Shown: positions 1 to 64,000, numbered from the stretch's first letter. The stretch is DNA of 64,000 nucleotides from Candidatus Chloroploca sp. Khr17 (GCF_004138165.1 NZ_RYFF01000017.1:16639-80638), one strand, 5' to 3'. Program-made: numbers and translations. Notes: generated by a model not told the origin, from the letters alone.

Positions 1-357
1 GGAAGACCTGTGAGGTCTCTTCCTTGCAATCCTTGATCGGCACGGCAAGACAAGGCGAGACCTCACAGGTCTTGAACGCGACCTCATCGGGCGAGAAGAC
101 CTGTGAGGTCTTTTCCTTGCAATCCTTGATCGGCACGGCGAGACAAGGCGAGACCTCACAGGTCTGGACGCGACCTCATCGGGCGAGAAGACCTGTGAGG
201 TCTCTTCCTTGCAATCCTTGATCGGCACGGCAAGACAAGGCGAGACCTCACAGGTCTTGAACGAGACCTCATCGGGCGAGAAGACCTGTGAGGTCTCTTC
301 CTTGCAATCCTTGATCGGCACGGCAAAACAAGGCGAGACCTCACAGGTCTCGTCGCG
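1..357. repeat. Tandem array of four ~93-bp units built on an AGACCTGTGAGGTCT palindrome
   Basis: Units begin with AAGACCTGTGAGGTCT at about 3, 96, 188 and 281, so the period is 92-93 bp. Each unit also holds the exact reverse complement AGACCTCACAGGTCT about 55 bp further on, so each can fold into a long hairpin. The DNA between the two arms is nearly identical in every unit, which separates this from a CRISPR array. Related single elements occur near 18244, 31765, 42425 and 57846. The array is cut by the window start. I see nothing recognisable in 361-502. Confidence 0.9.
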
Positions 358-502
358 TCGGCCTTGGGACGCCCTCATCAAGACCGGTGAGGTCTGACCG
401 GCGCTCACCCTGTTGCTCGCGGCGTCACTGGCCCGTGGGCCATGGGGTACGCAGGGTGACAAGGTCGATCCACGGATAGTCATGCTGCGCACAGCAACCT
501 AA

Positions 503-1969
503 TTACGACGTCGGCGCAAAGATGCGGTAGTTGAGGCTCGCGAAGAGCCCGTCTTCTTCTTCGAGTTGGTCGAGCAGCGCGAGATCGGCTTCGTGGAGGT
601 GACGGTGCCGGGCGAGTTCGGCAAGCTGGCCGAAGCGCTGGAGATAGGTCCGCCAGCGGGCCGCCCATCCCTCTTCGCCTGTGCCGGCACTCAAAAGCGC
701 CGGCCAGTCGCTCGTCTGCGCGAGAAAGAGTTCGCGTGCCGCCTGGTTCAACAGGCGTTCGTGCTCGGCGACTGCATCGGGGAAGGCCAGCGCCAGTTCG
801 ACCATCGCCGCTTCAGCCCGATGGATCTCTTGCCAGTAGACCTCGGCGACCCCACCTTGCCACGCGCCGTGAACCCCCGCAGCCCAAGAACCCTCTTTGA
901 GCAACCCCTGAACCCGTGGGCGGTGGTTGCGCACATATGCGCCCGGTGTGGTTAGGTGCAGGCTTCCGTGCGTGGTGCTGAGCATCAACATTGCCTGGAG
1001 CCAGGTTGGGCCTTCGACCCAGCGGGTGCCGAGTTGGCCGGCATCGAGCAGGATGAGCCGCAAATCGTCGGCTCCGGCGCGGGCCTCTTCGGCGACAAGC
1101 AACTGGGTAAAATGAACCGCGTGGTTCTGGGCGCGCCTCAGGGCGTGGTAAGGATCGTAGAGCGCCCCGCTGCGTGCGTGGTACCCCGAAGGATCGTCGG
1201 GGTCACGGTAGAGCGGATCGCCTGGGTAGCCCAGATCTTCGGACCAGATATGGCGGGCGAGCTCTTCGTCAGGAAAGAGCGCCGCCACGCGCCCCGGGAT
1301 CACGTTGATTGGCGCAGACGACTGCTGCGCTACCAGGCTGCTGTGGTCGGCCACCACATACCGTAACCCGATCTCGGCCATCATGCCTTCAAGCCCCGGA
1401 CGCCAGCTGCATCCCGGTAGCCAGAGCCCGTCGAGCCGCCCAAGATGACGGGTCGTATGCAGCATGCCACACTCGATCTGCGCATGCACCGACTCTTCAC
1501 GCCCCAGCAGCGGCAGGTAGGCGTAACTTGCCGGACATGCCAGCGGTTCGATCACCCGCGCTACCGTCAGTTCACGCAGCCACGCAGGCAAGTGCCGGTT
1601 GAACCGCTCGGTAAACGCGCTGAGCCGTTGCTCGATCCACTCGACATAAAAACGCTCAAGGTAGGCGGCATGCGTGTCACCCCGCGCCTCGGCCTCAGCC
1701 AGACTCGCCTCGCGTTGTGCAATCACCTTCTCCATCCAGAGCACAAAATGTTTCTGTACCAGCGGATCGGCAAGTTGTTCGAGCAAAAGCGGCGAACAGG
1801 CTAGGCCGACCTGGATCGGTAATCTGTTACTATGCAGTTCCACCAGCATCTCGACCAACGGCAAGAGGCTCTGCGCGATCATTGCATGCAAGGCATCCTC
1901 ACCCTCTGGCTGAGGCCCGGCATGGCGCACGTAGGGCATATGAGCAATAAATAAAAAGGCAATCTGCAT
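503..1969 (-). CDS. GH57-like protein (glucan branching enzyme fold) with the catalytic Glu replaced
   Basis: The 488-aa product resembles glycoside hydrolase family 57 proteins of the 1,4-alpha-glucan branching enzyme type. The N-terminal region-1 signature HMPYVRH is at residues 10-16. A region like conserved region 3 reads LWLPGCSW at 182-189; in active enzymes this is WLPEC with the Glu as nucleophile, and here residue 186 is Gly. Region 4 reads LLDAGQLGTRW near 307-317, so the acid/base Asp (309) seems kept, but the Glu and His that usually follow are not. The gene starts 5 bp after the kinase stop codon, so the two are probably one transcript. Family membership is fairly sure. Loss of branching activity is inference from one motif; a binding or regulatory role is possible. 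Confidence 0.75.
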   Translation of the reverse strand: MQIAFLFIAHMPYVRHAGPQPEGEDALHAMIAQSLLPLVEMLVELHSNRLPIQVGLACSPLLLEQLADPLVQKHFVLWMEKVIAQREASLAEAEARGDTHAAYLERFYVEWIEQRLSAFTERFNRHLPAWLRELTVARVIEPLACPASYAYLPLLGREESVHAQIECGMLHTTRHLGRLDGLWLPGCSWRPGLEGMMAEIGLRYVVADHSSLVAQQSSAPINVIPGRVAALFPDEELARHIWSEDLGYPGDPLYRDPDDPSGYHARSGALYDPYHALRRAQNHAVHFTQLLVAEEARAGADDLRLILLDAGQLGTRWVEGPTWLQAMLMLSTTHGSLHLTTPGAYVRNHRPRVQGLLKEGSWAAGVHGAWQGGVAEVYWQEIHRAEAAMVELALAFPDAVAEHERLLNQAARELFLAQTSDWPALLSAGTGEEGWAARWRTYLQRFGQLAELARHRHLHEADLALLDQLEEEDGLFASLNYRIFAPTS

Positions 1970-1974
1970 GGCTT

Positions 1975-3915
1975 CTACGGGTCTGGCAAAACCGTCACTT
2001 CAGGCACCACCTCGGTGGTTGGTGTTTCGGCAAGCAACGGATCCTCGGTTGGGGTCACTGTCAAGATAAATGTTGCCGTCGGCCCTCCGGTTGGCACAAG
2101 CCCCTCGGTAGGATTCGGCGCTTCCGTTGGAGACGCTGATGGCGTCGGTGTATCTGTCACTGTGTCAGCCGCGGTTGGCGTGGGCGACGCCGTGGTCGGC
2201 GTGGGCGACGGGGTCGGCGTGGGTGACGCCGCCGTCGGCGTGGGCGACGGCGACGGCGTGGGCGACGGGGTCGGCGTGGGCGTGGGCGACGCCGCCGTTG
2301 GCGTTGGTGTCACCGAGGGTGTCGGCGACTCGGTTGGCGTAGGTGAATCGGTTGGCGTCGGCGTGGCAGTGGGGGGCACTGTCGGCGTGGCGGTGGGGGG
2401 CACTGTCGGCGTGGCCGTCGGCGGTGGGGTCACCGTTGGCTCGATGGTTGGCGGTGCCGGGGTCGGCGAGCGCACTGGTGGTGGTGGTACCGGCGTTGCG
2501 GTTCGCACGGGAAGCGGTGTTGCCGTCGGCGGTGGGGCCTCGGTGGCGGTCGGTGTGCTCACTGGGATGGCACTGCCTGTCAGGGGCGGCGCGGTTGCCG
2601 CCGGGGGCTCGGTTGGCGCGATGGTGGCGGTGGCGGTTGGCGATGGAAAGAGGGGCGGGCGCCCATCCCCGGCAAAACCCCGGGCGGCAGCCATGATCAC
2701 CAGGATCGTTCCGAGCACAAGGAGCGCGCCGATGACGGTCATCGGCAGCACCCCCGAACGCGTACCCTCGGCTTCGGGCGCACGCATTCGCCCGGCGCGC
2801 GGCAGCGGTGGGCGTGCCGAGGTGCGCGGAGGCACCCGGAGGCCCGGTGGGGCCGCTTCGGCGCGGTCGGTTGGTTGACCAGCACTGCTGGCGGGTTGCT
2901 GTGGCAAGGGTGGCGTTTCGGCCCGAGGAGGTGGCGCTACCGCTGGCGGCGCACCGGGTGCGGGTGGCCGCACATAGGCTGCGGGCGGGGGAAGCACGTC
3001 GAGTTGCGGCGGTTCGGGCGTACTCCCGATGGGATACGCGAGATCGGCTAGTTGCGCCCGGGTGGCGAGCGGGATACCGTAATAGACGAGCACCGACCGA
3101 AGCGCCTCAACCAGTTCGCGCCCTGATGGATAACGCGCCTCGGGCGGTTTGGCGAGGGCGCGAGCCATGATCGCATCAAACTCACCAGGCAGGTGCGCGG
3201 CAACGCTTGAGGGGGGCGGGGCCGGCAGTTGGGCATGGGCGACAATCAATTGCGGAGGTGAACCCGCAAAGGGCACCCGCCCCGTCAGCACCTCATAGGC
3301 CACCACCCCCAGCGCATAAAGATCGCTGCGGCCATCGACCCGGCGGGCCTCAGCCTGTTCAGGCGACAAATACTCGGGGGTGCCCATAAAGATCCCCGTG
3401 CGCGTCAGGCGCTCGCCATCGGCCTCGCTCGTCTGCGCAATGCCAAAATCGGCCAGCAAGACTCGGCCTTCCCGGTCAACCAGAATATTGTGCGGCTTGA
3501 TATCACGATGCACCGCGCCCTGTGCATGCGCATAATCGAGCGCCCGGGCGACGGGTTCAAGCAGACTCACCGCATAACCCGCGTCAAGCCGGGTACGCTC
3601 CTGGAGCACCGCAGCCAGACTCTGCCCGTTGATATACTCCATCGCAATATAATGCAGGCCGTCTTCTTCGCCCACATCATAGATGGTCACAATCGCAGGG
3701 TGGCGGAGACTCGCCGCCGTCGTAGCCTCACGCTCGAAGCGACGCACAAACTCGGTATCGAGGCTTAATTGGGCCGCCAGAACCTTCAGCGCAACCTGGC
3801 GCTGCAGCTGCGTGTCCAGGGCCAGATAGACCCGGGCCATGCCGCCGCGACCCAATTCGGCGCGGATCTCGTAGCGCCCTAGACGGCGCCCGATCAGACC
3901 GGTGACACTCTGCAC
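1975..3915 (-). CDS. Transmembrane Ser/Thr protein kinase (PknB type) with Pro/Thr-rich extracellular tail
   Basis: 646 aa. The N-terminal ~270 residues form a Hanks-type kinase domain: glycine loop LGRGGMA, Lys44 in VALKVL, catalytic HRD at 136-138, DFG at 156-158, and an APE-like region read as SPEQAE. A Pro-rich linker follows, then one membrane helix near 395-415. A long tail of TPTPSPTP-type repeats probably lies outside the cell; such low-complexity stalks are common in Chloroflexota. There is no PASTA or other sensor domain. It is transcribed with the GH57-like gene just downstream. A good promoter lies in the divergent gap shared with the FHA regulator. Confidence 0.92.
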
Positions 3916-3961
3916 AGGATGGTGCTCAACAGATAGTGTGGTATTTTTACCAGCCTGATGG

Positions 3962-3967
3962 TATAAT
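3962..3967 (+). promoter_or_regulatory. -10 box TATAAT for the FHA regulator gene
   Basis: A perfect TATAAT on the plus strand lies 68 bp before the chosen ATG at 4035. The -35 region (about 3939-3944) is poor. It lies within about 50 bp of the divergent promoter of the kinase operon, so the two may interfere. Confidence 0.5.
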
Positions 3968-3983
3968 CAGGCATATTAGAGCG

Positions 3984-4012
3984 ATTGTACCACATCGCAC
4001 CTTTGGTTTCAA
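3984..4012 (-). promoter_or_regulatory. Sigma-70-like promoter for the kinase/GH57 operon
   Basis: On the minus strand, TTGAAA (4012-4007) is followed after 17 bp by TACAAT (3989-3984). It fits a start near 3977 and a leader of about 60 nt before the kinase ATG at 3915. Confidence 0.6.
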
Positions 4013-4034
4013 AGTTGTACAGAGGAACCCAGGC

Positions 4035-4688
4035 ATGGTCGCTGCGCCTGCGCCAAAATTGATCATCAAGCGTCAGGATGGTCACTATCGTGAACTCGAT
4101 TGGGATCGCGAACAGTTGACGATCGGGCGTGATGGGGCCAATGATATTGTGATCGATCATCCTCTCGCCTCGCGACGACACGCTCGTCTTGAGCAGACCG
4201 AGGATGCCTTTCTGCTCCGCGATCTTGAGAGTACCAATGGTACCTTTGTGAATCAAGAACGCATCGAAGGTCTTGTCCATCTACACAATCAAGATCAGAT
4301 CTTTATTGCGGATACGATGATTGTTTTTCACGACCCCGAAGCCACGGTCAAAGGGGTTGTCCCGCCCGAGTTGCTGCGTGCCGCGCGCGAAGAGGTGCGC
4401 GTTGATAGTCGCACCAAAGAGGTCTTTGTGAAGGGCCAGTTGGTGCAACCCCAGTTGACTGTGAAAGAGTTCCAGTTGCTCGAGTTGCTCTATCAACGCA
4501 CGGGCCAGGTGATCAGCAAAGACGAGATCGCCCGCCAGGTCTGGGATTATGAAGTCTTTGACTACAATGCGATTGATGCGCTGGTCTATCGGTTGCGCCA
4601 GCGGATCGAGCCCGATCCCGCGCATCCGCGCTATCTGGTGACCCAGCGTGGGTTTGGCTACAAACTTGTGACAACGCCCGAGGCATAA
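4035..4688 (+). CDS. FHA domain / OmpR-type winged-helix transcriptional regulator
   Basis: 217 aa from the ATG at 4035. I prefer this start because the FHA homology begins just after it and AGAGGAA-type bases precede it; the frame stays open upstream. Residues ~15-95 form an FHA phosphothreonine-binding domain with the hallmark motifs IGR, SRRHA and STNGTFVN. Residues ~120-215 form a PhoB/OmpR-type winged helix (LTVKEFQLLELL, and RGFGYKL at the end). There is no receiver domain, so phosphothreonine on a partner protein, not phospho-aspartate, is the likely signal. A Ser/Thr kinase is divergently encoded next door, which makes it a candidate partner. Confidence 0.88.
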   Translation: MVAAPAPKLIIKRQDGHYRELDWDREQLTIGRDGANDIVIDHPLASRRHARLEQTEDAFLLRDLESTNGTFVNQERIEGLVHLHNQDQIFIADTMIVFHDPEATVKGVVPPELLRAAREEVRVDSRTKEVFVKGQLVQPQLTVKEFQLLELLYQRTGQVISKDEIARQVWDYEVFDYNAIDALVYRLRQRIEPDPAHPRYLVTQRGFGYKLVTTPEA

Positions 4689-4712
4689 TTGCCCATCAGT
4701 ACCATAGGTTCT

Positions 4713-6011
4713 ATGTCAGCACTTACCTTGAGCGCTCCGGCCAGCCTGCGCGGGATTGTGCATGTGCCTGGTGATAAGTCGATTTCGCATCGTGCGGTGC
4801 TCTTCAATGCCGTTGCCAATGGCGATGCGCGCATCACTAATTTCCTGGCGGGGGCCGATTGCCTGGCGACGATTAGGTGCATGCAGGCCCTCGGGGTCGA
4901 TGTCCACCGTAATGAGAGCGATGTCTTTGTGCGCGGGGTGGGCCTCCAAGGGTTGCGTGAGCCAGGTGATGTGCTCGATTGTGGCAATTCGGGGACGACG
5001 CTGCGCTTGCTGACGGGTTTGCTGGCCGGGATGCCGCTCTTTGCGGTGCTGACCGGCGATGCCTCGCTGCGTTCGCGCCCTCAGCGCCGCATCGTGAGCC
5101 CGCTGCGCGAGCTCGGGGTGACGATTGATGGGCGCCTTGACGGTGATCGGGCTCCGCTTGTGGTTCGTGGCGGTGATCTGCAAGGGGGTACCTATGCCCT
5201 CCCCGTCGCTTCGGCGCAGGTCAAGTCGGCGCTGCTGCTCGCGGCCCTCGGTGGTACGGGGCCGTTGACGCTGACGGGTAAGATCGCGTCACGGGATCAC
5301 ACCGAACGGATGCTCCAGGCGATGGGCCTTGATCTGAAGGTTGCGGATGATGAATTGGTCTTGCATCCGCCCGAGCATCCCGTCTTTCCCTATCCCCTCT
5401 CGTTGCGCGTGCCCGGTGATCCTTCGTCAGCGGCCTTCTGGTGGGTTGCCGCCGCGATCCATCCCGCTGCCGAATTGCTCACTCCTGGCGTCTGTTTGAA
5501 TCCGACGCGCACCGGGGCGCTGGAGGTTTTGCAAGCGATGGGGGCCGAGGTGACGATTACGAATGAGCGGATCGAAGGGAGTGAGCCGGTCGGCGATGTG
5601 TTGGTGCAGTCATCGCACCTGCGCGGCACGACGATCAGTGGTTCCCTTATCCCCCGCCTGATTGATGAAATTCCGGTGCTCGCCGTGGCGGCAGCTTGCG
5701 CCGAGGGCGATACCGTCATTCGTGATGCCACTGAATTGCGCGCCAAAGAGAGTGATCGAATTGCGACCGTGGTGGCAGGTTTGCAGGCTCTCGGGGTGAC
5801 GGTTGAACCAACTGATGATGGCATGGGGATTGTAGGCCTCGGGCGCTCTGCGCTGCAGGGCGCAACATTGGCGACCCACGGCGACCATCGCCTCGCGATG
5901 GCCTGGGCCGTCGCATCCCTGGTGGCTGAAGGCGATGTGATCGTTGATAATCCGGCGTGTGCCGATGTGAGCTATCCCGCCTTCTGGGTGACCCTCGCAC
6001 GTCTTGGGTGA
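4713..6011 (+). CDS. aroA: 3-phosphoshikimate 1-carboxyvinyltransferase (EPSP synthase)
   Basis: 432 aa from the ATG at 4713; a TTG at 4689 would add eight residues without clear homology. It joins shikimate-3-phosphate and phosphoenolpyruvate in the sixth step of the shikimate pathway to chorismate. Visible signatures are GDKSISHR near the N-terminus, GNSGTTLRL in the PEP-binding region, GDPSSAAFW, RAKESDRI and HGDHRLAMA. GDKSISHR and GNSGTT resemble the Bacillus-type (class II) enzymes more than the enterobacterial ones. It starts 24 bp after the FHA regulator stop, so it may share that transcript. No other shikimate genes are nearby. Confidence 0.96.
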   Translation: MSALTLSAPASLRGIVHVPGDKSISHRAVLFNAVANGDARITNFLAGADCLATIRCMQALGVDVHRNESDVFVRGVGLQGLREPGDVLDCGNSGTTLRLLTGLLAGMPLFAVLTGDASLRSRPQRRIVSPLRELGVTIDGRLDGDRAPLVVRGGDLQGGTYALPVASAQVKSALLLAALGGTGPLTLTGKIASRDHTERMLQAMGLDLKVADDELVLHPPEHPVFPYPLSLRVPGDPSSAAFWWVAAAIHPAAELLTPGVCLNPTRTGALEVLQAMGAEVTITNERIEGSEPVGDVLVQSSHLRGTTISGSLIPRLIDEIPVLAVAAACAEGDTVIRDATELRAKESDRIATVVAGLQALGVTVEPTDDGMGIVGLGRSALQGATLATHGDHRLAMAWAVASLVAEGDVIVDNPACADVSYPAFWVTLARLG

Positions 6012-6045
6012 GTCGGCTGTGAAAAAGGGCATAGGTACCATAGCG

Positions 6046-6624
6046 ATGAGTAAACGCTATACGTTCACGATTGAGATTTATACCTCTGCGCTCGTTATTA
6101 CGGGGAGTTATGACTTGCCCCTTTATCGTCGGGTCAGCGATGCGCTCAATAGTCGTCTGCATCGCTATCTTGTGCTGCGTGATGCAACGATCGCGCCAGC
6201 TGATCGGGTGCAACATGTCCAGCAGGTGCCCCAGATCCTGGTTGACTGGAGTGATGCGTTGCTTGTTGCGACGATCAGTGAGCCTGATCCGCCCCCCGAT
6301 TTCAAACATGCTCAGCCGCCGCGCAATACGCAGCCGATGATGTTTTTTACCCCACTCTTTGCGCTACGAGCCGATTTCTACAAGCGTACCGACCGCGAGT
6401 TGATCGAAATGCTGAGTGAGATGAACGATGATTTTGTGCCCCTCCGCAATATTACGATCTATCCTCATCATAGCGGTGCTCCGGTGACGCGCAGTTTTGG
6501 TTGCCTCAATCGGCACCATATTCAGGTGCTCTATCCCCTTGGCACCGCGATGATCAATGCGCCCGTGCCCTCCTCTGAGGCCCCAGTTCAGGATGTTCGA
6601 GTTCAGCCTGCATCGGCTGAGTAG
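6046..6624 (+). CDS. Conserved-looking protein of unknown function
   Basis: 192 aa from the ATG at 6046 (a GTG at 6019 is an alternative). It begins with a beta-rich stretch ([20 protein letters not shown]) and contains an acidic and Pro-rich middle part. I see no signal peptide, membrane helix or known motif. It follows aroA by 34 bp and precedes galE. The codon use looks like that of its neighbours, so I take it as a real gene, but I cannot assign a function. Confidence 0.6.
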
Positions 6625-6654
6625 GTGGTCAAAGGGGCAGATTCCCAACGCTGT

Positions 6655-6701
6655 GCTGTTGTTCCATGTTGGCGGCTTTGCCGCCAACATGGAACAACAG
6701 C
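6655..6701. terminator. Perfect 22-bp inverted repeat with 3-nt loop
   Basis: Arms 6655-6676 and 6680-6701 are exact complements (GCTGTTGTTCC... / ...GGAACAACAGC) around TTT. No T-run follows. It sits right before the galE ribosome-binding site, so it could be a terminator for the genes upstream or a structure in the galE leader. Confidence 0.55.
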
Positions 6702-6719
6702 AAAGAAGGAGCACGTTCG

Positions 6720-7703
6720 ATGAAGATTCTTGTGACAGGTGGAGCCGGATATATCGGCTCAATGACAACGGCTGAGTTGCTCGCGGCAGGCCATCAGGTG
6801 GTGGTGCTCGATAATCTCTATCAGGGCCATCGGGCTGCCGTGCCCCCCGAGGCAACCTTTGTCCAGGCCGATCTTGCGGATCGCGTCGCCCTCGCCCGAC
6901 TCTTTGCTGACCATCCCGACATTGATGGCATTATGCACTTTGCCTCGTATACGCTCGTCGGCGAAAGCATGGACAAACCGTTGCTTTACCTGCGGGATAA
7001 TCTGGTCAATGCGGCGAATCTGCTTGAATATGCCGTTGCGGCGGGCGTGCGACGCTTTATTCTCTCTTCCACCGCCAACCTCTTTGATGATCCGGCCAGG
7101 ATGCCGATTGATGAGCACGAGCGCATTGTGCCTGGTTCGCCTTATGGCGAGTCCAAGTTTTTTATCGAGCGGGTGCTGGCGTGGTTTGAACGCATCTATG
7201 GCCTGCGCTACTGTTGCCTCCGCTATTTCAATGCAAGTGGCGATACGCCCAATCGTGGCGAAGATCACGATCCCGAAACCCACCTGATCCCGCTGGTGCT
7301 GCAGGTCGCGCTCGGTCAGCGTCCCCATATTACGGTCTTTGGCGACGATTATCCGACCCCTGATGGTACCTGTGTCCGCGATTATATCCATGTCGTCGAT
7401 CTCGCCCAGGCCCATATTCTGGCGATGGAGTCGCTCGATCAATTTGGCTCACAGGTCTATAATCTTGGCAATGGCAGTGGCTTCAGTGTCCTCGAGGTGA
7501 TCGAGACGGCTCGCAAGGTTACCGGCCATCCGATCCCTCATGTGATTGGGCCCCGGCGCGCCGGCGATCCGGCAACCCTGGTGGCCTCGTCAACGACGAT
7601 CCGTGCGAAACTCGGGTGGCAACCACGCTATCCTGACCTCGAGGCGATCATTGCCAGTGCCTGGGAGTGGCATCGGACGCATCCCCAGGGCTATGCCGGG
7701 TAA
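6720..7703 (+). CDS. galE: UDP-glucose 4-epimerase (GalE-type SDR)
   Basis: 327 aa from the ATG at 6720, preceded by AGAAGGAG. It is an extended short-chain dehydrogenase: the NAD-binding GxxGxxG reads TGGAGYIGS at the N-terminus, the catalytic YxxxK is YGESK, and the Ser lies in SSTAN. GalE-specific stretches include RYFNASG and [10 protein letters not shown]. It interconverts UDP-glucose and UDP-galactose for polysaccharide synthesis. GYIGS is followed by M where many GalE proteins have H, and the usual AAVYG after the serine is ANLFD. A related 4-epimerase substrate is therefore possible, though GalE is the best call. Confidence 0.88.
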
Positions 7704-7739
7704 TGACGAGGAAGCATGAAAGCGGGTATAGGGGAGTAT

Positions 7740-7793
7740 GGGAGTGCCGACTTACGTCGGCCTCCGGTTCACCCGACGTAAGTCGGCACTCCC
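7740..7793. repeat. Perfect 21-bp inverted repeat (GGAGTGCCGACTT family)
   Basis: Arms 7740-7760 and 7773-7793 are exact complements around a 12-nt loop. The arm GGAGTGCCGACTT...GTCGG recurs at about 18059-18112, 54380-54393 with 54510-54521, and 57610-57630, so this is a dispersed intergenic element. It lies 26 bp before the chosen start of the next kinase and may affect its leader or end the galE transcript. Confidence 0.8.
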
Positions 7794-7818
7794 GGATGTA
7801 GTTCTTCATAACCATCTC

Positions 7819-9795
7819 ATGGTATCAGTACCTCATCAAACCAGACTCGGCAACTTTCAACTGGTGCGCATAATCGGGCGTGGTGCGTCCAGTGAAGTCT
7901 GGCTAGCGCGCCACGTCCAGATCCATGATCACGTCATGGCGGTCAAGTTGCTGATGTCGCACGAGCCCGAGTTGATTGAGCGCTTTCAGCGTGAAGCACG
8001 CATTGCCGCTCGGCTGCATCATCCTCATATTGTGCAGTTCTATGACTTCGCTCAGACGCCGCCCATCTTCTATGCCGTGATGGAGTATGTCCAGGGTTTG
8101 TCGCTTCGCGAGGTGATCGAGCGTCGTGGGGCGCTGCCGTTGACCGAGGCGGTGCATATCTTCAAGCAGATCGCCGAGGCGCTTGATTATGCCCATAGCT
8201 TGCGCATTGTGCATCGCGATGTTTCCCCTGGCAATATCCTGATCGAAGAGACAACCCGGCGTGCGGTGCTCACCGATTTTGGCATTGCTCGTGATGCCAT
8301 CCATCCCATCACGGTTTCGAATGCGATCATGGGCACGCCCTATTATCTCTCACCTGAACACCTTGATTCAGCCACGAGCGTTACCCACCTTTCTGATCTT
8401 TTTTGTCTGGGGATTATCTTCTATCAGTTGCTCTGTGGGCAAGTGCCCTGGGCGCAAAGCGGGCGTAATCCTGAGCAACCCGATTTCAGTACGTTGATCC
8501 CGCTCAGCGAACGGGGGGTCGAGGGCATTCCTCGTGGGATCGACGAGGTGCTGGGGACGCTCTTGGCCCATGATCCGACGCAGCGCTTCGGTTCGGGCAG
8601 CGCGGCAATCCATGCCTTAGAGCAACTGCTCAAGCGCCACGAGACCGAGACGCAGGTCTTGAATATTGGTATGCTTCCCGCCGAGAGTCTGGTTGAGCTT
8701 GAGGCGAGTGGGGTTGAACCGAATGTCGTCGAGCAGGTGCTCGGGAACGAGTTGAAGCGCCCCGTGATCGAACGGGCGCATCGCCGCGCCAATGAGTTGA
8801 TGAATGAGGTGGTGGTCAAGGCGCTGCTCGATCACTGGTCGGCCCAGGATCGCTTCCGTGGTCGCCCCTTGCTTGGTCGTCTCGCCCGGATGCATCGCAT
8901 TGCCAGCCACAATGTCTACTTCTATCAACTCCAGGTGCTCTATGAACGCCGGGTGGCTGGTGAGGATGAAGAAGAGCCGGACCTGGTCGGCGAAGCCTTT
9001 CCGCTCGAACGCGAAATCGAACGGTGGAAGGTGCCGCTCGATGCACCGCAGACCTTTGCCGATCACCCCGGCGAACGCCGTACCCTCCCTGGTTCGACCC
9101 GCGTCATCAATTGCCCAAACTGCAAGAGCCGGGGGTTGCTTGTGTGCAAGCGTTGCCAGGGCAAACAGCGCATCTATGTACCACGTCCGGCGACGACCCC
9201 ATCCGCGGCGCAGGGCACGGCTGCGGGGGCCTCGGCGTCAGGTACTGGCACGCCAACCACCCCCGAGCCGCAACAGATCCTGATCTCGTGTCCTGACTGT
9301 GATGGCCGTGGGAGCCTCACCTGTCCGCAGTGCGAGGGTGTCACGCGCCTGATCCAGCGCAAGACGTTTCATTGGAGCCGGAACGCACGCCGTTTTGAGG
9401 CCCAGGATGATCTGCCCCTGGTTGATGAAACCTGGCTGGCCCGTACCTGTCAGGCCGAACTGATCTATCAGCAACGTCAGGCGGGCGGCTTCCATCCTAC
9501 GTGGCAGCTGATCGAGCCGGTGGCCGGGCTGCAGCAGCAGGCCGAGGCGCACCTCGATGCCGACACCCGCATCGTGCTCAGCGAGTTGAGCATCAGCCTT
9601 ATCCCCGTGACTGACGTGCTCTTTGATCTCGGCAGCACCGACGAAGATAGCCTCTACCGCCTCTCGATCTATGGTTTCGAAAACCTCATCCCCCCCGACT
9701 GGCGTTTTTTTAACTGGGAACGGGTGATCTGCCTTCTTTTCATTGTTATTTTGGTGGTGCTCGTGGGGGTTTTTGCCTTTTTTGCGCTGATCTAG
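7819..9795 (+). CDS. Ser/Thr protein kinase with DnaJ-like zinc ribbons and C-terminal membrane anchor
   Basis: 658 aa from the ATG at 7819. I reject the upstream GTG/ATG codons because they would translate the inverted repeat. Residues ~10-275 are a Hanks kinase: Lys43, HRD at 132-134, DFG at 153-155. After a helical stretch come two Cys clusters: CPNC...CKRCQGK from Cys432 and CPDCDGRG...CPQCEG from Cys491. They resemble the CxxCxGxG repeats of DnaJ and probably bind zinc. The C-terminus ends in one membrane helix (~632-656) after DWRFFNWER, so the kinase should face the cytoplasm as a tail-anchored protein. The role is unknown; the zinc ribbons could bind a client or partner protein. Confidence 0.88.
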   Translation: MVSVPHQTRLGNFQLVRIIGRGASSEVWLARHVQIHDHVMAVKLLMSHEPELIERFQREARIAARLHHPHIVQFYDFAQTPPIFYAVMEYVQGLSLREVIERRGALPLTEAVHIFKQIAEALDYAHSLRIVHRDVSPGNILIEETTRRAVLTDFGIARDAIHPITVSNAIMGTPYYLSPEHLDSATSVTHLSDLFCLGIIFYQLLCGQVPWAQSGRNPEQPDFSTLIPLSERGVEGIPRGIDEVLGTLLAHDPTQRFGSGSAAIHALEQLLKRHETETQVLNIGMLPAESLVELEASGVEPNVVEQVLGNELKRPVIERAHRRANELMNEVVVKALLDHWSAQDRFRGRPLLGRLARMHRIASHNVYFYQLQVLYERRVAGEDEEEPDLVGEAFPLEREIERWKVPLDAPQTFADHPGERRTLPGSTRVINCPNCKSRGLLVCKRCQGKQRIYVPRPATTPSAAQGTAAGASASGTGTPTTPEPQQILISCPDCDGRGSLTCPQCEGVTRLIQRKTFHWSRNARRFEAQDDLPLVDETWLARTCQAELIYQQRQAGGFHPTWQLIEPVAGLQQQAEAHLDADTRIVLSELSISLIPVTDVLFDLGSTDEDSLYRLSIYGFENLIPPDWRFFNWERVICLLFIVILVVLVGVFAFFALI

Positions 9796-9816
9796 GCTGG
9801 TGCCCTAAAAACTCAT

Positions 9817-9869
9817 GCTTGTGCTGGGGAACACAACCAGCCTCGCTGGTTGTGTTCCCCAGCACAAGC
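9817..9869. terminator. Perfect 25-bp inverted repeat between convergent genes
   Basis: Arms 9817-9841 and 9845-9869 match exactly around CTC. It lies between the ends of the kinase (+) and the sortase (-), where a two-way terminator is expected. Confidence 0.65.
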
Positions 9870-9941
9870 GAGCTTCCTGGGGGCCGCAGGCCCCCAATTT
9901 CCCCAGCACAAGCGAGCTTCCTGGGGGCCGCAGGCCCCCAA
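9857..9941. repeat. Two 44-bp direct repeats with internal hairpins
   Basis: The sequence starting CCCCAGCACAAGCGAGCTTCC at 9857 is repeated from 9901. Each copy holds the small hairpin CCTGGGGGCCGCAGGCCCCC. It probably arose by duplication of the terminator region. Confidence 0.8.
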
Positions 9942-9956
9942 ACCCCCGCCGGAGGC

Positions 9957-10646
9957 TTACCGCACTGGTTCCGCAATGGTGATCAAGCGGTGCGTCATTT
10001 CGACGCTCCCATCCACAATCACCTTCTCGCCGATGCACGAGATCATCGTGACCATCTCGCGGCCCTGGGGCAGCATGTAGTGGACGTCTTCGGGACGTGC
10101 CCAGACCTGGCGCGTGACGGTATAGTCATAGCCGCTGCCGTCGCGCCCATAGAGCGTGAGCCGTGCCCCGAGGCTCAGTTCTTGGAGGCGGGCGAAGGGT
10201 GCCGGGATATCTGGGGTTGCGCGGAAACGCAAGACATGCCCCCAAAGCACGATATTCTCGCCCTGGCCGGGTGTCGCGCTGGTCTGGTACCAGGCAATCT
10301 CGTGGTCAAGCACGATGGGTACGCGATTTCGATCCAGACCCACCGGAAAGAGTTCGCGATCGAGCCCGATCGCTGGAATGACGAGCCGTCCCGCACGCGC
10401 CGTTGACGCTCCGGCAGAGGCCACAAGAGGGGGCGGTGTCGGTTGTGGCGTTGCCGTCGGTTCGGGGGTGGGGGACGGAGGAGGTACTTGTGTTGCCGTA
10501 TCTTCTATTGCCGTCTGAGGCACAGCGGTCATCGACGGGATTGATTGGATGGCAACGTCGGCCACGCCTGCACTGGCTGGCGGCGAACCGCATCCAGCCA
10601 CGAGCACCAGGGCGAGCATCACAAGCAAACAACGGAGCAACATCAT
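9957..10646 (-). CDS. Sortase-family lipoprotein (class D/E-like)
   Basis: 229 aa from the double ATG at 10646/10643. Longer in-frame extensions run back into the histidine kinase gene and are not used. The N-terminus is a lipoprotein signal (LVMLALVLVAGCGS), followed by a Pro/Thr linker. The sortase fold covers ~95-229: an RLVIPAIGLD start, the His in IVLWGHV, the Cys in TMISCIG and the Arg in THRLITIA near the end. Sortases cut and re-join proteins at sorting motifs outside the cell. In a bacterium without a Gram-positive wall the substrate is unclear, and I saw no sorting-signal protein in the window. The start lies 4 bp after the kinase stop, so the two share a transcript. Confidence 0.82.
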   Translation of the reverse strand: MMLLRCLLVMLALVLVAGCGSPPASAGVADVAIQSIPSMTAVPQTAIEDTATQVPPPSPTPEPTATPQPTPPPLVASAGASTARAGRLVIPAIGLDRELFPVGLDRNRVPIVLDHEIAWYQTSATPGQGENIVLWGHVLRFRATPDIPAPFARLQELSLGARLTLYGRDGSGYDYTVTRQVWARPEDVHYMLPQGREMVTMISCIGEKVIVDGSVEMTHRLITIAEPVR

Positions 10647-10650
10647 CACC

Positions 10651-13600
10651 TTACCTGGCTGCCGTGGGGAGCGTGAAAAAGAAGGTACTGCCCTGCTCTG
10701 GGCTACTCTCGACCCAGATCTGGCCCCCGTGGGCCTCGACAACGAGTTTGCAAAAGGCCAACCCGAGGCCACTTCCGGTTTTACGGCGGGTACCCGCCTG
10801 GGCAAACCGGCTAAAGATTCGCTCTTGATCGGCGAGTTTGATTCCGGTGCCTGTATCGCGAATAGCAAACTCAATCGCAGCAGTCGGGTCAATCTGCGGG
10901 GCTTGATCGTCAGGAACTACGGACTTCATCAAATTCAGTTCGGTGCCATTGATGCGCCGCGCCTGAAGGGTAATGTGCGACCGTGACGGGCTGAACTTGA
11001 GCGCATTATCAATAATATTCTGGAAGACCCGTTGGATTAACTCATCATCACCAACAAGTGTTTGGGCCTGAGGATCGAGTTCGAGTTTGAAGCTGATCTC
11101 TTTCGTTTCAGCGATCACGTGCATCTGATCGAGCACCCGCCTCACGAGATCAGCGACCGCGAGGGTCATATACTCCAGCGGCATTTTACCATCTTCGAGG
11201 CGACTAATATCAAGGAGCAGTGTCACCATCGCGAGCAATTTTTGCGCACTATCATACGAGATCGAAAGAATCTCGTGCTGGATCGCTGGTTTGCCAGGAT
11301 GAAAGCGCCCGCGCAGCACCATATCGATCGAGGTAATAATACTGGTCAGAGGGCTACGCAGATCGTGAACCATCATATTGGTCAATTCGCTGCGCAGTTC
11401 TTCCGCCTCTTTTGCTGCGGTAGTATCGCGCATCGTCACCAGGATGGCATGCGGCGACATCAGTTGGCCCGGCGAGGCTTGATACCGAACGGTTTCGCTT
11501 GTCGCAACACGCAGCACCGACCATTCGAGAAAGCGTGCCCCACGGATGCAGTTCTGCAACTGACCATAGGCTGCGGGTTCATCGCCACGCGCCACGGCTG
11601 CCATGCCCTGGGCCAGCAGGTCAAATTCATCCGGCAGCGCCTCAACATTGTGCTGCCAGAGCGCAAGCAAGGCGTCGAGTCGCATCCCGTCCAGCGCCTC
11701 TGGGGTTTCGATGCCTGGTGACCAGGCAGCCGTGCCAGCCAGGTGGAGAAACGAAGCATTGGCAACGGCGATCTGCTGCTGTTGATTGACCAGCAGCATC
11801 CCCTCACGGGTCGAGGCCATAATCGAAGCGAGCTGATCCCGACCCTGACGGATCACATCAAGCAGATGGAGATGTTCAACGGCACGCGCCGCCTGGCTGG
11901 CAAAGAGGATCAAGGTCTCAATTTCGGCGGCTTCAGGCACACTTTGACGATAGCCCATACAGATGGCCCCAGCGGGTTTGAGGGTACCAGGGAGGGGCAG
12001 GGCAAGGATGCCCTCGCGTGCTTCGGCTTCGCTATGGGCCTGCTTTTGTGGGCGCCGGGTCGCGATCGCACGCTGGGCGAGGTGCAGCACACGCTGTTGA
12101 TCCACCGGTTGTGCGCCCGTGTGAAACTTTGCTTGCAGTTCTTGGTTCGTTGCGTGGAACAAAAAAACTCTGGCCCAGCGAGCTTCGCTCAACTCTTGCA
12201 TGCCGTGGGTCGTAAAGGCATAGATCTGCTCTGGTGAGCGCAGGCTGGTATTGATCGCCTGACCCAGCCCATTGAGTGCAAGCATACGGTTCAAATTGAC
12301 CTGCTGGGCAGCATAGAGTTCGGCATTTTCAATGGCCGTCGCCACCTGGTTCGTGAGGATCTCGAGGATCTGCACCTGAACTGTATCTGGACGGAGTCCA
12401 TCCTCGGGATCATCAAAACCTAGGGCACCGAGCAAGGCCCCGTGATGATCAAAGAGCTTGCACCAGATGCGGTCGTTCGCCTGCCAGCGCTGGCGTTGGG
12501 GCGCATGATCTTCGGGTGCAGGGGCTTCTGGGGGGGCAGGTGGTGGGGTGCCTTCAACCAGATAGGTGATGCGCCCACGGGTGGCAGCCGAGCACAACAT
12601 TGTCTCGAAGGCTTCCAGCGCAATCTGTTCGGGCACAACCGCTTGCCCGCCCCCCGACCGGGCCACCTGAACGAGATAGCTCTGGCCGGTATCATTGCGC
12701 TGAGTTAGAAAGATGGTTGTGCTTGTAAAGCCCGAGCTTTTGCTCAAGAGGGTGGCGAGTTCTGGCAAGAGCAACTCGAGTTGACGGGCCGAGCGCAGCA
12801 CATTCGAGGCGCGCAGGATCGTATAGAGGCGCGCATTGGAACGGTCGAGCTCGTACAAGCGCTCGGTCAAGGCCTGATCGACCGAGGCAAACCGGCGGGC
12901 GTTTTCGAGGGCGATCACCGCTTGATCGGCCAGGGCTTCGAGCAGGCCGCGATCATAGTCGGTAAAAGGGGCATTGTCACGGCGGTTCAGCACCTCAATG
13001 ACCCCTTTGATGCCATCGACACCGCGCAGTGGAACAGCGAGGATCGAGCGAGTGGTAAATCCGTTTTCGCTGTCGAATTCGCGATAAAAGCGTCCATCTG
13101 ATCTAGTGTCATTGATGATGCTTGCCTGGCCGGTGGCTGCCACATGGCCGGCGATCCCCTGCCCTGGCGGAATACGCTGGCCGACCAATTGATGCCCCGA
13201 AGGATTGGCGACACACCGAAAGACGAGTTCACCGGTCTGCTTATCGAGCAACAAGAGCGAACTCTCTTCGGCGTGCAGCAGGATCGGGGCGCGTTCGACA
13301 ATGAGGCGAAGCACGGCATCCGGATCGAGGCTCGAATTAATCGCGCGTGCGATGCGATTCAGCGCGTCGCGCTGGCGCGCCTCTTCGGCCGCGCGTTCGT
13401 AGCGCTGGGCACTGCGGATCGGGCCTGCCATCTCGGTGACGACCCATGCAAACAGCGCCTGATCGTCGGCACTCAGGCGCACATCGGGCACGTCGCTATA
13501 GGTAATCATCGCCCCGAATAACTCTTTGTTTGAGTAGAGCGGTGCCCCCATCCAGGCAAAGATCGGCGTCGGGCTGTTGGCTGTCAGGGGTGCGATCCCC

Positions 13601-14298
13601 CGACGTTGACACTCGGTGACATAATCTTCGGCATAGAGACTCTGCTTGCTCGTGATGACCGCACTGATCAGCCCGGCATCGAGGCGCCAGTAGAGGCGTG
13701 GCACCTCGGCCACATCACCACTATTGATATAACTCATTTCGAGCCAGACACTATTGCGGTAGCGGAGCAGACATGCGACGACCCGGAAGGGCAAGACCGA
13801 GCGCAGCAAGGCGCACAGATCGTGCAGCAACGGCTCCATCGTTACGGCATCACGCAGCCGTTCGAGTGCGGGGCGCAACCGGGCTTTGCGTTGCTCGAGG
13901 GCGCTGGGCACCGGATGGGTCAGCGTAGAGTGGGTCAGGGCCATCACCGACGTTACCAGCTTGATCCCGGCGATCTGCGCGGGGGTAAGATCCCCCGGTG
14001 TGACCGTGACAGAGCCGAGCAGATGGCCCGTGGCACGCAACGCAAACACCACCCGATCATGCTCAGGCTCAGTGACAACATGGTGCTGGCTCAAGCTGCT
14101 GGTCGCGTGTGTCAGGGAGGTGGTTGCTTCTTGCTCATCATTCCACACCACGGTAGATTGATGCTCAGGGAGCAGAGCCTGAAAGAGGTCAGCGCTATAT
14201 TGGTCAAGCTCGGCCAGATCTACAGCCCGAACTAAGCGCTCCAGATAGCCCTGGCAACGTTCAACAAACGTCAACTCATCAGGCGAAAACAAGGTCAT
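10651..14298 (-). CDS. Large soluble multi-GAF/PAS hybrid sensor histidine kinase
   Basis: 1215 aa with no obvious membrane helix. Several GAF-type domains lie in the first ~790 residues; one carries ILAVPLRGVDGIKGVIEVLN. A PAS-like segment follows (~810-960). Then come the HisKA H-box VHDLRSPLTS with His978, the N-box NIIDNALKFSP, the G1 box IRDTGTGI and the G2 box GSGLGLAFCK. It probably phosphorylates a response regulator encoded elsewhere; none adjoins it. It overlaps no other gene and leads into the sortase gene. The ligands of the GAF domains cannot be read from sequence. Confidence 0.92.
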   Translation of the reverse strand: MTLFSPDELTFVERCQGYLERLVRAVDLAELDQYSADLFQALLPEHQSTVVWNDEQEATTSLTHATSSLSQHHVVTEPEHDRVVFALRATGHLLGSVTVTPGDLTPAQIAGIKLVTSVMALTHSTLTHPVPSALEQRKARLRPALERLRDAVTMEPLLHDLCALLRSVLPFRVVACLLRYRNSVWLEMSYINSGDVAEVPRLYWRLDAGLISAVITSKQSLYAEDYVTECQRRGIAPLTANSPTPIFAWMGAPLYSNKELFGAMITYSDVPDVRLSADDQALFAWVVTEMAGPIRSAQRYERAAEEARQRDALNRIARAINSSLDPDAVLRLIVERAPILLHAEESSLLLLDKQTGELVFRCVANPSGHQLVGQRIPPGQGIAGHVAATGQASIINDTRSDGRFYREFDSENGFTTRSILAVPLRGVDGIKGVIEVLNRRDNAPFTDYDRGLLEALADQAVIALENARRFASVDQALTERLYELDRSNARLYTILRASNVLRSARQLELLLPELATLLSKSSGFTSTTIFLTQRNDTGQSYLVQVARSGGGQAVVPEQIALEAFETMLCSAATRGRITYLVEGTPPPAPPEAPAPEDHAPQRQRWQANDRIWCKLFDHHGALLGALGFDDPEDGLRPDTVQVQILEILTNQVATAIENAELYAAQQVNLNRMLALNGLGQAINTSLRSPEQIYAFTTHGMQELSEARWARVFLFHATNQELQAKFHTGAQPVDQQRVLHLAQRAIATRRPQKQAHSEAEAREGILALPLPGTLKPAGAICMGYRQSVPEAAEIETLILFASQAARAVEHLHLLDVIRQGRDQLASIMASTREGMLLVNQQQQIAVANASFLHLAGTAAWSPGIETPEALDGMRLDALLALWQHNVEALPDEFDLLAQGMAAVARGDEPAAYGQLQNCIRGARFLEWSVLRVATSETVRYQASPGQLMSPHAILVTMRDTTAAKEAEELRSELTNMMVHDLRSPLTSIITSIDMVLRGRFHPGKPAIQHEILSISYDSAQKLLAMVTLLLDISRLEDGKMPLEYMTLAVADLVRRVLDQMHVIAETKEISFKLELDPQAQTLVGDDELIQRVFQNIIDNALKFSPSRSHITLQARRINGTELNLMKSVVPDDQAPQIDPTAAIEFAIRDTGTGIKLADQERIFSRFAQAGTRRKTGSGLGLAFCKLVVEAHGGQIWVESSPEQGSTFFFTLPTAAR

Positions 14299-14431
14299 GG
14301 TATCCCTTGCTGCTGCAAACCAGTATCTTGCAGAGTGTTGGCGTGGATGTTAGGTTTATTTTAACCATCTTTTGCCTTTCTGTCTATCTTTGCTAGGAGC
14401 GGAGCAAGGGCCGGGGCGATGGCATCTTCAT

Positions 14432-14532
14432 GCCGTGAACGGCTCGGCTTTTGACCAGCGAAGGCCACCTGCGTGGCCTGATCCAGCCGACGCAGGTCGG
14501 CTTTGCCATCCGTAGCCGAAGCCGTTCACGGC
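14432..14532. repeat. Imperfect large inverted repeat with two nested hairpins
   Basis: The outer arms GCCGTGAACGGCTCGGCT (14432-14449) and AGCCGAAGCCGTTCACGGC (14514-14532) pair with one bulge. Inside are the smaller hairpins AGGCCACCTGCGTGGCCT and GCCGACGCAGGTCGGC. It lies in the 391-bp gap between divergent genes. The layout fits a miniature element or a structured RNA; I cannot tell which. Confidence 0.6.
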
Positions 14533-14619
14533 GACGGTGGGGGCGGATGGGAGCGATCCGCGAGCCTGGTGGCACGTACCACCGAAGATGTCATCGCCCT
14601 AAGGATTTCACGCATCACA

Positions 14620-14648
14620 TTGACGCGGCTAGGTGTCGCTGCTATAAT
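14620..14648 (+). promoter_or_regulatory. Strong sigma-70-type promoter
   Basis: TTGACG (14620-14625), a 17-bp spacer and TATAAT (14643-14648). The expected start is near 14655, giving a 35-nt leader to the ATG at 14690. Confidence 0.85.
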
Positions 14649-14689
14649 CGCTCAGTCCCTTTTCTGAGGGTTGTTTGCGCGGAGGCATT

Positions 14690-15172
14690 ATGGGGTTCAT
14701 CAACTATTTTACAACGGCAGCTCCTGAGTTTGGTACGCTTGGCTGGCTCTTTTTTCTCGGACAATTGCTAGGCGTGGGGGCCGGTGCCTATTTGCGCTTT
14801 ATGTATATCGAACGGCATCCCGTTCGTCAGACTTTTCTTCATCAGTTGGGCCTTGGGTTGATGGTGTTGGGTGGGGTTGGAACCCTCCTAGTGGTGCTGC
14901 GGCTCCTTAATGTTCCGACGATGAATATGCGGATCTGGTCTTGGCTGCTCTTTCTGATCCAGCTTGGTGCTGCAGGCTATGTGTTTTATTATGTGCGCAA
15001 TGTGTTGCCCAACCTGATCCGTGAAGCTCGGCTTGCTGGGGTCAAGCCCGGGAAAACAGGCGCGTCCCGCACGCTCTCTGGTGGGGCGGGTGAAGCGCCT
15101 GCTGCGCCGCGCCCGGTTGCTACGACTGGTCGCCGTGATGCACGCCGTGAGCGCAAGCGCAAAACCCGGTAG
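14690..15172 (+). CDS. Small three-helix membrane protein of unknown function
   Basis: 160 aa from the ATG at 14690, which has GGAGG six bases before it. Three hydrophobic helices are visible (about 14-34, 48-70 and 80-100). A basic, Ala/Pro-rich cytoplasmic-looking tail ends in DARRERKRKTR. I do not recognise a family. It has its own consensus promoter, which suggests steady strong expression. Confidence 0.75.
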   Translation: MGFINYFTTAAPEFGTLGWLFFLGQLLGVGAGAYLRFMYIERHPVRQTFLHQLGLGLMVLGGVGTLLVVLRLLNVPTMNMRIWSWLLFLIQLGAAGYVFYYVRNVLPNLIREARLAGVKPGKTGASRTLSGGAGEAPAAPRPVATTGRRDARRERKRKTR

Positions 15173-15189
15173 GCCTCGGTTGATTGTGT

Positions 15190-15195
15190 TATAAT
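15190..15195 (+). promoter_or_regulatory. -10 box TATAAT upstream of sfsA
   Basis: Perfect TATAAT between the small membrane protein and sfsA, 62 bp before the ATG. The -35 region is not convincing. Confidence 0.45.
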
Positions 15196-15257
15196 CCACG
15201 CGGAATTGGCGTGCCGCTGTCTGGGTTGCGGCTCGTACCCTTTTACCTGGGGTTGCT

Positions 15258-16001
15258 ATGCCTGTCCGTGTTCCACTGACTACGACCGGGCCGATTACTG
15301 AGGCGACGTTTGTAAGTCGACCAAATCAGTTTATCGTTGAGGTGCGTCTCAATGGACGTACGATCCGTGCCCATATGGCTGATCGTGGACGGCTGATCGA
15401 TCTGCTTAACCCTGGTATCCGGTTGCTGCTGGCGCCTCGCGACGAAGTTGGCCGCAAGACGTCGTTTCAGGTCGTCGGTGTCTACCACGGCGATGAGGTG
15501 GTGTCGCTCGATACCCAGTTGCCCCATCGTCTGGTGGTTGCCGGGCTCGCTGCCGGGGCTTTCCCTCAGTTTGTGCGCTATCTGCGGATGCAACGCGATG
15601 TGACCATTGGTGCGCATCGCTTTGATTTTCGCCTCGGTGAGGGCCTCCATACCTGTTTACTTGAGGTGAAGTCGGTGACCAGGGTGAGCAGTGGCCTCGC
15701 TCGGTTTCCTGATGTCCCCACCGAACGTGGGCGCGTGCAGTTCGAAGCACTCGCGCAGATTGCGCGGAGTGGTCAGCGCTGCGCTGCGGTCTTTATTATT
15801 CAGCGCCACGCTGCCGAAGCGCTGGTTCCCGATGAAGAGGTCGATCCCGCCTTTGCCCGTACTCTGCGTACGGCCATCACGTCAGGCGTTGAGATCTATG
15901 CGTATCTTGCGCCTCTTACCCCGGAAGGTCTGACCCTCGGTGCGCCTGTGCCGGTTTTCACGTCCCCCCAGGCCATTCCTCAGGCGATCTGGCATGCTTG
16001 A
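15258..16001 (+). CDS. sfsA: SfsA-family nuclease / sugar fermentation stimulation protein
   Basis: 247 aa, the usual family length. Family signatures visible are the N-terminal [21 protein letters not shown] (in many members HLPNPGR-like), [10 protein letters not shown] and [16 protein letters not shown]. The EVKS segment belongs to a PD-(D/E)XK-like nuclease core. E. coli SfsA was first named as a maltose-metabolism regulator; members bind and cut nucleic acids. The next gene overlaps its 3' end by 8 bp if the ATG at 15994 is used. Confidence 0.9.
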
Positions 16002-16779
16002 GATGTGCAGGCATTGCCGGCTCGTTGGGCTGTGCGTGCTGTTTGGGCTGTGCGTGCTGCTCGTGGTGCGCACGCCCCTGCTGGCTCAGCCTCCCTTGCG
16101 GGCTTACCTGCCACTCGTCATCCAACCTGCCAGCCTCCCTGCTGATCTGCGTACCGGGCGCGCGACGTATTACGATGCGACTGGCGATGGCAATTGCATG
16201 TTTGGGCCGTCACCCCAGGATCTGCTGGTGGCTGCCATCAGCCACGAAGATTATGGCAATGCTGATCCTGTCACAAATCCGACTGGTGGCCCCGCTGCGA
16301 TCTATTGTGGCGCGTATGTCGAAGTGACAGGTGAATTGGGTAGTGCGATCGTGCGCATTGTTGATAAGTGCCCCGATGCCATCTGTACCAGTGGGCACCT
16401 CGATCTCAGCCGCGAAGCCTTTGCCCGCATTGCCCCGCTTGAAAAAGGCCTGGTGCCGATTACCTGGCGTGTGGTAAGCCCTGAGCTCGACCGCCCCATT
16501 GCTTACCATATCAAGCCGGGTAGCAATCAGTGGTGGACGGCGATCCAGGTGCGTCATCACCGCAATCCAATTGTGAGTCTGGCGTATCGTAATGCGCAGG
16601 GGCAGTGGCAGCCGCTGGTGCGCCACGATTACAACTATTTTGTTGGCTTCAATATGGGTCTGGGGCCGTATACGCTGCGTGTCACCGATCGTTATGGCAA
16701 TGTGCTTGAAGATAGCGGCATTCCGTTGAGCGAAGATCGTGAGACGAGCGGGCACGCCCAGTTTCCTCGCGTGCCATGA
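15994..16779 (+). CDS. Secreted bacterial expansin (EXLX1-like)
   Basis: 261 aa from the ATG at 15994; ATG 16003 is also possible. A signal peptide ([16 protein letters not shown]...LAQ) is followed by the Chloroflexota-style tract YLPLV. Domain D1 is a double-psi beta-barrel: [12 protein letters not shown], then IVDKCPD and [13 protein letters not shown], with the Asp of the HLDLS segment matching the key acid of expansins. Domain D2 (CBM63-like) carries [13 protein letters not shown] and HDYNYFV, the aromatic face used to bind cellulose. Expansins loosen cellulose networks without hydrolysis. In this organism the target could be its own sheath or mat polysaccharide; that is inference. Confidence 0.9.
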
Positions 16780-16892
16780 GTAGTGCAAGGTCAGGTTTAC
16801 CTATCCGTCGCATGCTTGGCGTGCAGATGCGCTCTCAACACCCTTTGCGCCTTTGCGTCAAATCAGCAGACAACTTAAGTTACACGCTACTT

Positions 16893-17045
16893 AGTAGTGT
16901 GTAACTTAAGTTTCCCGATAGCGCCGCCGACCACGAATACTGATCACGAATAAACGAATATGGGCGTTGCGGTGCGGTATTCGTTTATTCGTCCCCCCAT
17001 TCGTGGTCGGCGAACGACCCCAGAAAACTTCGTTGACACACTACT
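16893..17045. mobile_element. MITE-like inverted-repeat element, copy 1 (ACCACGAA family)
   Basis: About 153 bp. The left end is AGTAGTGTGTAACTTAAGTTT; the right end read inverted is AGTAGTGTGTCAACGAAGTT. Inside, GCGCCGCCGACCACGAA pairs with TTCGTGGTCGGCG, and a second pair ATAAACGAATA / TATTCGTTTAT lies further in. A sister copy of 149 bp is at 57652-57800. There is no coding capacity. The right end directly follows the stop codon of the broken ATPase gene. Upstream, 16875-16913 also forms the hairpin ACTTAAGTTACAC/GTGTAACTTAAGT. Confidence 0.7.
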
Positions 17046-17868
17046 TATGCCCGCACGACGGCGATCGTGCGTCCCTGCGGCGAGGTGGCCGCTTCCACCG
17101 TGGTGCGCTGGGCGATGGGGGGGGCCGCTGCGGCGGTCGAAGACGACGAGCCAGCCGCGCTCGAGCCCGAGCCCGGCCAGGTACAGGTCGAGTTGGGCCA
17201 GCCCCTCGTCGCGGGGATCGCTTTCGCCGTCGCGCCAGACCTTGAGTTCCATGCCCATCGTGACGGGCTGTGGGCCGCCGTAGCGCAGGCAGAGATCCAT
17301 GGCGCCGCGTGCCGATGGCGTATTCGCGGAGGTCGTTGACCAACCAGGGTTGGCCCTGGGTCAGCGCGAAGGCGTGGTCAATGGCCGCAGACGCGAAGAC
17401 CTGGCCGGTGTCGTCGGTGTGCTGCTGGTAGAGCCGCGCCACGTCGTCGCGGGTAAAGCTTCCCAGCGTCAGCGAGCGCGTCTTCACATTGAAGGGACTG
17501 GCGGTGTTGAGCCGCTCGCTGCCGCCTGACACCACCTTGTAGTCGCGCACATCGCGCATCCCGATCAGCGCGAGCGACGTGGGGAACGCGGTGGGACGCC
17601 AAGTGTAGCCCGCCCCGGGGTCACTGTTAAACGCTGTCCCCATTTCGACCGAGACCAGTGCAGCGACATAAGCCCCAGACGCGGTCAACTCCTGGGCCAG
17701 CGCGATCATCGAGGTGGTCTTGCCGGTCTGACGAGGGGCGTGAATGACAAAATAGTTGAAATCGGCTACCAGGCGGCGTGCCAGCGGGACACGCGTCGCC
17801 GCGGGCAGCATATAGTGCAGTTCGGGCTTGCACGGCCCGGCAACATTCTGGTCGTGTGTGGGTCAAGT
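17045..17868 (-). pseudogene. Broken P-loop ATPase with C-terminal PD-(D/E)XK-like domain
   Basis: Homology to the common AAA-like ATPase family runs across three reading frames. The first part reads NVAGPCKPELHYMLPAATR and HAPRQTGKTTSM (Walker A); it extends upstream of the only ATG (17811) to a stop codon, so the true start is lost. A stretch of sequence after SVEMGTAF seems deleted. The middle part (WLVNDLREYAIG) breaks near 17310, and the nuclease-like part MGMELKVWRDGESDP...GWLVVFDRRS is in a second frame. The C-terminal PIAQRTTVEAA...RTIAVVRA is in a third frame, after a G-run near 17118, and ends at 17045. At least two frameshifts and one internal deletion make function very unlikely. 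Confidence 0.8.
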
Positions 17869-18020
17869 ATACCATGGCTGGGGGGCTGCGGCTGGTCGTG
17901 CAACGGGCCGCGCCAGCGGGGTAGCCTGGGCGTCGTTTGACGTCCCACGCGACCTTTGCCATGCTGGGCACCGCGAAGCATCTCGGGCGCTGGGACGCCA
18001 GGGATCCTTCGCTCCGCTCC

Positions 18021-18152
18021 TACGGCATGGTTCAAACGAGCTTGATCATTTGCGGTGCTTGGAGTGCCGGCTTTAGCCGGCTGAGCCGGAAGCCGACTGA
18101 AGTCGGCACTCCAAACGGTCACGCAAGCATACCCATGCTGAACCATGCCGTA
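18021..18152. mobile_element. MITE-like element (GGAGTGCCGACTT family) with 14-bp terminal inverted repeats
   Basis: Ends TACGGCATGGTTCA (18021-18034) and its exact complement TGAACCATGCCGTA (18139-18152). Inner arms GGAGTGCCGGCTT and AAGTCGGCACTCC also pair. A second, left-half copy follows at 18153-18198 (GGTATGGTTCAAACGAGCTT...). Another copy at 54347-54545 is split by a different element. Non-coding. Confidence 0.75.
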
Positions 18153-18198
18153 GGTATGGTTCAAACGAGCTTGATCATTTGCAATGTTTGGAGTGCTG

Positions 18199-18310
18199 GC
18201 TCATGGTCTTTCAGTCCATAATCCGGTAAACGCGACACGGGCGAGACCTCACAGGTCTCGCAGACCTGTGAGGTCTGGTCGGGCGGATTCATTTCTGGAA
18301 AACCATGAGC
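18199..18310. mobile_element. MITE-like element (ATGGTCTTTCAG family) carrying the AGACCT hairpin
   Basis: The left end GCTCATGGTCTTTCAG...AATCCG pairs with the right end CGGATTCAT...ACCATGAGC (about 27 bp, imperfect). Inside is the exact hairpin 18244-18258/18262-18276 of the AGACCTCACAGGTCT type. The left end motif is repeated directly at 18313-18328. Related ends are at 54394-54416, 54487-54509 and 57804-57826. Confidence 0.7.
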
Positions 18311-18340
18311 CGGCTCATGGTCTTTCAGTTGGCTGATTAC

Positions 18341-18372
18341 AAGGCGTTTCTAAGGCGTTGGGCCGTTATGAT
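18341..18372 (+). promoter_or_regulatory. SARP-like promoter box 1 (small peptide/exporter cluster)
   Basis: AAGGCG (18341-18346), 5 bp, AAGGCG (18352-18357), 9 bp, then -10 TATGAT (18367-18372). It belongs to a set of six sites with identical geometry in this window. Expected start is near 18379, about 70 nt before the small peptide ATG. Confidence 0.8.
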
Positions 18373-18447
18373 GTGCTTGCAGGGCGGCAAGAGCATGCTC
18401 TGCGTTTCGCTGGCAAGTAGCGCAGATCTTTAAGGAGGATGGTAAGG

Positions 18448-18567
18448 ATGAAGACCCCTGAGACCACCAAGACGGTTAAGACCACTACGAAATCGGGCAA
18501 GGCCGGCGTAGCGGTGCGCACCGACCTGCGGGCCGGGGCTATGCCCCCTATGCCCCCCAGCTTATAG
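18448..18567 (+). CDS. 39-aa small peptide, candidate exported or RiPP-type precursor
   Basis: ATG at 18448 preceded by a strong AAGGAGG (18432-18438). The N-terminal half is rich in Lys and Thr (TKTVKTTTKSG), a leader-like region. The C-terminal end reads RAGAMPPMPPSL. Gly-Ala (RAGA) or KSGKAG could serve as a double-glycine-like cleavage site for the C39 peptidase exporter encoded just downstream, giving a Pro/Met-rich product. There is no Cys, and no maturation enzyme (radical SAM, LanM or cyclodehydratase) lies nearby, so the product may be unmodified. It is the first gene after SARP-like box 1, and a hairpin separates it from the transport genes. The gene is well supported; the precursor role is inference. 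Confidence 0.7.
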   Translation: MKTPETTKTVKTTTKSGKAGVAVRTDLRAGAMPPMPPSL

Positions 18568-18630
18568 CGGTGTCGGCAGGATCAGCCAGGGCTGATTCCT
18601 GGTGTGAACTGAGGCTGGTCTGAGCCTGTA

Positions 18631-18668
18631 GCGGGGAAGCGGAGGATCAGCTTGCTCCGCTTCCCCGC
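18631..18668 (+). terminator. Hairpin between the small peptide gene and the export genes
   Basis: Arms GCGGGGAAGCGGA (18631-18643) and TCCGCTTCCCCGC (18656-18668) with a 12-nt loop and no T-run. It suits a partial terminator or mRNA stabiliser that keeps the peptide message in excess over the transporter message. Confidence 0.5.
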
Positions 18669-18688
18669 CATATTCCCGGCACTACCCT

Positions 18689-19126
18689 ATGTCGCTTGCC
18701 TTCCCCCGTTCGCTGCGTTCGCTCAGCCGCGATACGGGCCGCACGGCCCTGATCGGCATCGCCGTAGCTATGGTGCTGCTGCTGGCTTGGGTCGCCTGGC
18801 TCATCCTGGCCGAGTTGCCGATCTATGTGCGCAGCCAGGATCTGGCCTTGGGGCGCGATGGTTCGGTGGTGGCCCGCTTTGCCCCAGAGGATCTGGCCCG
18901 GATTCGGCGTGATCAACCGGCCAGCCTCATCGTTCCGGCGAGCCACGAGGAGCAGGCCTACGCGCTGCCGGCCCGGGTGCTGGAGACGCCTGGGCAGGGC
19001 TCTAGCCCCGATGACCTGGTGCGACTGCGGGTTCGCGGTGCGCCGCAGCCGCTGCGTGGCGAGATTCGCATCGAGGTTGCCGCAGTGACGCCCTTCGAAC
19101 TGGTGCTGCGCGGGCTTGGCTCATGA
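18689..19126 (+). CDS. Short HlyD-like membrane protein of the exporter cluster
   Basis: 145 aa. A basic N-terminus is followed by one membrane helix (about 21-43, GIAVAMVLLLAWVAWLILAE) and a ~100-residue beta-rich external domain. That layout recalls the start and end of a membrane-fusion protein, but the coiled-coil hairpin and lipoyl halves are missing. No clear Shine-Dalgarno precedes the ATG. Its TGA overlaps the ATG of the C39 ABC gene (ATGA), so they are translationally coupled and probably work in one complex. Confidence 0.65.
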   Translation: MSLAFPRSLRSLSRDTGRTALIGIAVAMVLLLAWVAWLILAELPIYVRSQDLALGRDGSVVARFAPEDLARIRRDQPASLIVPASHEEQAYALPARVLETPGQGSSPDDLVRLRVRGAPQPLRGEIRIEVAAVTPFELVLRGLGS

Positions 19127-21963
19127 GCGCCGACGACACGGTCGCGCCTGAAGCCTCGGACGAGGGAAAGGATCCGTCGCCCGACGAGCGCTATTGGATC
19201 ATCCCCGAGGTGGTGCAGACTTCGGCGATGGACTGTGGCCCAGCAGCCTTGAAGGCTCTGCTTGAGGGCTTCGGCATCGCTGTAAGCTACCCCCGTCTGC
19301 GCGAGGCGTGCCAAACGAGTGTGGATGGCACCTCGATTGATACGATCGAGCAGATCGCCGTGCAGCTTGGTCTCGAGGCCGAGCAGATGATGCTGCCCGC
19401 CGATCACCTGCTGCTGCCCGAGGCCGGAGCGCTGCCAGCCCTGGTGGTCATGCGCCTGCCCAACGGCTTCACTCACTTTGTGGTGGTCTGGCGCCGTCAC
19501 GGCGGCCTCATCCAGGTGATGGATCCGGGCGGCGGACGGCGCTGGGTGCGCGCCCGCCGCCTGCTCGACGAGTTGTTCATCCACACGGTGCCCATTGACG
19601 CGGCCCTCTGGCGTGAGTGGGCCGGTGGCACCGGGATGCTCGCCCCTCTGCGCAGGCGTCTGACTGATTTGCAACTCGCCCCCGCGACTATTGACGATCT
19701 GCTTGCTCGTGCTCTCGCCGACGAGGGCTGGCGTGGGTTGGCGACCCTCGACGCGGCCACGCGCATGCTGACCGCCTTGGTGCGTGGCGGCGGCCTGCGC
19801 CGCGGCCTACCCGCCGAGGCTCTCCTGACGCGCGTCGTGGCCCCCCCGGACGACGAGCAGCCGTCGGACACCGAGGGTAATGATGTGCGGAGACCCGTCA
19901 TCCCCGCGCCGTTCTGGTCGGTCAGGCCCGTCGGCACAGGCGCGGACGGTCAGGACGAGTTGTTGCTGCGGGGCGTTGTGGCGTTGCACGTATCCGGCCG
20001 TCGCGCATTGGCGGATGCTGCGGAGGAATCCGGCGAAGCGTTGCCCCCCGCGCTGGCGGCAGCCCTGAGTGCCCCGGCACCCATGCCCTTGCGCACCCTG
20101 GTCGCGGCGATGCGCCAGGACGGTCTGCTGACCCCGGCCCTGCTGCTGTCGGCTCTGCTGTTGGGGGCCATGACCACGATGATCGAGATTCTGCTGCTCC
20201 AGGGCCTGATCTGGTTTGGGCCGCGGCTGCCGCTGATCGAGCAGCGCGTCACCCTGTTCGCGGCGCTGTTGTTCTTCCTGCTGGCCCGCTTTGCGCTGAG
20301 CCTCTCCAGCGAAATGACGATCGCACGGATGGGCCGTCGGCTGGAGGCCCGGTTGCGGCTGGCCTTCCTGAGCAAGATTCCGCGCCTGGGCGACCGCTAC
20401 TTCCATAGTCGACTCACCTCGGACATGGCCCAGCGCGCCCACGACCTGAGGCAGATCCATCAGATCCAGCGCATCGGTGCCGACACGCTGCGCCAAGGCT
20501 GCGAACTGCTGCTAACCCTGGGTGGGATCTTCTGGCTCAGCCCGGCGATCGGAAGCTGGGTGTTGCTGCTCAGCGCTGCGTTTGTTGTCGTGGGCGGCCT
20601 GGCTTGGCCGGTGCTCCAAGAGGGCGACATGCGTCTGCGCACGCTCAACGGAACCCTGAGCCGTTTCTACCTCGACGGGTTGCGCGGGCTGACCCCGCTA
20701 CGAACCCACGGGGCTGAGCGTGCGGCCCGGCGCGAGTTTGAGGATCTACTTACCCAGTGGGCGCGCGCCAGTCTGGGGTTTCTGCAGCTGCGGGTGCTAG
20801 CGCGGGTGCCCGGCGGGCTGCTCTTCCTCATCCTTGTTACTGCCTTAGCCTTCCAGTTAGTCGGGGGTGCCGCCAGTCTCTCGCCGCTGCTTTTCTACTG
20901 GACGCTCAAGTTGCCGTTGCTGGCGGGCACGCTTTTCCAGCAGCTCGAGCGCTACCCGTGGGTGCGGAATACGATGCTACGCCTGCTTGAGCCATTGACT
21001 GCCCCCGAAGAGGAGGAGTTGGCGGACGCGGCGGATCATGCGCCGCTCGACGTTGGGGTTGGCGGTGTGGCGATCACGCTTGAGGAGGTGACGGTCCAGG
21101 CCGGCGGGCGAACGATCCTGCACGAGCTCAATTTGGGCGTGGCGGCGGGCGAGCATCTGGTCATCGTCGGCCCCTCGGGGGCGGGCAAATCGAGTCTGGC
21201 GGGGCTGCTGCTGGGCTGGCACACCCCGGCCAGCGGGCGTTGCCTCGTCGATGGCGAACCGCTCAGCGGGGCGCGCATTGCCGGGCTACGCCGGGTGACG
21301 GCCTGGCTCGACCCGGCGGTGCAGCTCTGGAACCATTCGCTACTGGAGAATCTGGCCTATGGCAACCGGCCCGAGCACAGCGCGTTGAGCCAGGCTGTGG
21401 AGCAAGCCGACCTGTTCGCCGTGCTTGAGCGGCTGCCCAACGGGTTACAGACACCTCTGGGTGAGGGCGGCGGGCTGGTCTCGGGGGGCGAGGGCCAGCG
21501 TGTGCGCTTTGGGCGAGCCCTGGGCCGCGAATCGGTGCGGCTGGTGATCCTCGACGAGCCCTTCCGCGGCCTCGACCGTGAGCAGCGCCACGCGTTGCTG
21601 GCGCGGGCACGGGCCTACTGGCGCGACGCGACCCTGATCTGTATTACCCACGATGTCGGCGCGACGCGCGACTTCGGGCGGGTGCTGGTGATTGAGGAGG
21701 GTGCGATCATTGAGGACGGCCCGCCCGAGGTTCTCGCCTCGCGGCCCGACTCACGCTACGGCGACCTGCTCGCCGCCGAGGAGCAGGCGCGGCGGGGTTT
21801 GTGGCAGGGGCCCATCTGGCGCCACATCCGCATCGCCGACGGGCAACTGAGCGAGCAGCCTACGGATGCGCAATCACCATCAGGGCAGGGGCGCGGCGCA
21901 GCACGCAACGCAGCGCCAGGGCCAGGGTCTCGGGGTCGAGGGCGCCGAAGCTCTCGTCCATAA
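19123..21963 (+). CDS. C39-peptidase ABC exporter (bacteriocin/NHLP-type)
   Basis: 946 aa. The N-terminal C39 peptidase is complete: Cys38 in MDCGPAA, His118 in GFTHFVVVW and Asp134 in MDPGGG. A long insert (~150-325) of unknown fold precedes the membrane domain (~330-600), which has five to six helices. The nucleotide-binding domain shows Walker A GPSGAGKSS (~residue 684), signature VSGGEGQ, Walker B LVILDEPF and the switch His in ITHDVG. Such proteins cut leader peptides after a Gly-Gly-type motif and export the product. The typical length is ~720; the insert and the C-terminal tail make this one longer. The last ~35 residues are read from DNA antisense to the next gene and are probably not conserved. 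Confidence 0.92.
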   Translation: MSADDTVAPEASDEGKDPSPDERYWIIPEVVQTSAMDCGPAALKALLEGFGIAVSYPRLREACQTSVDGTSIDTIEQIAVQLGLEAEQMMLPADHLLLPEAGALPALVVMRLPNGFTHFVVVWRRHGGLIQVMDPGGGRRWVRARRLLDELFIHTVPIDAALWREWAGGTGMLAPLRRRLTDLQLAPATIDDLLARALADEGWRGLATLDAATRMLTALVRGGGLRRGLPAEALLTRVVAPPDDEQPSDTEGNDVRRPVIPAPFWSVRPVGTGADGQDELLLRGVVALHVSGRRALADAAEESGEALPPALAAALSAPAPMPLRTLVAAMRQDGLLTPALLLSALLLGAMTTMIEILLLQGLIWFGPRLPLIEQRVTLFAALLFFLLARFALSLSSEMTIARMGRRLEARLRLAFLSKIPRLGDRYFHSRLTSDMAQRAHDLRQIHQIQRIGADTLRQGCELLLTLGGIFWLSPAIGSWVLLLSAAFVVVGGLAWPVLQEGDMRLRTLNGTLSRFYLDGLRGLTPLRTHGAERAARREFEDLLTQWARASLGFLQLRVLARVPGGLLFLILVTALAFQLVGGAASLSPLLFYWTLKLPLLAGTLFQQLERYPWVRNTMLRLLEPLTAPEEEELADAADHAPLDVGVGGVAITLEEVTVQAGGRTILHELNLGVAAGEHLVIVGPSGAGKSSLAGLLLGWHTPASGRCLVDGEPLSGARIAGLRRVTAWLDPAVQLWNHSLLENLAYGNRPEHSALSQAVEQADLFAVLERLPNGLQTPLGEGGGLVSGGEGQRVRFGRALGRESVRLVILDEPFRGLDREQRHALLARARAYWRDATLICITHDVGATRDFGRVLVIEEGAIIEDGPPEVLASRPDSRYGDLLAAEEQARRGLWQGPIWRHIRIADGQLSEQPTDAQSPSGQGRGAARNAAPGPGSRGRGRRSSRP

Positions 21964-24040
21964 TCAGCAGGTCGGCCCGCTGGAGCAGGGCGCGGGCGAT
22001 AAAGAGGCGGCTGCGCTCACCGTGTGAGAGTTGCCAGCCGCTCTCGCCCAGGATCTGACCCATGCCCGAGGGCATTCGCGTCAGCAATTCGCCCAGGCCC
22101 AGTTCTTCGCAGATGGTGCTCGCCTCGGCGAGGTCTTCGGGCTGCGGCGGCCAGCGCCGACCCATCAGCAGGTTGAAGGCGAAGGTCTCGGCAAAGACGT
22201 GGTTCTCGTGGAACTGGGGTGCCACGGCGACCCGTTGCCGCCAATCGGCAGCGCCGATGCTTGCCCGGTCGTAGCCGTGGAGCAGCAGCAGCCCTGCCTC
22301 AGGATCACGCAGGCCGGCGAGCAAGGCGGCGAGGGTGGACTTCCCGCCCCCCGAGGGCCCCTCTAGCAACAGCCGCTCGCCCGAGCGGATCTGGAGAGTT
22401 GTGCCCTGAAGCACGTATTGGCCCCGGTCGCGGTAGCGAAAACTCAGCTCGCGGGCCAGCAGCAGTGGCTGCGGGCCACCCGGCGAGCCTGCCGGAGCTA
22501 GCTCGACGGCCGGGAGTTGCTCGTGGCGCGCTGCGGCGTCAAACAGTGGCGCGACTTCTTCCCAGGCAATCATCGCCTGGGCCAGGCCTTCGAGTCCGGC
22601 GATAACCTGGGTCAGGGCCTGGGCCGCCAGGATGATCCCGGCCAGACTGACCACCAGGGCCACGGGTCCGGCGGTGCCGTCAATCAAAATCGGCCCGAGC
22701 GCGGCAATGCCGAGCAACACCCAGAGCGACGGCAGGCTGTTGATCCAGGCACCGACCTGGTCGCGTCGCCCAGTCTGGAGCAGGGAGCCGTCGAGCAGGC
22801 GATCCTCTTCCTGGTGTCGCCGTGCCGGGTCTTCCTGGGCCAGGCGGGTGCGATGACCGACCATATGCTCGACGAGCAGCTTCGTCTGCGCGATCTGGAG
22901 GCGGTTCCAGCCGCGCTGGCGCTGCACGTAGGCACCAGTCAACAATACCAGCAGCAGCGTGACGCCGAGCAGCAGCACGGCGTGGGGCCAGCCTCCCGCG
23001 CCCCAGGCTAACACAAGCGCCGCTGTACCAAGCTGGATCAGCGACAGCAGGGCGACGATACCTCCGTTCAGGGCCAGCAGTTCGACGGCGTTGGCACCCA
23101 TCACCCGCTCGATGAACTGGCCCATGCCCTCGTGGCGGATCTCCTCGGGGCGCAGCTTAAGGATACCGGCGAACAAGCGCTGCTTGAAGATGGCTCCGGT
23201 GGCGACGGCGATGAGGCCCCCCGTGCGCACGATCAGCAGATCGAAGAACAGGGCCGTGGCCTGGAGGAGCACCCAGGCCCAGAGCCAGATCGGATCGAAC
23301 TGGCCGCCAAAGACGATACGCCCGATGAGCCACCAGGTCAGAATGAGCAAGGCCTGTCGGATCAGCATCGCTCCGACCAGCGTCCCCAGGGGCGCACTCA
23401 GGCGGGCATGGTGGGCCTGCTGGCGCAGGTTGGCGGCCGGAGTGAGTCGCAGCATCCAGCCAGCCTCGATCGGGAGCGCACTCAGTTGTTCGGCCAGGAT
23501 CATGCGGCGGACGCGCTCGGCTTGCTGGTCGGTGATGGATGCCTCGGCGAGCATCCGGTCGATGTCGGGGCGCCAAGGTTCTTCGAGCCTGGCGCAGAGC
23601 CGATCGCGGATCAGCCTGAGCGGCACGCGCCGCACCTCGAGCGCGGGGGTGAGCACGCGCAGATGGCCCCACCCACGGCCGAGCAGGGCGATCAGCCCCG
23701 GGCCGGTGTTGCCTTGCTCGTCTGCAGCCCCTGCAGGTGGCGCGGGGTGTGGCGGCAGGCGAAGCAGGGCTGGGCCTCCGTTGAGCAGGAGCGCCTCGAT
23801 GTCGCCGTAGCTCGCCGCTACCGTCTCGGCCTCGAGGCCGAGACGTGCGGCCTCGACCTCGACCTGCCGTGCGAGTTGCTCTGGTGAAGGCGAGCCGGGA
23901 GCGGGTGGAGCGTGGGCACCGGAGTGGAGGCCGGCCCGGCGGGCTAGGGCCTCCACTGCTGCGGCCCCCTGGTCAGTGGGCCATGCCAGCGTCGAGAGTT
24001 CGGGCGGGGTCAGGTGTGTGCGTATCATCTGGGGTAGCAC
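21860..24040 (-). CDS. Second ABC exporter protein with Cys-less C39-like domain
   Basis: 726 aa starting with GTG at 24040 (GGGACGAGA precedes it); an ATG at 24028 is an alternative. The N-terminal ~170 residues resemble a C39-like fold (GPALLRLPPH..., LRVLTPALEVRRVPLRLIRDRL) but have no catalytic Cys or DCG motif. The membrane domain is at ~230-500. The ATPase shows Walker A GPSGGGKST, signature LSHGERSR and Walker B LLIMDESFGALDPE. The protein ends MVIAHP, one residue after the switch His, so the last ~50 residues of a normal ABC domain are missing. It converges on the first exporter with a 104-bp overlap. A partner in one heterodimer, as in NHLP-type systems, is plausible; loss of activity through truncation is equally possible. 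Confidence 0.85.
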   Translation of the reverse strand: MLPQMIRTHLTPPELSTLAWPTDQGAAAVEALARRAGLHSGAHAPPAPGSPSPEQLARQVEVEAARLGLEAETVAASYGDIEALLLNGGPALLRLPPHPAPPAGAADEQGNTGPGLIALLGRGWGHLRVLTPALEVRRVPLRLIRDRLCARLEEPWRPDIDRMLAEASITDQQAERVRRMILAEQLSALPIEAGWMLRLTPAANLRQQAHHARLSAPLGTLVGAMLIRQALLILTWWLIGRIVFGGQFDPIWLWAWVLLQATALFFDLLIVRTGGLIAVATGAIFKQRLFAGILKLRPEEIRHEGMGQFIERVMGANAVELLALNGGIVALLSLIQLGTAALVLAWGAGGWPHAVLLLGVTLLLVLLTGAYVQRQRGWNRLQIAQTKLLVEHMVGHRTRLAQEDPARRHQEEDRLLDGSLLQTGRRDQVGAWINSLPSLWVLLGIAALGPILIDGTAGPVALVVSLAGIILAAQALTQVIAGLEGLAQAMIAWEEVAPLFDAAARHEQLPAVELAPAGSPGGPQPLLLARELSFRYRDRGQYVLQGTTLQIRSGERLLLEGPSGGGKSTLAALLAGLRDPEAGLLLLHGYDRASIGAADWRQRVAVAPQFHENHVFAETFAFNLLMGRRWPPQPEDLAEASTICEELGLGELLTRMPSGMGQILGESGWQLSHGERSRLFIARALLQRADLLIMDESFGALDPETLALALRCVLRRAPALMVIAHP

Positions 24041-24065
24041 GTTGATCTCGTCCCTTGGTTTTTTT

Positions 24066-24120
24066 GTAAATACATTTTCTGATGTTTTTGCTATGCAAAA
24101 ACATCAGAAAATGTATTTAC
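24066..24120. repeat. Perfect 25-bp AT-rich inverted repeat
   Basis: Arms 24066-24090 (GTAAATACATTTTCTGATG...) and 24096-24120 match exactly around CTATG. It is strikingly AT-rich against its GC-rich setting and lies between the stop of the 94-aa gene and the start of the second ABC gene. The side next to the stop reads GTAGTGTGTAAATAC on the minus strand. Either a terminator or a miniature element. Confidence 0.8.
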
Positions 24121-24127
24121 ACACTAC

Positions 24128-24412
24128 TCAGTGACCCGCCAACACCATGTCTGAGTCGGTGCCCACCGCCAACAGTTCGACCGAGATCAGCGGTAGGCCC
24201 AAATGATTCAGCTGATTGAGCACGCCCATTAAAGCCGCCTGATCGGGCAACCTGCCGCGCAAGGTCAGCACTGCATCGCCGGAAGCACACCTGTCAACGA
24301 CCAGTTCCATTTCGTGCAACCAGCGTATCCAGCGTGCATCGAGCGCGCCGCGAGCACGAATGCAGTAGTAAGCCGGTTCTGAGATGGTTGGGTTGGCTCC
24401 ACCATTTGGCAT
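24128..24412 (-). CDS. 94-aa conserved-type protein of unknown function
   Basis: ATG at 24412 with AAGGAGG five bases before it. A YYCIRARGALDARWIRWLH start and a LPDQAALMGVLNQLNHLGLPL segment give it the look of a small alpha/beta protein. I have an impression of similar unnamed proteins in Chloroflexota but no function to attach. It has its own SARP-like promoter (box 2), divergent from that of P-type ATPase 1, which ties it to the regulon. There is no signal peptide or membrane helix. Confidence 0.75.
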   Translation of the reverse strand: MPNGGANPTISEPAYYCIRARGALDARWIRWLHEMELVVDRCASGDAVLTLRGRLPDQAALMGVLNQLNHLGLPLISVELLAVGTDSDMVLAGH

Positions 24413-24502
24413 ACAACCTCCTTGTGGGCGTGCTTGTTACCGGCACGAGTAATGGGCGGGTTATGTACACACAGCGACGGCATTGTCGATTGAATAAAAG
24501 CT

Positions 24503-24534
24503 ATGTTACCAGCCAAGCGCCTTAGAAACGCCTC
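24503..24534 (-). promoter_or_regulatory. SARP-like promoter box 2 (94-aa gene)
   Basis: Minus strand: GAGGCG (24534-24529), 5 bp, AAGGCG (24523-24518), 9 bp, TAACAT (24508-24503). Same 32-bp geometry as the other five sites. The expected start near 24497 gives a leader of about 85 nt. Confidence 0.75.
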
Positions 24535-24543
24535 TTCGTACCC

Positions 24544-24575
24544 AAGGCCATCGCAAGGCGTTTCTGTGCTACCAT
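24544..24575 (+). promoter_or_regulatory. SARP-like promoter box 3 (P-type ATPase 1)
   Basis: AAGGCC (24544-24549), 5 bp, AAGGCG (24555-24560), 9 bp, TACCAT (24570-24575). The -10 abuts the ATG at 24576. The expected start (~24582) falls on the in-frame ATG at 24582, so a leaderless mRNA is likely. Confidence 0.7.
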
Positions 24576-24581
24576 ATGACT

Positions 24582-26735
24582 ATGCTGCTACTCAATGTTG
24601 CCATTGCCGGGGGGATGGCTTACGCCGGAGCCCAGGCCTACCTGCGCCGGGCCAGTAAGCCCACCCTGGGGGTACTACTCGCCCAAACGCCTGGGCGCCC
24701 GCTTGTGCCCGCGATCGCGGATCGGGAGCCGCTGCCCGACACCGTCGCGCCACGGCCCGCCGCGCTGTGGGCGGGGCTGATCCCCCAGGTACTGAGGCAC
24801 GACCTGCGTCGCCAGCAGATGGCCGAGTTGTCCGGTGCTACACTTGAACCGAGCGAGCGCGAGCGCGCTGTCACCCACCAACTTGGCGTTGCGCTGGCAG
24901 CCCTGGGCATCAGCGCGACGGGTGCCATCGTCCACGCGCCGCTCGTCGTGCTCAGTGCGCCGCTGCTGGGCTACCTCTACATTCCGATTCTCACGAACAC
25001 CTACGGGGCGTTCCAGGAGCAGCGCCAGCAGCGCAAACTGCAGTTGTATCAGGCGATCACCTTCGGCGGCGAATTGCTGGCCGGCACGTTCTTTGCCTCG
25101 GCATTGAATACCTCGCTCTATTTTATGGCCGAGCGGGCGCTGATCAGGGCCGAAGACCAGTCGCACGCGAGCGTGGTCACGGTGTTTAGCCAGCAACCCC
25201 GCTCGGTCTGGGTGCTGGTGGACGGCTCTGAGTGTGAACTGCCCCTTGAGGCCGTGCGCGTGGGTGATATCCTGACCGTTGGTGCTGGCGAAGTGATCCC
25301 AGTGGATGGCTGCGTCACGCAGGGCAGCGCCTTGGTCGATCAGCACATGCTCACCGGCGAGGCGCAGCCAGTCGAGAAGGGCTGTGGCGACCAAGTGCTG
25401 GCCTCTACCGTGGTGTTGGCGGGCAAGATCGCGCTCGAGGTCGAGCGTACCGGCGAGGAGACCACTGCGGCCCAGATCGGCACGATCCTGAACCAGACGG
25501 CCCGGTTTAAGGAGAAGCTCGCGCTGCGCGGCATCACGCTGGCCGAGCGCTTTATCCCCCTGACGTTGGGGCTGAGCGCACTCGCGTTGCCCTTTGTCGG
25601 GGCCAACCGCGCCCTGGCATTGCTCGAGTCGCTCGAGTCGGGCTTTGGCTACAACCTGCGCCTGAGCGGGCCGCTCAGTCTGCTCAATCTGCTCCAGGTT
25701 GCTGCCCACCAGGGCATTTTGATCAAAGATGGGTCGGCGCTTGAGTTGCTCCCGACTATCGATACGCTGGTCTTTGATAAGACTGGCACCCTCACCATCG
25801 AGCAACCCCACATCGGTGCTGTCCACACCTACAACGGCGTCACCGCAGACGAGGTGCTCACCTGGGCCGCAGCGTCAGAGCAGCGCCAGAGCCACCCGAT
25901 CGCGCGGGCGATCACGCACGCGGCGCACGAGCGAGGGTTGGATCTGCCCGAGATTGACGACGCCCACTATCAGATCGGCTACGGGATCACGGTCAGCCTC
26001 GCAGGGCACACGCTGCGCGTCGGCAGCGAGCGCTTTCTGATCCAGGAGCAGGTGCGTCTGCCGGAGACGCTGCCCGCTGTCCAGGCCGCCTGTCACGAAC
26101 AGGGCTACTCACTGGTGCTAGTCGCGCGTGACCAGGAGTTGGTGGGCGCACTCGAACTGCACCCCACGCTGCGCCCCGAGGCGGCTATGGTGGTGGAGCA
26201 GTTCAAGCAGCGCCAGTTCCAGATCTATCTGCTCTCTGGCGATCATGCGCAGCCAACCCGGCGGCTGGCCGAGCACCTTGGCATTGATCACTACATCGCC
26301 GAGGTGCTGCCGCAGGAGAAGTCGGCGCTGGTGGAGCGCCTGCAGCAGGAGGGGCGGAAGGTCTGTTTTGTTGGTGACGGCATCAACGACGCGATTGCAC
26401 TCAGGCAGGCGAACCTCTCGGTCTCGCTGCGCGGTGCCTCGACCGCCGCCACCGACACGGCGCAGGTCGTACTGATGGACGCCAGCCTGCAACACCTGTT
26501 AGCCCTCTTCGATCTGGGAAATGCGTACCGCGATACCATGCGCTCCAATTTCTTCCTGGCAACTGTGCCCGGCGTGGTCTGTATTGGCGGCGTCTTTCTG
26601 TTGCACTGGGGGCTGGCGACGGCCGTGCTGCTCTCTAATGTCAGCCTGCTTGGCAGCATGGCCAATGTGTATCTGCCGCTGCTGTGGAGCGACCTCAGAC
26701 CTCGGCAGGAGCCGGAGTTGACGCCAGGCACCTAA
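24582..26735 (+). CDS. P-type ATPase 1, P1B-like without CPx motif or metal-binding domain
   Basis: 717 aa from ATG 24582, chosen because the mapped -10 box would put the transcript start there; ATG 24576 gives 719 aa. There is no HMA domain. Two N-terminal helix pairs precede the actuator domain with TGEAQPVEK (TGES in most P-type ATPases). The catalytic DKTGTLT has Asp399, and SHPIARAI matches the P1B HP motif. The hinge reads GDGINDAIAL, where P1B pumps have NDAPAL. In the membrane helix before the P domain, where CPC/CPH/SPC is expected, the sequence is YNLRLSGPLSLLN. The ATP machinery is intact but the ion path is not that of known metal pumps, so the substrate is unknown. It belongs to the SARP-like regulon. 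Confidence 0.85.
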   Translation: MLLLNVAIAGGMAYAGAQAYLRRASKPTLGVLLAQTPGRPLVPAIADREPLPDTVAPRPAALWAGLIPQVLRHDLRRQQMAELSGATLEPSERERAVTHQLGVALAALGISATGAIVHAPLVVLSAPLLGYLYIPILTNTYGAFQEQRQQRKLQLYQAITFGGELLAGTFFASALNTSLYFMAERALIRAEDQSHASVVTVFSQQPRSVWVLVDGSECELPLEAVRVGDILTVGAGEVIPVDGCVTQGSALVDQHMLTGEAQPVEKGCGDQVLASTVVLAGKIALEVERTGEETTAAQIGTILNQTARFKEKLALRGITLAERFIPLTLGLSALALPFVGANRALALLESLESGFGYNLRLSGPLSLLNLLQVAAHQGILIKDGSALELLPTIDTLVFDKTGTLTIEQPHIGAVHTYNGVTADEVLTWAAASEQRQSHPIARAITHAAHERGLDLPEIDDAHYQIGYGITVSLAGHTLRVGSERFLIQEQVRLPETLPAVQAACHEQGYSLVLVARDQELVGALELHPTLRPEAAMVVEQFKQRQFQIYLLSGDHAQPTRRLAEHLGIDHYIAEVLPQEKSALVERLQQEGRKVCFVGDGINDAIALRQANLSVSLRGASTAATDTAQVVLMDASLQHLLALFDLGNAYRDTMRSNFFLATVPGVVCIGGVFLLHWGLATAVLLSNVSLLGSMANVYLPLLWSDLRPRQEPELTPGT

Positions 26736-26850
26736 ATGTGACCATAGGCCCGGCAAGTGATCCTGGGAGAACCTTGGTTTTCTCAGAAGACCATGTTTCA
26801 TCGTGGCGTCGGGCAACATGGTTGCATTGAGCCACCTTGGGCCTTGCCGA

Positions 26851-26878
26851 TTGTGGTCAACAGCGGCCATGGTATACT
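26851..26878 (+). promoter_or_regulatory. Possible sigma-70 promoter for the MalT-like regulator
   Basis: TTGTGG (26851-26856), a 16-bp spacer and TATACT (26873-26878). The start would be near 26885, 25 nt before the ATG at 26910. The repeat AAGGCG is absent here. Confidence 0.5.
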
Positions 26879-26909
26879 TCTCGTAGTGACCTTGTTGCTC
26901 ACGTCAGGC

Positions 26910-29618
26910 ATGATCATGGCCCCTCCCCTCATTCGCACGAAACTCAGTCCACCGCGCATAACCAATCGCCTGGTCGAACGGCTGCGTCTGCTGGCAGAAC
27001 TCGGCGAACAACCCGTGCGTCGGCTAACCCTGGTTGTCGCCCCGGCTGGCTTTGGCAAGACAACCTTCGTTATCCAGTGGCTGACCAAGAGTGGGATGCC
27101 GTTTGCCTGGCTCTCGCTTGACGAGCAGGATAACGCGGTCGGGCACTTCTGGCGCTACCTCGTCGCAGCGATCCAACAAGTTTGCCCTGCAAGCTGCAGC
27201 GAGAGTGCGGCCCTGCTCAATAGTCAACCGCTCCCGCCGGTGCATGAGCTTGCCGCTACGCTGGCGAACGATCTGGCCAATCTGCCCGCCTCCCTCGCCG
27301 TGGTGCTCGACAACTTTCACCAGATTGCGGATCAGAATATCCATGACGCTCTGATTTGGTTGGTTGCCTATCTGCCCGACCACGTCCAGTTGGTCGTGAT
27401 CAGCCGCACCTCGCCGCCCTGGGTGCTGGGGCGCCTGCGTGGTCGAGCCATGCTCGGCGAGGTGCGCGCCGCCAGCCTGCGCTTTACGCCTGACGAGGCG
27501 CGGGCCTTGCTCAGCGAGAGTCTCCGTACCGAGCTGCCCAATGAGCTTGTTGACCTGATCTACCAGCGCACCGAGGGCTGGGCGGTGGGCCTCCAGCTTG
27601 CCAGCCTCTCGTTGCGTAGCTCGCCCGACGTTCGCGCCCTAGCCCAGGGCCTGCGCGGGACGAGCCGCCACATTGCCGACTACCTGCTCGACGAGGTGCT
27701 GAACGATCAGCCGGAGGACCTGCAACGTGTGTTGCTGTACTCGGCGCTACCCGAGCGCTTTTGCCCCGGGCTGTGTGTGCATCTGCTGGAGGACATGCCC
27801 CTGGAGGTAGCCCGGGCGACGGTTGCCGTGATCGAGCGGCGGGGGCTATTCCTGGTGGCGCTCGATGACGAGCAGGTCTGGTATCGCTATCACCATCTGG
27901 TGCGCGATCTGCTCGTCTTTCGGCTTCACGAACTTGTCGGCGACGCCGGGATCGTGGCGCTCTACCGCCGCTGCAGCACCTGGTTTGCCGGGGAGGGGCT
28001 GATCGATGAGGCGGTAAGTCACGCGCTCAAGGCCAGTGATCCAGATCTGGCGGCCAGCCTGATCGAGCAGAGCTATGCCGTGCTTCTTGAGCGCGAGGAC
28101 GGGCTCGTCCGGCTTGCGTCCCTGCTCGCGCTGCTGCCCGAGGCGGTGATCGCGGAGCGCCCGCGCCTGCTGCTGGCCCGCGCCTTCGTGAGCTTTGTGC
28201 GCTTGAACTTCACGAGCCTCCCGCTGATCGTCGAACAGATCAGCGCCTGGCAAGCCAGGAGCGCGGCGCACCCGAGCGGCGCGGAGGACGAGGAACTGCG
28301 CGGCGACATCGCGCTGATCCAGTCTATCGCCGCGCTTTGGGCTTGCAACTACACCACGGCGAAGCGCCATGCCCAACAGGCGCTGCAGCTTATTCCGCGG
28401 CGGCGGGGGCAAATCTTTGCGCTCGCGGTCATCCACTATACGGTGGCCATGGTTCATCTCGGCGATAGTGCGGGCGGCATCGCTTTCATGCACCAGGAGT
28501 TAGGCCAGTTCGATGCGCAGGCCCTCACGGCCCGCATGACGATCCTATTTGGGCTCGGCTATAACTACCATATCGCCGGACAGTTCGGCACCTTCGAGCG
28601 CGACATTAGCCCTATGGTGACGGATCCTAGCAGCACCGACCGCTTCTTCCTCTGCTGGGGGAACTACCTGCTCGGGCGCTATCACTATGAGCGCAACGAA
28701 CTCGACGCTGCGCAAGATCATTTCCTTCGTGCGAGCCGCTATCCGCACCATGCGCAGGAGCACGTATATCAAGACAGTCTGCTCGGTTTGGGGCAGATCG
28801 CACTGCTGCGCGGCGATTTCGATCTGGCCGCCGCGTACGCGCAGCGGATGCGCGCCTTCGCCCGCGATCGCGCTCGCAGTGACCTGTTTGCGTTCGCGGC
28901 AGCGCTCGACGCCCTGCTTGCGCTGGCGCGGAACGACCTGATCAGCGCCGGCTTGCAGCTGGAGCTGATCAATCCCCGGATCTACGCGGGCCACACCTTC
29001 TGGCTGGGGCATGGCCGCTGGCACCACGCCCTCGTGCAGATCCACCAGGCGACGCCCGCGAGTCTGGTCGAGGCTGAGGCGAACCTGAGCCGCTACGTGG
29101 CTGAGGCCGAGGCGGCGCACAATCTGTTCGGGCAGATCCGCGCCGGTGCGCAACTTGCCCTGGTGCATGAGGCCCGCAGCGACGTGGCGGCGGCCCTGGT
29201 GCTGCTGACACGGGTGGTCGCTCTGGCTGCGCCACGCGGTTTCGTGCGCTCCTTGCTGGACTGCGGGCCAACCCTGGCCCCACTGCTGCACCAGTTGCTG
29301 CCTGATCACCCGGATCGTGCGTATATCACCCACTTGCTCAGCCTGTGTGCCGACGGCCAGGCGCTGTTGTCGGTACCCGCTTCCCCCGTTCAGCAGTTGA
29401 GTGTCGGCTCGGCTGCGGCACCGGCGTTGCTGACCGAGCGCGAGCAAGAGATCCTGCTGCTGCTGCAAGAGCGTCGCACCGACCAGGAGATCGCCGAGCA
29501 GTTGATCATCGCGGTGACGACGGTACGCACCCATACGAGAAACATCTACGCCAAGCTTGAGGTGGGCAATCGCCGCGAGGCCGTCAGTCGTGCGCGCACG
29601 TTGGGCTTGCTATCGTAG
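26910..29618 (+). CDS. MalT/LAL-type LuxR family ATP-dependent regulator
   Basis: 902 aa from ATG 26910 (ATG 26916 also possible); the longer GTG start at 26757 would add unrelated residues. The start PLIRTKLSPP is typical of the family. A STAND-type P-loop ATPase has Walker A APAGFGKTT and covers the first ~350 residues. A long helical TPR-like region follows, and a LuxR helix-turn-helix closes the protein (LTEREQEILLLL...TVRTHTRNIYAKL). Such proteins act as ligand- and ATP-controlled activators. It lies between P-type ATPase 1 and the SPFH pair. It is one candidate for binding the direct-repeat boxes, though the BTAD regulator at 37544 fits that geometry better. Confidence 0.93.
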   Translation: MIMAPPLIRTKLSPPRITNRLVERLRLLAELGEQPVRRLTLVVAPAGFGKTTFVIQWLTKSGMPFAWLSLDEQDNAVGHFWRYLVAAIQQVCPASCSESAALLNSQPLPPVHELAATLANDLANLPASLAVVLDNFHQIADQNIHDALIWLVAYLPDHVQLVVISRTSPPWVLGRLRGRAMLGEVRAASLRFTPDEARALLSESLRTELPNELVDLIYQRTEGWAVGLQLASLSLRSSPDVRALAQGLRGTSRHIADYLLDEVLNDQPEDLQRVLLYSALPERFCPGLCVHLLEDMPLEVARATVAVIERRGLFLVALDDEQVWYRYHHLVRDLLVFRLHELVGDAGIVALYRRCSTWFAGEGLIDEAVSHALKASDPDLAASLIEQSYAVLLEREDGLVRLASLLALLPEAVIAERPRLLLARAFVSFVRLNFTSLPLIVEQISAWQARSAAHPSGAEDEELRGDIALIQSIAALWACNYTTAKRHAQQALQLIPRRRGQIFALAVIHYTVAMVHLGDSAGGIAFMHQELGQFDAQALTARMTILFGLGYNYHIAGQFGTFERDISPMVTDPSSTDRFFLCWGNYLLGRYHYERNELDAAQDHFLRASRYPHHAQEHVYQDSLLGLGQIALLRGDFDLAAAYAQRMRAFARDRARSDLFAFAAALDALLALARNDLISAGLQLELINPRIYAGHTFWLGHGRWHHALVQIHQATPASLVEAEANLSRYVAEAEAAHNLFGQIRAGAQLALVHEARSDVAAALVLLTRVVALAAPRGFVRSLLDCGPTLAPLLHQLLPDHPDRAYITHLLSLCADGQALLSVPASPVQQLSVGSAAAPALLTEREQEILLLLQERRTDQEIAEQLIIAVTTVRTHTRNIYAKLEVGNRREAVSRARTLGLLS

Positions 29619-29639
29619 GCCCGCCGGGTGCATGTGAAA

Positions 29640-29676
29640 GCGCCCCTCCTCTCCCTGCACGGGAGAGGAGGGGCGC
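29640..29676. terminator. Bidirectional terminator hairpin
   Basis: Perfect 16-bp arms GCGCCCCTCCTCTCCC / GGGAGAGGAGGGGCGC with a 5-nt loop, between the convergent MalT-like gene and the SPFH partner gene. Confidence 0.75.
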
Positions 29677-29723
29677 GAATGCTTCTTCACGTCGTGCCCA
29701 AGCAGGGGAGAAGCCTGAATCGA

Positions 29724-30557
29724 TCAGGCTGTTTCATTGCTGGACGCAACGACCTGCGGTTCGGCGCTCGCTGCTGGAGCGGCGTGAGATGTCGGCTCGC
29801 GGCGGCGGAAGGTGTTGCGCAGACTGCTGCCCCAACTTGGCTTCTTCGTCGCACCATCGGCCCGGCTCGCCTCTTCAAAGACGGCCATGAAGATCGTCCA
29901 GTTGTTGGTCGCGGCCTCGCGCAGCATAACGCCGATCTGCTCCTGACGAGCCTGCTCGTTGGCGACCATCAGATCGGGTGAGAGCGCCGGGGCGGCCTCG
30001 CGCCGTACCAGATCAGCGTAGATCTTCTGGGTGATCAGCTTGTGCTCGCGGCTGAAGGGTTGATCGAGCAGCTCAAGCGCCTGCTTGAAGAATTCGAAAT
30101 CGCCCTGGATCGTGGTAGCCTGAAAACAGGCGCTACAGTAGTGATTGACAATCGCGATCGCCGCCTTCTCGAGGCTGGGGTTGCCGGACAGGCGCTGGTT
30201 GGTGAGCCAGTCTAGGTTGAAACCGAGATTGGTGCAGAAATGGGCGAGTTGATCGGCCAGGGCGCTCACCTGCTCTTTAGAGAGGCCGTCGATCCAGGTG
30301 CGTAGTTCGGCATTCGGGAGGTTGGCGCTGGCCCACTTTTGGAACTGGAGGGCCTGTTCGGATTGGTTGGAAGCACCAAACCAGAAACGGCGCTTCTCAG
30401 CAGGCGCATCTGAAGTCGCTTCACTCACCGGAGTTGGTGCTGCCACGGGCAGTTCTTTGCTTTTTTGCTCCTCGCGCTCGGCCATGCGGCCGCCGAGATA
30501 GATGCCGGTAATCACGCTAACGATGGCGACAATGCTTCCAAAGATGAAAAGACTCAT
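29724..30557 (-). CDS. Membrane-anchored helical protein paired with SPFH protein
   Basis: 277 aa from the ATG at 30557, which has AGGAG eight bases before it. One N-terminal membrane helix (about 2-22, SLFIFGSIVAIVSVITGIYLGG) is followed by a charged linker. A soluble, mostly helical domain (about 60-230) contains several Cys (HFCTNLGF, HYCSACFQ). I recognise no family. It starts 22 bp after the SPFH stop and must be co-transcribed, so it is probably a partner or client of the SPFH scaffold. Confidence 0.72.
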   Translation of the reverse strand: MSLFIFGSIVAIVSVITGIYLGGRMAEREEQKSKELPVAAPTPVSEATSDAPAEKRRFWFGASNQSEQALQFQKWASANLPNAELRTWIDGLSKEQVSALADQLAHFCTNLGFNLDWLTNQRLSGNPSLEKAAIAIVNHYCSACFQATTIQGDFEFFKQALELLDQPFSREHKLITQKIYADLVRREAAPALSPDLMVANEQARQEQIGVMLREAATNNWTIFMAVFEEASRADGATKKPSWGSSLRNTFRRREPTSHAAPAASAEPQVVASSNETA

Positions 30558-30579
30558 AATTCCGACTCCTTCACATAAT

Positions 30580-31689
30580 CTACGGTTCACTCGATGCGGC
30601 GTCGTCGAACTCGGGGACAGCGGGTAACGGAAGCGTCGTATTGAGCGTGTTCAGGTCGGTCAGCGGGACGGTGGGCGTAAGCGGATTGGTTGCACTGACC
30701 GAACTCGTTGCGGTGAGCTGGGGAATTGGTAGAATGAACTGCTGATCGGCAGGCAGTAGCATCACCTGGATGTTGGGTGCGAGGCGCTCGATGTAGTAGT
30801 AGCTCAGCAGTTCTGGACTGGTCGCCAGGGCTTCGCCGATCACCTTGAGCGCCTGGGCCCGCGCCCGCGCCTCGATCAGTAGCGCGTCGGCACGCCCCCC
30901 CGCGAGGAGACGTTGCCTCTGCGCCAGGTATTGGCTCGCGATCTGATCTTCCAAAGCCACCTGCTTGCGCTCGATCGCACTTGCGAACTCAGCTGAGAAT
31001 GAGATATCACGAATGACGAGTTGGTCGAGGATGAAGCCCTTGCGGCGTAACTCTTCACGCAGCAACTCGTTGAGCAAATCCTCAAGCTCGAGACGCGCCG
31101 AACTGTTCACCTCTTCGGCAGTAAATTGCGAGATCTGGGTGCGGATTTGGCCGCGTACCACCGTACGCACAAAGTCGTCGCGATAGCGATTCTGCCAGTC
31201 TACATGCACGAGTACGGCTTGAACCGGGTCGATCCGAAAGATAACCGAGCAGTCGATCAACACCTCCTGTCCATCACTGGTACGTGCGCGAATAGAGGTG
31301 TCGTCGGCTGCATCGGCATCCTCGGTCGCACTCGCCATGGTATACGTCTGCCAGTAGGCCGGATATTCAATCGTCGACTCAATAAAAGGAAAGATCATAT
31401 GAAAACCCGGGCGCATGGCCTGGGGTCTGATGCCGCGCGGTGAGAGCAGCGAGGGCACGACGGCGACGTTTTCAGGTGGCACATATCGTACCGCAAAGCT
31501 CAGGCCGCTAAAGGCGATCAGGAGCACCACTGTGATCAGCACCGGCAACGAGAGCAAAAAGCGCAACGCTTTCCGCGGGCCATAGCGGAAGAGCAGACGA
31601 AAAAAGGTAAACAAGCCAAAGATGATGAAGACCGTCCAGCCCAACATGCTGATAATGTTGATGGCATTGACGATGATCTCAAGGAACAC
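30580..31689 (-). CDS. SPFH/prohibitin-family membrane protein
   Basis: 369 aa. Two N-terminal membrane segments (about 8-32 and 44-66) precede the SPFH/Band 7 domain (about 65-260). Visible features are VPPENVAVV at its start, the beta strand DGQEVLIDCSVIFRI and a long helix rich in Glu, Arg and Ala (EDLLNELLREELRRKG, EARARAQALKVIGEAL). The C-terminal ~50 residues are Thr/Pro-rich. SPFH proteins form ring or cage scaffolds in membranes and control proteases, stress responses or ion transport. It is driven by SARP-like box 4 and followed by the 277-aa partner gene. Confidence 0.9.
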   Translation of the reverse strand: MFLEIIVNAINIISMLGWTVFIIFGLFTFFRLLFRYGPRKALRFLLSLPVLITVVLLIAFSGLSFAVRYVPPENVAVVPSLLSPRGIRPQAMRPGFHMIFPFIESTIEYPAYWQTYTMASATEDADAADDTSIRARTSDGQEVLIDCSVIFRIDPVQAVLVHVDWQNRYRDDFVRTVVRGQIRTQISQFTAEEVNSSARLELEDLLNELLREELRRKGFILDQLVIRDISFSAEFASAIERKQVALEDQIASQYLAQRQRLLAGGRADALLIEARARAQALKVIGEALATSPELLSYYYIERLAPNIQVMLLPADQQFILPIPQLTATSSVSATNPLTPTVPLTDLNTLNTTLPLPAVPEFDDAASSEP

Positions 31690-31720
31690 TTCATCCTCCC
31701 GTTGCTAGTCGGCATGGTCT

Positions 31721-31752
31721 AGCATAGTGGGCGATCGCCTTAAGAACGCCTT
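31721..31752 (-). promoter_or_regulatory. SARP-like promoter box 4 (SPFH pair)
   Basis: Minus strand: AAGGCG (31752-31747), 5 bp, AAGGCG (31741-31736), 9 bp, TATGCT (31726-31721). The expected start is near 31714, about 25 nt before the SPFH ATG. Confidence 0.8.
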
Positions 31753-31764
31753 AGGTGCAATACG

Positions 31765-31851
31765 TTTCAAAGCAGGACGCGAACAGACCTCACAGGTCTT
31801 GATGATGGCATCCCAATGCCGACGAGCAGACCTGTGAGGTCTTCTTTGAAA
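31765..31851. mobile_element. MITE-like AGACCT element, copy between divergent regulon promoters
   Basis: 87 bp with ends TTTCAAAG/CTTTGAAA and inner arms AGACCTCACAGGTCT (31785-31799) and AGACCTGTGAGGTCT (31828-31842). The inner part CATCCCAATGC is shared with the copy at 42425-42514. It lies between SARP-like boxes 4 and 5. Confidence 0.75.
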
Positions 31852-31888
31852 GATACTGTTGGCCTTTAGGCAAGGCTTCGCATGTTTC

Positions 31889-31920
31889 AAGGCGTCTTTA
31901 AGGCGGTGGTACGGTATGGT
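31889..31920 (+). promoter_or_regulatory. SARP-like promoter box 5 (PstS-pentapeptide pair)
   Basis: AAGGCG (31889-31894), 5 bp, AAGGCG (31900-31905), 9 bp, TATGGT (31915-31920). The start should be near 31927, 60 nt before the ATG at 31987. Confidence 0.8.
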
Positions 31921-31986
31921 AGCCTCGTCGGCATGTGCTTCCAGCGTGAACTGAAGCCGACACGACTTCAAGGCAGAGAGTGAGGA

Positions 31987-33870
31987 ATGATCGTGCGGTT
32001 GATCCTCTGGCGCCTCTTCCAGCTTACCGTCATTATCGGCGCGCTTGTCGTCGTGAGTCTGGTCACGGTGCTTAACCCTGTGCGCTGTGCCCCCGATTGT
32101 ATGGGGGCCGACCTGGCCGGAAGTTCCCTGAATGGGGCCAATCTCAGTGAGGTCAATCTGGTCGAGTCCAATCTGGCGCGTACGACGCTTGAGCGCGCCG
32201 CACTCGCTGGGGCCGACCTCTCGGGATCGAGCGTCACCGACGCGATCCTGCTCAACGCCGATCTCAGCGGCACCGAGCTGGTGGGGGCAAATTTCAGCAA
32301 TTCTGATCTGCGTGGCGTAACTTTGTTTGGGGCCGACTTGAGCGGTGCCAATCTCAGCGGGGCCAATCTGACCAGCGTCGATTTGCGCGGCGCAGTCAGT
32401 TTGCATGGCCTGCTGCTCACCGATGCGCTGCTGGTAGAGGCCAATCTGGCCCAAACTGACCTGAGCGGGGTTGATTTGAGTGGCTCGAACCTGAGCGGGG
32501 CCAACCTGAGCGGGGCCAATCTGAGCGGGGCCAATCTGAGCGGGGCCAGCCTGAGCGGGGCTAACCTGAGCGGGGCGGACTTGAGTGGTGCCTGGCTCAA
32601 TCTTGTCGATCTCACCGGGGCTGATTTGACCGGCGCGAGCCTGGCCGGGGCAACGCTCATCGGCAGTACCCTCGCCTCGGTCGTCTTCAATGGGGCCAAC
32701 CTGAGTGGCGTAGCCGCGATCGGGGCGAATTTTGACGGCGCTGATCTGCGCGGTGCCACCATTAGCGGTGCCCGCTTCCTGGTAAGCACCATCACCGATC
32801 TTGATCTCCAGGTTGATCCGCTTTTTGCGGCACTGCGCGAAAACGAGTTCAACCAGGTGCTCCGCAATGCTCGGCTCAAGGGCGTGCGTTTTGACGATAC
32901 GGTCGTTTGGTCGCCCGATAGCAAGACGGCTCTGGAGAGCCTGCTTGGCTTCGAGCTTGTGCTGCCTGTCACAACCGAGGTGTCCGACGTCGGCGGGATC
33001 GATCTCGGCACCGTTGTCCCTGCTCGCTACGAGGGGGCGATCGCGATGGCAGGCAGCGCGATGGTCTACCCGCTGACCCGTGCGATTGCCGACAAGTTTG
33101 AGGCAGCGGGATATCCCGGCACGCTGAGCATCGCGATTACGGATACCGGCTCTAGTCTCGTCCGCCTGTGCGAAGCGCGTGATCTCGATCTTGTGAACGC
33201 CGGCCGTCTCATCACCGCTGAAGAGCGCGCCATTTGTGCGGAAAACGCGCACGAACCGGTGGGCCTACGGGTCGGGACAGACGCGGTTGTGGTTGTGGTG
33301 CATCCGCGCAACGAGTTTCTTAGGAATGCCTCACTCGATGAGTTGCGACGGATCTTCACCGCCAAAAATTGGTTCGATGTGAACCCACGCTGGCCGCGCC
33401 AGCCAATTGAGCGCTTTGTGCCGTCTGCCGGTTCCAGTGCGCGTACCTTCTTCGAGCAAACGGTTGGCGTGACCGAGGAGGAGCTGAGCTCGGCGAGCAA
33501 CACCATTATGAGCGACGATATGGTCGCGCTCGGGGCGGCGCTGGCCAACACGCCCTATGGCATCGCCTTTCTGGACTATGCCGCTTTTCAGGCGAATATC
33601 GACGCGATCCAGACGATCAGAGTCGCGGGTGTGGCGGCAAACTATCAGAATGTCGAAGCGGGTCGCTACATCATGGCCCGGCCGCTCTATCTTTACGCCG
33701 ATACCGCGACGTTGCGCAGGAAGCCCCAGGTCGCGGCTTTTATCGCCTTCTATTTGCGGCAGGCGAATGCAGCCAGCCAGGAGATAGGCATCTTTCCACC
33801 AAGCGAAACCGTTCTGCGTACCTCAGCGGCAGCCCTTCAAACAGCGCTTGCCACTGATGCGAACAAGTGA
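31987..33870 (+). CDS. Pentapeptide-repeat protein fused to PstS-like phosphate-binding domain
   Basis: 627 aa; GAGTGAGGA precedes the ATG. One N-terminal membrane helix (about 5-30) is followed by ~45 pentapeptide repeats of the A(D/N)LSG type (about 40-270), which fold into a right-handed quadrilateral beta helix. A runs-perfect block of GANLS repeats lies near 170-200. The C-terminal ~300 residues resemble PstS-type phosphate-binding proteins: AMAGSAMVYPLTRAIADKF, DTGSSLVRLC, VVVVHPRNEF and PSAGSSARTFFEQ. The binding domain is probably displayed outside the membrane on the repeat stalk. No pst permease lies near, so it is more likely a sensor or scaffold than an uptake component. Confidence 0.88.
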   Translation: MIVRLILWRLFQLTVIIGALVVVSLVTVLNPVRCAPDCMGADLAGSSLNGANLSEVNLVESNLARTTLERAALAGADLSGSSVTDAILLNADLSGTELVGANFSNSDLRGVTLFGADLSGANLSGANLTSVDLRGAVSLHGLLLTDALLVEANLAQTDLSGVDLSGSNLSGANLSGANLSGANLSGASLSGANLSGADLSGAWLNLVDLTGADLTGASLAGATLIGSTLASVVFNGANLSGVAAIGANFDGADLRGATISGARFLVSTITDLDLQVDPLFAALRENEFNQVLRNARLKGVRFDDTVVWSPDSKTALESLLGFELVLPVTTEVSDVGGIDLGTVVPARYEGAIAMAGSAMVYPLTRAIADKFEAAGYPGTLSIAITDTGSSLVRLCEARDLDLVNAGRLITAEERAICAENAHEPVGLRVGTDAVVVVVHPRNEFLRNASLDELRRIFTAKNWFDVNPRWPRQPIERFVPSAGSSARTFFEQTVGVTEEELSSASNTIMSDDMVALGAALANTPYGIAFLDYAAFQANIDAIQTIRVAGVAANYQNVEAGRYIMARPLYLYADTATLRRKPQVAAFIAFYLRQANAASQEIGIFPPSETVLRTSAAALQTALATDANK

Positions 33871-33881
33871 GGCAGGTGTTT

Positions 33882-34883
33882 GTGATCAGCAGAAGCTTGT
33901 ATCTGTTGGCCTTGCTCGCCGGACTACTGTTGCTCAGCGGATGTGTGGCGCGGTTTCAGCTTCCGCTGGGCTGCCCGCCAGATTGCACAAAGGTCAATCT
34001 GCAGAACGCCAGCCTTAGAGGGGTCGATCTGCGCGGTGCGCAGCTCAATAGTGTCACTCTTGCCCAGGTTGATCTGGCTGGGGCCGATCTCCGTGCGGCC
34101 GAATTGGCGGGTGCGAATCTGGCCGGCGCAGTGCTCAGCGGCGCAGATTTGCGGGGTGCCAATCTCAAGGGTGCGAACCTGACTGAAGTCAACCTGACCG
34201 GCGCAAATCTGGCCGAGGCCAACCTGAGTAGTGCCGACCTGACTGGGGCCAACCTGACGGGACTCGACCTGAGCACTACGGTGCTCACCGCCGTGACGCT
34301 TGAGCAGGCCCGCATGATCAATGTCAACCTTGCGGGTAGCAATCTCAGCGGCGTGCGCCTGGTCGGCGCCAACCTGCGTGGCGCGAACCTGGCAGGCGCG
34401 AACCTCGCCGGGAGTGTGCTTGGCGACGAGACGGAGGGATCTGGCGCAAGCTTTCAGGGCGCGGATCTGCGCGAAGTTGATCTGACCGGCGCAAATTTGA
34501 GCAATACCGACCTGTCGGGTACCAACCTGCGCGGGGCGACCATGATCGGGGCAACGCTCGATACAACGACGCTCTCGGGGGCCGACTTGCGCGAATGCGT
34601 GTTCGATAAGGCGACGATCACCCGTACCAATATGGGCGGCGCACGGATCGAGGGTGCCAGCTTTGTCAGCACGCAGTTCCGCGAACGGGTGATCTTCTCA
34701 GGTGCCCGGATGCACCGGGCCAGGCTTGGGCAGGCCGTGGTACCAAACGCGCAAGCGCAGGGTGCGCTCGGCGGCGAACCGCTCATTGGCCTGGTGCTGA
34801 ACGGCGTGCGTTACGATGCCAGCACGACCTGGCCTGAAAACCTAGCGCTCCCCTCCAGTGTGATCCTCGAGACCAGTCGGTGA
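33882..34883 (+). CDS. Pentapeptide-repeat lipoprotein
   Basis: 333 aa from the GTG at 33882, which gives a compact lipoprotein signal (ISRSLYLLALLAGLLLLSGC) and has GAGGCAGG before it; GTG 33867, overlapping the previous stop, is the longest start. After the lipobox Cys come about 45 pentapeptide repeats (ANLSG/ADLRG types), interrupted once by GDETEGSGAS. A C-terminal region NGVRYDASTTWPENL matches the segment GVRFDDTVVWSPD of the preceding protein. The two genes are one transcription unit and clearly related by repeat content; this one lacks the PstS-like domain. Confidence 0.82.
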   Translation: MISRSLYLLALLAGLLLLSGCVARFQLPLGCPPDCTKVNLQNASLRGVDLRGAQLNSVTLAQVDLAGADLRAAELAGANLAGAVLSGADLRGANLKGANLTEVNLTGANLAEANLSSADLTGANLTGLDLSTTVLTAVTLEQARMINVNLAGSNLSGVRLVGANLRGANLAGANLAGSVLGDETEGSGASFQGADLREVDLTGANLSNTDLSGTNLRGATMIGATLDTTTLSGADLRECVFDKATITRTNMGGARIEGASFVSTQFRERVIFSGARMHRARLGQAVVPNAQAQGALGGEPLIGLVLNGVRYDASTTWPENLALPSSVILETSR

Positions 34884-34890
34884 GCCGCCC

Positions 34891-34921
34891 TGCTGCGGAT
34901 CGCTTCTTTCGATCCGCAGCA
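34891..34921 (+). terminator. Terminator-like hairpin after the pentapeptide pair
   Basis: 12-bp arms TGCTGCGGATCG / CGATCCGCAGCA with a 7-nt loop, followed by ATCATTAG. The T-run is absent. Confidence 0.55.
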
Positions 34922-34972
34922 TCATTAGTCAATCATCAATTTGTAACGATCCCGCCCTCACGACACTCCCCA

Positions 34973-34978
34973 TATACT
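34973..34978 (+). promoter_or_regulatory. -10 box TATACT upstream of the channel fusion
   Basis: TATACT 64 bp before the chosen GTG at 35042. The -35 is unclear, and no AAGGCG repeat is present, so the channel/regulator operon is not itself under the box. Confidence 0.4.
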
Positions 34979-35041
34979 TGAACGCAATGCACGCGGCTTG
35001 CAGCTAGCGGGGCTCTTTTGACAACGCCGGAGGAGCGCATT

Positions 35042-37540
35042 GTGATCGTGTATTTGGTTGCCGTAGTCCTCGTGGCGCTGAGCATCGGTGCGCTTGTTGG
35101 CGTCCTTCGCGCCAGACATTCTGCAGAGTACCGTCGATCAACCAAGGCGCAGGCTTCTTCCCTCCCGATGTTCAAGCGGCGACCACCCGGCGGAGAGCAC
35201 CAGCGCAGAAGCTGGTTCCGTAAAAAACCCGCCGCAGCACCGACCACAGTTCGCCTGCGACCGCAGAGCGTCGGACGCCGTCGAAAGGCCTTGCTGCTGC
35301 TAGCCGGCATGATCATCATCGGTGGGGGGGGCTTGCTCATCTACAACCGTGTGCCATCGGCAATCCCGATCCCATCCGCTGGAGCCGTCGAGCTCGCGGT
35401 GCAGTTGCCCCTCAGCGGCGAGGCGGCCGCGAGCGGCCTTCCGCCCTCAGAGGGCATTCAGATGGCGATCGAGGAAGCCAATGCCAGCGGATCGGGTCCG
35501 CCATTCAAGCTCACCAGTTACGATGACGAGGGCAGCAGCGAGCTAGCGCGGGGCGTGGCCGAGCAGATTGCGGCCAGCCAGGCGCTGCTAGTGCTGGGAC
35601 CCGCTTTCAGCTCAACCGCCCTTGCCACTGGGCCGACGTTTGCGGCCGCAGACATGGTCGCCCTTCCGACGAATGCGACATCAGACCAGATCACGTCAAA
35701 CCTGACAACCTTTCGGTTGCTCTTCAAGAATAGCGAGCAAGGCGAGTTGCTCGCCAACTATCTTGTGCGGGTGCTTGGTCAGAAGCAGGCGGCGGTCTTC
35801 GTCGCTGATACGTCATACGGCCAGACCCTGCGTGAGGGCTTTGAGCGTGCAGCCACAGGGCTTGAACTGCAGGCCGACTACTACGTCTTCAGCGATGCGA
35901 TTCAGGCAAGCGAGATGGCCGAACAGGTTGCGCAGAACCCCGCTCCTCCCGCAATCGTTCTGCTGACCCTCGACCGTGAGGGTGCCCGCATTCTGATCGC
36001 CCTCCGCCGACGCGGTGTGAGCGGGCCGTTTCTTGGGGGTGATTCGTTTGGCAAGCAGAGCTTCACCGAACTAGTGAAAAATCAGCCTGAAGAGAGCGAA
36101 CAGCCCGGCTTCTTTACCAATCAGCTCTACGCGCTGGCACCACTCATCCTTGACTCGGCGAATGGCGCAACCCTCGCCTTCGCTGAGCGCTACCGAACCC
36201 GCTTTGGACAGGATCCGGACTGGTCAGCCGTCTCTGGCTACGAAGCGGCGACGCTGGCCGTAGCTGCGGTACGGGCTACCGCAATCGACCCGGCGATCAG
36301 CCGCAACCTGCCGGCGCGGCGCGAGGCTTTGGGGGTCTATCTGCGTGGCCTCAACAGCCCCGAGCAGGCGCTGCCCGGCCTGCTCGGGCCCGTCTGGTTT
36401 GACGAGGGCAAGGGCCGCCAGTTGGCGATCAGAGTTGGCCGTTTTCGCCGCGGGCACTTCGAGTCGGCCTCGGCGCAGATTGTCACGGTGCTAACGCCCG
36501 ACCCGACCGAGCTGGCTTCGGGTGCGATCTTTGAACTCAGCCCTGGGCGCTACGCTCGGCTTCAGTTGGTGGCCCATACCGGGATCTTCATCAATGAACT
36601 CACGTCGATCGATATGCGCGGCTCGCGCTTTACCGCCGACTTCTATCTATGGATGCGCTTTGCGCGCATCAATGGCGCTCGGGTTGCCGATCCCACCAAG
36701 CTGCGCTTCCCCGACATGGTGAGCGGCACCTTTGAGCGCGAGCAGCCAGTGCGTCAGTTGGTTATGGAAGACGGGAGTGAGTACTGGCTCTGGCGCGTGC
36801 GGGGTGAGTTTCGCAGTGCGCCCGACCTGCGACGCTTTCCCTTCGATCAGCAGAACCTGGCGCTTGGCTTCGTCAACGCCGATGCAACCGCCGAGCAAAT
36901 TCTCTATGCACGTGATCGCCAGACGGGCGACGGCGAGCCTACCCCACCGCTTGATGGCGGTGCAACGGCGGACGTCGCAATGGTCGATGGCGGAATCGCT
37001 GACCCAGAGGCGTTGCGTAACCTCGGCGAATGGACTGTTGCCAGCATCTACGCACAGCGTGCGGGTCTGAGCACCGACTCGCTTCTCGGCGACCCGACAC
37101 GCGACGAGTTGAGTGCGCGGCTCGATATTTCAGGCTTCACGGCAGGAGTCACCCTACGGCGCACGTTACCCGTGTTTGCCACCACCGTGCTGCCCCTACT
37201 GGTGTTGTGCGCGATCCTCTTCAGTTCGCTCTTGCTGCCAAGCGACCGCGTCCAGGAGCGGGTGCTGATCGCGGTCTTCGCGGCGCTTGGCGGGCTCGTG
37301 CCGCTGGCTGCGCTCAACAGCCAGGTAGGCGCGGCAGGCACCACCATCCCGCTCATAAACAGCTTCTACGTCTACTTTGGCCTAGCCCTGCTCTGCGGCG
37401 GTGTGGCGCTGGGTAGCGCACGGTTGCGTGCGTCGGGTTTGGATCCTGCGGCAGAGCGCCTCGAGGCGCGCATACGGCCTATCTTTTTATTAGCTGTGGG
37501 CGTCACCATTGCGACCCTGACGCTCGTTTTGTGGCGGTAA
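35042..37540 (+). CDS. Periplasmic-binding-protein / pentameric ligand-gated ion channel fusion
   Basis: 832 aa from GTG 35042 with GGAGGAG six bases before it; TTG 35018 is the longest start. A first membrane helix at the N-terminus and a second at about 86-106 precede a LivJ-like type I binding-protein fold (about 115-480). Then a Cys-loop-receptor-like ligand domain follows (about 490-665): DFYLWMRF and the hallmark RRFPFDQQNL, FPFD at 599-602. Four helices end the protein: M1 VFATTVLPLLVLCAILFSS, M2 starting VQERVLIAVFAALGG, M3 NSFYVYFGLALLCGGVAL, and M4 near the end. That is the full layout of a prokaryotic pLGIC with a fused amino-acid-type sensor. It is co-transcribed with the BTAD regulator. 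Confidence 0.85.
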   Translation: MIVYLVAVVLVALSIGALVGVLRARHSAEYRRSTKAQASSLPMFKRRPPGGEHQRRSWFRKKPAAAPTTVRLRPQSVGRRRKALLLLAGMIIIGGGGLLIYNRVPSAIPIPSAGAVELAVQLPLSGEAAASGLPPSEGIQMAIEEANASGSGPPFKLTSYDDEGSSELARGVAEQIAASQALLVLGPAFSSTALATGPTFAAADMVALPTNATSDQITSNLTTFRLLFKNSEQGELLANYLVRVLGQKQAAVFVADTSYGQTLREGFERAATGLELQADYYVFSDAIQASEMAEQVAQNPAPPAIVLLTLDREGARILIALRRRGVSGPFLGGDSFGKQSFTELVKNQPEESEQPGFFTNQLYALAPLILDSANGATLAFAERYRTRFGQDPDWSAVSGYEAATLAVAAVRATAIDPAISRNLPARREALGVYLRGLNSPEQALPGLLGPVWFDEGKGRQLAIRVGRFRRGHFESASAQIVTVLTPDPTELASGAIFELSPGRYARLQLVAHTGIFINELTSIDMRGSRFTADFYLWMRFARINGARVADPTKLRFPDMVSGTFEREQPVRQLVMEDGSEYWLWRVRGEFRSAPDLRRFPFDQQNLALGFVNADATAEQILYARDRQTGDGEPTPPLDGGATADVAMVDGGIADPEALRNLGEWTVASIYAQRAGLSTDSLLGDPTRDELSARLDISGFTAGVTLRRTLPVFATTVLPLLVLCAILFSSLLLPSDRVQERVLIAVFAALGGLVPLAALNSQVGAAGTTIPLINSFYVYFGLALLCGGVALGSARLRASGLDPAAERLEARIRPIFLLAVGVTIATLTLVLWR

Positions 37541-37543
37541 ACC

Positions 37544-39421
37544 ATGCTCTACCTCAGACTGCTCGGTGCCCCGGAAGTTCGCCTTAACGGAACCTTGCTC
37601 AGCGAGATTACGAGCAAGAAAGCGCTGGCCCTGCTCTTCTACCTGGCGATGACCCGGCGCAACCACCTGCGCGATGAATTGGCGAGCCTCTTCTGGTACG
37701 ACATGCCGGATGCTCAAGCCCGGAAGAATCTGCGCAATATTCTGCCCATCCTGCGTACGCTGCTTGGCGATCACCTGATCATCACCCGGCACATGGTAGG
37801 CCTGAACCCCGCCGCTCAGGCCTGGCTCGACGTCGAGCGCCTCTGCGCTGTGCTCAAGGACGATCACCACCCTCAATCGCTGAAGGCCATGGCCGAGGCG
37901 CTCGCGCTCTACGAGGGCGACTTTCTCACCGGCTTCTATGTGTCAGACGCGCCTGCTTTCGAGGAGTGGATGCTCAGGCAGCGCGATCATCTGCATCAGC
38001 TTGTCGTGCACAGCCTGCATGATCTCGCCGTGCAGGCCCTCAAGGAGGAGGCTTACCCGCAGGGCATGGAGGCTACCCGGCGTCTTCTGCGGCTTGAGCC
38101 CTGGAACGAGAAGGCTCACCAGTTGCAGATGGAACTGCTTGCAGCCCTGGGCGAGCGCGAGCGCGCTTTGATGCAGTACCAGTTGTGCCGGCGTGCGCTA
38201 CGGAGTGAATTCGCGATTGAGCCCACCGCCGAGACGCAGGCCATCTATGCACGAATCAAGGCGCTGGCGCCGCTACGCAGACCAGGTGATAACCAGGTGC
38301 GGGCGCCTGGGCGACAGCATGCCGAGTGGGCGCTGCGTGAACCGCAGCTTGCGCCAGCCCAGGTGAACCGCCCTGAGGCGTCACTCTTCTTCGGCCGCGA
38401 AGAGGAGGCGCACCGCTTGTATCAGTGGATTGCCCGCGAACAGTGTCGGCTGCTCATGCTCACCGGCAGGGTCGGCATGGGCAAGACGGCCCTGGCCCGC
38501 TACGTTGCGCAGATGTTCTCCCATGCCGAGAGTAAGGGGGCGTTTGGCACGGTGGGCAACCCACCAATCCTCTGGCACTCGTGCCGCGACCTGCGCTCGG
38601 CGCACCAACTCCTCGACGACTGGCTGAGTCAACTCGGGGAACAGCCAGATCAGGGCGCACGGCACGAGGCACGCGAGGCGCTGTTGCTCGCGCAGTTGCG
38701 CCGTCGGCGCTGCTTGCTCGTGCTCGACGATCTTGAACGCCTGGCCGAGCCTCCGCTCACGGCTGGCAGGGCCGAGTCCTTCTGGCGGCTGATCGAGGGC
38801 ATCGTGGCAAGCGAGCATCAGAGCTGCCTGCTGCTGGTTGGGCGCGAGATGCCTGCACTTAGTACCTACCTCGAAGTCACATCGAGTGTCACCCACTCGC
38901 TGTGCCTCGGTGGGTTGCCCCACGAGGCCGCTGAAGGCCTCCTCTCTTCCTATGGTCTGATCGAAGGCTCGCTGCTTGCACGCCGACTGACTGAGCAGTA
39001 CGATGGCGCACCGCTCTTCCTCCATCTCGCTGCGCGCACGATCAAGAGCTATGGCTCTGGCCGCCTCGCTGACTATACCAACGCCCACACGTTCTTGTTT
39101 GATAGCGTGCGGAGCGTGCTCGACAACGAGTTTGCGGCGCTCGATCCGCTCGAGCGCATGATTCTTGCGACGCTCGCCTGCGTGACCCAGGCCCTTGCGC
39201 CATCGCAACTGCACTATGCTCTCCGCAACAAGGTTAGCTTGCCTGTCCGGCTCTCGGATCTGCTCAGTGGGCTCCAGCGTCTCAAGCGCCGCTCACTGGT
39301 GATCGTCGCCCATGAAGGCTTTGCGCTCCCCCGGCTGATGCATACCTACGTGCGCACCCGGGTTGAGCATGAGCACTACTACCAGGAGGATACGTCGCAA
39401 TGGTTACCGCAACCATCTTGA
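37544..39421 (+). CDS. BTAD (SARP/AfsR-like) regulator with STAND ATPase domain
   Basis: 625 aa; starts 3 bp after the channel stop. Residues ~1-95 form the OmpR-like winged helix of the SARP type (LRLLGAPEVRLNG, KKALALLFYLA, LASLFWYDMPDAQARKNLR). Residues ~95-245 form the bacterial transcriptional activation domain (LALYEGDFLTGFY, LEPWNEKAHQLQME). A P-loop ATPase follows from ~280 (LFFGREEE, then GRVGMGKTALARYVA) with LLVLDDLE as Walker B. SARPs bind direct repeats spaced 11 bp apart close to the -10. Six such sites are in this window, which makes this gene the leading candidate for their regulator. Confidence 0.9.
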   Translation: MLYLRLLGAPEVRLNGTLLSEITSKKALALLFYLAMTRRNHLRDELASLFWYDMPDAQARKNLRNILPILRTLLGDHLIITRHMVGLNPAAQAWLDVERLCAVLKDDHHPQSLKAMAEALALYEGDFLTGFYVSDAPAFEEWMLRQRDHLHQLVVHSLHDLAVQALKEEAYPQGMEATRRLLRLEPWNEKAHQLQMELLAALGERERALMQYQLCRRALRSEFAIEPTAETQAIYARIKALAPLRRPGDNQVRAPGRQHAEWALREPQLAPAQVNRPEASLFFGREEEAHRLYQWIAREQCRLLMLTGRVGMGKTALARYVAQMFSHAESKGAFGTVGNPPILWHSCRDLRSAHQLLDDWLSQLGEQPDQGARHEAREALLLAQLRRRRCLLVLDDLERLAEPPLTAGRAESFWRLIEGIVASEHQSCLLLVGREMPALSTYLEVTSSVTHSLCLGGLPHEAAEGLLSSYGLIEGSLLARRLTEQYDGAPLFLHLAARTIKSYGSGRLADYTNAHTFLFDSVRSVLDNEFAALDPLERMILATLACVTQALAPSQLHYALRNKVSLPVRLSDLLSGLQRLKRRSLVIVAHEGFALPRLMHTYVRTRVEHEHYYQEDTSQWLPQPS

Positions 39422-39900
39422 TCACAGGTGGCCTGATCGTCGCCGGTACACGCATCCTGCTCAAGCGTAGACAGGTTCGGACGCCCACCTGGCTGATCCA
39501 GCCTGACGGTAGCCGGGTGAAATCCTATGCCGTCATTGTTGAGAGCGATGAGGTGACGGCGCTGAGCGAAGAGCGTGCGATCAAGACGAATTACACGCTC
39601 TCAACGCTCTCGCTCGGCCTGAATCTCGCCAGTACGTTGCTCTTCGACCCGGTTAAGTGGCTCGGCCTGCCGCTCGATATCTACAACCTGGGGGTTATCA
39701 TCGAGCATGGCTTTAGCGATTTGCGGCGGAGTGCCCAGATGGTTGTGATCGTCGTTGTTACGATCACGCTGATGATCTCGGGCCAAGCGCTCCTCATCTC
39801 CAGCATCCAGTGGATCTACTTCTTCTCCCGCAAGTTCGTGCTGGACGTGCAGAAGCACCTGCGAACGCTGTCTACCGCCGAGCGTGCAACTGCGACGTGA
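39400..39900 (+). CDS. Small membrane protein resembling the helix region of P-type ATPase 2
   Basis: 166 aa; the ATG at 39400 overlaps the regulator by 22 bp and has AGGAGG before it. An N-terminal helix, a soluble stretch and a helix-rich centre (about 70-145) are visible. The segment STLLFDPVKWLGLPLDI and onward lines up by eye with GTLLFQPLMLVAVFLMV in P-type ATPase 2, including a shared spacing of helix, polar loop and helix (GQALL against GQILLL). I infer a stand-alone relative of the first four ATPase helices, without actuator, P or N domains. A role as a partner or inhibitor of the ATPases is a guess. It is the last gene before a strong terminator. Confidence 0.7.
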   Translation: MVTATILITGGLIVAGTRILLKRRQVRTPTWLIQPDGSRVKSYAVIVESDEVTALSEERAIKTNYTLSTLSLGLNLASTLLFDPVKWLGLPLDIYNLGVIIEHGFSDLRRSAQMVVIVVVTITLMISGQALLISSIQWIYFFSRKFVLDVQKHLRTLSTAERATAT

Positions 39901-39915
39901 GGAGAACATAAGAGG

Positions 39916-39950
39916 GTCTGGGAGAACCAGATTCTCCCAGACGCCTTTTT
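39916..39950 (+). terminator. Intrinsic terminator of the channel/regulator operon
   Basis: GTCTGGGAGAA (39916-39926) pairs with TTCTCCCAGAC (39932-39942), followed by GCCTTTTTTC. Confidence 0.9.
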
Positions 39951-39996
39951 TCATTGCGGTGGTATGCGCTGTGCGCATAACCAAGACCCAGATGCC

Positions 39997-40028
39997 AAGG
40001 CGTTTCTAAGGCGCTTGGCGAGTAGGAT
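39997..40028 (+). promoter_or_regulatory. SARP-like promoter box 6 (P-type ATPase 2)
   Basis: AAGGCG (39997-40002), 5 bp, AAGGCG (40008-40013), 9 bp, TAGGAT (40023-40028). The start should be near 40035, leaving a 154-nt leader before the ATG. I see no clear gene in that leader. Confidence 0.8.
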
Positions 40029-40188
40029 GAGCCTTAGCCTACTTCGCGGCTTTATATCAGTTTGCATGCTTCATCTTCATCGCCGGCCGCGCCTAGCGAG
40101 TCAACATCCTGATCACGTAGGGGACGCTGTTTGTTGGGCTTAGCCATGCTCTGCTGCCATTGCTGCGGGAAGAAGGACTCCATTAATT

Positions 40189-42393
40189 ATGCTGCTTGAA
40201 TTCCTCGCCGCTCGCGGGGCGGCCTATGCCGGGGTGCGTAGCTATAAGCAGTGGCGCGACCGCCATTCGTTCAACCTGATTCTGGCGACAGATGATACCC
40301 CCCCGCGTCTGCCGCCGCCTGAGGGGATGGCTGCGCTGAAACAGGGCGGTTATGCGGTTTTCGCTGCTCTGGATCGTGTCCAAGAGCGCACCATCAATCC
40401 GCTGCTTGATGATCTGTATGACGCTAGCGCGGCGCTGGTTGGCACCCATATTGGGCCACTGCTGAACCAACGTACGCATGGATACCTTGTACGGATCCTT
40501 GGCGATGACAAAGAGCGAGAGATTCGCCCCGAAGAACGGGTTGTGAACCGGGGCATTACGCGCGCAGCGGTGGCGCTTGTTACAGCGAGTATCGGCACCC
40601 TCCTCTTTCAACCGCTGATGCTGGTGGCAGTGTTCCTGATGGTGCTAGCCTGGCTTGACTTTGCGCAGCAGGCCTATGACGAGTTGATCCAGAAACGGAC
40701 GATCGGCGTCCGCTTCTTGGGTGCATTCGCGATCGCTTCCTGGTTGCTCGTTGGCCAGATCCTGCTCTTAGCGATATTCGGCGTGGTTTTCAGCCTGACG
40801 AACAAAGCTGTGGCCCGTACCCGCGACACCTCGCGCAAACGGCTGACGAATATTCTCGGCGAGATGCCGCGCTTTGTCTGGCTGGTGCATAATGGAGTCG
40901 AAGTCCAAATCCCCTTCGACTCATTGCAAGTGGGCGATTGCATCATCGTGCATCCCGGCGAGTTGATCCCAATCGACGGCATCATCGTGACCGGCAGTGC
41001 CAGTGTTGATCAGCATATGCTGACCGGTGAGGCTCAGCCGGCTGAGAAACATACCGGTGCTCCGGTCTATGCGGGCACCATCCTGCTGGCTGGCACACTC
41101 CACATCCAGGTCGAAAAGACTGGGAGTGATACGGTGGCGGCCCAGATTGGCAAGGTGCTTGATCGTACCGCCGACTATCGTTCGTCTACCGAACTTCAGG
41201 GTCTGCTGATTGCCGATTATAGTGTTCCGTTGACCTTCGGTGTATGGTTTGTGACGCTGGTCGCGTTGGGGCCGGTGAGCGCAACTGCGGCGATAACATG
41301 CTCAATTGGCTATCAGACCCGGCTGACTGCACCGCTGAGTGTGCTGAATTTCCTGGCGATGGCCGCCGATCATAGTCTACTGGTCAAAGATGGGCGGGCC
41401 CTGGAACTCGTCTACTCGGTGGATACGGTGGTCTTTGACAAAACCGGTACCTTGACCCAGGAACAACCCCACGTAGGGGCGATCCACACGACGAATGGGT
41501 ACAGCGACGATGCGATCCTACGGTTTGCCGCTGCCGCAGAGTACAAGCAGACGCATCCAATCGCCCGAGCGATTCTGCATGCGGCTGCTGCACGTCAGCT
41601 TGCCATTCCTCCAATTAGCGACGCCGCCTACACGTTGGGGTATGGCCTGACCGTGCAACTCGACGAGTTGGTCGTGCGGGTAGGCAGTGCTCGCTTTCTG
41701 CAACACGAAGGCATCACCATTCCCGCACAGATTGAAACCGTGCAGCAGCAGTGTTATGCCCAGGGCCAGTCGCTGGTCTATGTCGCCGTAGACGATCACC
41801 TGGCTGGAGCGATTGAGCTGCATCCTACCATGCGCCCCGAAGCACGTGCCATGGTTCAGAAGCTCAAGCAGCGCGGCCTGGATCTGTATATCATTTCGGG
41901 CGATCATGCCGAACCCACCCAACGGCTGGCGCATGAATTGGGCATTGATCACTTTTTTGCCGAGGTGCTGCCCGAGGAAAAGGCCAACCTGATCGACCAG
42001 TTGAATGCCGAGGGGCGATCAGTATGCTTCGTTGGTGACGGTATCAACGACGCCATTGCCCTCAAGAAAGCGCAGGTCTCGGTATCACTGCACGGGGCGA
42101 CAACCGTGGCGATGGACACAGCCCAGATCATTTTGCTTGACCAAAACCTCAGCCGTCTGGTTACGCTGTTTGAGCTATCCGACCAGCTTCATGCCACGAT
42201 GCGGCGCAATCTGCTGGCGTCGGTAATGCCTGGGATCACCAGTGTGGTTGGTGTCTATATCTGGCACTTCGACATTCTTGTGGCCTCACTCCTTAGCTGG
42301 CTGGGTCTAACTACCGGCGTGACCAACTCGATGCTGCCGATCATTCGGCACTGGCAAAACGATCCGGTCAGCATGGTTGATCCGCCAGATTAG
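40189..42393 (+). CDS. P-type ATPase 2, P1B-like without CPx motif or metal-binding domain
   Basis: 734 aa. The start LLEFLAARGAAYAGVRSYKQW resembles that of ATPase 1. Helices follow from ~125, then the actuator motif TGEAQPAEK, DKTGTLT with Asp417, the HP motif THPIARAI and the hinge GDGINDAIALKKA. The helix before the P domain reads AAITCSIGYQTRLTAPLSVL: one Cys but no CPx. No HMA domain is present. It is clearly a paralogue of ATPases 1 and 3 and is controlled by SARP-like box 6. The substrate is unknown. Function as an active ATPase is likely, since all phosphorylation motifs are kept. Confidence 0.87.
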   Translation: MLLEFLAARGAAYAGVRSYKQWRDRHSFNLILATDDTPPRLPPPEGMAALKQGGYAVFAALDRVQERTINPLLDDLYDASAALVGTHIGPLLNQRTHGYLVRILGDDKEREIRPEERVVNRGITRAAVALVTASIGTLLFQPLMLVAVFLMVLAWLDFAQQAYDELIQKRTIGVRFLGAFAIASWLLVGQILLLAIFGVVFSLTNKAVARTRDTSRKRLTNILGEMPRFVWLVHNGVEVQIPFDSLQVGDCIIVHPGELIPIDGIIVTGSASVDQHMLTGEAQPAEKHTGAPVYAGTILLAGTLHIQVEKTGSDTVAAQIGKVLDRTADYRSSTELQGLLIADYSVPLTFGVWFVTLVALGPVSATAAITCSIGYQTRLTAPLSVLNFLAMAADHSLLVKDGRALELVYSVDTVVFDKTGTLTQEQPHVGAIHTTNGYSDDAILRFAAAAEYKQTHPIARAILHAAAARQLAIPPISDAAYTLGYGLTVQLDELVVRVGSARFLQHEGITIPAQIETVQQQCYAQGQSLVYVAVDDHLAGAIELHPTMRPEARAMVQKLKQRGLDLYIISGDHAEPTQRLAHELGIDHFFAEVLPEEKANLIDQLNAEGRSVCFVGDGINDAIALKKAQVSVSLHGATTVAMDTAQIILLDQNLSRLVTLFELSDQLHATMRRNLLASVMPGITSVVGVYIWHFDILVASLLSWLGLTTGVTNSMLPIIRHWQNDPVSMVDPPD

Positions 42394-42424
42394 CTCTTCC
42401 GCCAGGGTAATCGAGAACCAATAT

Positions 42425-42514
42425 CTTGCAAAGTAAGGACGAGAAGCGACCTCACAGGTCTTGATGATAGCGTCCCAATGCAGATGAGCAGACCTGTGAG
42501 GTCTTCTTTGCAAG
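42425..42514. mobile_element. MITE-like AGACCT element
   Basis: 90 bp with ends CTTGCAAAG/CTTTGCAAG and inner arms CGACCTCACAGGTCT and AGACCTGTGAGGTCT. Sister of 31765-31851. It sits between ATPase 2 and the import operon. Confidence 0.78.
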
Positions 42515-42609
42515 GCATTGGGCCTAGATCGAGTGGGCAACTTAGGATGCTGTGACGTATCTGCTGCGCCCTGTTTGCACAGCAGGAAAAGAATCAGGAA
42601 GGAATTCAG

Positions 42610-44205
42610 ATGACCAAGAACGATGTACGGCTCACACTGCTCACCCGCCGCGATTTTCTCCAGGTGCTGGGAGGTACCGCGATCGCCGCAGCGCTGGTAG
42701 CCTGCGGTGCACCCACAGTTCAGCAAGGAGCAGAGAGTACAAGCGCCCCAGCGCCAGCGGCTGGCGAACCACAGCGCGGCGGCACTCTGCGGGTGGCGTT
42801 CGTGATCCCACGAGGCGTGTTTGACCCGGCTCTGATAACTAGGCTTGAGGATCTCCACGTTGCCCTGGCGACCCATGAACACCTGGTGCGCCTGGATGCA
42901 AATCAGGTGCCACAGCCCGGCCTGGCTGTAGCCTGGGAGCCGGACGAAACCAACATGATCTGGACTTTTACCCTGCGCGAGGGCGTCACGTTCCATCATG
43001 GTACGCCCTTCACCGCCAAGGATGTTGTCTTTGCCTATGAGCGTGCCCTCGATCCGGAGATGGGATCGCCGGGGCTGAATTTGATGAATATGGTTGATCG
43101 GGTGGAAGCAGTGGATGATACGACGGTTCGCTTCTATCTCAATGCCCCAACGACCGATTTTCCCGCGTATACCAGCCTGGGCTGGTTCCTGATTGTGGCG
43201 CACGATCGGACTGCCGAACAACTGGCGACTGAACCATCTGGCACCGGCCCCTTCCGCTTCAGTGAGCAACGTGCCGGCGAACAGACCACCATGGTACGCA
43301 ACGAAGCGTACTGGAATGCGCCCCGCCCGTATCTCGACGAACTGCGCTTTGTGTATATTGCCGATTCGGCTGCCCGCATCGAGGCGCTGCGGAGCAACAT
43401 TGTCGATGTAATCTGGCAGATCGAACCCGAAGTTGTGGCGGCCCTAGAGCAGAGCGCCGATCTCCGTGTGCTCAAGACGCCCAGCGGCGAACACAACTCG
43501 CTCGTTATGGATGTTACCAGCGCCCCCTTTGATGATGTGCGTGTCCGCCAGGCCTTCAAACACTGTGTGGATCGCGAGGGCATGGTGCAGGCCGTGCTGC
43601 AGGGCTATGGTGTGGCCGGTAATGATCAGCCGGTGGCGCCAAATGATCCGGCCTGGGCGGACATTGCGCCGCTCGCGTACGATCCCGAGCGGGCCAAGGC
43701 TTTGTTGGCCGAGGCCGGCTACCCCGATGGCCTGGAAATTACGCTCGCCACATCGGATTCGCGCCCTGGTATGGTGCCAATGGCCGTGGCCTTTCAAGAG
43801 ATGGCCAAGCCCGCTGGCATTACGGTAGCTATCGAGCGCCATCCAGGCGAAACCTACTGGACGGAAGTATTTATGCAAACGAACTTCTTCACCAGTAAAT
43901 GGTCGGTGTTTGCCAATGCCGATATGCTCCTGCATATGGGCTATCGATCCGATGGAGCCTGGCTTGAAACGGGGATCCAGGATCCGGCACTGGATGCCCT
44001 GATTTCGGAGGTACGTAGCGAAGCTGATCCAGCACAGCGCCAAGCGATGTATCGCGAGATACAAGAACTGATTAGCTACGAAGGTGGGGAGATCATTCCC
44101 TATTTCAAATCCCTGTTGTCTACGACACAGGCCAACGTACAGGGCGTACAGATGATCCCCACAAGCTGGATGTACTTCGATGAGACCTGGCTAACCACAG
44201 CATAA
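42610..44205 (+). CDS. Family 5 extracellular solute-binding lipoprotein (peptide/nickel type), Tat signal
   Basis: 531 aa with AGGAAGGAA before the ATG. The N-terminus carries a twin-arginine motif, TRRDFLQVLGG, followed by the lipobox LVACG, so it should be exported folded and lipidated. The body is a DppA/OppA/NikA-type binding protein: WTFTLREGVTFHHGTPFTAKDV and VRQAFKHCVDREGM. It probably delivers peptides, nickel complexes or a similar ligand to the permeases encoded downstream. Tat export of a binding protein hints at a cofactor or at quick folding; this is speculation. Confidence 0.92.
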   Translation: MTKNDVRLTLLTRRDFLQVLGGTAIAAALVACGAPTVQQGAESTSAPAPAAGEPQRGGTLRVAFVIPRGVFDPALITRLEDLHVALATHEHLVRLDANQVPQPGLAVAWEPDETNMIWTFTLREGVTFHHGTPFTAKDVVFAYERALDPEMGSPGLNLMNMVDRVEAVDDTTVRFYLNAPTTDFPAYTSLGWFLIVAHDRTAEQLATEPSGTGPFRFSEQRAGEQTTMVRNEAYWNAPRPYLDELRFVYIADSAARIEALRSNIVDVIWQIEPEVVAALEQSADLRVLKTPSGEHNSLVMDVTSAPFDDVRVRQAFKHCVDREGMVQAVLQGYGVAGNDQPVAPNDPAWADIAPLAYDPERAKALLAEAGYPDGLEITLATSDSRPGMVPMAVAFQEMAKPAGITVAIERHPGETYWTEVFMQTNFFTSKWSVFANADMLLHMGYRSDGAWLETGIQDPALDALISEVRSEADPAQRQAMYREIQELISYEGGEIIPYFKSLLSTTQANVQGVQMIPTSWMYFDETWLTTA

Positions 44206-44241
44206 GTACCAGTAAGACAAAGTTCACATCCACTTGACAAT

Positions 44242-44284
44242 GGTTGGTGTGGGTTCGCGGCGAAGTCATGAACCCACACCAACC
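44242..44284 (+). terminator. Hairpin between binding-protein and permease genes
   Basis: 15-bp perfect arms GGTTGGTGTGGGTTC / GAACCCACACCAACC with a 13-nt loop. A partial terminator here would keep binding-protein mRNA above permease mRNA, as is usual in such operons. Confidence 0.65.
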
Positions 44285-44336
44285 GGGTCAATCCTGGTTT
44301 GGCGTAGCCGAACGAGGTCTACCCAGGTAACACCCG

Positions 44337-45281
44337 ATGCTACGATTTGTGTTGCAACGCTTTGCCATGGTGCTGTTGACGCTGTTTGCGGTTTCGGTGC
44401 TCGTCTTTGTGGTCACAGAAGTCTTGCCGGGCGATGTGGCGACGATGATTTTAGGCCAGTATGCCACACCAGAGTCGCTGGCGGTGCTGCGTGCCCAGCT
44501 CGATCTTGATCAGCCCGCTCTGGTTCGTTATCTCAGCTGGCTCCAAGGCATGTTGATGGGCGACTGGGGCGAGTCGCTCTATTTGAATGTGCCGGTGCGC
44601 CCACTGGTGTTGCAGCGCTTCTCTAACACGGTGCTAATCGCCGGCCTGACGCTCTTGATCGGTGTGCCGCTGGGCATTCTGCTCGGCATTATCGCTGGCT
44701 TGACGCGTGACCGCTGGCCGGATCAACTGGTGACGGTCGGTACGCTGCTTACGCTCTCGTTGCCCGGCTTTGTGCTCGCGAGCTTTCTGATTATGCTCTT
44801 TTCATCCTGGCTGGGTCTGTTGCCCTCGTCGAGCATGATCGAGCCTGATATCAGCCCGCTTGAAGCGGCCCGGTTTCTGGTGTTGCCCACCCTGACCCTG
44901 GTTATGGCCTTGCTGGCTCATATTGCCCGCCAGACCCGGAGCAGCATCATTGAGGTGATGGAGAGCCAGTATATTCGCACGGCCATCCTCAAGGGTTTGC
45001 CGCTCCACACTGTTGTGTGGCGCCATGCGTTGAAAAACGCCATGTTGCCCACAATCAGCGTGATTGCCCTTAATGTCGGCTTCTTGATGAGCGGCGCGAT
45101 TATCGTCGAGAATGTTTTTGCCTATCCTGGTCTGGGACGCCTCTTGCTGCTGGCGGCGAGCAATCAGGATATTCCGCTCCTCCAGGCCAGTGTGCTGATT
45201 GTGACCTTGATTTTCGGGCTGGCCAATCTGGCGGCGGATCTGCTGTATTACTATTTAAATCCGCGTATTCGCTATGGGTAG
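44337..45281 (+). CDS. Peptide/nickel ABC transporter permease (DppB type), first copy
   Basis: 314 aa with six helices. It begins MLRFVLQRFAMVLLTLFAVSV, and EVLPGD is the conserved DppB-type motif. The EAA loop is RTAILKGLPLHTVVWRHALKNAMLP. It forms the membrane channel with the DppC-type permease domain of the next protein. The operon carries a second permease pair, at 48390 and 49307. Confidence 0.93.
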   Translation: MLRFVLQRFAMVLLTLFAVSVLVFVVTEVLPGDVATMILGQYATPESLAVLRAQLDLDQPALVRYLSWLQGMLMGDWGESLYLNVPVRPLVLQRFSNTVLIAGLTLLIGVPLGILLGIIAGLTRDRWPDQLVTVGTLLTLSLPGFVLASFLIMLFSSWLGLLPSSSMIEPDISPLEAARFLVLPTLTLVMALLAHIARQTRSSIIEVMESQYIRTAILKGLPLHTVVWRHALKNAMLPTISVIALNVGFLMSGAIIVENVFAYPGLGRLLLLAASNQDIPLLQASVLIVTLIFGLANLAADLLYYYLNPRIRYG

Positions 45282-45333
45282 GGTTCTCTGCACGTTTGAC
45301 GGCGAAGCCGCCAACCGCTCAGCGTAAAAGTGT

Positions 45334-48300
45334 ATGCTTCAAGAATCAAGTGACTCAATTCAGGAAACCACCCATCATACGCAGGTGCCGCCCGATGCCG
45401 TTACCTCTCGCCCGTCGCGCCTGGCCCGAGCTGGGCAGGGTTTTGTGCTGCTCTACCGGCATCCGGCGGGTTTGGCCGGCTTGTTGATGGTGGGGCTGTA
45501 TGTTTTTCTGGCCCTGACCGGTGAGTTCGTGGCCCCGTATGCCTATACGGCCCAGAATCTGCAGGCGACCCTGCAGCCGCCCTCGGCAGCGCACTGGTTC
45601 GGCACCGACCAGTTTGGCCGTGATGTCTTTAGCCGCGTGATTGTGGGTAGTCGCGATATTATGGTGCTCGCCGGCTCGGCGACGGCCCTCGGTCTTTTGC
45701 TGGGCGTTACGGTTGGCCTGGTGGCTGGCTACTATCGCGGCTGGATCGACAATTGGCTGATGCGGACAATGGATGTCCTCTTGGCCTTTCCGACCTTGTT
45801 GCTGGCGCTGCTGTTGCTGAGTACACTTGGGCCAAGCCTGATCAACGTTATTCTTGGCATTGGTATTGTGACTATGCCACCAATTGCCCGTGTGGTCCGC
45901 AGCGTTGTCCTCGCGGTACGTGAGCTGGAGTTTGTTGATGCGGCTCGCCTGCGCGGCGAGACCAATTGGTATATTATGGTCCGCGAGATCCTTCCCAACG
46001 CCAGAGGGCCGATTGTTGTCGAGGCAGCCCTGAATGTGAGCTATGCCATCCTGATCGGTAGTGCGCTGAGTTTCCTGGGCATGGGTGTGCAGCCACCGGC
46101 ACCTGACTGGGGCTTGCAGGTGAGTGAAGGACGTAATTTTATCCTGACGGCACCTTGGGTGATGGTCTTTCCCTCTCTGGCAATTGCCTCGCTGGTTATC
46201 GGGGTCAATCTGCTGGCCGATGGGATGAGCGCGGCCTTCGATCCCGCTAGTACGTCTGATCGCCAGCTCCGCAGCCCCGACCCGGCCACGGGGCTGCTGC
46301 CGGGAACGCCACCCGCGCACGCTTCGCTCGCCTCCCCAGAAAATCCTGTGCTACAGATCAAGGATCTGCAAGTGGCCTACCGCCAGTATGGCCGCTGGGT
46401 CAATGTCGTGCATGGTGTGTCGCTCACGATCAGGCCCGGCGAAACCTTTGGGCTGGTCGGCGAATCGGGCTGCGGCAAGAGTACCACCGCGCTGGCGATT
46501 ATGAACTACCTGGGACGCAACGGGCGCATCAGTGGCGGGCATGTGTTGGTGCAGGGTCAGGATGTCGGCACGCTGTCTGCCGATGAGTTACGCCGCCTGC
46601 GTGGCCGACGCATCGGCATGGTCTATCAGAACCCGCTGGCCGCGCTGAACCCATCGCTGCGCATTGATGTGCAGATTATGGAACTGGTTCGCCTGCATGA
46701 ACAGGCCGATGAAGCGGTGGCCCGCCAACGGGCGCTGGCGATGCTTGAACGGGTGCATATGCCCGACCCCGAAGCGATTATGCGCCGCTACCCGCATCAA
46801 CTCAGTGGAGGGATGCAGCAACGCGTGGTGATTGCGATGGCGCTGATTACCAACCCCGCTCTGCTGATTATGGATGAGCCGACCACCGGCCTGGATGCGA
46901 CCACGGCGGCAGCGGTGCTGGATCTGATCAATGAACTCAAACAAACGTTTGACACGGCGATTCTCTATATTAGCCACGACCTGAATGTGATTGCCCGGGT
47001 GTGCGATCATGTCGGGGTGATGTATGCCGGCCAATTGGTTGAGTCCGGCGCTATCGACACGGTATTTCGCCGGCCACGCCATCCCTATACGCTTGATCTG
47101 CTTGAATGTGTGCCTCAGTTGGATCGGCACTACCGCCATGGTCGCCTACGAACCATCGAGGGCCGCGTGCCGCTGCCAACCCAGCTGCCTCCGGGCTGCG
47201 TCTATCATCCCCGTTGTCGCTTTAGCCATGACCGTTGCCGTCAGGAGGAACCTGATCTTGTGGCGAGCATCGAGCTACCTAGCCATGCGGTACGTTGCTT
47301 CTTTGCCGAGCAGATCGCTGCCCGACGCTCGCATGAGCGCCTTCAGACCGATCAGGACGTGCTGCATCGCGTGGATGGCCGACCGCAAGAGCGGCACATG
47401 CCCATGCTGGCAATCGACACGCTCGCGAAATACTACGGAACCCAACCCACGGCCTTCTTCGGTCGCCAGCAGCGGATGGTACGGGCAGTGAACGACGTCT
47501 CATTGACCGTTCACGAAGGCGAGACCGTCGCGCTTGTGGGTGAGAGCGGCTGTGGCAAAACGACGCTGGGGCGCTGTGTGGTCGGGTTACTGACCCCCAG
47601 CGAGGGCAGGATCGTATTTCAGGGCAGCGATGTGACGCTGCCTGCCTCTGAACGCCCTGACCATGTGCGCCGGGCGGTGCAAATGGTCTTCCAGCAGCCC
47701 GATACAACCTTGAACCCACACCATGCGATTGGATACATTCTGGATCGTACGTTGCAGCGCTTTGGCCTAAAAAATGGTGCTGAACGGCAGGCACGCGTGA
47801 GCGAATTGCTCACCTCTGTGCGCCTGGATGCCAGTTATGCCTGGCGTTATCCCAGTCAGTTAAGCGGCGGCGAAAAACAGCGCGTTGCGATTGCCCGCGC
47901 CTTTGCCAGCGCGCCGGATCTGATCGTCTGTGATGAGGCCGTCTCGGCCCTGGATGTGTCGGTGCAGGCCGCCATCCTGAATCTGCTGGTTGATTTGCAA
48001 CGCGAACGCAATTGTGCCTATCTGTTTGTGTCGCACGACCTGGGTGTCGTGCGCTATATCGCTGACCGTATTGGTGTGATGTATCTCGGCCGATTAGTCG
48101 AAATTGGGACGGCGGCCCAGGTTTTTGCTGCACCCAGCCATCCCTACACCGCAGCGCTGCTCTCGGCAGTGATCGCAGCAGATACGAGCGAACAACCACC
48201 CATTCGTCTCACCGGATCACTGCCGAGTCCGGCCAATCCGCCAGCTGGTTGCCCATTTCATACCCGTTGTCTGTACAAGCTAGGCCCGATCTGCGAAGAG

Positions 48301-48381
48301 GTGATTCCCCCCTGGCAGGATGCTGGGGATGGTCACACCATCGCCTGTCATCTTCCCCTGGATGAACTGAAAAGCAAATAG
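45334..48381 (+). CDS. Triple fusion: DppC-type permease + DppD-type ATPase + DppF-type ATPase
   Basis: 1015 aa. Residues ~40-305 are a complete DppC permease (GTDQFGRDVFSR, DAARLRGETNWYIMVREILPN). Residues ~340-610 are the first ATPase: Walker A GESGCGKST, signature LSGGMQQR, Walker B LLIMDEPTTGLD, and the family tail PGCVYHPRCRF. Residues ~690-1005 are the second: GESGCGKTT, LSGGEKQR, a CDEAVSALD box, and AGCPFHTRCLY. Both ATPases appear active. These three parts are normally separate genes. No Shine-Dalgarno stands out before the ATG. The single ATPase pair probably serves both permease pairs of the operon. Confidence 0.93.
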   Translation: MLQESSDSIQETTHHTQVPPDAVTSRPSRLARAGQGFVLLYRHPAGLAGLLMVGLYVFLALTGEFVAPYAYTAQNLQATLQPPSAAHWFGTDQFGRDVFSRVIVGSRDIMVLAGSATALGLLLGVTVGLVAGYYRGWIDNWLMRTMDVLLAFPTLLLALLLLSTLGPSLINVILGIGIVTMPPIARVVRSVVLAVRELEFVDAARLRGETNWYIMVREILPNARGPIVVEAALNVSYAILIGSALSFLGMGVQPPAPDWGLQVSEGRNFILTAPWVMVFPSLAIASLVIGVNLLADGMSAAFDPASTSDRQLRSPDPATGLLPGTPPAHASLASPENPVLQIKDLQVAYRQYGRWVNVVHGVSLTIRPGETFGLVGESGCGKSTTALAIMNYLGRNGRISGGHVLVQGQDVGTLSADELRRLRGRRIGMVYQNPLAALNPSLRIDVQIMELVRLHEQADEAVARQRALAMLERVHMPDPEAIMRRYPHQLSGGMQQRVVIAMALITNPALLIMDEPTTGLDATTAAAVLDLINELKQTFDTAILYISHDLNVIARVCDHVGVMYAGQLVESGAIDTVFRRPRHPYTLDLLECVPQLDRHYRHGRLRTIEGRVPLPTQLPPGCVYHPRCRFSHDRCRQEEPDLVASIELPSHAVRCFFAEQIAARRSHERLQTDQDVLHRVDGRPQERHMPMLAIDTLAKYYGTQPTAFFGRQQRMVRAVNDVSLTVHEGETVALVGESGCGKTTLGRCVVGLLTPSEGRIVFQGSDVTLPASERPDHVRRAVQMVFQQPDTTLNPHHAIGYILDRTLQRFGLKNGAERQARVSELLTSVRLDASYAWRYPSQLSGGEKQRVAIARAFASAPDLIVCDEAVSALDVSVQAAILNLLVDLQRERNCAYLFVSHDLGVVRYIADRIGVMYLGRLVEIGTAAQVFAAPSHPYTAALLSAVIAADTSEQPPIRLTGSLPSPANPPAGCPFHTRCLYKLGPICEEVIPPWQDAGDGHTIACHLPLDELKSK

Positions 48382-48389
48382 AATCCGTT

Positions 48390-49310
48390 ATGCACATCTA
48401 CTTGTTCCAGCGCTTGCTCTTGTCCATCCCCGTGGTGTTGGGAGTTTCACTGCTTGTGTTTGCTATCCTCTTTCTGTCGCCGGGCGACCCTGTCCGCACT
48501 ATGGTGGGCTTGCGCGCTTCAGAGGAGCGCGTGCAGGAGATTCGGGCGCAACTGGGGCTGGATCGGCCCTTGCTCGTACAGTATGGACGCTGGCTCGGCC
48601 GCGTCGTGCAGGGGGATCTGGGCATCTCTATTGCGGCCAAGCGCCCGGTCATTCATTTGATCGGCGAGCAAATACCCTTCACGCTGCGCCTGACCCTGGT
48701 TGCGTTTGCCCTGAGCACGCTGGCTGGCATCGGCTTGGGCATGTTGGCGGCAATCAAGCAACATACTTGGCTGGATACCCTGATCACCTATCTGTCCGTC
48801 TTCTGGTTTTCGATGCCCGGTTTCTGGCTGGGCCTGATGCTTGTGCTCGTCTTTGGGCTGCAATTGCGCTGGGCACCTCTTTCCGGTTATCAGAGCCCGG
48901 GGGCGCTCGTATTGCCCGTGCTGACCCTGGCCCTGCCGCAGATGGGGTCGTTGGCGCGCCTGGTGCGCAACGAGATGCTTGAAGTGTTGCACGAAGACTA
49001 TATTCGCACGGCGCGGGCAAAGGGCCAACACCCGATCTGGGTTTTTTTGCACCACGCCCTGCCCAATGCCTTGATCCCGGTGGTTGTCTTGCTTACCCTC
49101 AGCCTCCCGTGGCTGCTGGGTGGCGCGGTGATTGTCGAGACGATTTTTGCCTGGCCCGGCGTGGGGCGTCTGATGTACCAGGCGTTAATGCAAAAAGACT
49201 TTCCCGTGGTACAGGGCATTCTTTTGATTATCGCGATCAGCACCGTGCTCGCCAACTTGCTCGGCGATATTTTGACGGCGCTGCTCGATCCGCGGATTCA
49301 TCGCGCATGA
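48390..49310 (+). CDS. Peptide/nickel ABC transporter permease (DppB type), second copy
   Basis: 306 aa, six helices, start 8 bp after the triple fusion. The family start HIYLFQRLLLSIPVVLGVSL, the motif LSPGDPV and the EAA loop RTARAKGQHPIWVFLHHALPNAL are visible. Its TGA overlaps the ATG of the next permease (ATGA). Confidence 0.93.
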   Translation: MHIYLFQRLLLSIPVVLGVSLLVFAILFLSPGDPVRTMVGLRASEERVQEIRAQLGLDRPLLVQYGRWLGRVVQGDLGISIAAKRPVIHLIGEQIPFTLRLTLVAFALSTLAGIGLGMLAAIKQHTWLDTLITYLSVFWFSMPGFWLGLMLVLVFGLQLRWAPLSGYQSPGALVLPVLTLALPQMGSLARLVRNEMLEVLHEDYIRTARAKGQHPIWVFLHHALPNALIPVVVLLTLSLPWLLGGAVIVETIFAWPGVGRLMYQALMQKDFPVVQGILLIIAISTVLANLLGDILTALLDPRIHRA

Positions 49311-50233
49311 TTACTTCGACAGCACCCGCACCACAAGAGCCTACAGAGCAGGCTGGCCCCCTCCCTATGCCGGATCGGCCCGCACGCAGGCCATGGCAAA
49401 CGGATCTGCGGCGGTTGTGGCGCCACCGTGCGGCGCTGGTGGGGCTGCTGATCCTTGGGGCGATAACTATGGCGGCGCTGCTGGCACCCTATCTGGCCCC
49501 CTATCCTTACGATGCGCAGCACCTCGATTTCATCCGCGCCGCACCGAGCGAGCGCTTTCTTCTGGGTACCGACAGCCTGGGCCGCGATCTGTTGAGCCGC
49601 CTGTTGTACGGGGCGCGCATCGCGTTGCTGGTCGCGCTGATCGTGGTTGTCATCGAGTTGGTGGTTGGGGTGCCCTTGGGGATACTGGCAGGCTACTTTG
49701 GTAGACGGCTTGATGTCGCCATCGCTATCTTGACCGACATTGTGTGGGCTTTCCCCCCGCTGGTTCTGGCGATGGCGGTGATCGCGACGGTGGGCGCCGG
49801 CCTGTTCCAGGCCGTGATCGCCATCGCGCTGGTCAGTTGGGTGCCCTTCGCCCGCGTGACCCGGGCGAAAGTCATGTCTATACGGCAGCGGGAATATGTG
49901 CTCGCCAGCATGGCTATGGGCAGCAGTCATGCCCATATTATACGCCACCATATTCTACCCAATCTTCTTCCTACGCTGCTGGTTCTGGTCACGTTGACCT
50001 TGCCCAGCGCATTGTTGATGGCGGCGGCGCTCAGCTTTCTTGGCTTCGGCGTGCAACCGCCCACCCCCGAGTGGGGCTCTATGCTGAACGAGGGTCGCAA
50101 TTATATGCAGGACGCGCCGTGGATCTCGACCTTTCCGGGGTTGGCGATCCTGCTGACCGCTATTGGCTTCAACCTCCTCAGCGATGGTATCCGCGACATA
50201 TTCGATCCGAAACAAACATACAAAAACTTATGA
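49307..50233 (+). CDS. Peptide/nickel ABC transporter permease (DppC type), second copy
   Basis: 308 aa from the ATG at 49307, which overlaps the previous stop by 4 bp; longer upstream starts lie inside the previous gene. Six helices, GTDSLGRDLLSRLLYG near the N-terminus and the EAA-type segment MAMGSSHAHIIRHHILPNL. No ATPase gene is paired with it. The TGA overlaps the ATG of P-type ATPase 3, so translation is coupled. Confidence 0.93.
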   Translation: MITSTAPAPQEPTEQAGPLPMPDRPARRPWQTDLRRLWRHRAALVGLLILGAITMAALLAPYLAPYPYDAQHLDFIRAAPSERFLLGTDSLGRDLLSRLLYGARIALLVALIVVVIELVVGVPLGILAGYFGRRLDVAIAILTDIVWAFPPLVLAMAVIATVGAGLFQAVIAIALVSWVPFARVTRAKVMSIRQREYVLASMAMGSSHAHIIRHHILPNLLPTLLVLVTLTLPSALLMAAALSFLGFGVQPPTPEWGSMLNEGRNYMQDAPWISTFPGLAILLTAIGFNLLSDGIRDIFDPKQTYKNL

Positions 50234-52644
50234 AACAACGCCAGAAAAACATTGGACGTGGTGTCTTCACCCTTGCTCCGCGTACCCTCTTGATCGGCCA
50301 CTTAACCAACACCGATGGCCGATTCGCAGCCGCACCCCCCCGTGACCCATTTGCCTCTGACATGGCAAAAGTTGCTGCGAATTTTGGCGAAAAAACAAGT
50401 GATTTTGGCAAAACAATACAGTACGAAACTGCTGCTGCTTTCACCAGGATGGATGCGTCCTTCCAAAAGCTCATCCGGGCACGTACTGGCCGCATCCACA
50501 GTCGCAATCTGGCTGTGGTGCTGGCCGACACGGAAGTCAAGGCCGTGAACCGCCCCAATGCCTTCACGGGCTTGCCGCAGACGGAGGTGCGACGCGAGGC
50601 GATCCGGCTGTGGGCTGCGTTCCACGCACGTCTGGAGATAGTCGATAATCACTATCAGCGCTGGGTGTATGACCATATTGACCCGCTTTTTGGCCGACGA
50701 CGGCAGGCACAGCAGCGCGATTTGCTGGGCAACCGGGATCTGGACTTAAGCCCACAGCAGAGGCAAGCCAACCATTCGCTGGCTATCGGTATGCTCGGCC
50801 TGGGGCTGGCGGGGCTCTCTAGTCTGCTGAGCATACCGGTGTGGATTTTCTCTAGTGCCATCGGGCTGTATCTCATGATCCCCTCAGCCAAGGTCGCCTA
50901 TAAGCAGGCGGTGCATGATCGGAAATTCAGCTCCACGCACGTCGAGTTGATCTATTTTGCCGGCATGTGGTTCGGGGGCTATCTGGTCATTGGCGCGCTC
51001 GGTCTGATTATGATGACCTTTGCACGCAAGGTCAAAGTACTCAGCGAAGCCTACACCCAGGATCAACTGGCAGATATCTTTGGTAGACAGCCCCGCCAGG
51101 CCTGGATGCTGGTTGATGGCGTAGAGATCGAAGCCTCGCTTGAGCAGGTGCAGGTCGGCGATGTGCTCGTGATCGATGTGAGCCAGATGATCCCCGTGGA
51201 TGGGGTGATTGTGGAAGGGGCGGCGTCGATTGATCAACATATGTTGACGGGCGAAGCACAGCCGGTGGAGTTGGGCGTTGGCGATAGCGTGCTGGCCGCC
51301 ACCATCGTGCTGTCGGGGCGCATCCTGGTGCGCGTCGAGCGGGCCGGCACTGAAACCACGGCCGCCCAGATCAAGGAGATCCTCAACCGTACGACCCGCT
51401 ATCGCTCCTCGATCGAAGAGCGAGCGGCGCAGCTTGCCGACCGCTCGCTTGTGCCGATGCTTATCGGCTCCGGCCTTGGCTTTATTGTAGGCGGCCCGGC
51501 CGCCGCTTTCGCCATCCTGGGCTGTAACTTCGTTATGAGTATGCTGGGCCTGGCGCCTTTGACGTTGCTGAATTTCCTCAACGACAGCTCGCGCCGGGGC
51601 ATCCTGGTGAAGGATGGGGAGGCGCTGGAAAAACTGCGTAGCGTCGATACGATGGTCTTTGACAAGACCGGCACCCTCACTATCGAGCAACCTCACCTGA
51701 TTGGGATTCATCTCTGCGCCGAGCTGGACGAGGAGGGCATCTTGCGGCTGGCCGCCGCCGCCGAACACCGGCAGGTTCATCCGATCGCCCGGGCCATCCT
51801 GGCTGCCGCCGACGAACGGCAGCTTCGCATCCCCAGGGTTGCCGACGCTCACTACGAAGTTGGCTACGGGATTAAGGTTCAGGTGATCGAAGCGTTCGCT
51901 GACCAACCGCATGCTCTCCCGGTGCGCGTCGGGAGCTGGCGTTTCATGGAACTGGAGGGAGTTAGTATTCCGGCGTCTATGCAAGCCTTGATTGCCCACT
52001 GTCAGGCGCAGGGCCACTCGCTGGTCTTTGTGGCCACGGATGCAGGGCTGGTGGGCGCGCTAGAGCTGCGCACGACTGTGCGGGCCGAGGCGCAACAGGT
52101 GATGGAGGCCTTGCGCCGCATGGGCAAGAAGCTCTACATCATCTCCGGCGATCAGGAGGCACCGACCCAGACCCTGGCTAGAGAGCTCGGCATGGATGGC
52201 TACTTCGCCAATACTCTGCCGCAACATAAGGCCGATCTGGTGAGCCAGCTTAAAGCGGAAGGGCGCTCGGTCTGCTTTATCGGCGATGGCATCAACGACG
52301 CGATTGCGCTGAAGAAAGCTGACGTGTCGATCTCGCTGCACGGGGCCACGACTGCTGCGACCGATACGGCCCAGGTGGTGCTGATGGACGCCCATCTTGA
52401 GCAGTTGATCACTCTTCTTGAGTTGGTAGACGAGCTCCACAAGAATCTGGAGCTAAACCTGCGCGTTGCTGGGGCGCTCAGCGTGGCCAGCGCCGGCGGC
52501 GTCCTCTTCTTTCACGCCGGCTTTGTGATTGTCGAGATCTTTTTCGCCGGACAATTCCTGACCGGTGTGAGCATTGCATCAATGCCGTTGCTCAAACAAC
52601 CGGGCGACAAAAACCGATCGGCGGCGCGGTGGTTATCACGCTGA
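50230..52644 (+). CDS. P-type ATPase 3, P1B-like without CPx motif, coupled to ABC importer
   Basis: 804 aa from the ATG at 50230 (ATGA overlap with the permease stop). The ~175 N-terminal residues are soluble and helical, longer than in ATPases 1 and 2, and are not an HMA domain. Helices, the actuator motif TGEAQPVE, DKTGTLT with Asp478, the HP motif VHPIARAI and the hinge GDGINDAIALKKA follow. The helix before the P domain reads ILGCNFVMSMLGLAPLTLLN, again without CPx. Coupling to the importer suggests that the pump acts on, or is powered down by, what the importer brings in; nickel-type ligands are one option. It has no SARP-like box of its own. Confidence 0.87.
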   Translation: MKQRQKNIGRGVFTLAPRTLLIGHLTNTDGRFAAAPPRDPFASDMAKVAANFGEKTSDFGKTIQYETAAAFTRMDASFQKLIRARTGRIHSRNLAVVLADTEVKAVNRPNAFTGLPQTEVRREAIRLWAAFHARLEIVDNHYQRWVYDHIDPLFGRRRQAQQRDLLGNRDLDLSPQQRQANHSLAIGMLGLGLAGLSSLLSIPVWIFSSAIGLYLMIPSAKVAYKQAVHDRKFSSTHVELIYFAGMWFGGYLVIGALGLIMMTFARKVKVLSEAYTQDQLADIFGRQPRQAWMLVDGVEIEASLEQVQVGDVLVIDVSQMIPVDGVIVEGAASIDQHMLTGEAQPVELGVGDSVLAATIVLSGRILVRVERAGTETTAAQIKEILNRTTRYRSSIEERAAQLADRSLVPMLIGSGLGFIVGGPAAAFAILGCNFVMSMLGLAPLTLLNFLNDSSRRGILVKDGEALEKLRSVDTMVFDKTGTLTIEQPHLIGIHLCAELDEEGILRLAAAAEHRQVHPIARAILAAADERQLRIPRVADAHYEVGYGIKVQVIEAFADQPHALPVRVGSWRFMELEGVSIPASMQALIAHCQAQGHSLVFVATDAGLVGALELRTTVRAEAQQVMEALRRMGKKLYIISGDQEAPTQTLARELGMDGYFANTLPQHKADLVSQLKAEGRSVCFIGDGINDAIALKKADVSISLHGATTAATDTAQVVLMDAHLEQLITLLELVDELHKNLELNLRVAGALSVASAGGVLFFHAGFVIVEIFFAGQFLTGVSIASMPLLKQPGDKNRSAARWLSR

Positions 52645-52702
52645 TTGACATTTTCAGTTCCAGTCTAGATCTCGCAATGATTAATGATAAGGAAGGGACA
52701 CC

Positions 52703-54343
52703 ATGAGGCATTGGCAGTTCGCGATCATCTCTCTGCTCGTCCTGGGCGTATTGGTTTCCTGCGGTGCGCCTGCTACCTCCACCGCCCCGCCGACCCAGGC
52801 GCCTGAGGCCACAAACGCAGCGGCGGCGACCGCAGCCCCCACGGTTGCCGCACGAACCCGTCTGGTGGCTGCTGCCCCCCAATTACCCGATATTCTGGAT
52901 GCCCACCAGAGCTACGATGGCGCCCAGTTGGATGTAGAACAGATCGGTCAGACCCTCGTGCGGATCGACAGCGAAACCGGCGCATTGATCCCTGATCTGG
53001 CCGAAAGCTGGTCATTTTCAGACGATGGCACGGTGTTGACCATCGTCCTACCGGAAGGTGCGGCGTTCTCGAACGGCGACCCGCTGGATGCCCAGGCGTT
53101 GAAAGATTCCTGGTTGCGCTACAAGGAGATCAGCCCCTTTGGTTCCGATCTGGAATCGTTGGCTGCGATCAATGTGGTAGACGCCACCACGGTTGAGGCC
53201 ACCTTCACTGCCCCGCCGGCAGCGCTCTTTGCGGTGTTGGAGACCGTCTATGGTGGCCCGTGGAATGTGGCCCTCGCCAGGCAAGTGGGCGATCCGGCGT
53301 TTGCGATCAACCCGATCGCCAGCGGCCCCCTTGTCGTCGCGGAGTTCACGCCTGGAAGTGACCTGTTGTTGGTGCGCAACGACAACTATCAGACCAATTT
53401 GCCCTTTGTCGAAAACAAAGGCCCTCTGCACCTGACGGAAGTGTACGTGCGCGCGATCCCCGAGGACACAACGTTGGCCGGCGAGCTGGAGACCGGTGCC
53501 GTTGATCTGATCATGAATGTGCCGGCCTCTGCCATCGAGCGCCTACGGGCCAACCCTGACATCCAGTTGTACGAGTTGGCCAGACCCGGCTACACCGGGC
53601 TCGTGATGAGCCATCAGCATCCCCTGTTTAGCGATCTGCGCGTCCGCCAGGCCATTGCCTACGCTATCGATCGCGAGGCGCTGTCCACCGTGCTGGGCGA
53701 TGTTGCGGCACCGCAGTATGCCTTCATCAACCAGGCTATGATCGCCTACAGCCCCGAAGCCGAGGCGTATGCCCAGCAGCAATTTGCCTATGATCTCGCT
53801 GCGGCCAGGGCAACGCTGGCTGAGGCTGGCTGGGCCGATAGCAACGGCGATGGGATTGTCGAAAAGGACGGGCAGCCCTTTGCGGTGGAGTTGCTGATCA
53901 GCGACGATTCGGTAGCAAATCTGGCCGCCCAGGTCCTCCAGAGCCAGCTGAAGGAGATCGGTATCGATCTCACGATCGTGGTGCAGGACGCGAAACTGGT
54001 GAACGAGACGCTCACCGCAGGCGACTTCGATCTGAGCTTCGACGTCATCGGCTGGCGTGATCCCGATATCTTCGCCCTGGCCTTCGGTGCCCCATTCTGG
54101 AACTTTGCCAAGTATGACAATCCGGCCTCGCAGGCGCAACTGGAGGCCGCACGCCAGATCCTGAACCCGGCAGAGCGCAGCGCTGCCTATGCCGAACTAC
54201 AGAAGATGTGGGTTGACGATGTCGTCGAAATTCCGCTCTGGCAAAACCGACGCTTCGTGGCTGCCCGCACCTGGGTCAAGGGGCTGATCGTGACCCCTAC
54301 GACCGGTCAAGTGTTCTTGAATGATGTGATGATCGAGCCGTAA
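52703..54343 (+). CDS. Family 5 extracellular solute-binding lipoprotein, second copy
   Basis: 546 aa with AAGGAAGGG before the ATG. A Sec lipoprotein signal (LLVLGVLVSCGAP) is followed by a Thr/Pro/Ala linker. The body is of the DppA/OppA/NikA type (DLAESWSFSDDGTVLTIVLP, VRQAIAYAIDREAL). Unlike the first binding protein it lacks a twin-Arg motif. It closes the operon 58 bp after ATPase 3 and is the natural partner of the second permease pair. Confidence 0.92.
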   Translation: MRHWQFAIISLLVLGVLVSCGAPATSTAPPTQAPEATNAAAATAAPTVAARTRLVAAAPQLPDILDAHQSYDGAQLDVEQIGQTLVRIDSETGALIPDLAESWSFSDDGTVLTIVLPEGAAFSNGDPLDAQALKDSWLRYKEISPFGSDLESLAAINVVDATTVEATFTAPPAALFAVLETVYGGPWNVALARQVGDPAFAINPIASGPLVVAEFTPGSDLLLVRNDNYQTNLPFVENKGPLHLTEVYVRAIPEDTTLAGELETGAVDLIMNVPASAIERLRANPDIQLYELARPGYTGLVMSHQHPLFSDLRVRQAIAYAIDREALSTVLGDVAAPQYAFINQAMIAYSPEAEAYAQQQFAYDLAAARATLAEAGWADSNGDGIVEKDGQPFAVELLISDDSVANLAAQVLQSQLKEIGIDLTIVVQDAKLVNETLTAGDFDLSFDVIGWRDPDIFALAFGAPFWNFAKYDNPASQAQLEAARQILNPAERSAAYAELQKMWVDDVVEIPLWQNRRFVAARTWVKGLIVTPTTGQVFLNDVMIEP

Positions 54344-54346
54344 GAC

Positions 54347-54545
54347 CTGTTTCAAATCAGCTTGACAGTTTGCAGTAATGGGAGTGCCGACTTATGATCT
54401 TCCAGAAATGAATCCGGTCTAGCCCGCGCAGGCGGGCTTCGCTTCCCCGAGCCGAGGGCTTCAGCCCCACGGCATCGGGTTCAGAGCGGATCATTTGCTG
54501 AAAGACCATCGGTCGGCACTCCAAACGGTCAAGCAAGCATACCCC
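54347..54545. mobile_element. Nested MITE-like elements
   Basis: The outer copy belongs to the GGAGTGCCGACTT family: left part 54347-54393, right part 54510-54545 (CGGTCGGCACTCCAAACGG...). It is split by an inner element 54394-54509 of the ATGGTCTTTCAG family, with ends ATGATCTTCCAGAAATG... and ...GCTGAAAGACCAT. Between 54546 and 54713 I see only a C-rich hairpin (CCTCCCCC GCT GGGGGAGG, about 54627-54645), possibly the end of the import operon. Confidence 0.7.
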
Positions 54546-54713
54546 ATATCCCTGAAAACTGGGGCGGGAGCGGTATGCACGAACCTCGCAATGAAGCCTT
54601 TCGCCCCCACCCCATCCCTCCCCCGCTGGGGGAGGGTGTCTGGCTCCTCACCCCGTTGGGAAGGGGGCTATGCCGTCCGTCAGCCCTTCTTTGCAACGTA
54701 TTGCCGCTAGCCC

Positions 54714-57482
54714 CTACCTGATCAACGGCAAGAACACAAAGGCCTCCTCGAGCGGCAGCGCAACCTGGACGCTGGTACCGACCTCTCTTTCCAGCGCTGG
54801 TTCGCCGAGCTCCAGCAGCAAGCTGCGCACTCCATAGAGGCTGAAACGGTCGAAGTTGAGCCGTAAGGTCGCCTCGCTTGCCTCGGGCGCAAAGGTGACG
54901 CTTGCGCGTGCCAGCACAAGGTTGCCCTGGCCGTCAGGTCGTTCACCAATGACTCGGTAGGCAAGGCTGACTGCTTCGGTGATGCCCTCGGTGCGTTGCA
55001 AGGTGGCTTCCATCGTCATCGTCGTGTCGGTGACGGTCAGCGCCGTGGTGCTGATGACCGCTGAATGCGTCGCGGTGATCAGCGCGCCACCAGTGAGCTC
55101 AAGCTGATATGGTCCACCTGGCACGTTGCTGGCGATGCTGAGCGTGCCGCTATAACTGGTGGCCCCGGTCACAACGGGCGTGATCTGGAGGGTACAATGT
55201 GCGCCTGGGGCGAGCGTGTCCGGCCAGGTCGCGGCACAACTCCCTCCCTCAAGACGGCTAAAGGTGTCGCTGATCGTCACGCTATTGATGACCAGCGGTG
55301 CCCGCCCCGGATTGGTGATCGTCACCAGTTGTGGCACAAAAGCCTCCCCAAAATGTAGCCACGTTGGCGTGTAGCCAAGCGCTGGAACAGCACCGCGCCC
55401 GCTCAACGCGATTGATGTGGGGGCATCCTTTGCATTGCTGCTGATGGCAAGACTTCCGGTGTGGAGCCCGATCCGCGTTGGGCTGAAGACCAGGTCAACA
55501 CTGCAACTTGAACCCTCGGCCAGATCCGCTGGGAAGAGCGTGGGGCAATCGCCGCCTTCCCGCTGGAACGCTCCGCTCACCGCGAGGCCCTGTAAGACGA
55601 GGGTGGCATTGCCACTATTCTGGATCTCGATCCGTCGTGAGGTGCTCGTCGTACCAACCTGTTGCTCCCCAAAGGCAAAACTCGCAGGTGTAACGGTGAT
55701 CTCTGGCTCTACCGGCACATCTTCAATAACCACCATATGCTGCATCGGCGCACTTGGGGTTGCCTGTGTGGTGCTTTGCAAGCCCAGGATCAGCGTCTCA
55801 GAGGGCTCTTGCCGCGTATCAGTGCGTGCCGCGACCACAATCTGTGTCTCGGTCGCGCCCGCCGGGAAGCTCGCCTGGGCTGGGTTCAGCGTATAATCGT
55901 CAGGTTGTGCCTCGCCTCCAATCGTCAGCGGAATGATGACCGGCTCGGCGGCAGGCAGGTTGAGCCTGAGCGTGACTGTCACGCTTGCGCCTTCGCGTGT
56001 ACTACTCTGTTCGGTCGCAAAACTGACCCGTCGCATCTGGCGGGCGACCGCTTCGATGGCCTGACCAGCATTGATGATGCCTGCTCCGCAGTCCCCAATA
56101 CATGTGCTGCCAGCAGGAAACGGTGTGACGGTGGCCTCAAGGATCGTCCGCACCTCAGCAGGGGTCAACAGCGGGTTGAGCGAGAGCATCAGGCTGACAA
56201 TGCCCGCGACGTGCGGGGTCGCCATGCTCGTACCCTGATAGAACCCGTACGCATCCGCTTCGGGGCCGCGCCGCCCACTGTTGATCGTTGAATAGATCGC
56301 ATTGTCATAGCGCAGATCTCCTCCAGGGGCCGCCAGCGTGATCAACTCGCCATAATTGCTATAACCAGCCCGATTACCTGACTGGGCGGTCGCAGCGACG
56401 CTGATCACCCCATTGCAACTTGCCGGGATCGTCTGACTGACGTTCCTATTTTCGTTGCCGGCTGCAACGACCACCACGACGCCGCGCTGCACCACCCGAT
56501 CAATGATCTCCTGGATAAAGCTGTTGCACGTCCCGCCGCCACCCAGACTCATATTGACCACCTGAACCGGGTTGGGGTTCAACGGGAGGCCGACCACGGG
56601 TTCGCCGGCAGCCCACAAGAGCCCATCCAGCACATCAGAAATATAGCCGCCGCACTTGCCGAGCGTGCGTACATGCACCATCGGTGAGACCCAGTTGACC
56701 CCAGCGGGGCCGCGATTATTGTTCGCTTGGGCACCGATGGTTCCCGCAACATGTGAGCCGTGCCAACTACTATCGCTCACTTCGCACCCTTCGAGTGGCC
56801 CCGAGGCTGCCTCGGCTTCGGTGACATAGTCACCCGGATCACTCGGGTCGGCATCACGTCCAGTGCCGTCGCCTGCGACAGCCTGGTCGTCAATGACATC
56901 ATAGCCAGGGTTGCCTGGGATCTGGCGCCCCGCCAGATCTGTGTGGTTGAGCAGGATGCCCGTGTCAACAATGCCAATGACAATATTGGCACTGCCGGTT
57001 GTGACCGTCCACGCGGGGGGCAGGTTGGCTCCGTAATTGTTCGGCGTCACTGATTTGAAGGACCAGCCATACGCTTGATACCCCGGATCTTGTGGCTCGA
57101 TCTGCGCAAAGATCCGCGTATCGGGAGCAACTGCTTCAACCTCTGCATCCTGAGCCAGTCGCTGGATCAGGCGATCGAAATTGGCTTGCGTCGTCACCCC
57201 GACCACGCCCAGGATATGGGTGGTGGCATCGAAGGGCCGCACATACGTCAGGCTCGCCTGCACGCGTGTGCCCAAGGCATCAGTGAAGGTCGTGGGATCG
57301 GCGGCAAGCTGTGCCTGCACCCCGGCCTCGTCGCGCACGCGTACGATGACTCGGTCGGTGAGCGGGTTTGACGTACCACTGCCCGACACGGTTGAAGCCG
57401 CTGGCACCGTGGTTGTTGAGGCAACGAGGGCGATACTCAAAACAAAGAGCGTGAGGACGATCCGGTAGAAGGTGTGTTTCAT
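54714..57482 (-). CDS. Secreted subtilisin-like serine protease (S8) with Calx-beta and anchor-type repeats
   Basis: 922 aa. A signal peptide (about 1-29) and an inhibitor-I9-like propeptide precede the catalytic domain with Asp173 (VDTGI), His241 (HGSHVAG) and Ser419 (GTSMATPH); the triad is complete. Two Cys-containing inserts are present (GPLEGCEV, KCGGY). The C-terminal half holds a Calx-beta-like repeat (about 480-590), then two ~100-residue immunoglobulin-like domains of the choice-of-anchor D kind (FGEQQVGTTSTSRRIEIQNSG). The last residues are VFLPLIR, like the LPLV tract of the expansin here. It should act outside the cell. Confidence 0.93.
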   Translation of the reverse strand: MKHTFYRIVLTLFVLSIALVASTTTVPAASTVSGSGTSNPLTDRVIVRVRDEAGVQAQLAADPTTFTDALGTRVQASLTYVRPFDATTHILGVVGVTTQANFDRLIQRLAQDAEVEAVAPDTRIFAQIEPQDPGYQAYGWSFKSVTPNNYGANLPPAWTVTTGSANIVIGIVDTGILLNHTDLAGRQIPGNPGYDVIDDQAVAGDGTGRDADPSDPGDYVTEAEAASGPLEGCEVSDSSWHGSHVAGTIGAQANNNRGPAGVNWVSPMVHVRTLGKCGGYISDVLDGLLWAAGEPVVGLPLNPNPVQVVNMSLGGGGTCNSFIQEIIDRVVQRGVVVVVAAGNENRNVSQTIPASCNGVISVAATAQSGNRAGYSNYGELITLAAPGGDLRYDNAIYSTINSGRRGPEADAYGFYQGTSMATPHVAGIVSLMLSLNPLLTPAEVRTILEATVTPFPAGSTCIGDCGAGIINAGQAIEAVARQMRRVSFATEQSSTREGASVTVTLRLNLPAAEPVIIPLTIGGEAQPDDYTLNPAQASFPAGATETQIVVAARTDTRQEPSETLILGLQSTTQATPSAPMQHMVVIEDVPVEPEITVTPASFAFGEQQVGTTSTSRRIEIQNSGNATLVLQGLAVSGAFQREGGDCPTLFPADLAEGSSCSVDLVFSPTRIGLHTGSLAISSNAKDAPTSIALSGRGAVPALGYTPTWLHFGEAFVPQLVTITNPGRAPLVINSVTISDTFSRLEGGSCAATWPDTLAPGAHCTLQITPVVTGATSYSGTLSIASNVPGGPYQLELTGGALITATHSAVISTTALTVTDTTMTMEATLQRTEGITEAVSLAYRVIGERPDGQGNLVLARASVTFAPEASEATLRLNFDRFSLYGVRSLLLELGEPALEREVGTSVQVALPLEEAFVFLPLIR

Positions 57483-57651
57483 TGGAGTGGATTTCTATGC
57501 TGGCGCAAGTTGCTACTTTCTCTCTCGTTAGTATCGCATAGAATGGCAACAACCGCAAGAATGTTCGGTGCTCTCGCTAGTGGTTTTTTAACATTAAATC
57601 GCGCATACCGGAGTGCCGACTTCAGTCGGCTTCTTGCTCAGATGACTGATT

Positions 57652-57800
57652 AGTCTGTCAACGAAGTTTTCTGGTAGCGCCGCCGACCACGAAGAACACT
57701 CACGAATATACGAAGACCGGCTTGGTGACGCACGTATTCGTTTTTTCGTCGCCCACATTCGTGGACGGCTGAAGACGCCAGAAAACGTCGTTCCCAGACT
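57652..57800. mobile_element. MITE-like inverted-repeat element, copy 2 (ACCACGAA family)
   Basis: 149 bp with terminal repeats AGTCTGTCAACGAAGTTTTC / GAAAACGTCGTTCCCAGACT and the inner GCGCCGCCGACCACGAA block of copy 1 (16893-17045). It is followed at 57804 by an end of the ATGGTCTTTCAG family and at 57846-57928 by a decayed AGACCT element; before it, 57610-57630 has a GGAGTGCCGACTT piece. The rest of 57483-58062 holds no gene. Confidence 0.75.
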
Positions 57801-58020
57801 ACTGATGGTTTTTCAGTAAATAATCCGCTCTGCGTGGCACCGGCTGACCTCACAGGGCTAACAGACCTTGTGTGAGAGGCCGTCCCCCCAATGGGCAGGT
57901 GCGCCGGAACGAAAGACCTGTGAGGTCTGGCCTATAGCGCCTATATCGCGTATACCGGATGATGTACGGAAGGACGATAAGCCCGGCTGTTTGCCGCGGG
58001 TTCCCCACTGGTCAATGTGC

Positions 58021-58026
58021 TATACT
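58021..58026 (+). promoter_or_regulatory. -10 box TATACT upstream of mfd
   Basis: TATACT 37 bp before the mfd ATG. No good -35 at 16-18 bp. Confidence 0.4.
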
Positions 58027-58062
58027 GACCGCATTGTTCTGAACAGGATGCGGTAAGTTTGT

Positions 58063-61000
58063 ATGGTGAGTCTTGCTGATCTCAGGCGCGCGTTGGTGGG
58101 GTTGCCCTCGTTTGAGGGGTTGGCTACGTGCCTGCAAGATCATCCTGCGCATGTACGGGTTGCCCCACTGCCGTCCGCTGGGCGTACACCTGTTGTTGCG
58201 GCACTTACATCCGTGCAGCGCGCCCCTTTGTTGTATCTGCTGTCGAGTGCCGACCTGGCCTTGCGTGCCGCCGAAGATCTGCGTCAATGGCTTGGCCCCG
58301 AGGCGGTGCTGCTCTATCCGGCCAGCGACGCCCTGCCCTATGAACATATGTCGCCCGGCGCCCCCGTGATCGCCGGGCGCCTCCGGGTTCTCCAGCGCCT
58401 CGCAGCCTTTGATGCGACGCAGCCGACCGCGCCATTGGTGATCGTGGCCCCGGTCAAGGCGCTGCTTCAGCCAACCCTTACCCCAACCGAGTTGGCACGG
58501 GCGATGCTGGCCCTGCAACGTGGTCAACAGATCAATCAGGATGAGTTGCTTCATCGCCTGATTCGCCTGGGCTATCGCCACGCGCCGACGGTTGAAGAGC
58601 CGGGCGAGGTGACGCGCCGCGGCGATCTGGTGGATGTCTGGCCGCCCGCTGATGAACATCCGTTGCGGATCGAGTTCTTTGGCGATGAAATTGATAATCT
58701 TCGTCGTTTTGAGGTTGCAACGCAGCGCAGTACCGCCCGGGTTGCCAGCGTGATGCTCGGTCCTCCGCACGAGATTCCACTCTGGCGGCGCGATGAGGCC
58801 TTGATCCACATCAGGGCGCTGACGCTTGATCAGTTGCGCCGTGAGTCCCGACTTGAGTGGGAAGCCGCCCTTGAGCGGTTGGAGCATGGCGACCGTTTCG
58901 AGGGACGTGCGTTTTTTGCGCCCTTTTTTCGTCAGTTTGAGCATGAAGCAACGGGTTCGTTGCTGGCTCATCTGCCCGTAGGCAGCGCGGTGCTCTTTTC
59001 TGAAGCCCAGTTTCTCCGCCGCCACGCGCGTGATCTCCATGAACATGCCGAAAATCAGCGCGCCCGCCTGCTTGAGGCCGCTGAATTGCCGAGCGCCTTT
59101 CCACGCCCCTATCTGCTCTGGCACGAGCTCTTTCCTGCCGAGCTTGCCTTGCCCGATGAGCCAGCCGAGGCGCTGCCTGCGGCTGTGAGCGCCCCGCCGA
59201 CCTGGCCCGGCCTGACGCTGATCGACCTGAGCAATAATGACGCGGATGTGCCTGGTTCGGTAACACCTTGCCTTGCCCCGCCCCTCTTTCAGCCTGCCGA
59301 ACTCTTTGGCGGCCAATTCCGCCGTCTGGTTGATGATCTTGTCGCCAGGTTGCAACGAGGTGAGCGCGTAGTTGCTGTGACGGGACAGGCGGCCCGGTTG
59401 TATGAACTGGTCGAAGAACGCTTGCCGTCTTCGGGGTTTCAGGTGATCCACGGCGCCCTTGAGGCTGGCTGGCGGCTCAACGAGGTGAATCTGACGCTCT
59501 ATACCGATGCCGAGATCTTTGGTGTACGGCAGCGACGCCCGTTGAGCGAGCGGCGCAAGTCGCTGCGTGGTGTCGATGAGCGGGCCGCTTTTGTGCGCGG
59601 GCTGAAGACCGGCGATTATGTGGTACACATCGAGCACGGTATTGCGCTCTATGATGGCTTGATCAGGCGTACCGTCGGTGAGATCGAGCGTGAATATCTG
59701 GTGCTGCGCTATGCCGCAGGCGACAAGATCTATGTGCCGGTTGACCAGGTGGATCGCGTCACTCGTTATGTCGGGGCCGGCGATGGCACCCCGACCCTCA
59801 CCCGCCTTGGGACGCAGGATTGGGAACGGGCCAAGCGCAAGGCTCGTGCTGCTGTCCAGGATCTTGCCCAGGATCTGCTCAACCTTTATGCCAAACGCCG
59901 CTTGAGCCAGGGCCACCACTTTAGCCCCGATAATGAATGGCAACACGAGCTCGAAGCCGCGTTTCCCTTTCTTGAGACTGATGACCAGTTGCAGGCAATT
60001 AGCGACGTCAAAGCCGATATGGAGCAGTCGGTGCCGATGGATCGCTTGATCTGCGGCGATGTTGGCTTTGGCAAGACCGAGGTTGCGCTGCGTGCGGCGT
60101 TCAAGGCGATCCAGGACGGCAAGCAAGTCGCTGTCCTGGTGCCGACAACGGTGCTTGCCCAGCAACACTTCGATACCTTTACCCGTCGGATGGCGGCCTT
60201 TCCCGTGATGGTCGAGATGCTCTCGCGTTTTCGTTCGCCCAAAGCCCAGGATCAGATCGTTCAGGCCCTCGCACGTGGTCAGGTCGATGTGGTCATTGGC
60301 ACGCACCGGTTGCTCTCCAAAGATGTCCATTTCAAAGATCTCGGCTTGGTGGTGGTTGATGAAGAACAGCGCTTTGGCGTGCGGCACAAAGAGCGCCTCA
60401 AGCAGTTGCGGGCCCAGGTTGATGTGCTGACCCTCACGGCGACCCCGATTCCGCGCACACTCCATATGGCGATGGCAGGGATTCGCGATCTGAGTGTGAT
60501 TGACACCCCGCCCGAAGAACGAGTGCCGATCAAAACCTATGTCTTGCCCTATGACGAGGCGCTGATTCGCGAGGCGATTCTACGCGAAGTAGAGCGTGAA
60601 GGACAGATCTATTTTGTGCATAATCGGGTGCAGAGCATTTACCATGTTGCCAACCGGATCCGCCATCTTGTGCCCGAGGTGCGGATCGGGGTGGGACATG
60701 GGCAGCTGCAAGAGCGCGAACTCGAGCGCGTGATGCTCGATTTTTTCGAAGGCCGCCATGACGTGCTTGTCTGTACCACGATTATCGAGAGCGGGCTGGA
60801 TGTCTCCAATGCCAACACGATCATTATTGACGATGCGACCAACTACGGGTTAGCCCAGCTCTACCAGTTGCGCGGGCGGGTCGGGCGCAGTGCGAATCGT
60901 GCCTATGCCTACCTGCTCTACAAACAAGACAAACCGATGACCGCCGAGGCGCAGGCGCGGCTCGAAGCGATCCAAGAGGCCAACGAACTCGGGGCGGGCT

Positions 61001-61698
61001 TTCGGGTCGCCATGCGTGACCTCGAAATCCGGGGGGCGGGCAATCTCCTCGGTGCCGAACAGAGCGGCCACATTGCCGCCGTGGGCTTTGACCTCTATTC
61101 GCGGCTACTCGAACAAGCGGTCAAACAGCTCAAGGCGAGCGTTGATCAGCCCCAGCTGCCCCTTGCACCTGACCAACCCGACACCCCAGCCGCCACTGCC
61201 GAACGTGACCGGGCGCGGATGGCCGATGCCGTCAGCAAACTCGTGATCAGCGAGAAGATCCTCGTTGCGCCGCTCGTTACCCTCGATTTGCCGCTGACCG
61301 CGTATCTTCCCACCGACTACATTGCCGACGACCAGGTACGCCTGGGCGTCTATCAGCGCATGGTCGCGGCGCAGACGCTTGCCGACGTCAAAGAACTGCG
61401 CACCGAGTTGCAGGATCGTTTTGGTGAACCCCCGCGTGCCGCCCTGCACCTGCTCACCTGGCTGCAGATCAAAGCCCTAGCGTTGCAGGCTGGGGTAAGT
61501 TCGGTGATCACCAGTGGCGACGAATTCATCATCCGCCTACCAATCCTCGAATCATCGGCCCGCGAACGCCTCCGGCGGCGCTATGGCCGCGACCCTGGCG
61601 TCAAAATTGGCCCCCAATTTGTGCGCCTCGACCGGCGCCGCCTCAATCACGACTGGAGCGACAAGATCATGGGTGTCCTGGAGGTCATAGGGGCGTAG
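58063..61698 (+). CDS. mfd: Transcription-repair coupling factor
   Basis: 1211 aa, normal length. It removes RNA polymerase stalled at DNA damage and recruits UvrA. Visible are the UvrB-like N-terminal part ([13 protein letters not shown]), the RNA-polymerase-interacting domain near 500-560 ([17 protein letters not shown]), helicase motif [10 protein letters not shown] (~residue 665), motif [10 protein letters not shown] (~766), TATPIPRTL, and the motif V-VI region IESGLDVSN with QLRGRVGRS. The C-terminal UvrA-binding-type domain follows. It is the last plus-strand gene and ends 7 bp from the converging aat gene. Confidence 0.97.
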
Positions 61699-61705
61699 GG
61701 ACGAG

Positions 61706-62443
61706 CTAAAAATATACCTTCATCGTTATAGCCTGGGCCAGCAATTGCTCGAATTGAGCCCTGGGCACCTCATATGCACCACACTGAAGGGTAGCGTTCG
61801 TGATCTCCTGGACATCATGCAGCACAAAACCCCGAGTTCCGAGATGCTCGTTTAACCGAGCGAAGCCCACTTTACTTGCATGGCTCTCGCGGTAAAATTG
61901 ACTTTCGGTGGCAAAATACCCACCAATGGCAACACCATAACCACCACCGACCAATTTTCCTTCACGCCAGACTTCAAAACTATGGGCATAGCCTGCTTTA
62001 TGGATGCGTATATAGGCTGCAATAATTCTTGGTGTAATCCAGATCTTTTCACGACCTGGCACTGGTTCGGCACATGCGTGAATGACACGCTCAAAAGCTT
62101 GATCAAAGGTAACCTCAAAATAATTTTTCCGCATCAATCTTTTGGCATTTCCTTCGACGCGAAAACCTGCACCAATGGGTAAAAGAGCACGAACCTCTGG
62201 ATTGTGCCATCGAATAATGTCGAGTCTTCCGGGCAAGGGATAATAACCCTGCCGATACCGCTCAAGCACGTGCGGTTCACCTAATTTTGTCTCTTCGCGT
62301 AGGATGATTGCGGCAGCCTCGCAAACGACTGGCCGTACGCATTGTTTTATACGTTGGAGCGCAAACGTATAGTACATTGATGTCATAGCCTCAGATGCAT
62401 CAGGAATGATTTCGCTCATTTTAGCTTCGCACAAGGAAGCCAT
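61706..62443 (-). CDS. aat: Leucyl/phenylalanyl-tRNA-protein transferase
   Basis: 245 aa. It moves Leu or Phe from tRNA to N-terminal Arg/Lys of proteins, feeding the N-end rule pathway. Family blocks are GYYPLPGRLDIIRWHNPEVRA (GLFPM...WWSP in many), FEVTFDQAFERVIHACA, WITPRIIAAYIRIHKAGYAHS, EVWREGKLVGGGYGVAIG, SHASKVGFARL and LHDVQEITNATLQCGA. Several positions depart from the usual sequence (ATESQF for GESMF), so it is a divergent member. It starts 18 bp after the CRP-like gene and is probably in its operon. Confidence 0.85.
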   Translation of the reverse strand: MASLCEAKMSEIIPDASEAMTSMYYTFALQRIKQCVRPVVCEAAAIILREETKLGEPHVLERYRQGYYPLPGRLDIIRWHNPEVRALLPIGAGFRVEGNAKRLMRKNYFEVTFDQAFERVIHACAEPVPGREKIWITPRIIAAYIRIHKAGYAHSFEVWREGKLVGGGYGVAIGGYFATESQFYRESHASKVGFARLNEHLGTRGFVLHDVQEITNATLQCGAYEVPRAQFEQLLAQAITMKVYF

Positions 62444-62461
62444 CTACCAGGAAGAGCCTCA

Positions 62462-63178
62462 TTATTTTAGTTCAGCACGCTCACTCAATGCACGCAACCC
62501 ATCCTCATCAAGCAGAATGACACACCCACGCTTGAGTTCGATCAAGCCAAGCGAACGGAATTCGTTCAAGATTTTGGTGGCCGTCTCGCGATAGGTGCCG
62601 CTCATTTCACCGAGGGCTTCGTGGGTAAACCGCACCTCCGGCGGGCCGACGACCTGGCGAAAGAGGCGTGGTTTGGGGGGGCGTGCGAGTTCGAGCAGCA
62701 ACCCGGCCATCCGCTGGGGCAGGCTCTTGAAGGCAAAATCCGAGAGGCGCTGCTCGGCGGTGATCAACCGTTGGCCCAGAATCTCGGCAATGCGGGTCGC
62801 GATGCGTGGATCGCTGAGCAGCATGCTTTTGACATCTTCGCGACTCATCAAACAGAGCAAACACGGCCCCATGGCCTCGGCATAACTCTGGTGAAGGCGC
62901 TGCCCAAGCAGGGCCATTTCGCCAAAAATTGTCCCCGCGTCAAGCACGGCCGTCGTCAGGGCTTTGCCATCAGCCGAGAGGCGATAGAGGCGGACGCGGC
63001 CCTCTTTGAGGATAAAAAGTACCTCAGGGGCCTCTTCGGGCGAGAAAAAGACGGTGCCACTGGCAACCTGTTGCATCGGCGCACGTTTGCCGAGCAACTC
63101 GACCTCATCAGGCGCGAGATCGCGAAAAATATCGATATCACGGAGGTAGCTGAGTTTATCGGGCAACCCGTCGTTCAT
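62462..63178 (-). CDS. CRP/FNR-family transcriptional regulator
   Basis: 238 aa from the ATG at 63178, with AAGGAG before it; the longer start at 63259 is not supported. The N-terminal cyclic-nucleotide-binding-like domain (about 20-135) contains GEMALLG in the phosphate-binding-cassette position. A long dimer helix follows. The C-terminal helix-turn-helix (about 165-235) reads FTHEALGEMSGTYRETATKILNEF. There are no FNR-type Cys residues. Upstream lie a 160-bp gap and the histidine kinase. Confidence 0.93.
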   Translation of the reverse strand: MNDGLPDKLSYLRDIDIFRDLAPDEVELLGKRAPMQQVASGTVFFSPEEAPEVLFILKEGRVRLYRLSADGKALTTAVLDAGTIFGEMALLGQRLHQSYAEAMGPCLLCLMSREDVKSMLLSDPRIATRIAEILGQRLITAEQRLSDFAFKSLPQRMAGLLLELARPPKPRLFRQVVGPPEVRFTHEALGEMSGTYRETATKILNEFRSLGLIELKRGCVILLDEDGLRALSERAELK

Positions 63179-63340
63179 CCGTGCTCCTTGCACTATGTCC
63201 ACCTCGTTCGTGCCCGCGGACTGCGCAAGCCCTCGTCCACAGCTTTGCCGCGTCCCCATCGGCTAGAGGCAATCCTTTTCAAAGAAGTTCACGCGAAGGG
63301 TTCGCTCACGTACGTGAAAAACTGCGCTGGCTGGGAGGCG

Positions 63341-64000
63341 TCACGAGAGCGGAATGCGCAATTCAACCGTCGTTCCCCTGGTCAATTCGGAACGAATGCG
63401 GAGGTCGGCCCCGATCAGGCGTGCGCGTTCTTTCATATTGAGCAGACCGAGGCTCCCGCGGATATTGTAGCTGTTTTCAACGGACGCAACATTGAACCCA
63501 CGGCCACGGTCACGAACACTGGCAACAAACGTATCTTCTTCCATATACAGATAGATCGTAATAACATCACTATGTGCATGTTTTCGGGCATTGGTTGTTG
63601 CTTCTTGAATAATAATGAAAGCCGCCGCTTCACGTTCGGCAGGAAGCCGTGGCATATTGGACGGGGCTTCGAGGCGCAGGCGGGTCTCGGCGCCAGAAGG
63701 GTCACGCCAGCGCTCAACATACTGTTCAAGCGTCTTGACGAGGCCTTGCGTTTCAAGGCCAAGGGGCCGCAACTCAAAGAGCAGCGTCCGAATATCGTGC
63801 GTCGTCTTATTGACCAGTTCGGCGAGTGTATCGAGTTCATCGGGGAGGCGTTCGGGCATCGCCTTGAAGAGCTTTTTGATAAACTCGATATTCATCGCAA
63901 TCGCGGCAATGCTCTGCGTCGGGCCATCGTGGAGATCGCGGGCAATCGCGTGACGCACATCGGCTTCTTTGGTCAAGATGCGTTCATGCTCTTGCTTGAG
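63341..64000 (-). CDS. NarL-type sensor histidine kinase, 5' end cut by window
   Basis: At least 219 residues; the frame stays open to the window edge, so the start and any sensor domain are missing. The HisKA_3 domain has the H-box RHAIARDLHDGPTQSI, the N-box QEATTNARKHAHSD and the ATP-lid region VRDRGRGFN with GSLGLLNMKERARLIGA. It phosphorylates a LuxR-type response regulator, presumably encoded beyond the window. Confidence 0.92.
   Translation of the reverse strand, partial: LKQEHERILTKEADVRHAIARDLHDGPTQSIAAIAMNIEFIKKLFKAMPERLPDELDTLAELVNKTTHDIRTLLFELRPLGLETQGLVKTLEQYVERWRDPSGAETRLRLEAPSNMPRLPAEREAAAFIIIQEATTNARKHAHSDVITIYLYMEEDTFVASVRDRGRGFNVASVENSYNIRGSLGLLNMKERARLIGADLRIRSELTRGTTVELRIPLS

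Follow-up and report, generated by a model that had tools for sequence, protein, structure and literature searches.

A shared tandem-repeat promoter box and an AfsR-like SARP regulator likely define a split polyketide regulon in Candidatus Chloroploca sp. Khr17

Six promoters in a 64,000-nucleotide stretch of the filamentous bacterium Candidatus Chloroploca sp. Khr17 (GCF_004138165.1, NZ_RYFF01000017.1:16639-80638; hereafter the window) carry the same 32-bp box, and we consider it likely that this box serves as operator and promoter for an AfsR-like SARP activator encoded in their midst, which would drive a split polyketide regulon. Since the box is shared, recurs at a distant polyketide synthase (PKS) gene, and reappears with the activator gene in four related genera, it is very probable that the scattered genes belong to a single co-regulated natural-product system. 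The SARP reading of the box and its putative regulator is well supported by sequence comparison and structure modelling.

Results

A sequence-only reading of the window had proposed six 32-bp sites of the form AAGGCG-N5-AAGGCG-N9-TAnnnT, and their coordinates, strands and mismatches (GAGGCG in box 2, AAGGCC in box 3) were all confirmed in the sequence (Table 1). The spacer sequence is common to boxes 1, 2 and 6. With up to three mismatches allowed, the pattern was matched seven times in the window, against a mean of 1.3 and a largest value of 5 after shuffling; the seventh match, at 63716 on the minus strand with two mismatches, is probably due to chance. A scan blind to the hexamer, which accepted any near-identical hexamer pair with an 11-bp period located 9 bp before TAnnnT, picked up five of the six boxes, which formed the largest family that it detected in the window. 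The probable start codon of P-type ATPase 1 (ATG at 24582) lies 7 nt past the -10 element of box 3; as the box leaves no room otherwise before this codon, the corresponding mRNA may be leaderless.

Table 1. Boxes, genes and other features located in the window
Feature	Position	Strand	Remarks
Box 1	18341-18372	+	AAGGCG-TTTCT-AAGGCG-N9-TATGAT; 5' of small peptide ORF (18448), 145-aa membrane ORF and C39 peptidase/ABC exporter
39-aa peptide ORF	18448-18567	+	Shine-Dalgarno-like sequence; no detectable family
C39 peptidase/ABC exporter	19123-21963	+	Downstream of box 1
Box 2	24503-24534	-	GAGGCG-TTTCT-AAGGCG-N9-TAACAT; 5' of 94-aa ORF, then second ABC exporter gene (21860-24040)
Box 3	24544-24575	+	AAGGCC-ATCGC-AAGGCG-N9-TACCAT; immediately 5' of P-type ATPase 1
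P-type ATPase 1	24576-26735	+	Heavy-metal subfamily by profile
SPFH/Band 7 protein	30580-31689	-	Pfam
Box 4	31721-31752	-	AAGGCG-TTCTT-AAGGCG-N9-TATGCT; 31 nt 5' of SPFH/Band 7 gene
Box 5	31889-31920	+	AAGGCG-TCTTT-AAGGCG-N9-TATGGT; 5' of PstS-pentapeptide unit, probably including the regulator gene
PstS-like domain fused to pentapeptide repeats	31987-33870	+	Pfam
Pentapeptide-repeat protein	33867-34883	+	Pfam
Periplasmic binding protein-like gene	35018-37540	+	Ends 4 bp before regulator gene
Regulator, 625 aa	37544-39421	+	Winged helix ~1-95, BTAD 104-238, NACHT/NB-ARC-like NTPase ~280-434
Codons for regulator residues 51-72	37694-37759	+	Recognition helix QARKNLRNILPILR
Terminator-like hairpin	39916-39942		Closes box-5 unit; T-rich on + strand
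Box 6	39997-40028	+	AAGGCG-TTTCT-AAGGCG-N9-TAGGAT; 5' of P-type ATPase 2 and oligopeptide-type ABC genes
P-type ATPase 2	40189-42393	+	Downstream of box 6

The source genome (6.38 Mb in 171 contigs; G000) was searched in the same way, as had been proposed, and the motif was found at promoters rather than at random places. With at most one mismatch, eight sites were present in the whole 6.38-Mb genome and none for the reversed-pattern control. These comprise the six boxes of the window, one site at a PKS gene (G000:C29:11396) and G000:C10:19707; seven of the eight are thus located at promoters of the window cluster or the PKS, and the last, which has neither context, is probably a chance site. 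Perfect AAGGCG-N5-AAGGCG pairs number six in the whole genome, four of them within the 22-kb block of the window.

The search of related genomes, also proposed, located boxes at orthologous promoters, alongside a BTAD gene of one group. Among 61 genomes, several sites each were found in four, which belong to other genera of the same family: Chloroflexaceae RM2_2_1 (G017), contigs matching uncultured Oscillochloris Ja1-D5 (G023), Ca. Viridilinea halotolerans (G024) and an uncultured Chloroflexaceae (G025). Together with the source genome they hold 26 sites, and the remaining 56 genomes hold 12 in total, near the level of the reversed control (17 in 61 genomes). Across the family (41 genomes), perfect boxes were restricted to these five, which are also the genomes with the closest BTAD homologues. 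The chance of such a five-for-five match is 1 in 749,398, a figure to be read with the fact that the five are not independent draws, because they share the cluster by common descent. For the same reason, co-occurrence alone cannot single out the BTAD gene among the genes of the cluster. G015 has no box, though its BTAD is almost as close by full-length score.

Translated searches identified the same cluster in the genomes of the four relatives, with C39/ABC exporters, P-type ATPases, SPFH and a partner protein, PstS-pentapeptide fusions, oligopeptide-type ABC genes and the BTAD gene; the C39/ABC exporter and the second exporter form a single reading frame in G017, G024 and G025. Boxes precede the C39 exporters and the SPFH genes in the same orientation in all five genomes, P-type ATPase or SBP units likewise in all five, and PstS-pentapeptide genes in G000, G023 and G024. 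In G017, one box lies upstream of a halogenase gene with P-type and SBP genes behind it, and the same contig carries PKS genes; G025 has a box upstream of a LamG-like ORF as well. When 400 genomes of the phylum were scanned for perfect boxes, only G135 and G340 were added, where the T-rich spacer is absent and no cluster genes lie within the 3 kb inspected; these boxes were set aside as chance or another system.

Alignment of the 26 boxes, two of which carry two mismatches, demonstrated that information content is high inside the box only and near zero outside. As the sites had been chosen by the pattern, only the positions that the pattern left free count as independent evidence. Among these, T occupies unit position 8 in 25 of the 26 sites, in each of the two repeats, and T is mostly found before each repeat and at position 9 of the first unit. 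Therefore, the repeated unit is tAAGGCGnT, and the refined operator consists of two such units with an 11-bp period, the heptamer ending 8 bp before the TAnnnT -10 element. The AAGGCG repeats described earlier are real, and the unit is longer than first stated. A -35 consensus is not evident at the box promoters. In published SARP promoters the direct repeats are 11 or 22 bp apart and the 3' repeat is 8 bp from the -10 element (PMC10936776), a rule that both the 11-bp period and the 8-bp distance match, so the earlier proposal of a SARP-like geometry stands.

The BTAD/SARP-like regulator noticed at 37544, inside the block, was recovered by Pfam (BTAD, E 1.6e-18), together with an NTPase of the NACHT/NB-ARC type; Pfam detected no TPR domain in the 625-aa protein and no receiver domain. 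As large (AfsR-type) SARPs are defined by an NTPase plus TPR, the protein is better named a SARP-NTPase without TPR. With a profile built from the winged helix-BTAD regions of all five homologues, the best PDB match was Streptomyces AfsR (E 1e-9, profile positions 5-238); phmmer with the N-terminus of the regulator alone returned no PDB match. By fold, the AlphaFold2 model (pLDDT 96) most closely resembles AfsR and EmbR. The winged helix and BTAD are kept across the five homologues and the C-terminal sensor differs: the G017 protein has the same N-terminal part followed by WD40 repeats, the G025 C-terminus resembles this version as judged by eye, and the G023 and G024 proteins align with the NTPase version. 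Since the sensors differ and the N-terminal part is kept, the part common to all five is the DNA-binding part.

A tree of 94 BTADs places the box-associated proteins, five in number, on one side of a branch with support 69, and the branch adding L099, from a short contig with no box, has support 96; the box label changes once on this tree, against a mean of 4.9 when shuffled. The five group together, with weak support. The recognition-helix string NLRN(I/L)(I/L)P occurs in all five box-associated BTADs and in none of the 89 others. Thr88 and Arg92 are base-contacting residues of AfsR (PMC10936776), and in the alignment with AfsR the box-associated BTADs have Asn at Thr88 and no Arg at Arg92 (Ile, Val, Thr or Cys). 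Both the co-occurrence and the specificity of this helix support putative binding of the box by the regulator. Among 73 BTAD loci of other genomes, repeated tandem boxes of the same layout with another hexamer were observed only at L103 (TCAACG, two sites with TATACT, one adjoining its BTAD gene) and at L145, from a cyanobacterium (a GAGACG-like hexamer, three sites), and shuffle controls gave 0, 0 and 1 locus. This exploratory result suggests that the layout of the SARP box is general and that the hexamer is specific to each regulator.

Downstream of box 5, the genes from 31987 to a 166-aa ORF, the regulator gene among them, share one orientation, and the series ends at the terminator-like hairpin; a 134-bp gap within it contains no clear promoter or strong terminator. 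Based on this arrangement, the regulator gene is probably part of the box-5 transcript, so that the circuit would be self-amplifying, with likely positive feedback of the regulator on its own gene. The gene order of the unit is kept in parts in G023 and G025.

On contig C29, the box precedes by about 180 bp a long ORF (>2,500 aa) that encodes KS, AT, KR and ACP domains. This gene is a modular type I PKS and continues up to the end of the contig. Concerning the extent of the regulon, the six window promoters named by the sequence-only reading hold, and this PKS outside the window had been missed. C29 breaks off within an AT domain, C41 takes up an AT domain at about the next residues, and both contig ends carry sequence resembling insertion-element ends; the PKS gene may be interrupted in this genome. 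Transposase-like ORFs were also observed on the PKS contig. The regulon of G000 is split, since the PKS lies on a different contig and the window cluster sits in the interior of a 113.7-kb contig, flanked by over 30 kb on each side. In G024, the PKS, the box and the BTAD gene are on one contig. The natural-product association expected of a SARP was found as a boxed type I PKS in three genomes (G000, G023 and G024) and as the boxed halogenase of a fourth, G017, with its neighbouring PKS genes, which makes a polyketide pathway the likely core of the regulon. On this view, transport or tolerance of the PKS product would be the task of the window genes.

Discussion

The earlier proposal that one regulon links otherwise unrelated genes is supported by the specificity of the box, its position at orthologous promoters and the co-occurring BTAD gene. 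In the case of AfsR, one protomer lies beside the other on the repeats, the two hold sigma region 4, and inhibition by the NTPase and TPR domains lasts until ATP binds (PMC10936776). We infer an AfsR-like mode here, minus the TPR: two winged-helix protomers would bind the same face of the DNA, one on each direct repeat, substituting for the -35 element, and would touch the sigma factor and RNA polymerase at the TAnnnT -10 element, the NTPase domain probably gating activity by nucleotide and/or ligand. The activator would thereby turn on the exporters, P-type ATPases, SPFH, PstS-pentapeptide and binding-protein genes of the window and the modular type I PKS elsewhere.

SARP systems are known mainly from Streptomyces, and the present case is best read as a known type of system, the AfsR-like SARP, now in Chloroflexota and with an operator and a regulon that are new. 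The nearest known counterpart is AfsR with the afs box of afsS in Streptomyces coelicolor (PMC10936776; PDB 8hvr, 8jke, 8k60), AfsR being the closest solved structure by profile and fold. Both systems have a winged helix, BTAD and NTPase, and two 11-bp direct repeats overlapping the -35 region with a repeat near the -10; unlike AfsR, to which identity is about 23%, the regulator has other base-reading residues, no detected TPR, an AAGGCG operator, a Chloroflexota host and a regulon of many promoters. As with small cluster-situated SARPs such as ActII-ORF4, DnrI, RedD and PimR (PMC10972967), an activator lies near natural-product genes and heptamer direct repeats overlap the -35 region, whereas the repeat sequence and phylum differ and the genes are mostly those of transport and P-type ATPases, with the PKS apart in G000.

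EmbR of Mycobacterium tuberculosis contains an FHA domain. It has the same winged helix-BTAD fold (2ff4, 2fez), but in the present proteins an NTPase or WD40 domain follows the BTAD.

The class of the regulator and the direction of its effect were weighed against other explanations. PhoB/OmpR Pho-box promoters also carry 11-bp direct repeats near or replacing the -35, so an OmpR/PhoB-type protein encoded elsewhere would share the winged-helix class and the geometry, and the regulon does include a PstS-like domain. However, the sites are restricted to the cluster and its PKS and are missing from most family genomes, even though response regulators of this type are common, annotation of the box-bearing loci revealed no response regulator, and the present system differs in sequence, in the absence of a receiver domain from its regulator and in having no tie to phosphate-uptake operons; we regard this explanation as unlikely. 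It is quite unlikely that the encoded regulator binds the box yet represses, as the promoters show no evident -35 consensus and their repeats stop 8-9 bp short of the -10, where SARP activator sites lie.

A large MalT-type LuxR regulator is encoded at 26757-29618, inside the block and 3' of the boxed P-type ATPase 1, and might be supposed to own the boxes, but no homologue (E <1e-5) was found on the box-bearing contigs of the four relatives that keep the boxes, and MalT-type sites have another sequence and layout. This gene was rejected as the box regulator, not being conserved with the boxes, and the explanation is very improbable. That the boxes are merely copies of a duplicated promoter or mobile repeat, as the spacer common to three of them and the transposase-like ORFs might hint, is extremely improbable given the unrelated flanks of the 26 boxes, their persistence across genera at orthologous promoters and the same extra T kept in both repeats. 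As counterpoints to the SARP reading, two boxes have imperfect half-sites and the PKS contig does not adjoin the window cluster.

The preferred AfsR-like SARP reading raises the role of the window genes. Three P1B-like ATPase copies in the window lack the CPx motif, and these, the C39 exporter pair, SPFH and the PstS-pentapeptide fusions could, tentatively, constitute a conserved and undescribed trafficking and self-protection module dedicated to a Chloroflexota polyketide, run by SARPs with exchanged sensors and a matched helix and operator. In the literature searched, no SARP regulon was found described in Chloroflexota, and nothing was found on this cluster or on P-type ATPases in such polyketide clusters.

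Silent natural-product clusters are found and switched on by using SARP activators as handles, nearly always in actinomycetes. The pairing of regulator and operator in five genera suggests a testable link between the recognition helix and the operator, and it allows a single box search to join genes that are not adjacent, such as the transport genes and the distant PKS.

Discussion

Tandem-repeat, promoter-like sites were also observed at loci of other genomes. The two sites adjoining another Chloroflexota BTAD regulator gene (locus L103) have a layout identical to that of the window box, whereas the hexamer is different, being TCAACG. In a cyanobacterium (locus L145), three sites of the GAGACG type lie downstream of a BTAD ORF of 1375 aa. 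Several AAGGCGG direct repeats with an 11-bp period were found in genome G135 (locus L170), with no cluster genes nearby in the 3 kb covered; these possibly belong to another tandem-repeat regulator.

Positions of sites and genes at other loci and in the window
Locus	Position	Strand	Feature
L103	7569, 6025	-	TCAACG-N5-TCAACG-N9-TATACT
L145	14381, 17719, 19378	+	GAGACG-type repeats
L170	G135:C6:5752-5976		AAGGCGG repeats
Window	18448-18567		39-aa peptide ORF
Window	24060-24120		AT-rich inverted repeat
Window	24576-26735, 40189-42393, 49744-52644		P1B-type ATPases

The boxed PKS gene of Khr17 apparently breaks off within an AT domain at an insertion-element-like sequence (contig C29, end of L088), and an AT domain is picked up again on contig C41 (L167); Khr17 may carry an interrupted PKS gene.

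The CPx metal motif is absent from all three P1B-type ATPases of the window, in which GPL or APL stands about 40 residues before DKTGT, and their substrate may be other than a heavy metal.

In the window the second ABC exporter has a gene separate from that of the C39 exporter; in three relatives, G025 (L078), G017 (L082) and G024 (L084), the two apparently form a single long reading frame. A long, near-perfect AT-rich inverted repeat with GTAAATACATTTTCTGATGTTTTTGC arms lies between the second ABC exporter gene and the 94-aa ORF. Immediately 5′ of the exporter genes, a Lys/Thr-rich 39-aa peptide with the C-terminus GAMPPMPPSL, for which no family match was found, is a candidate exported peptide.
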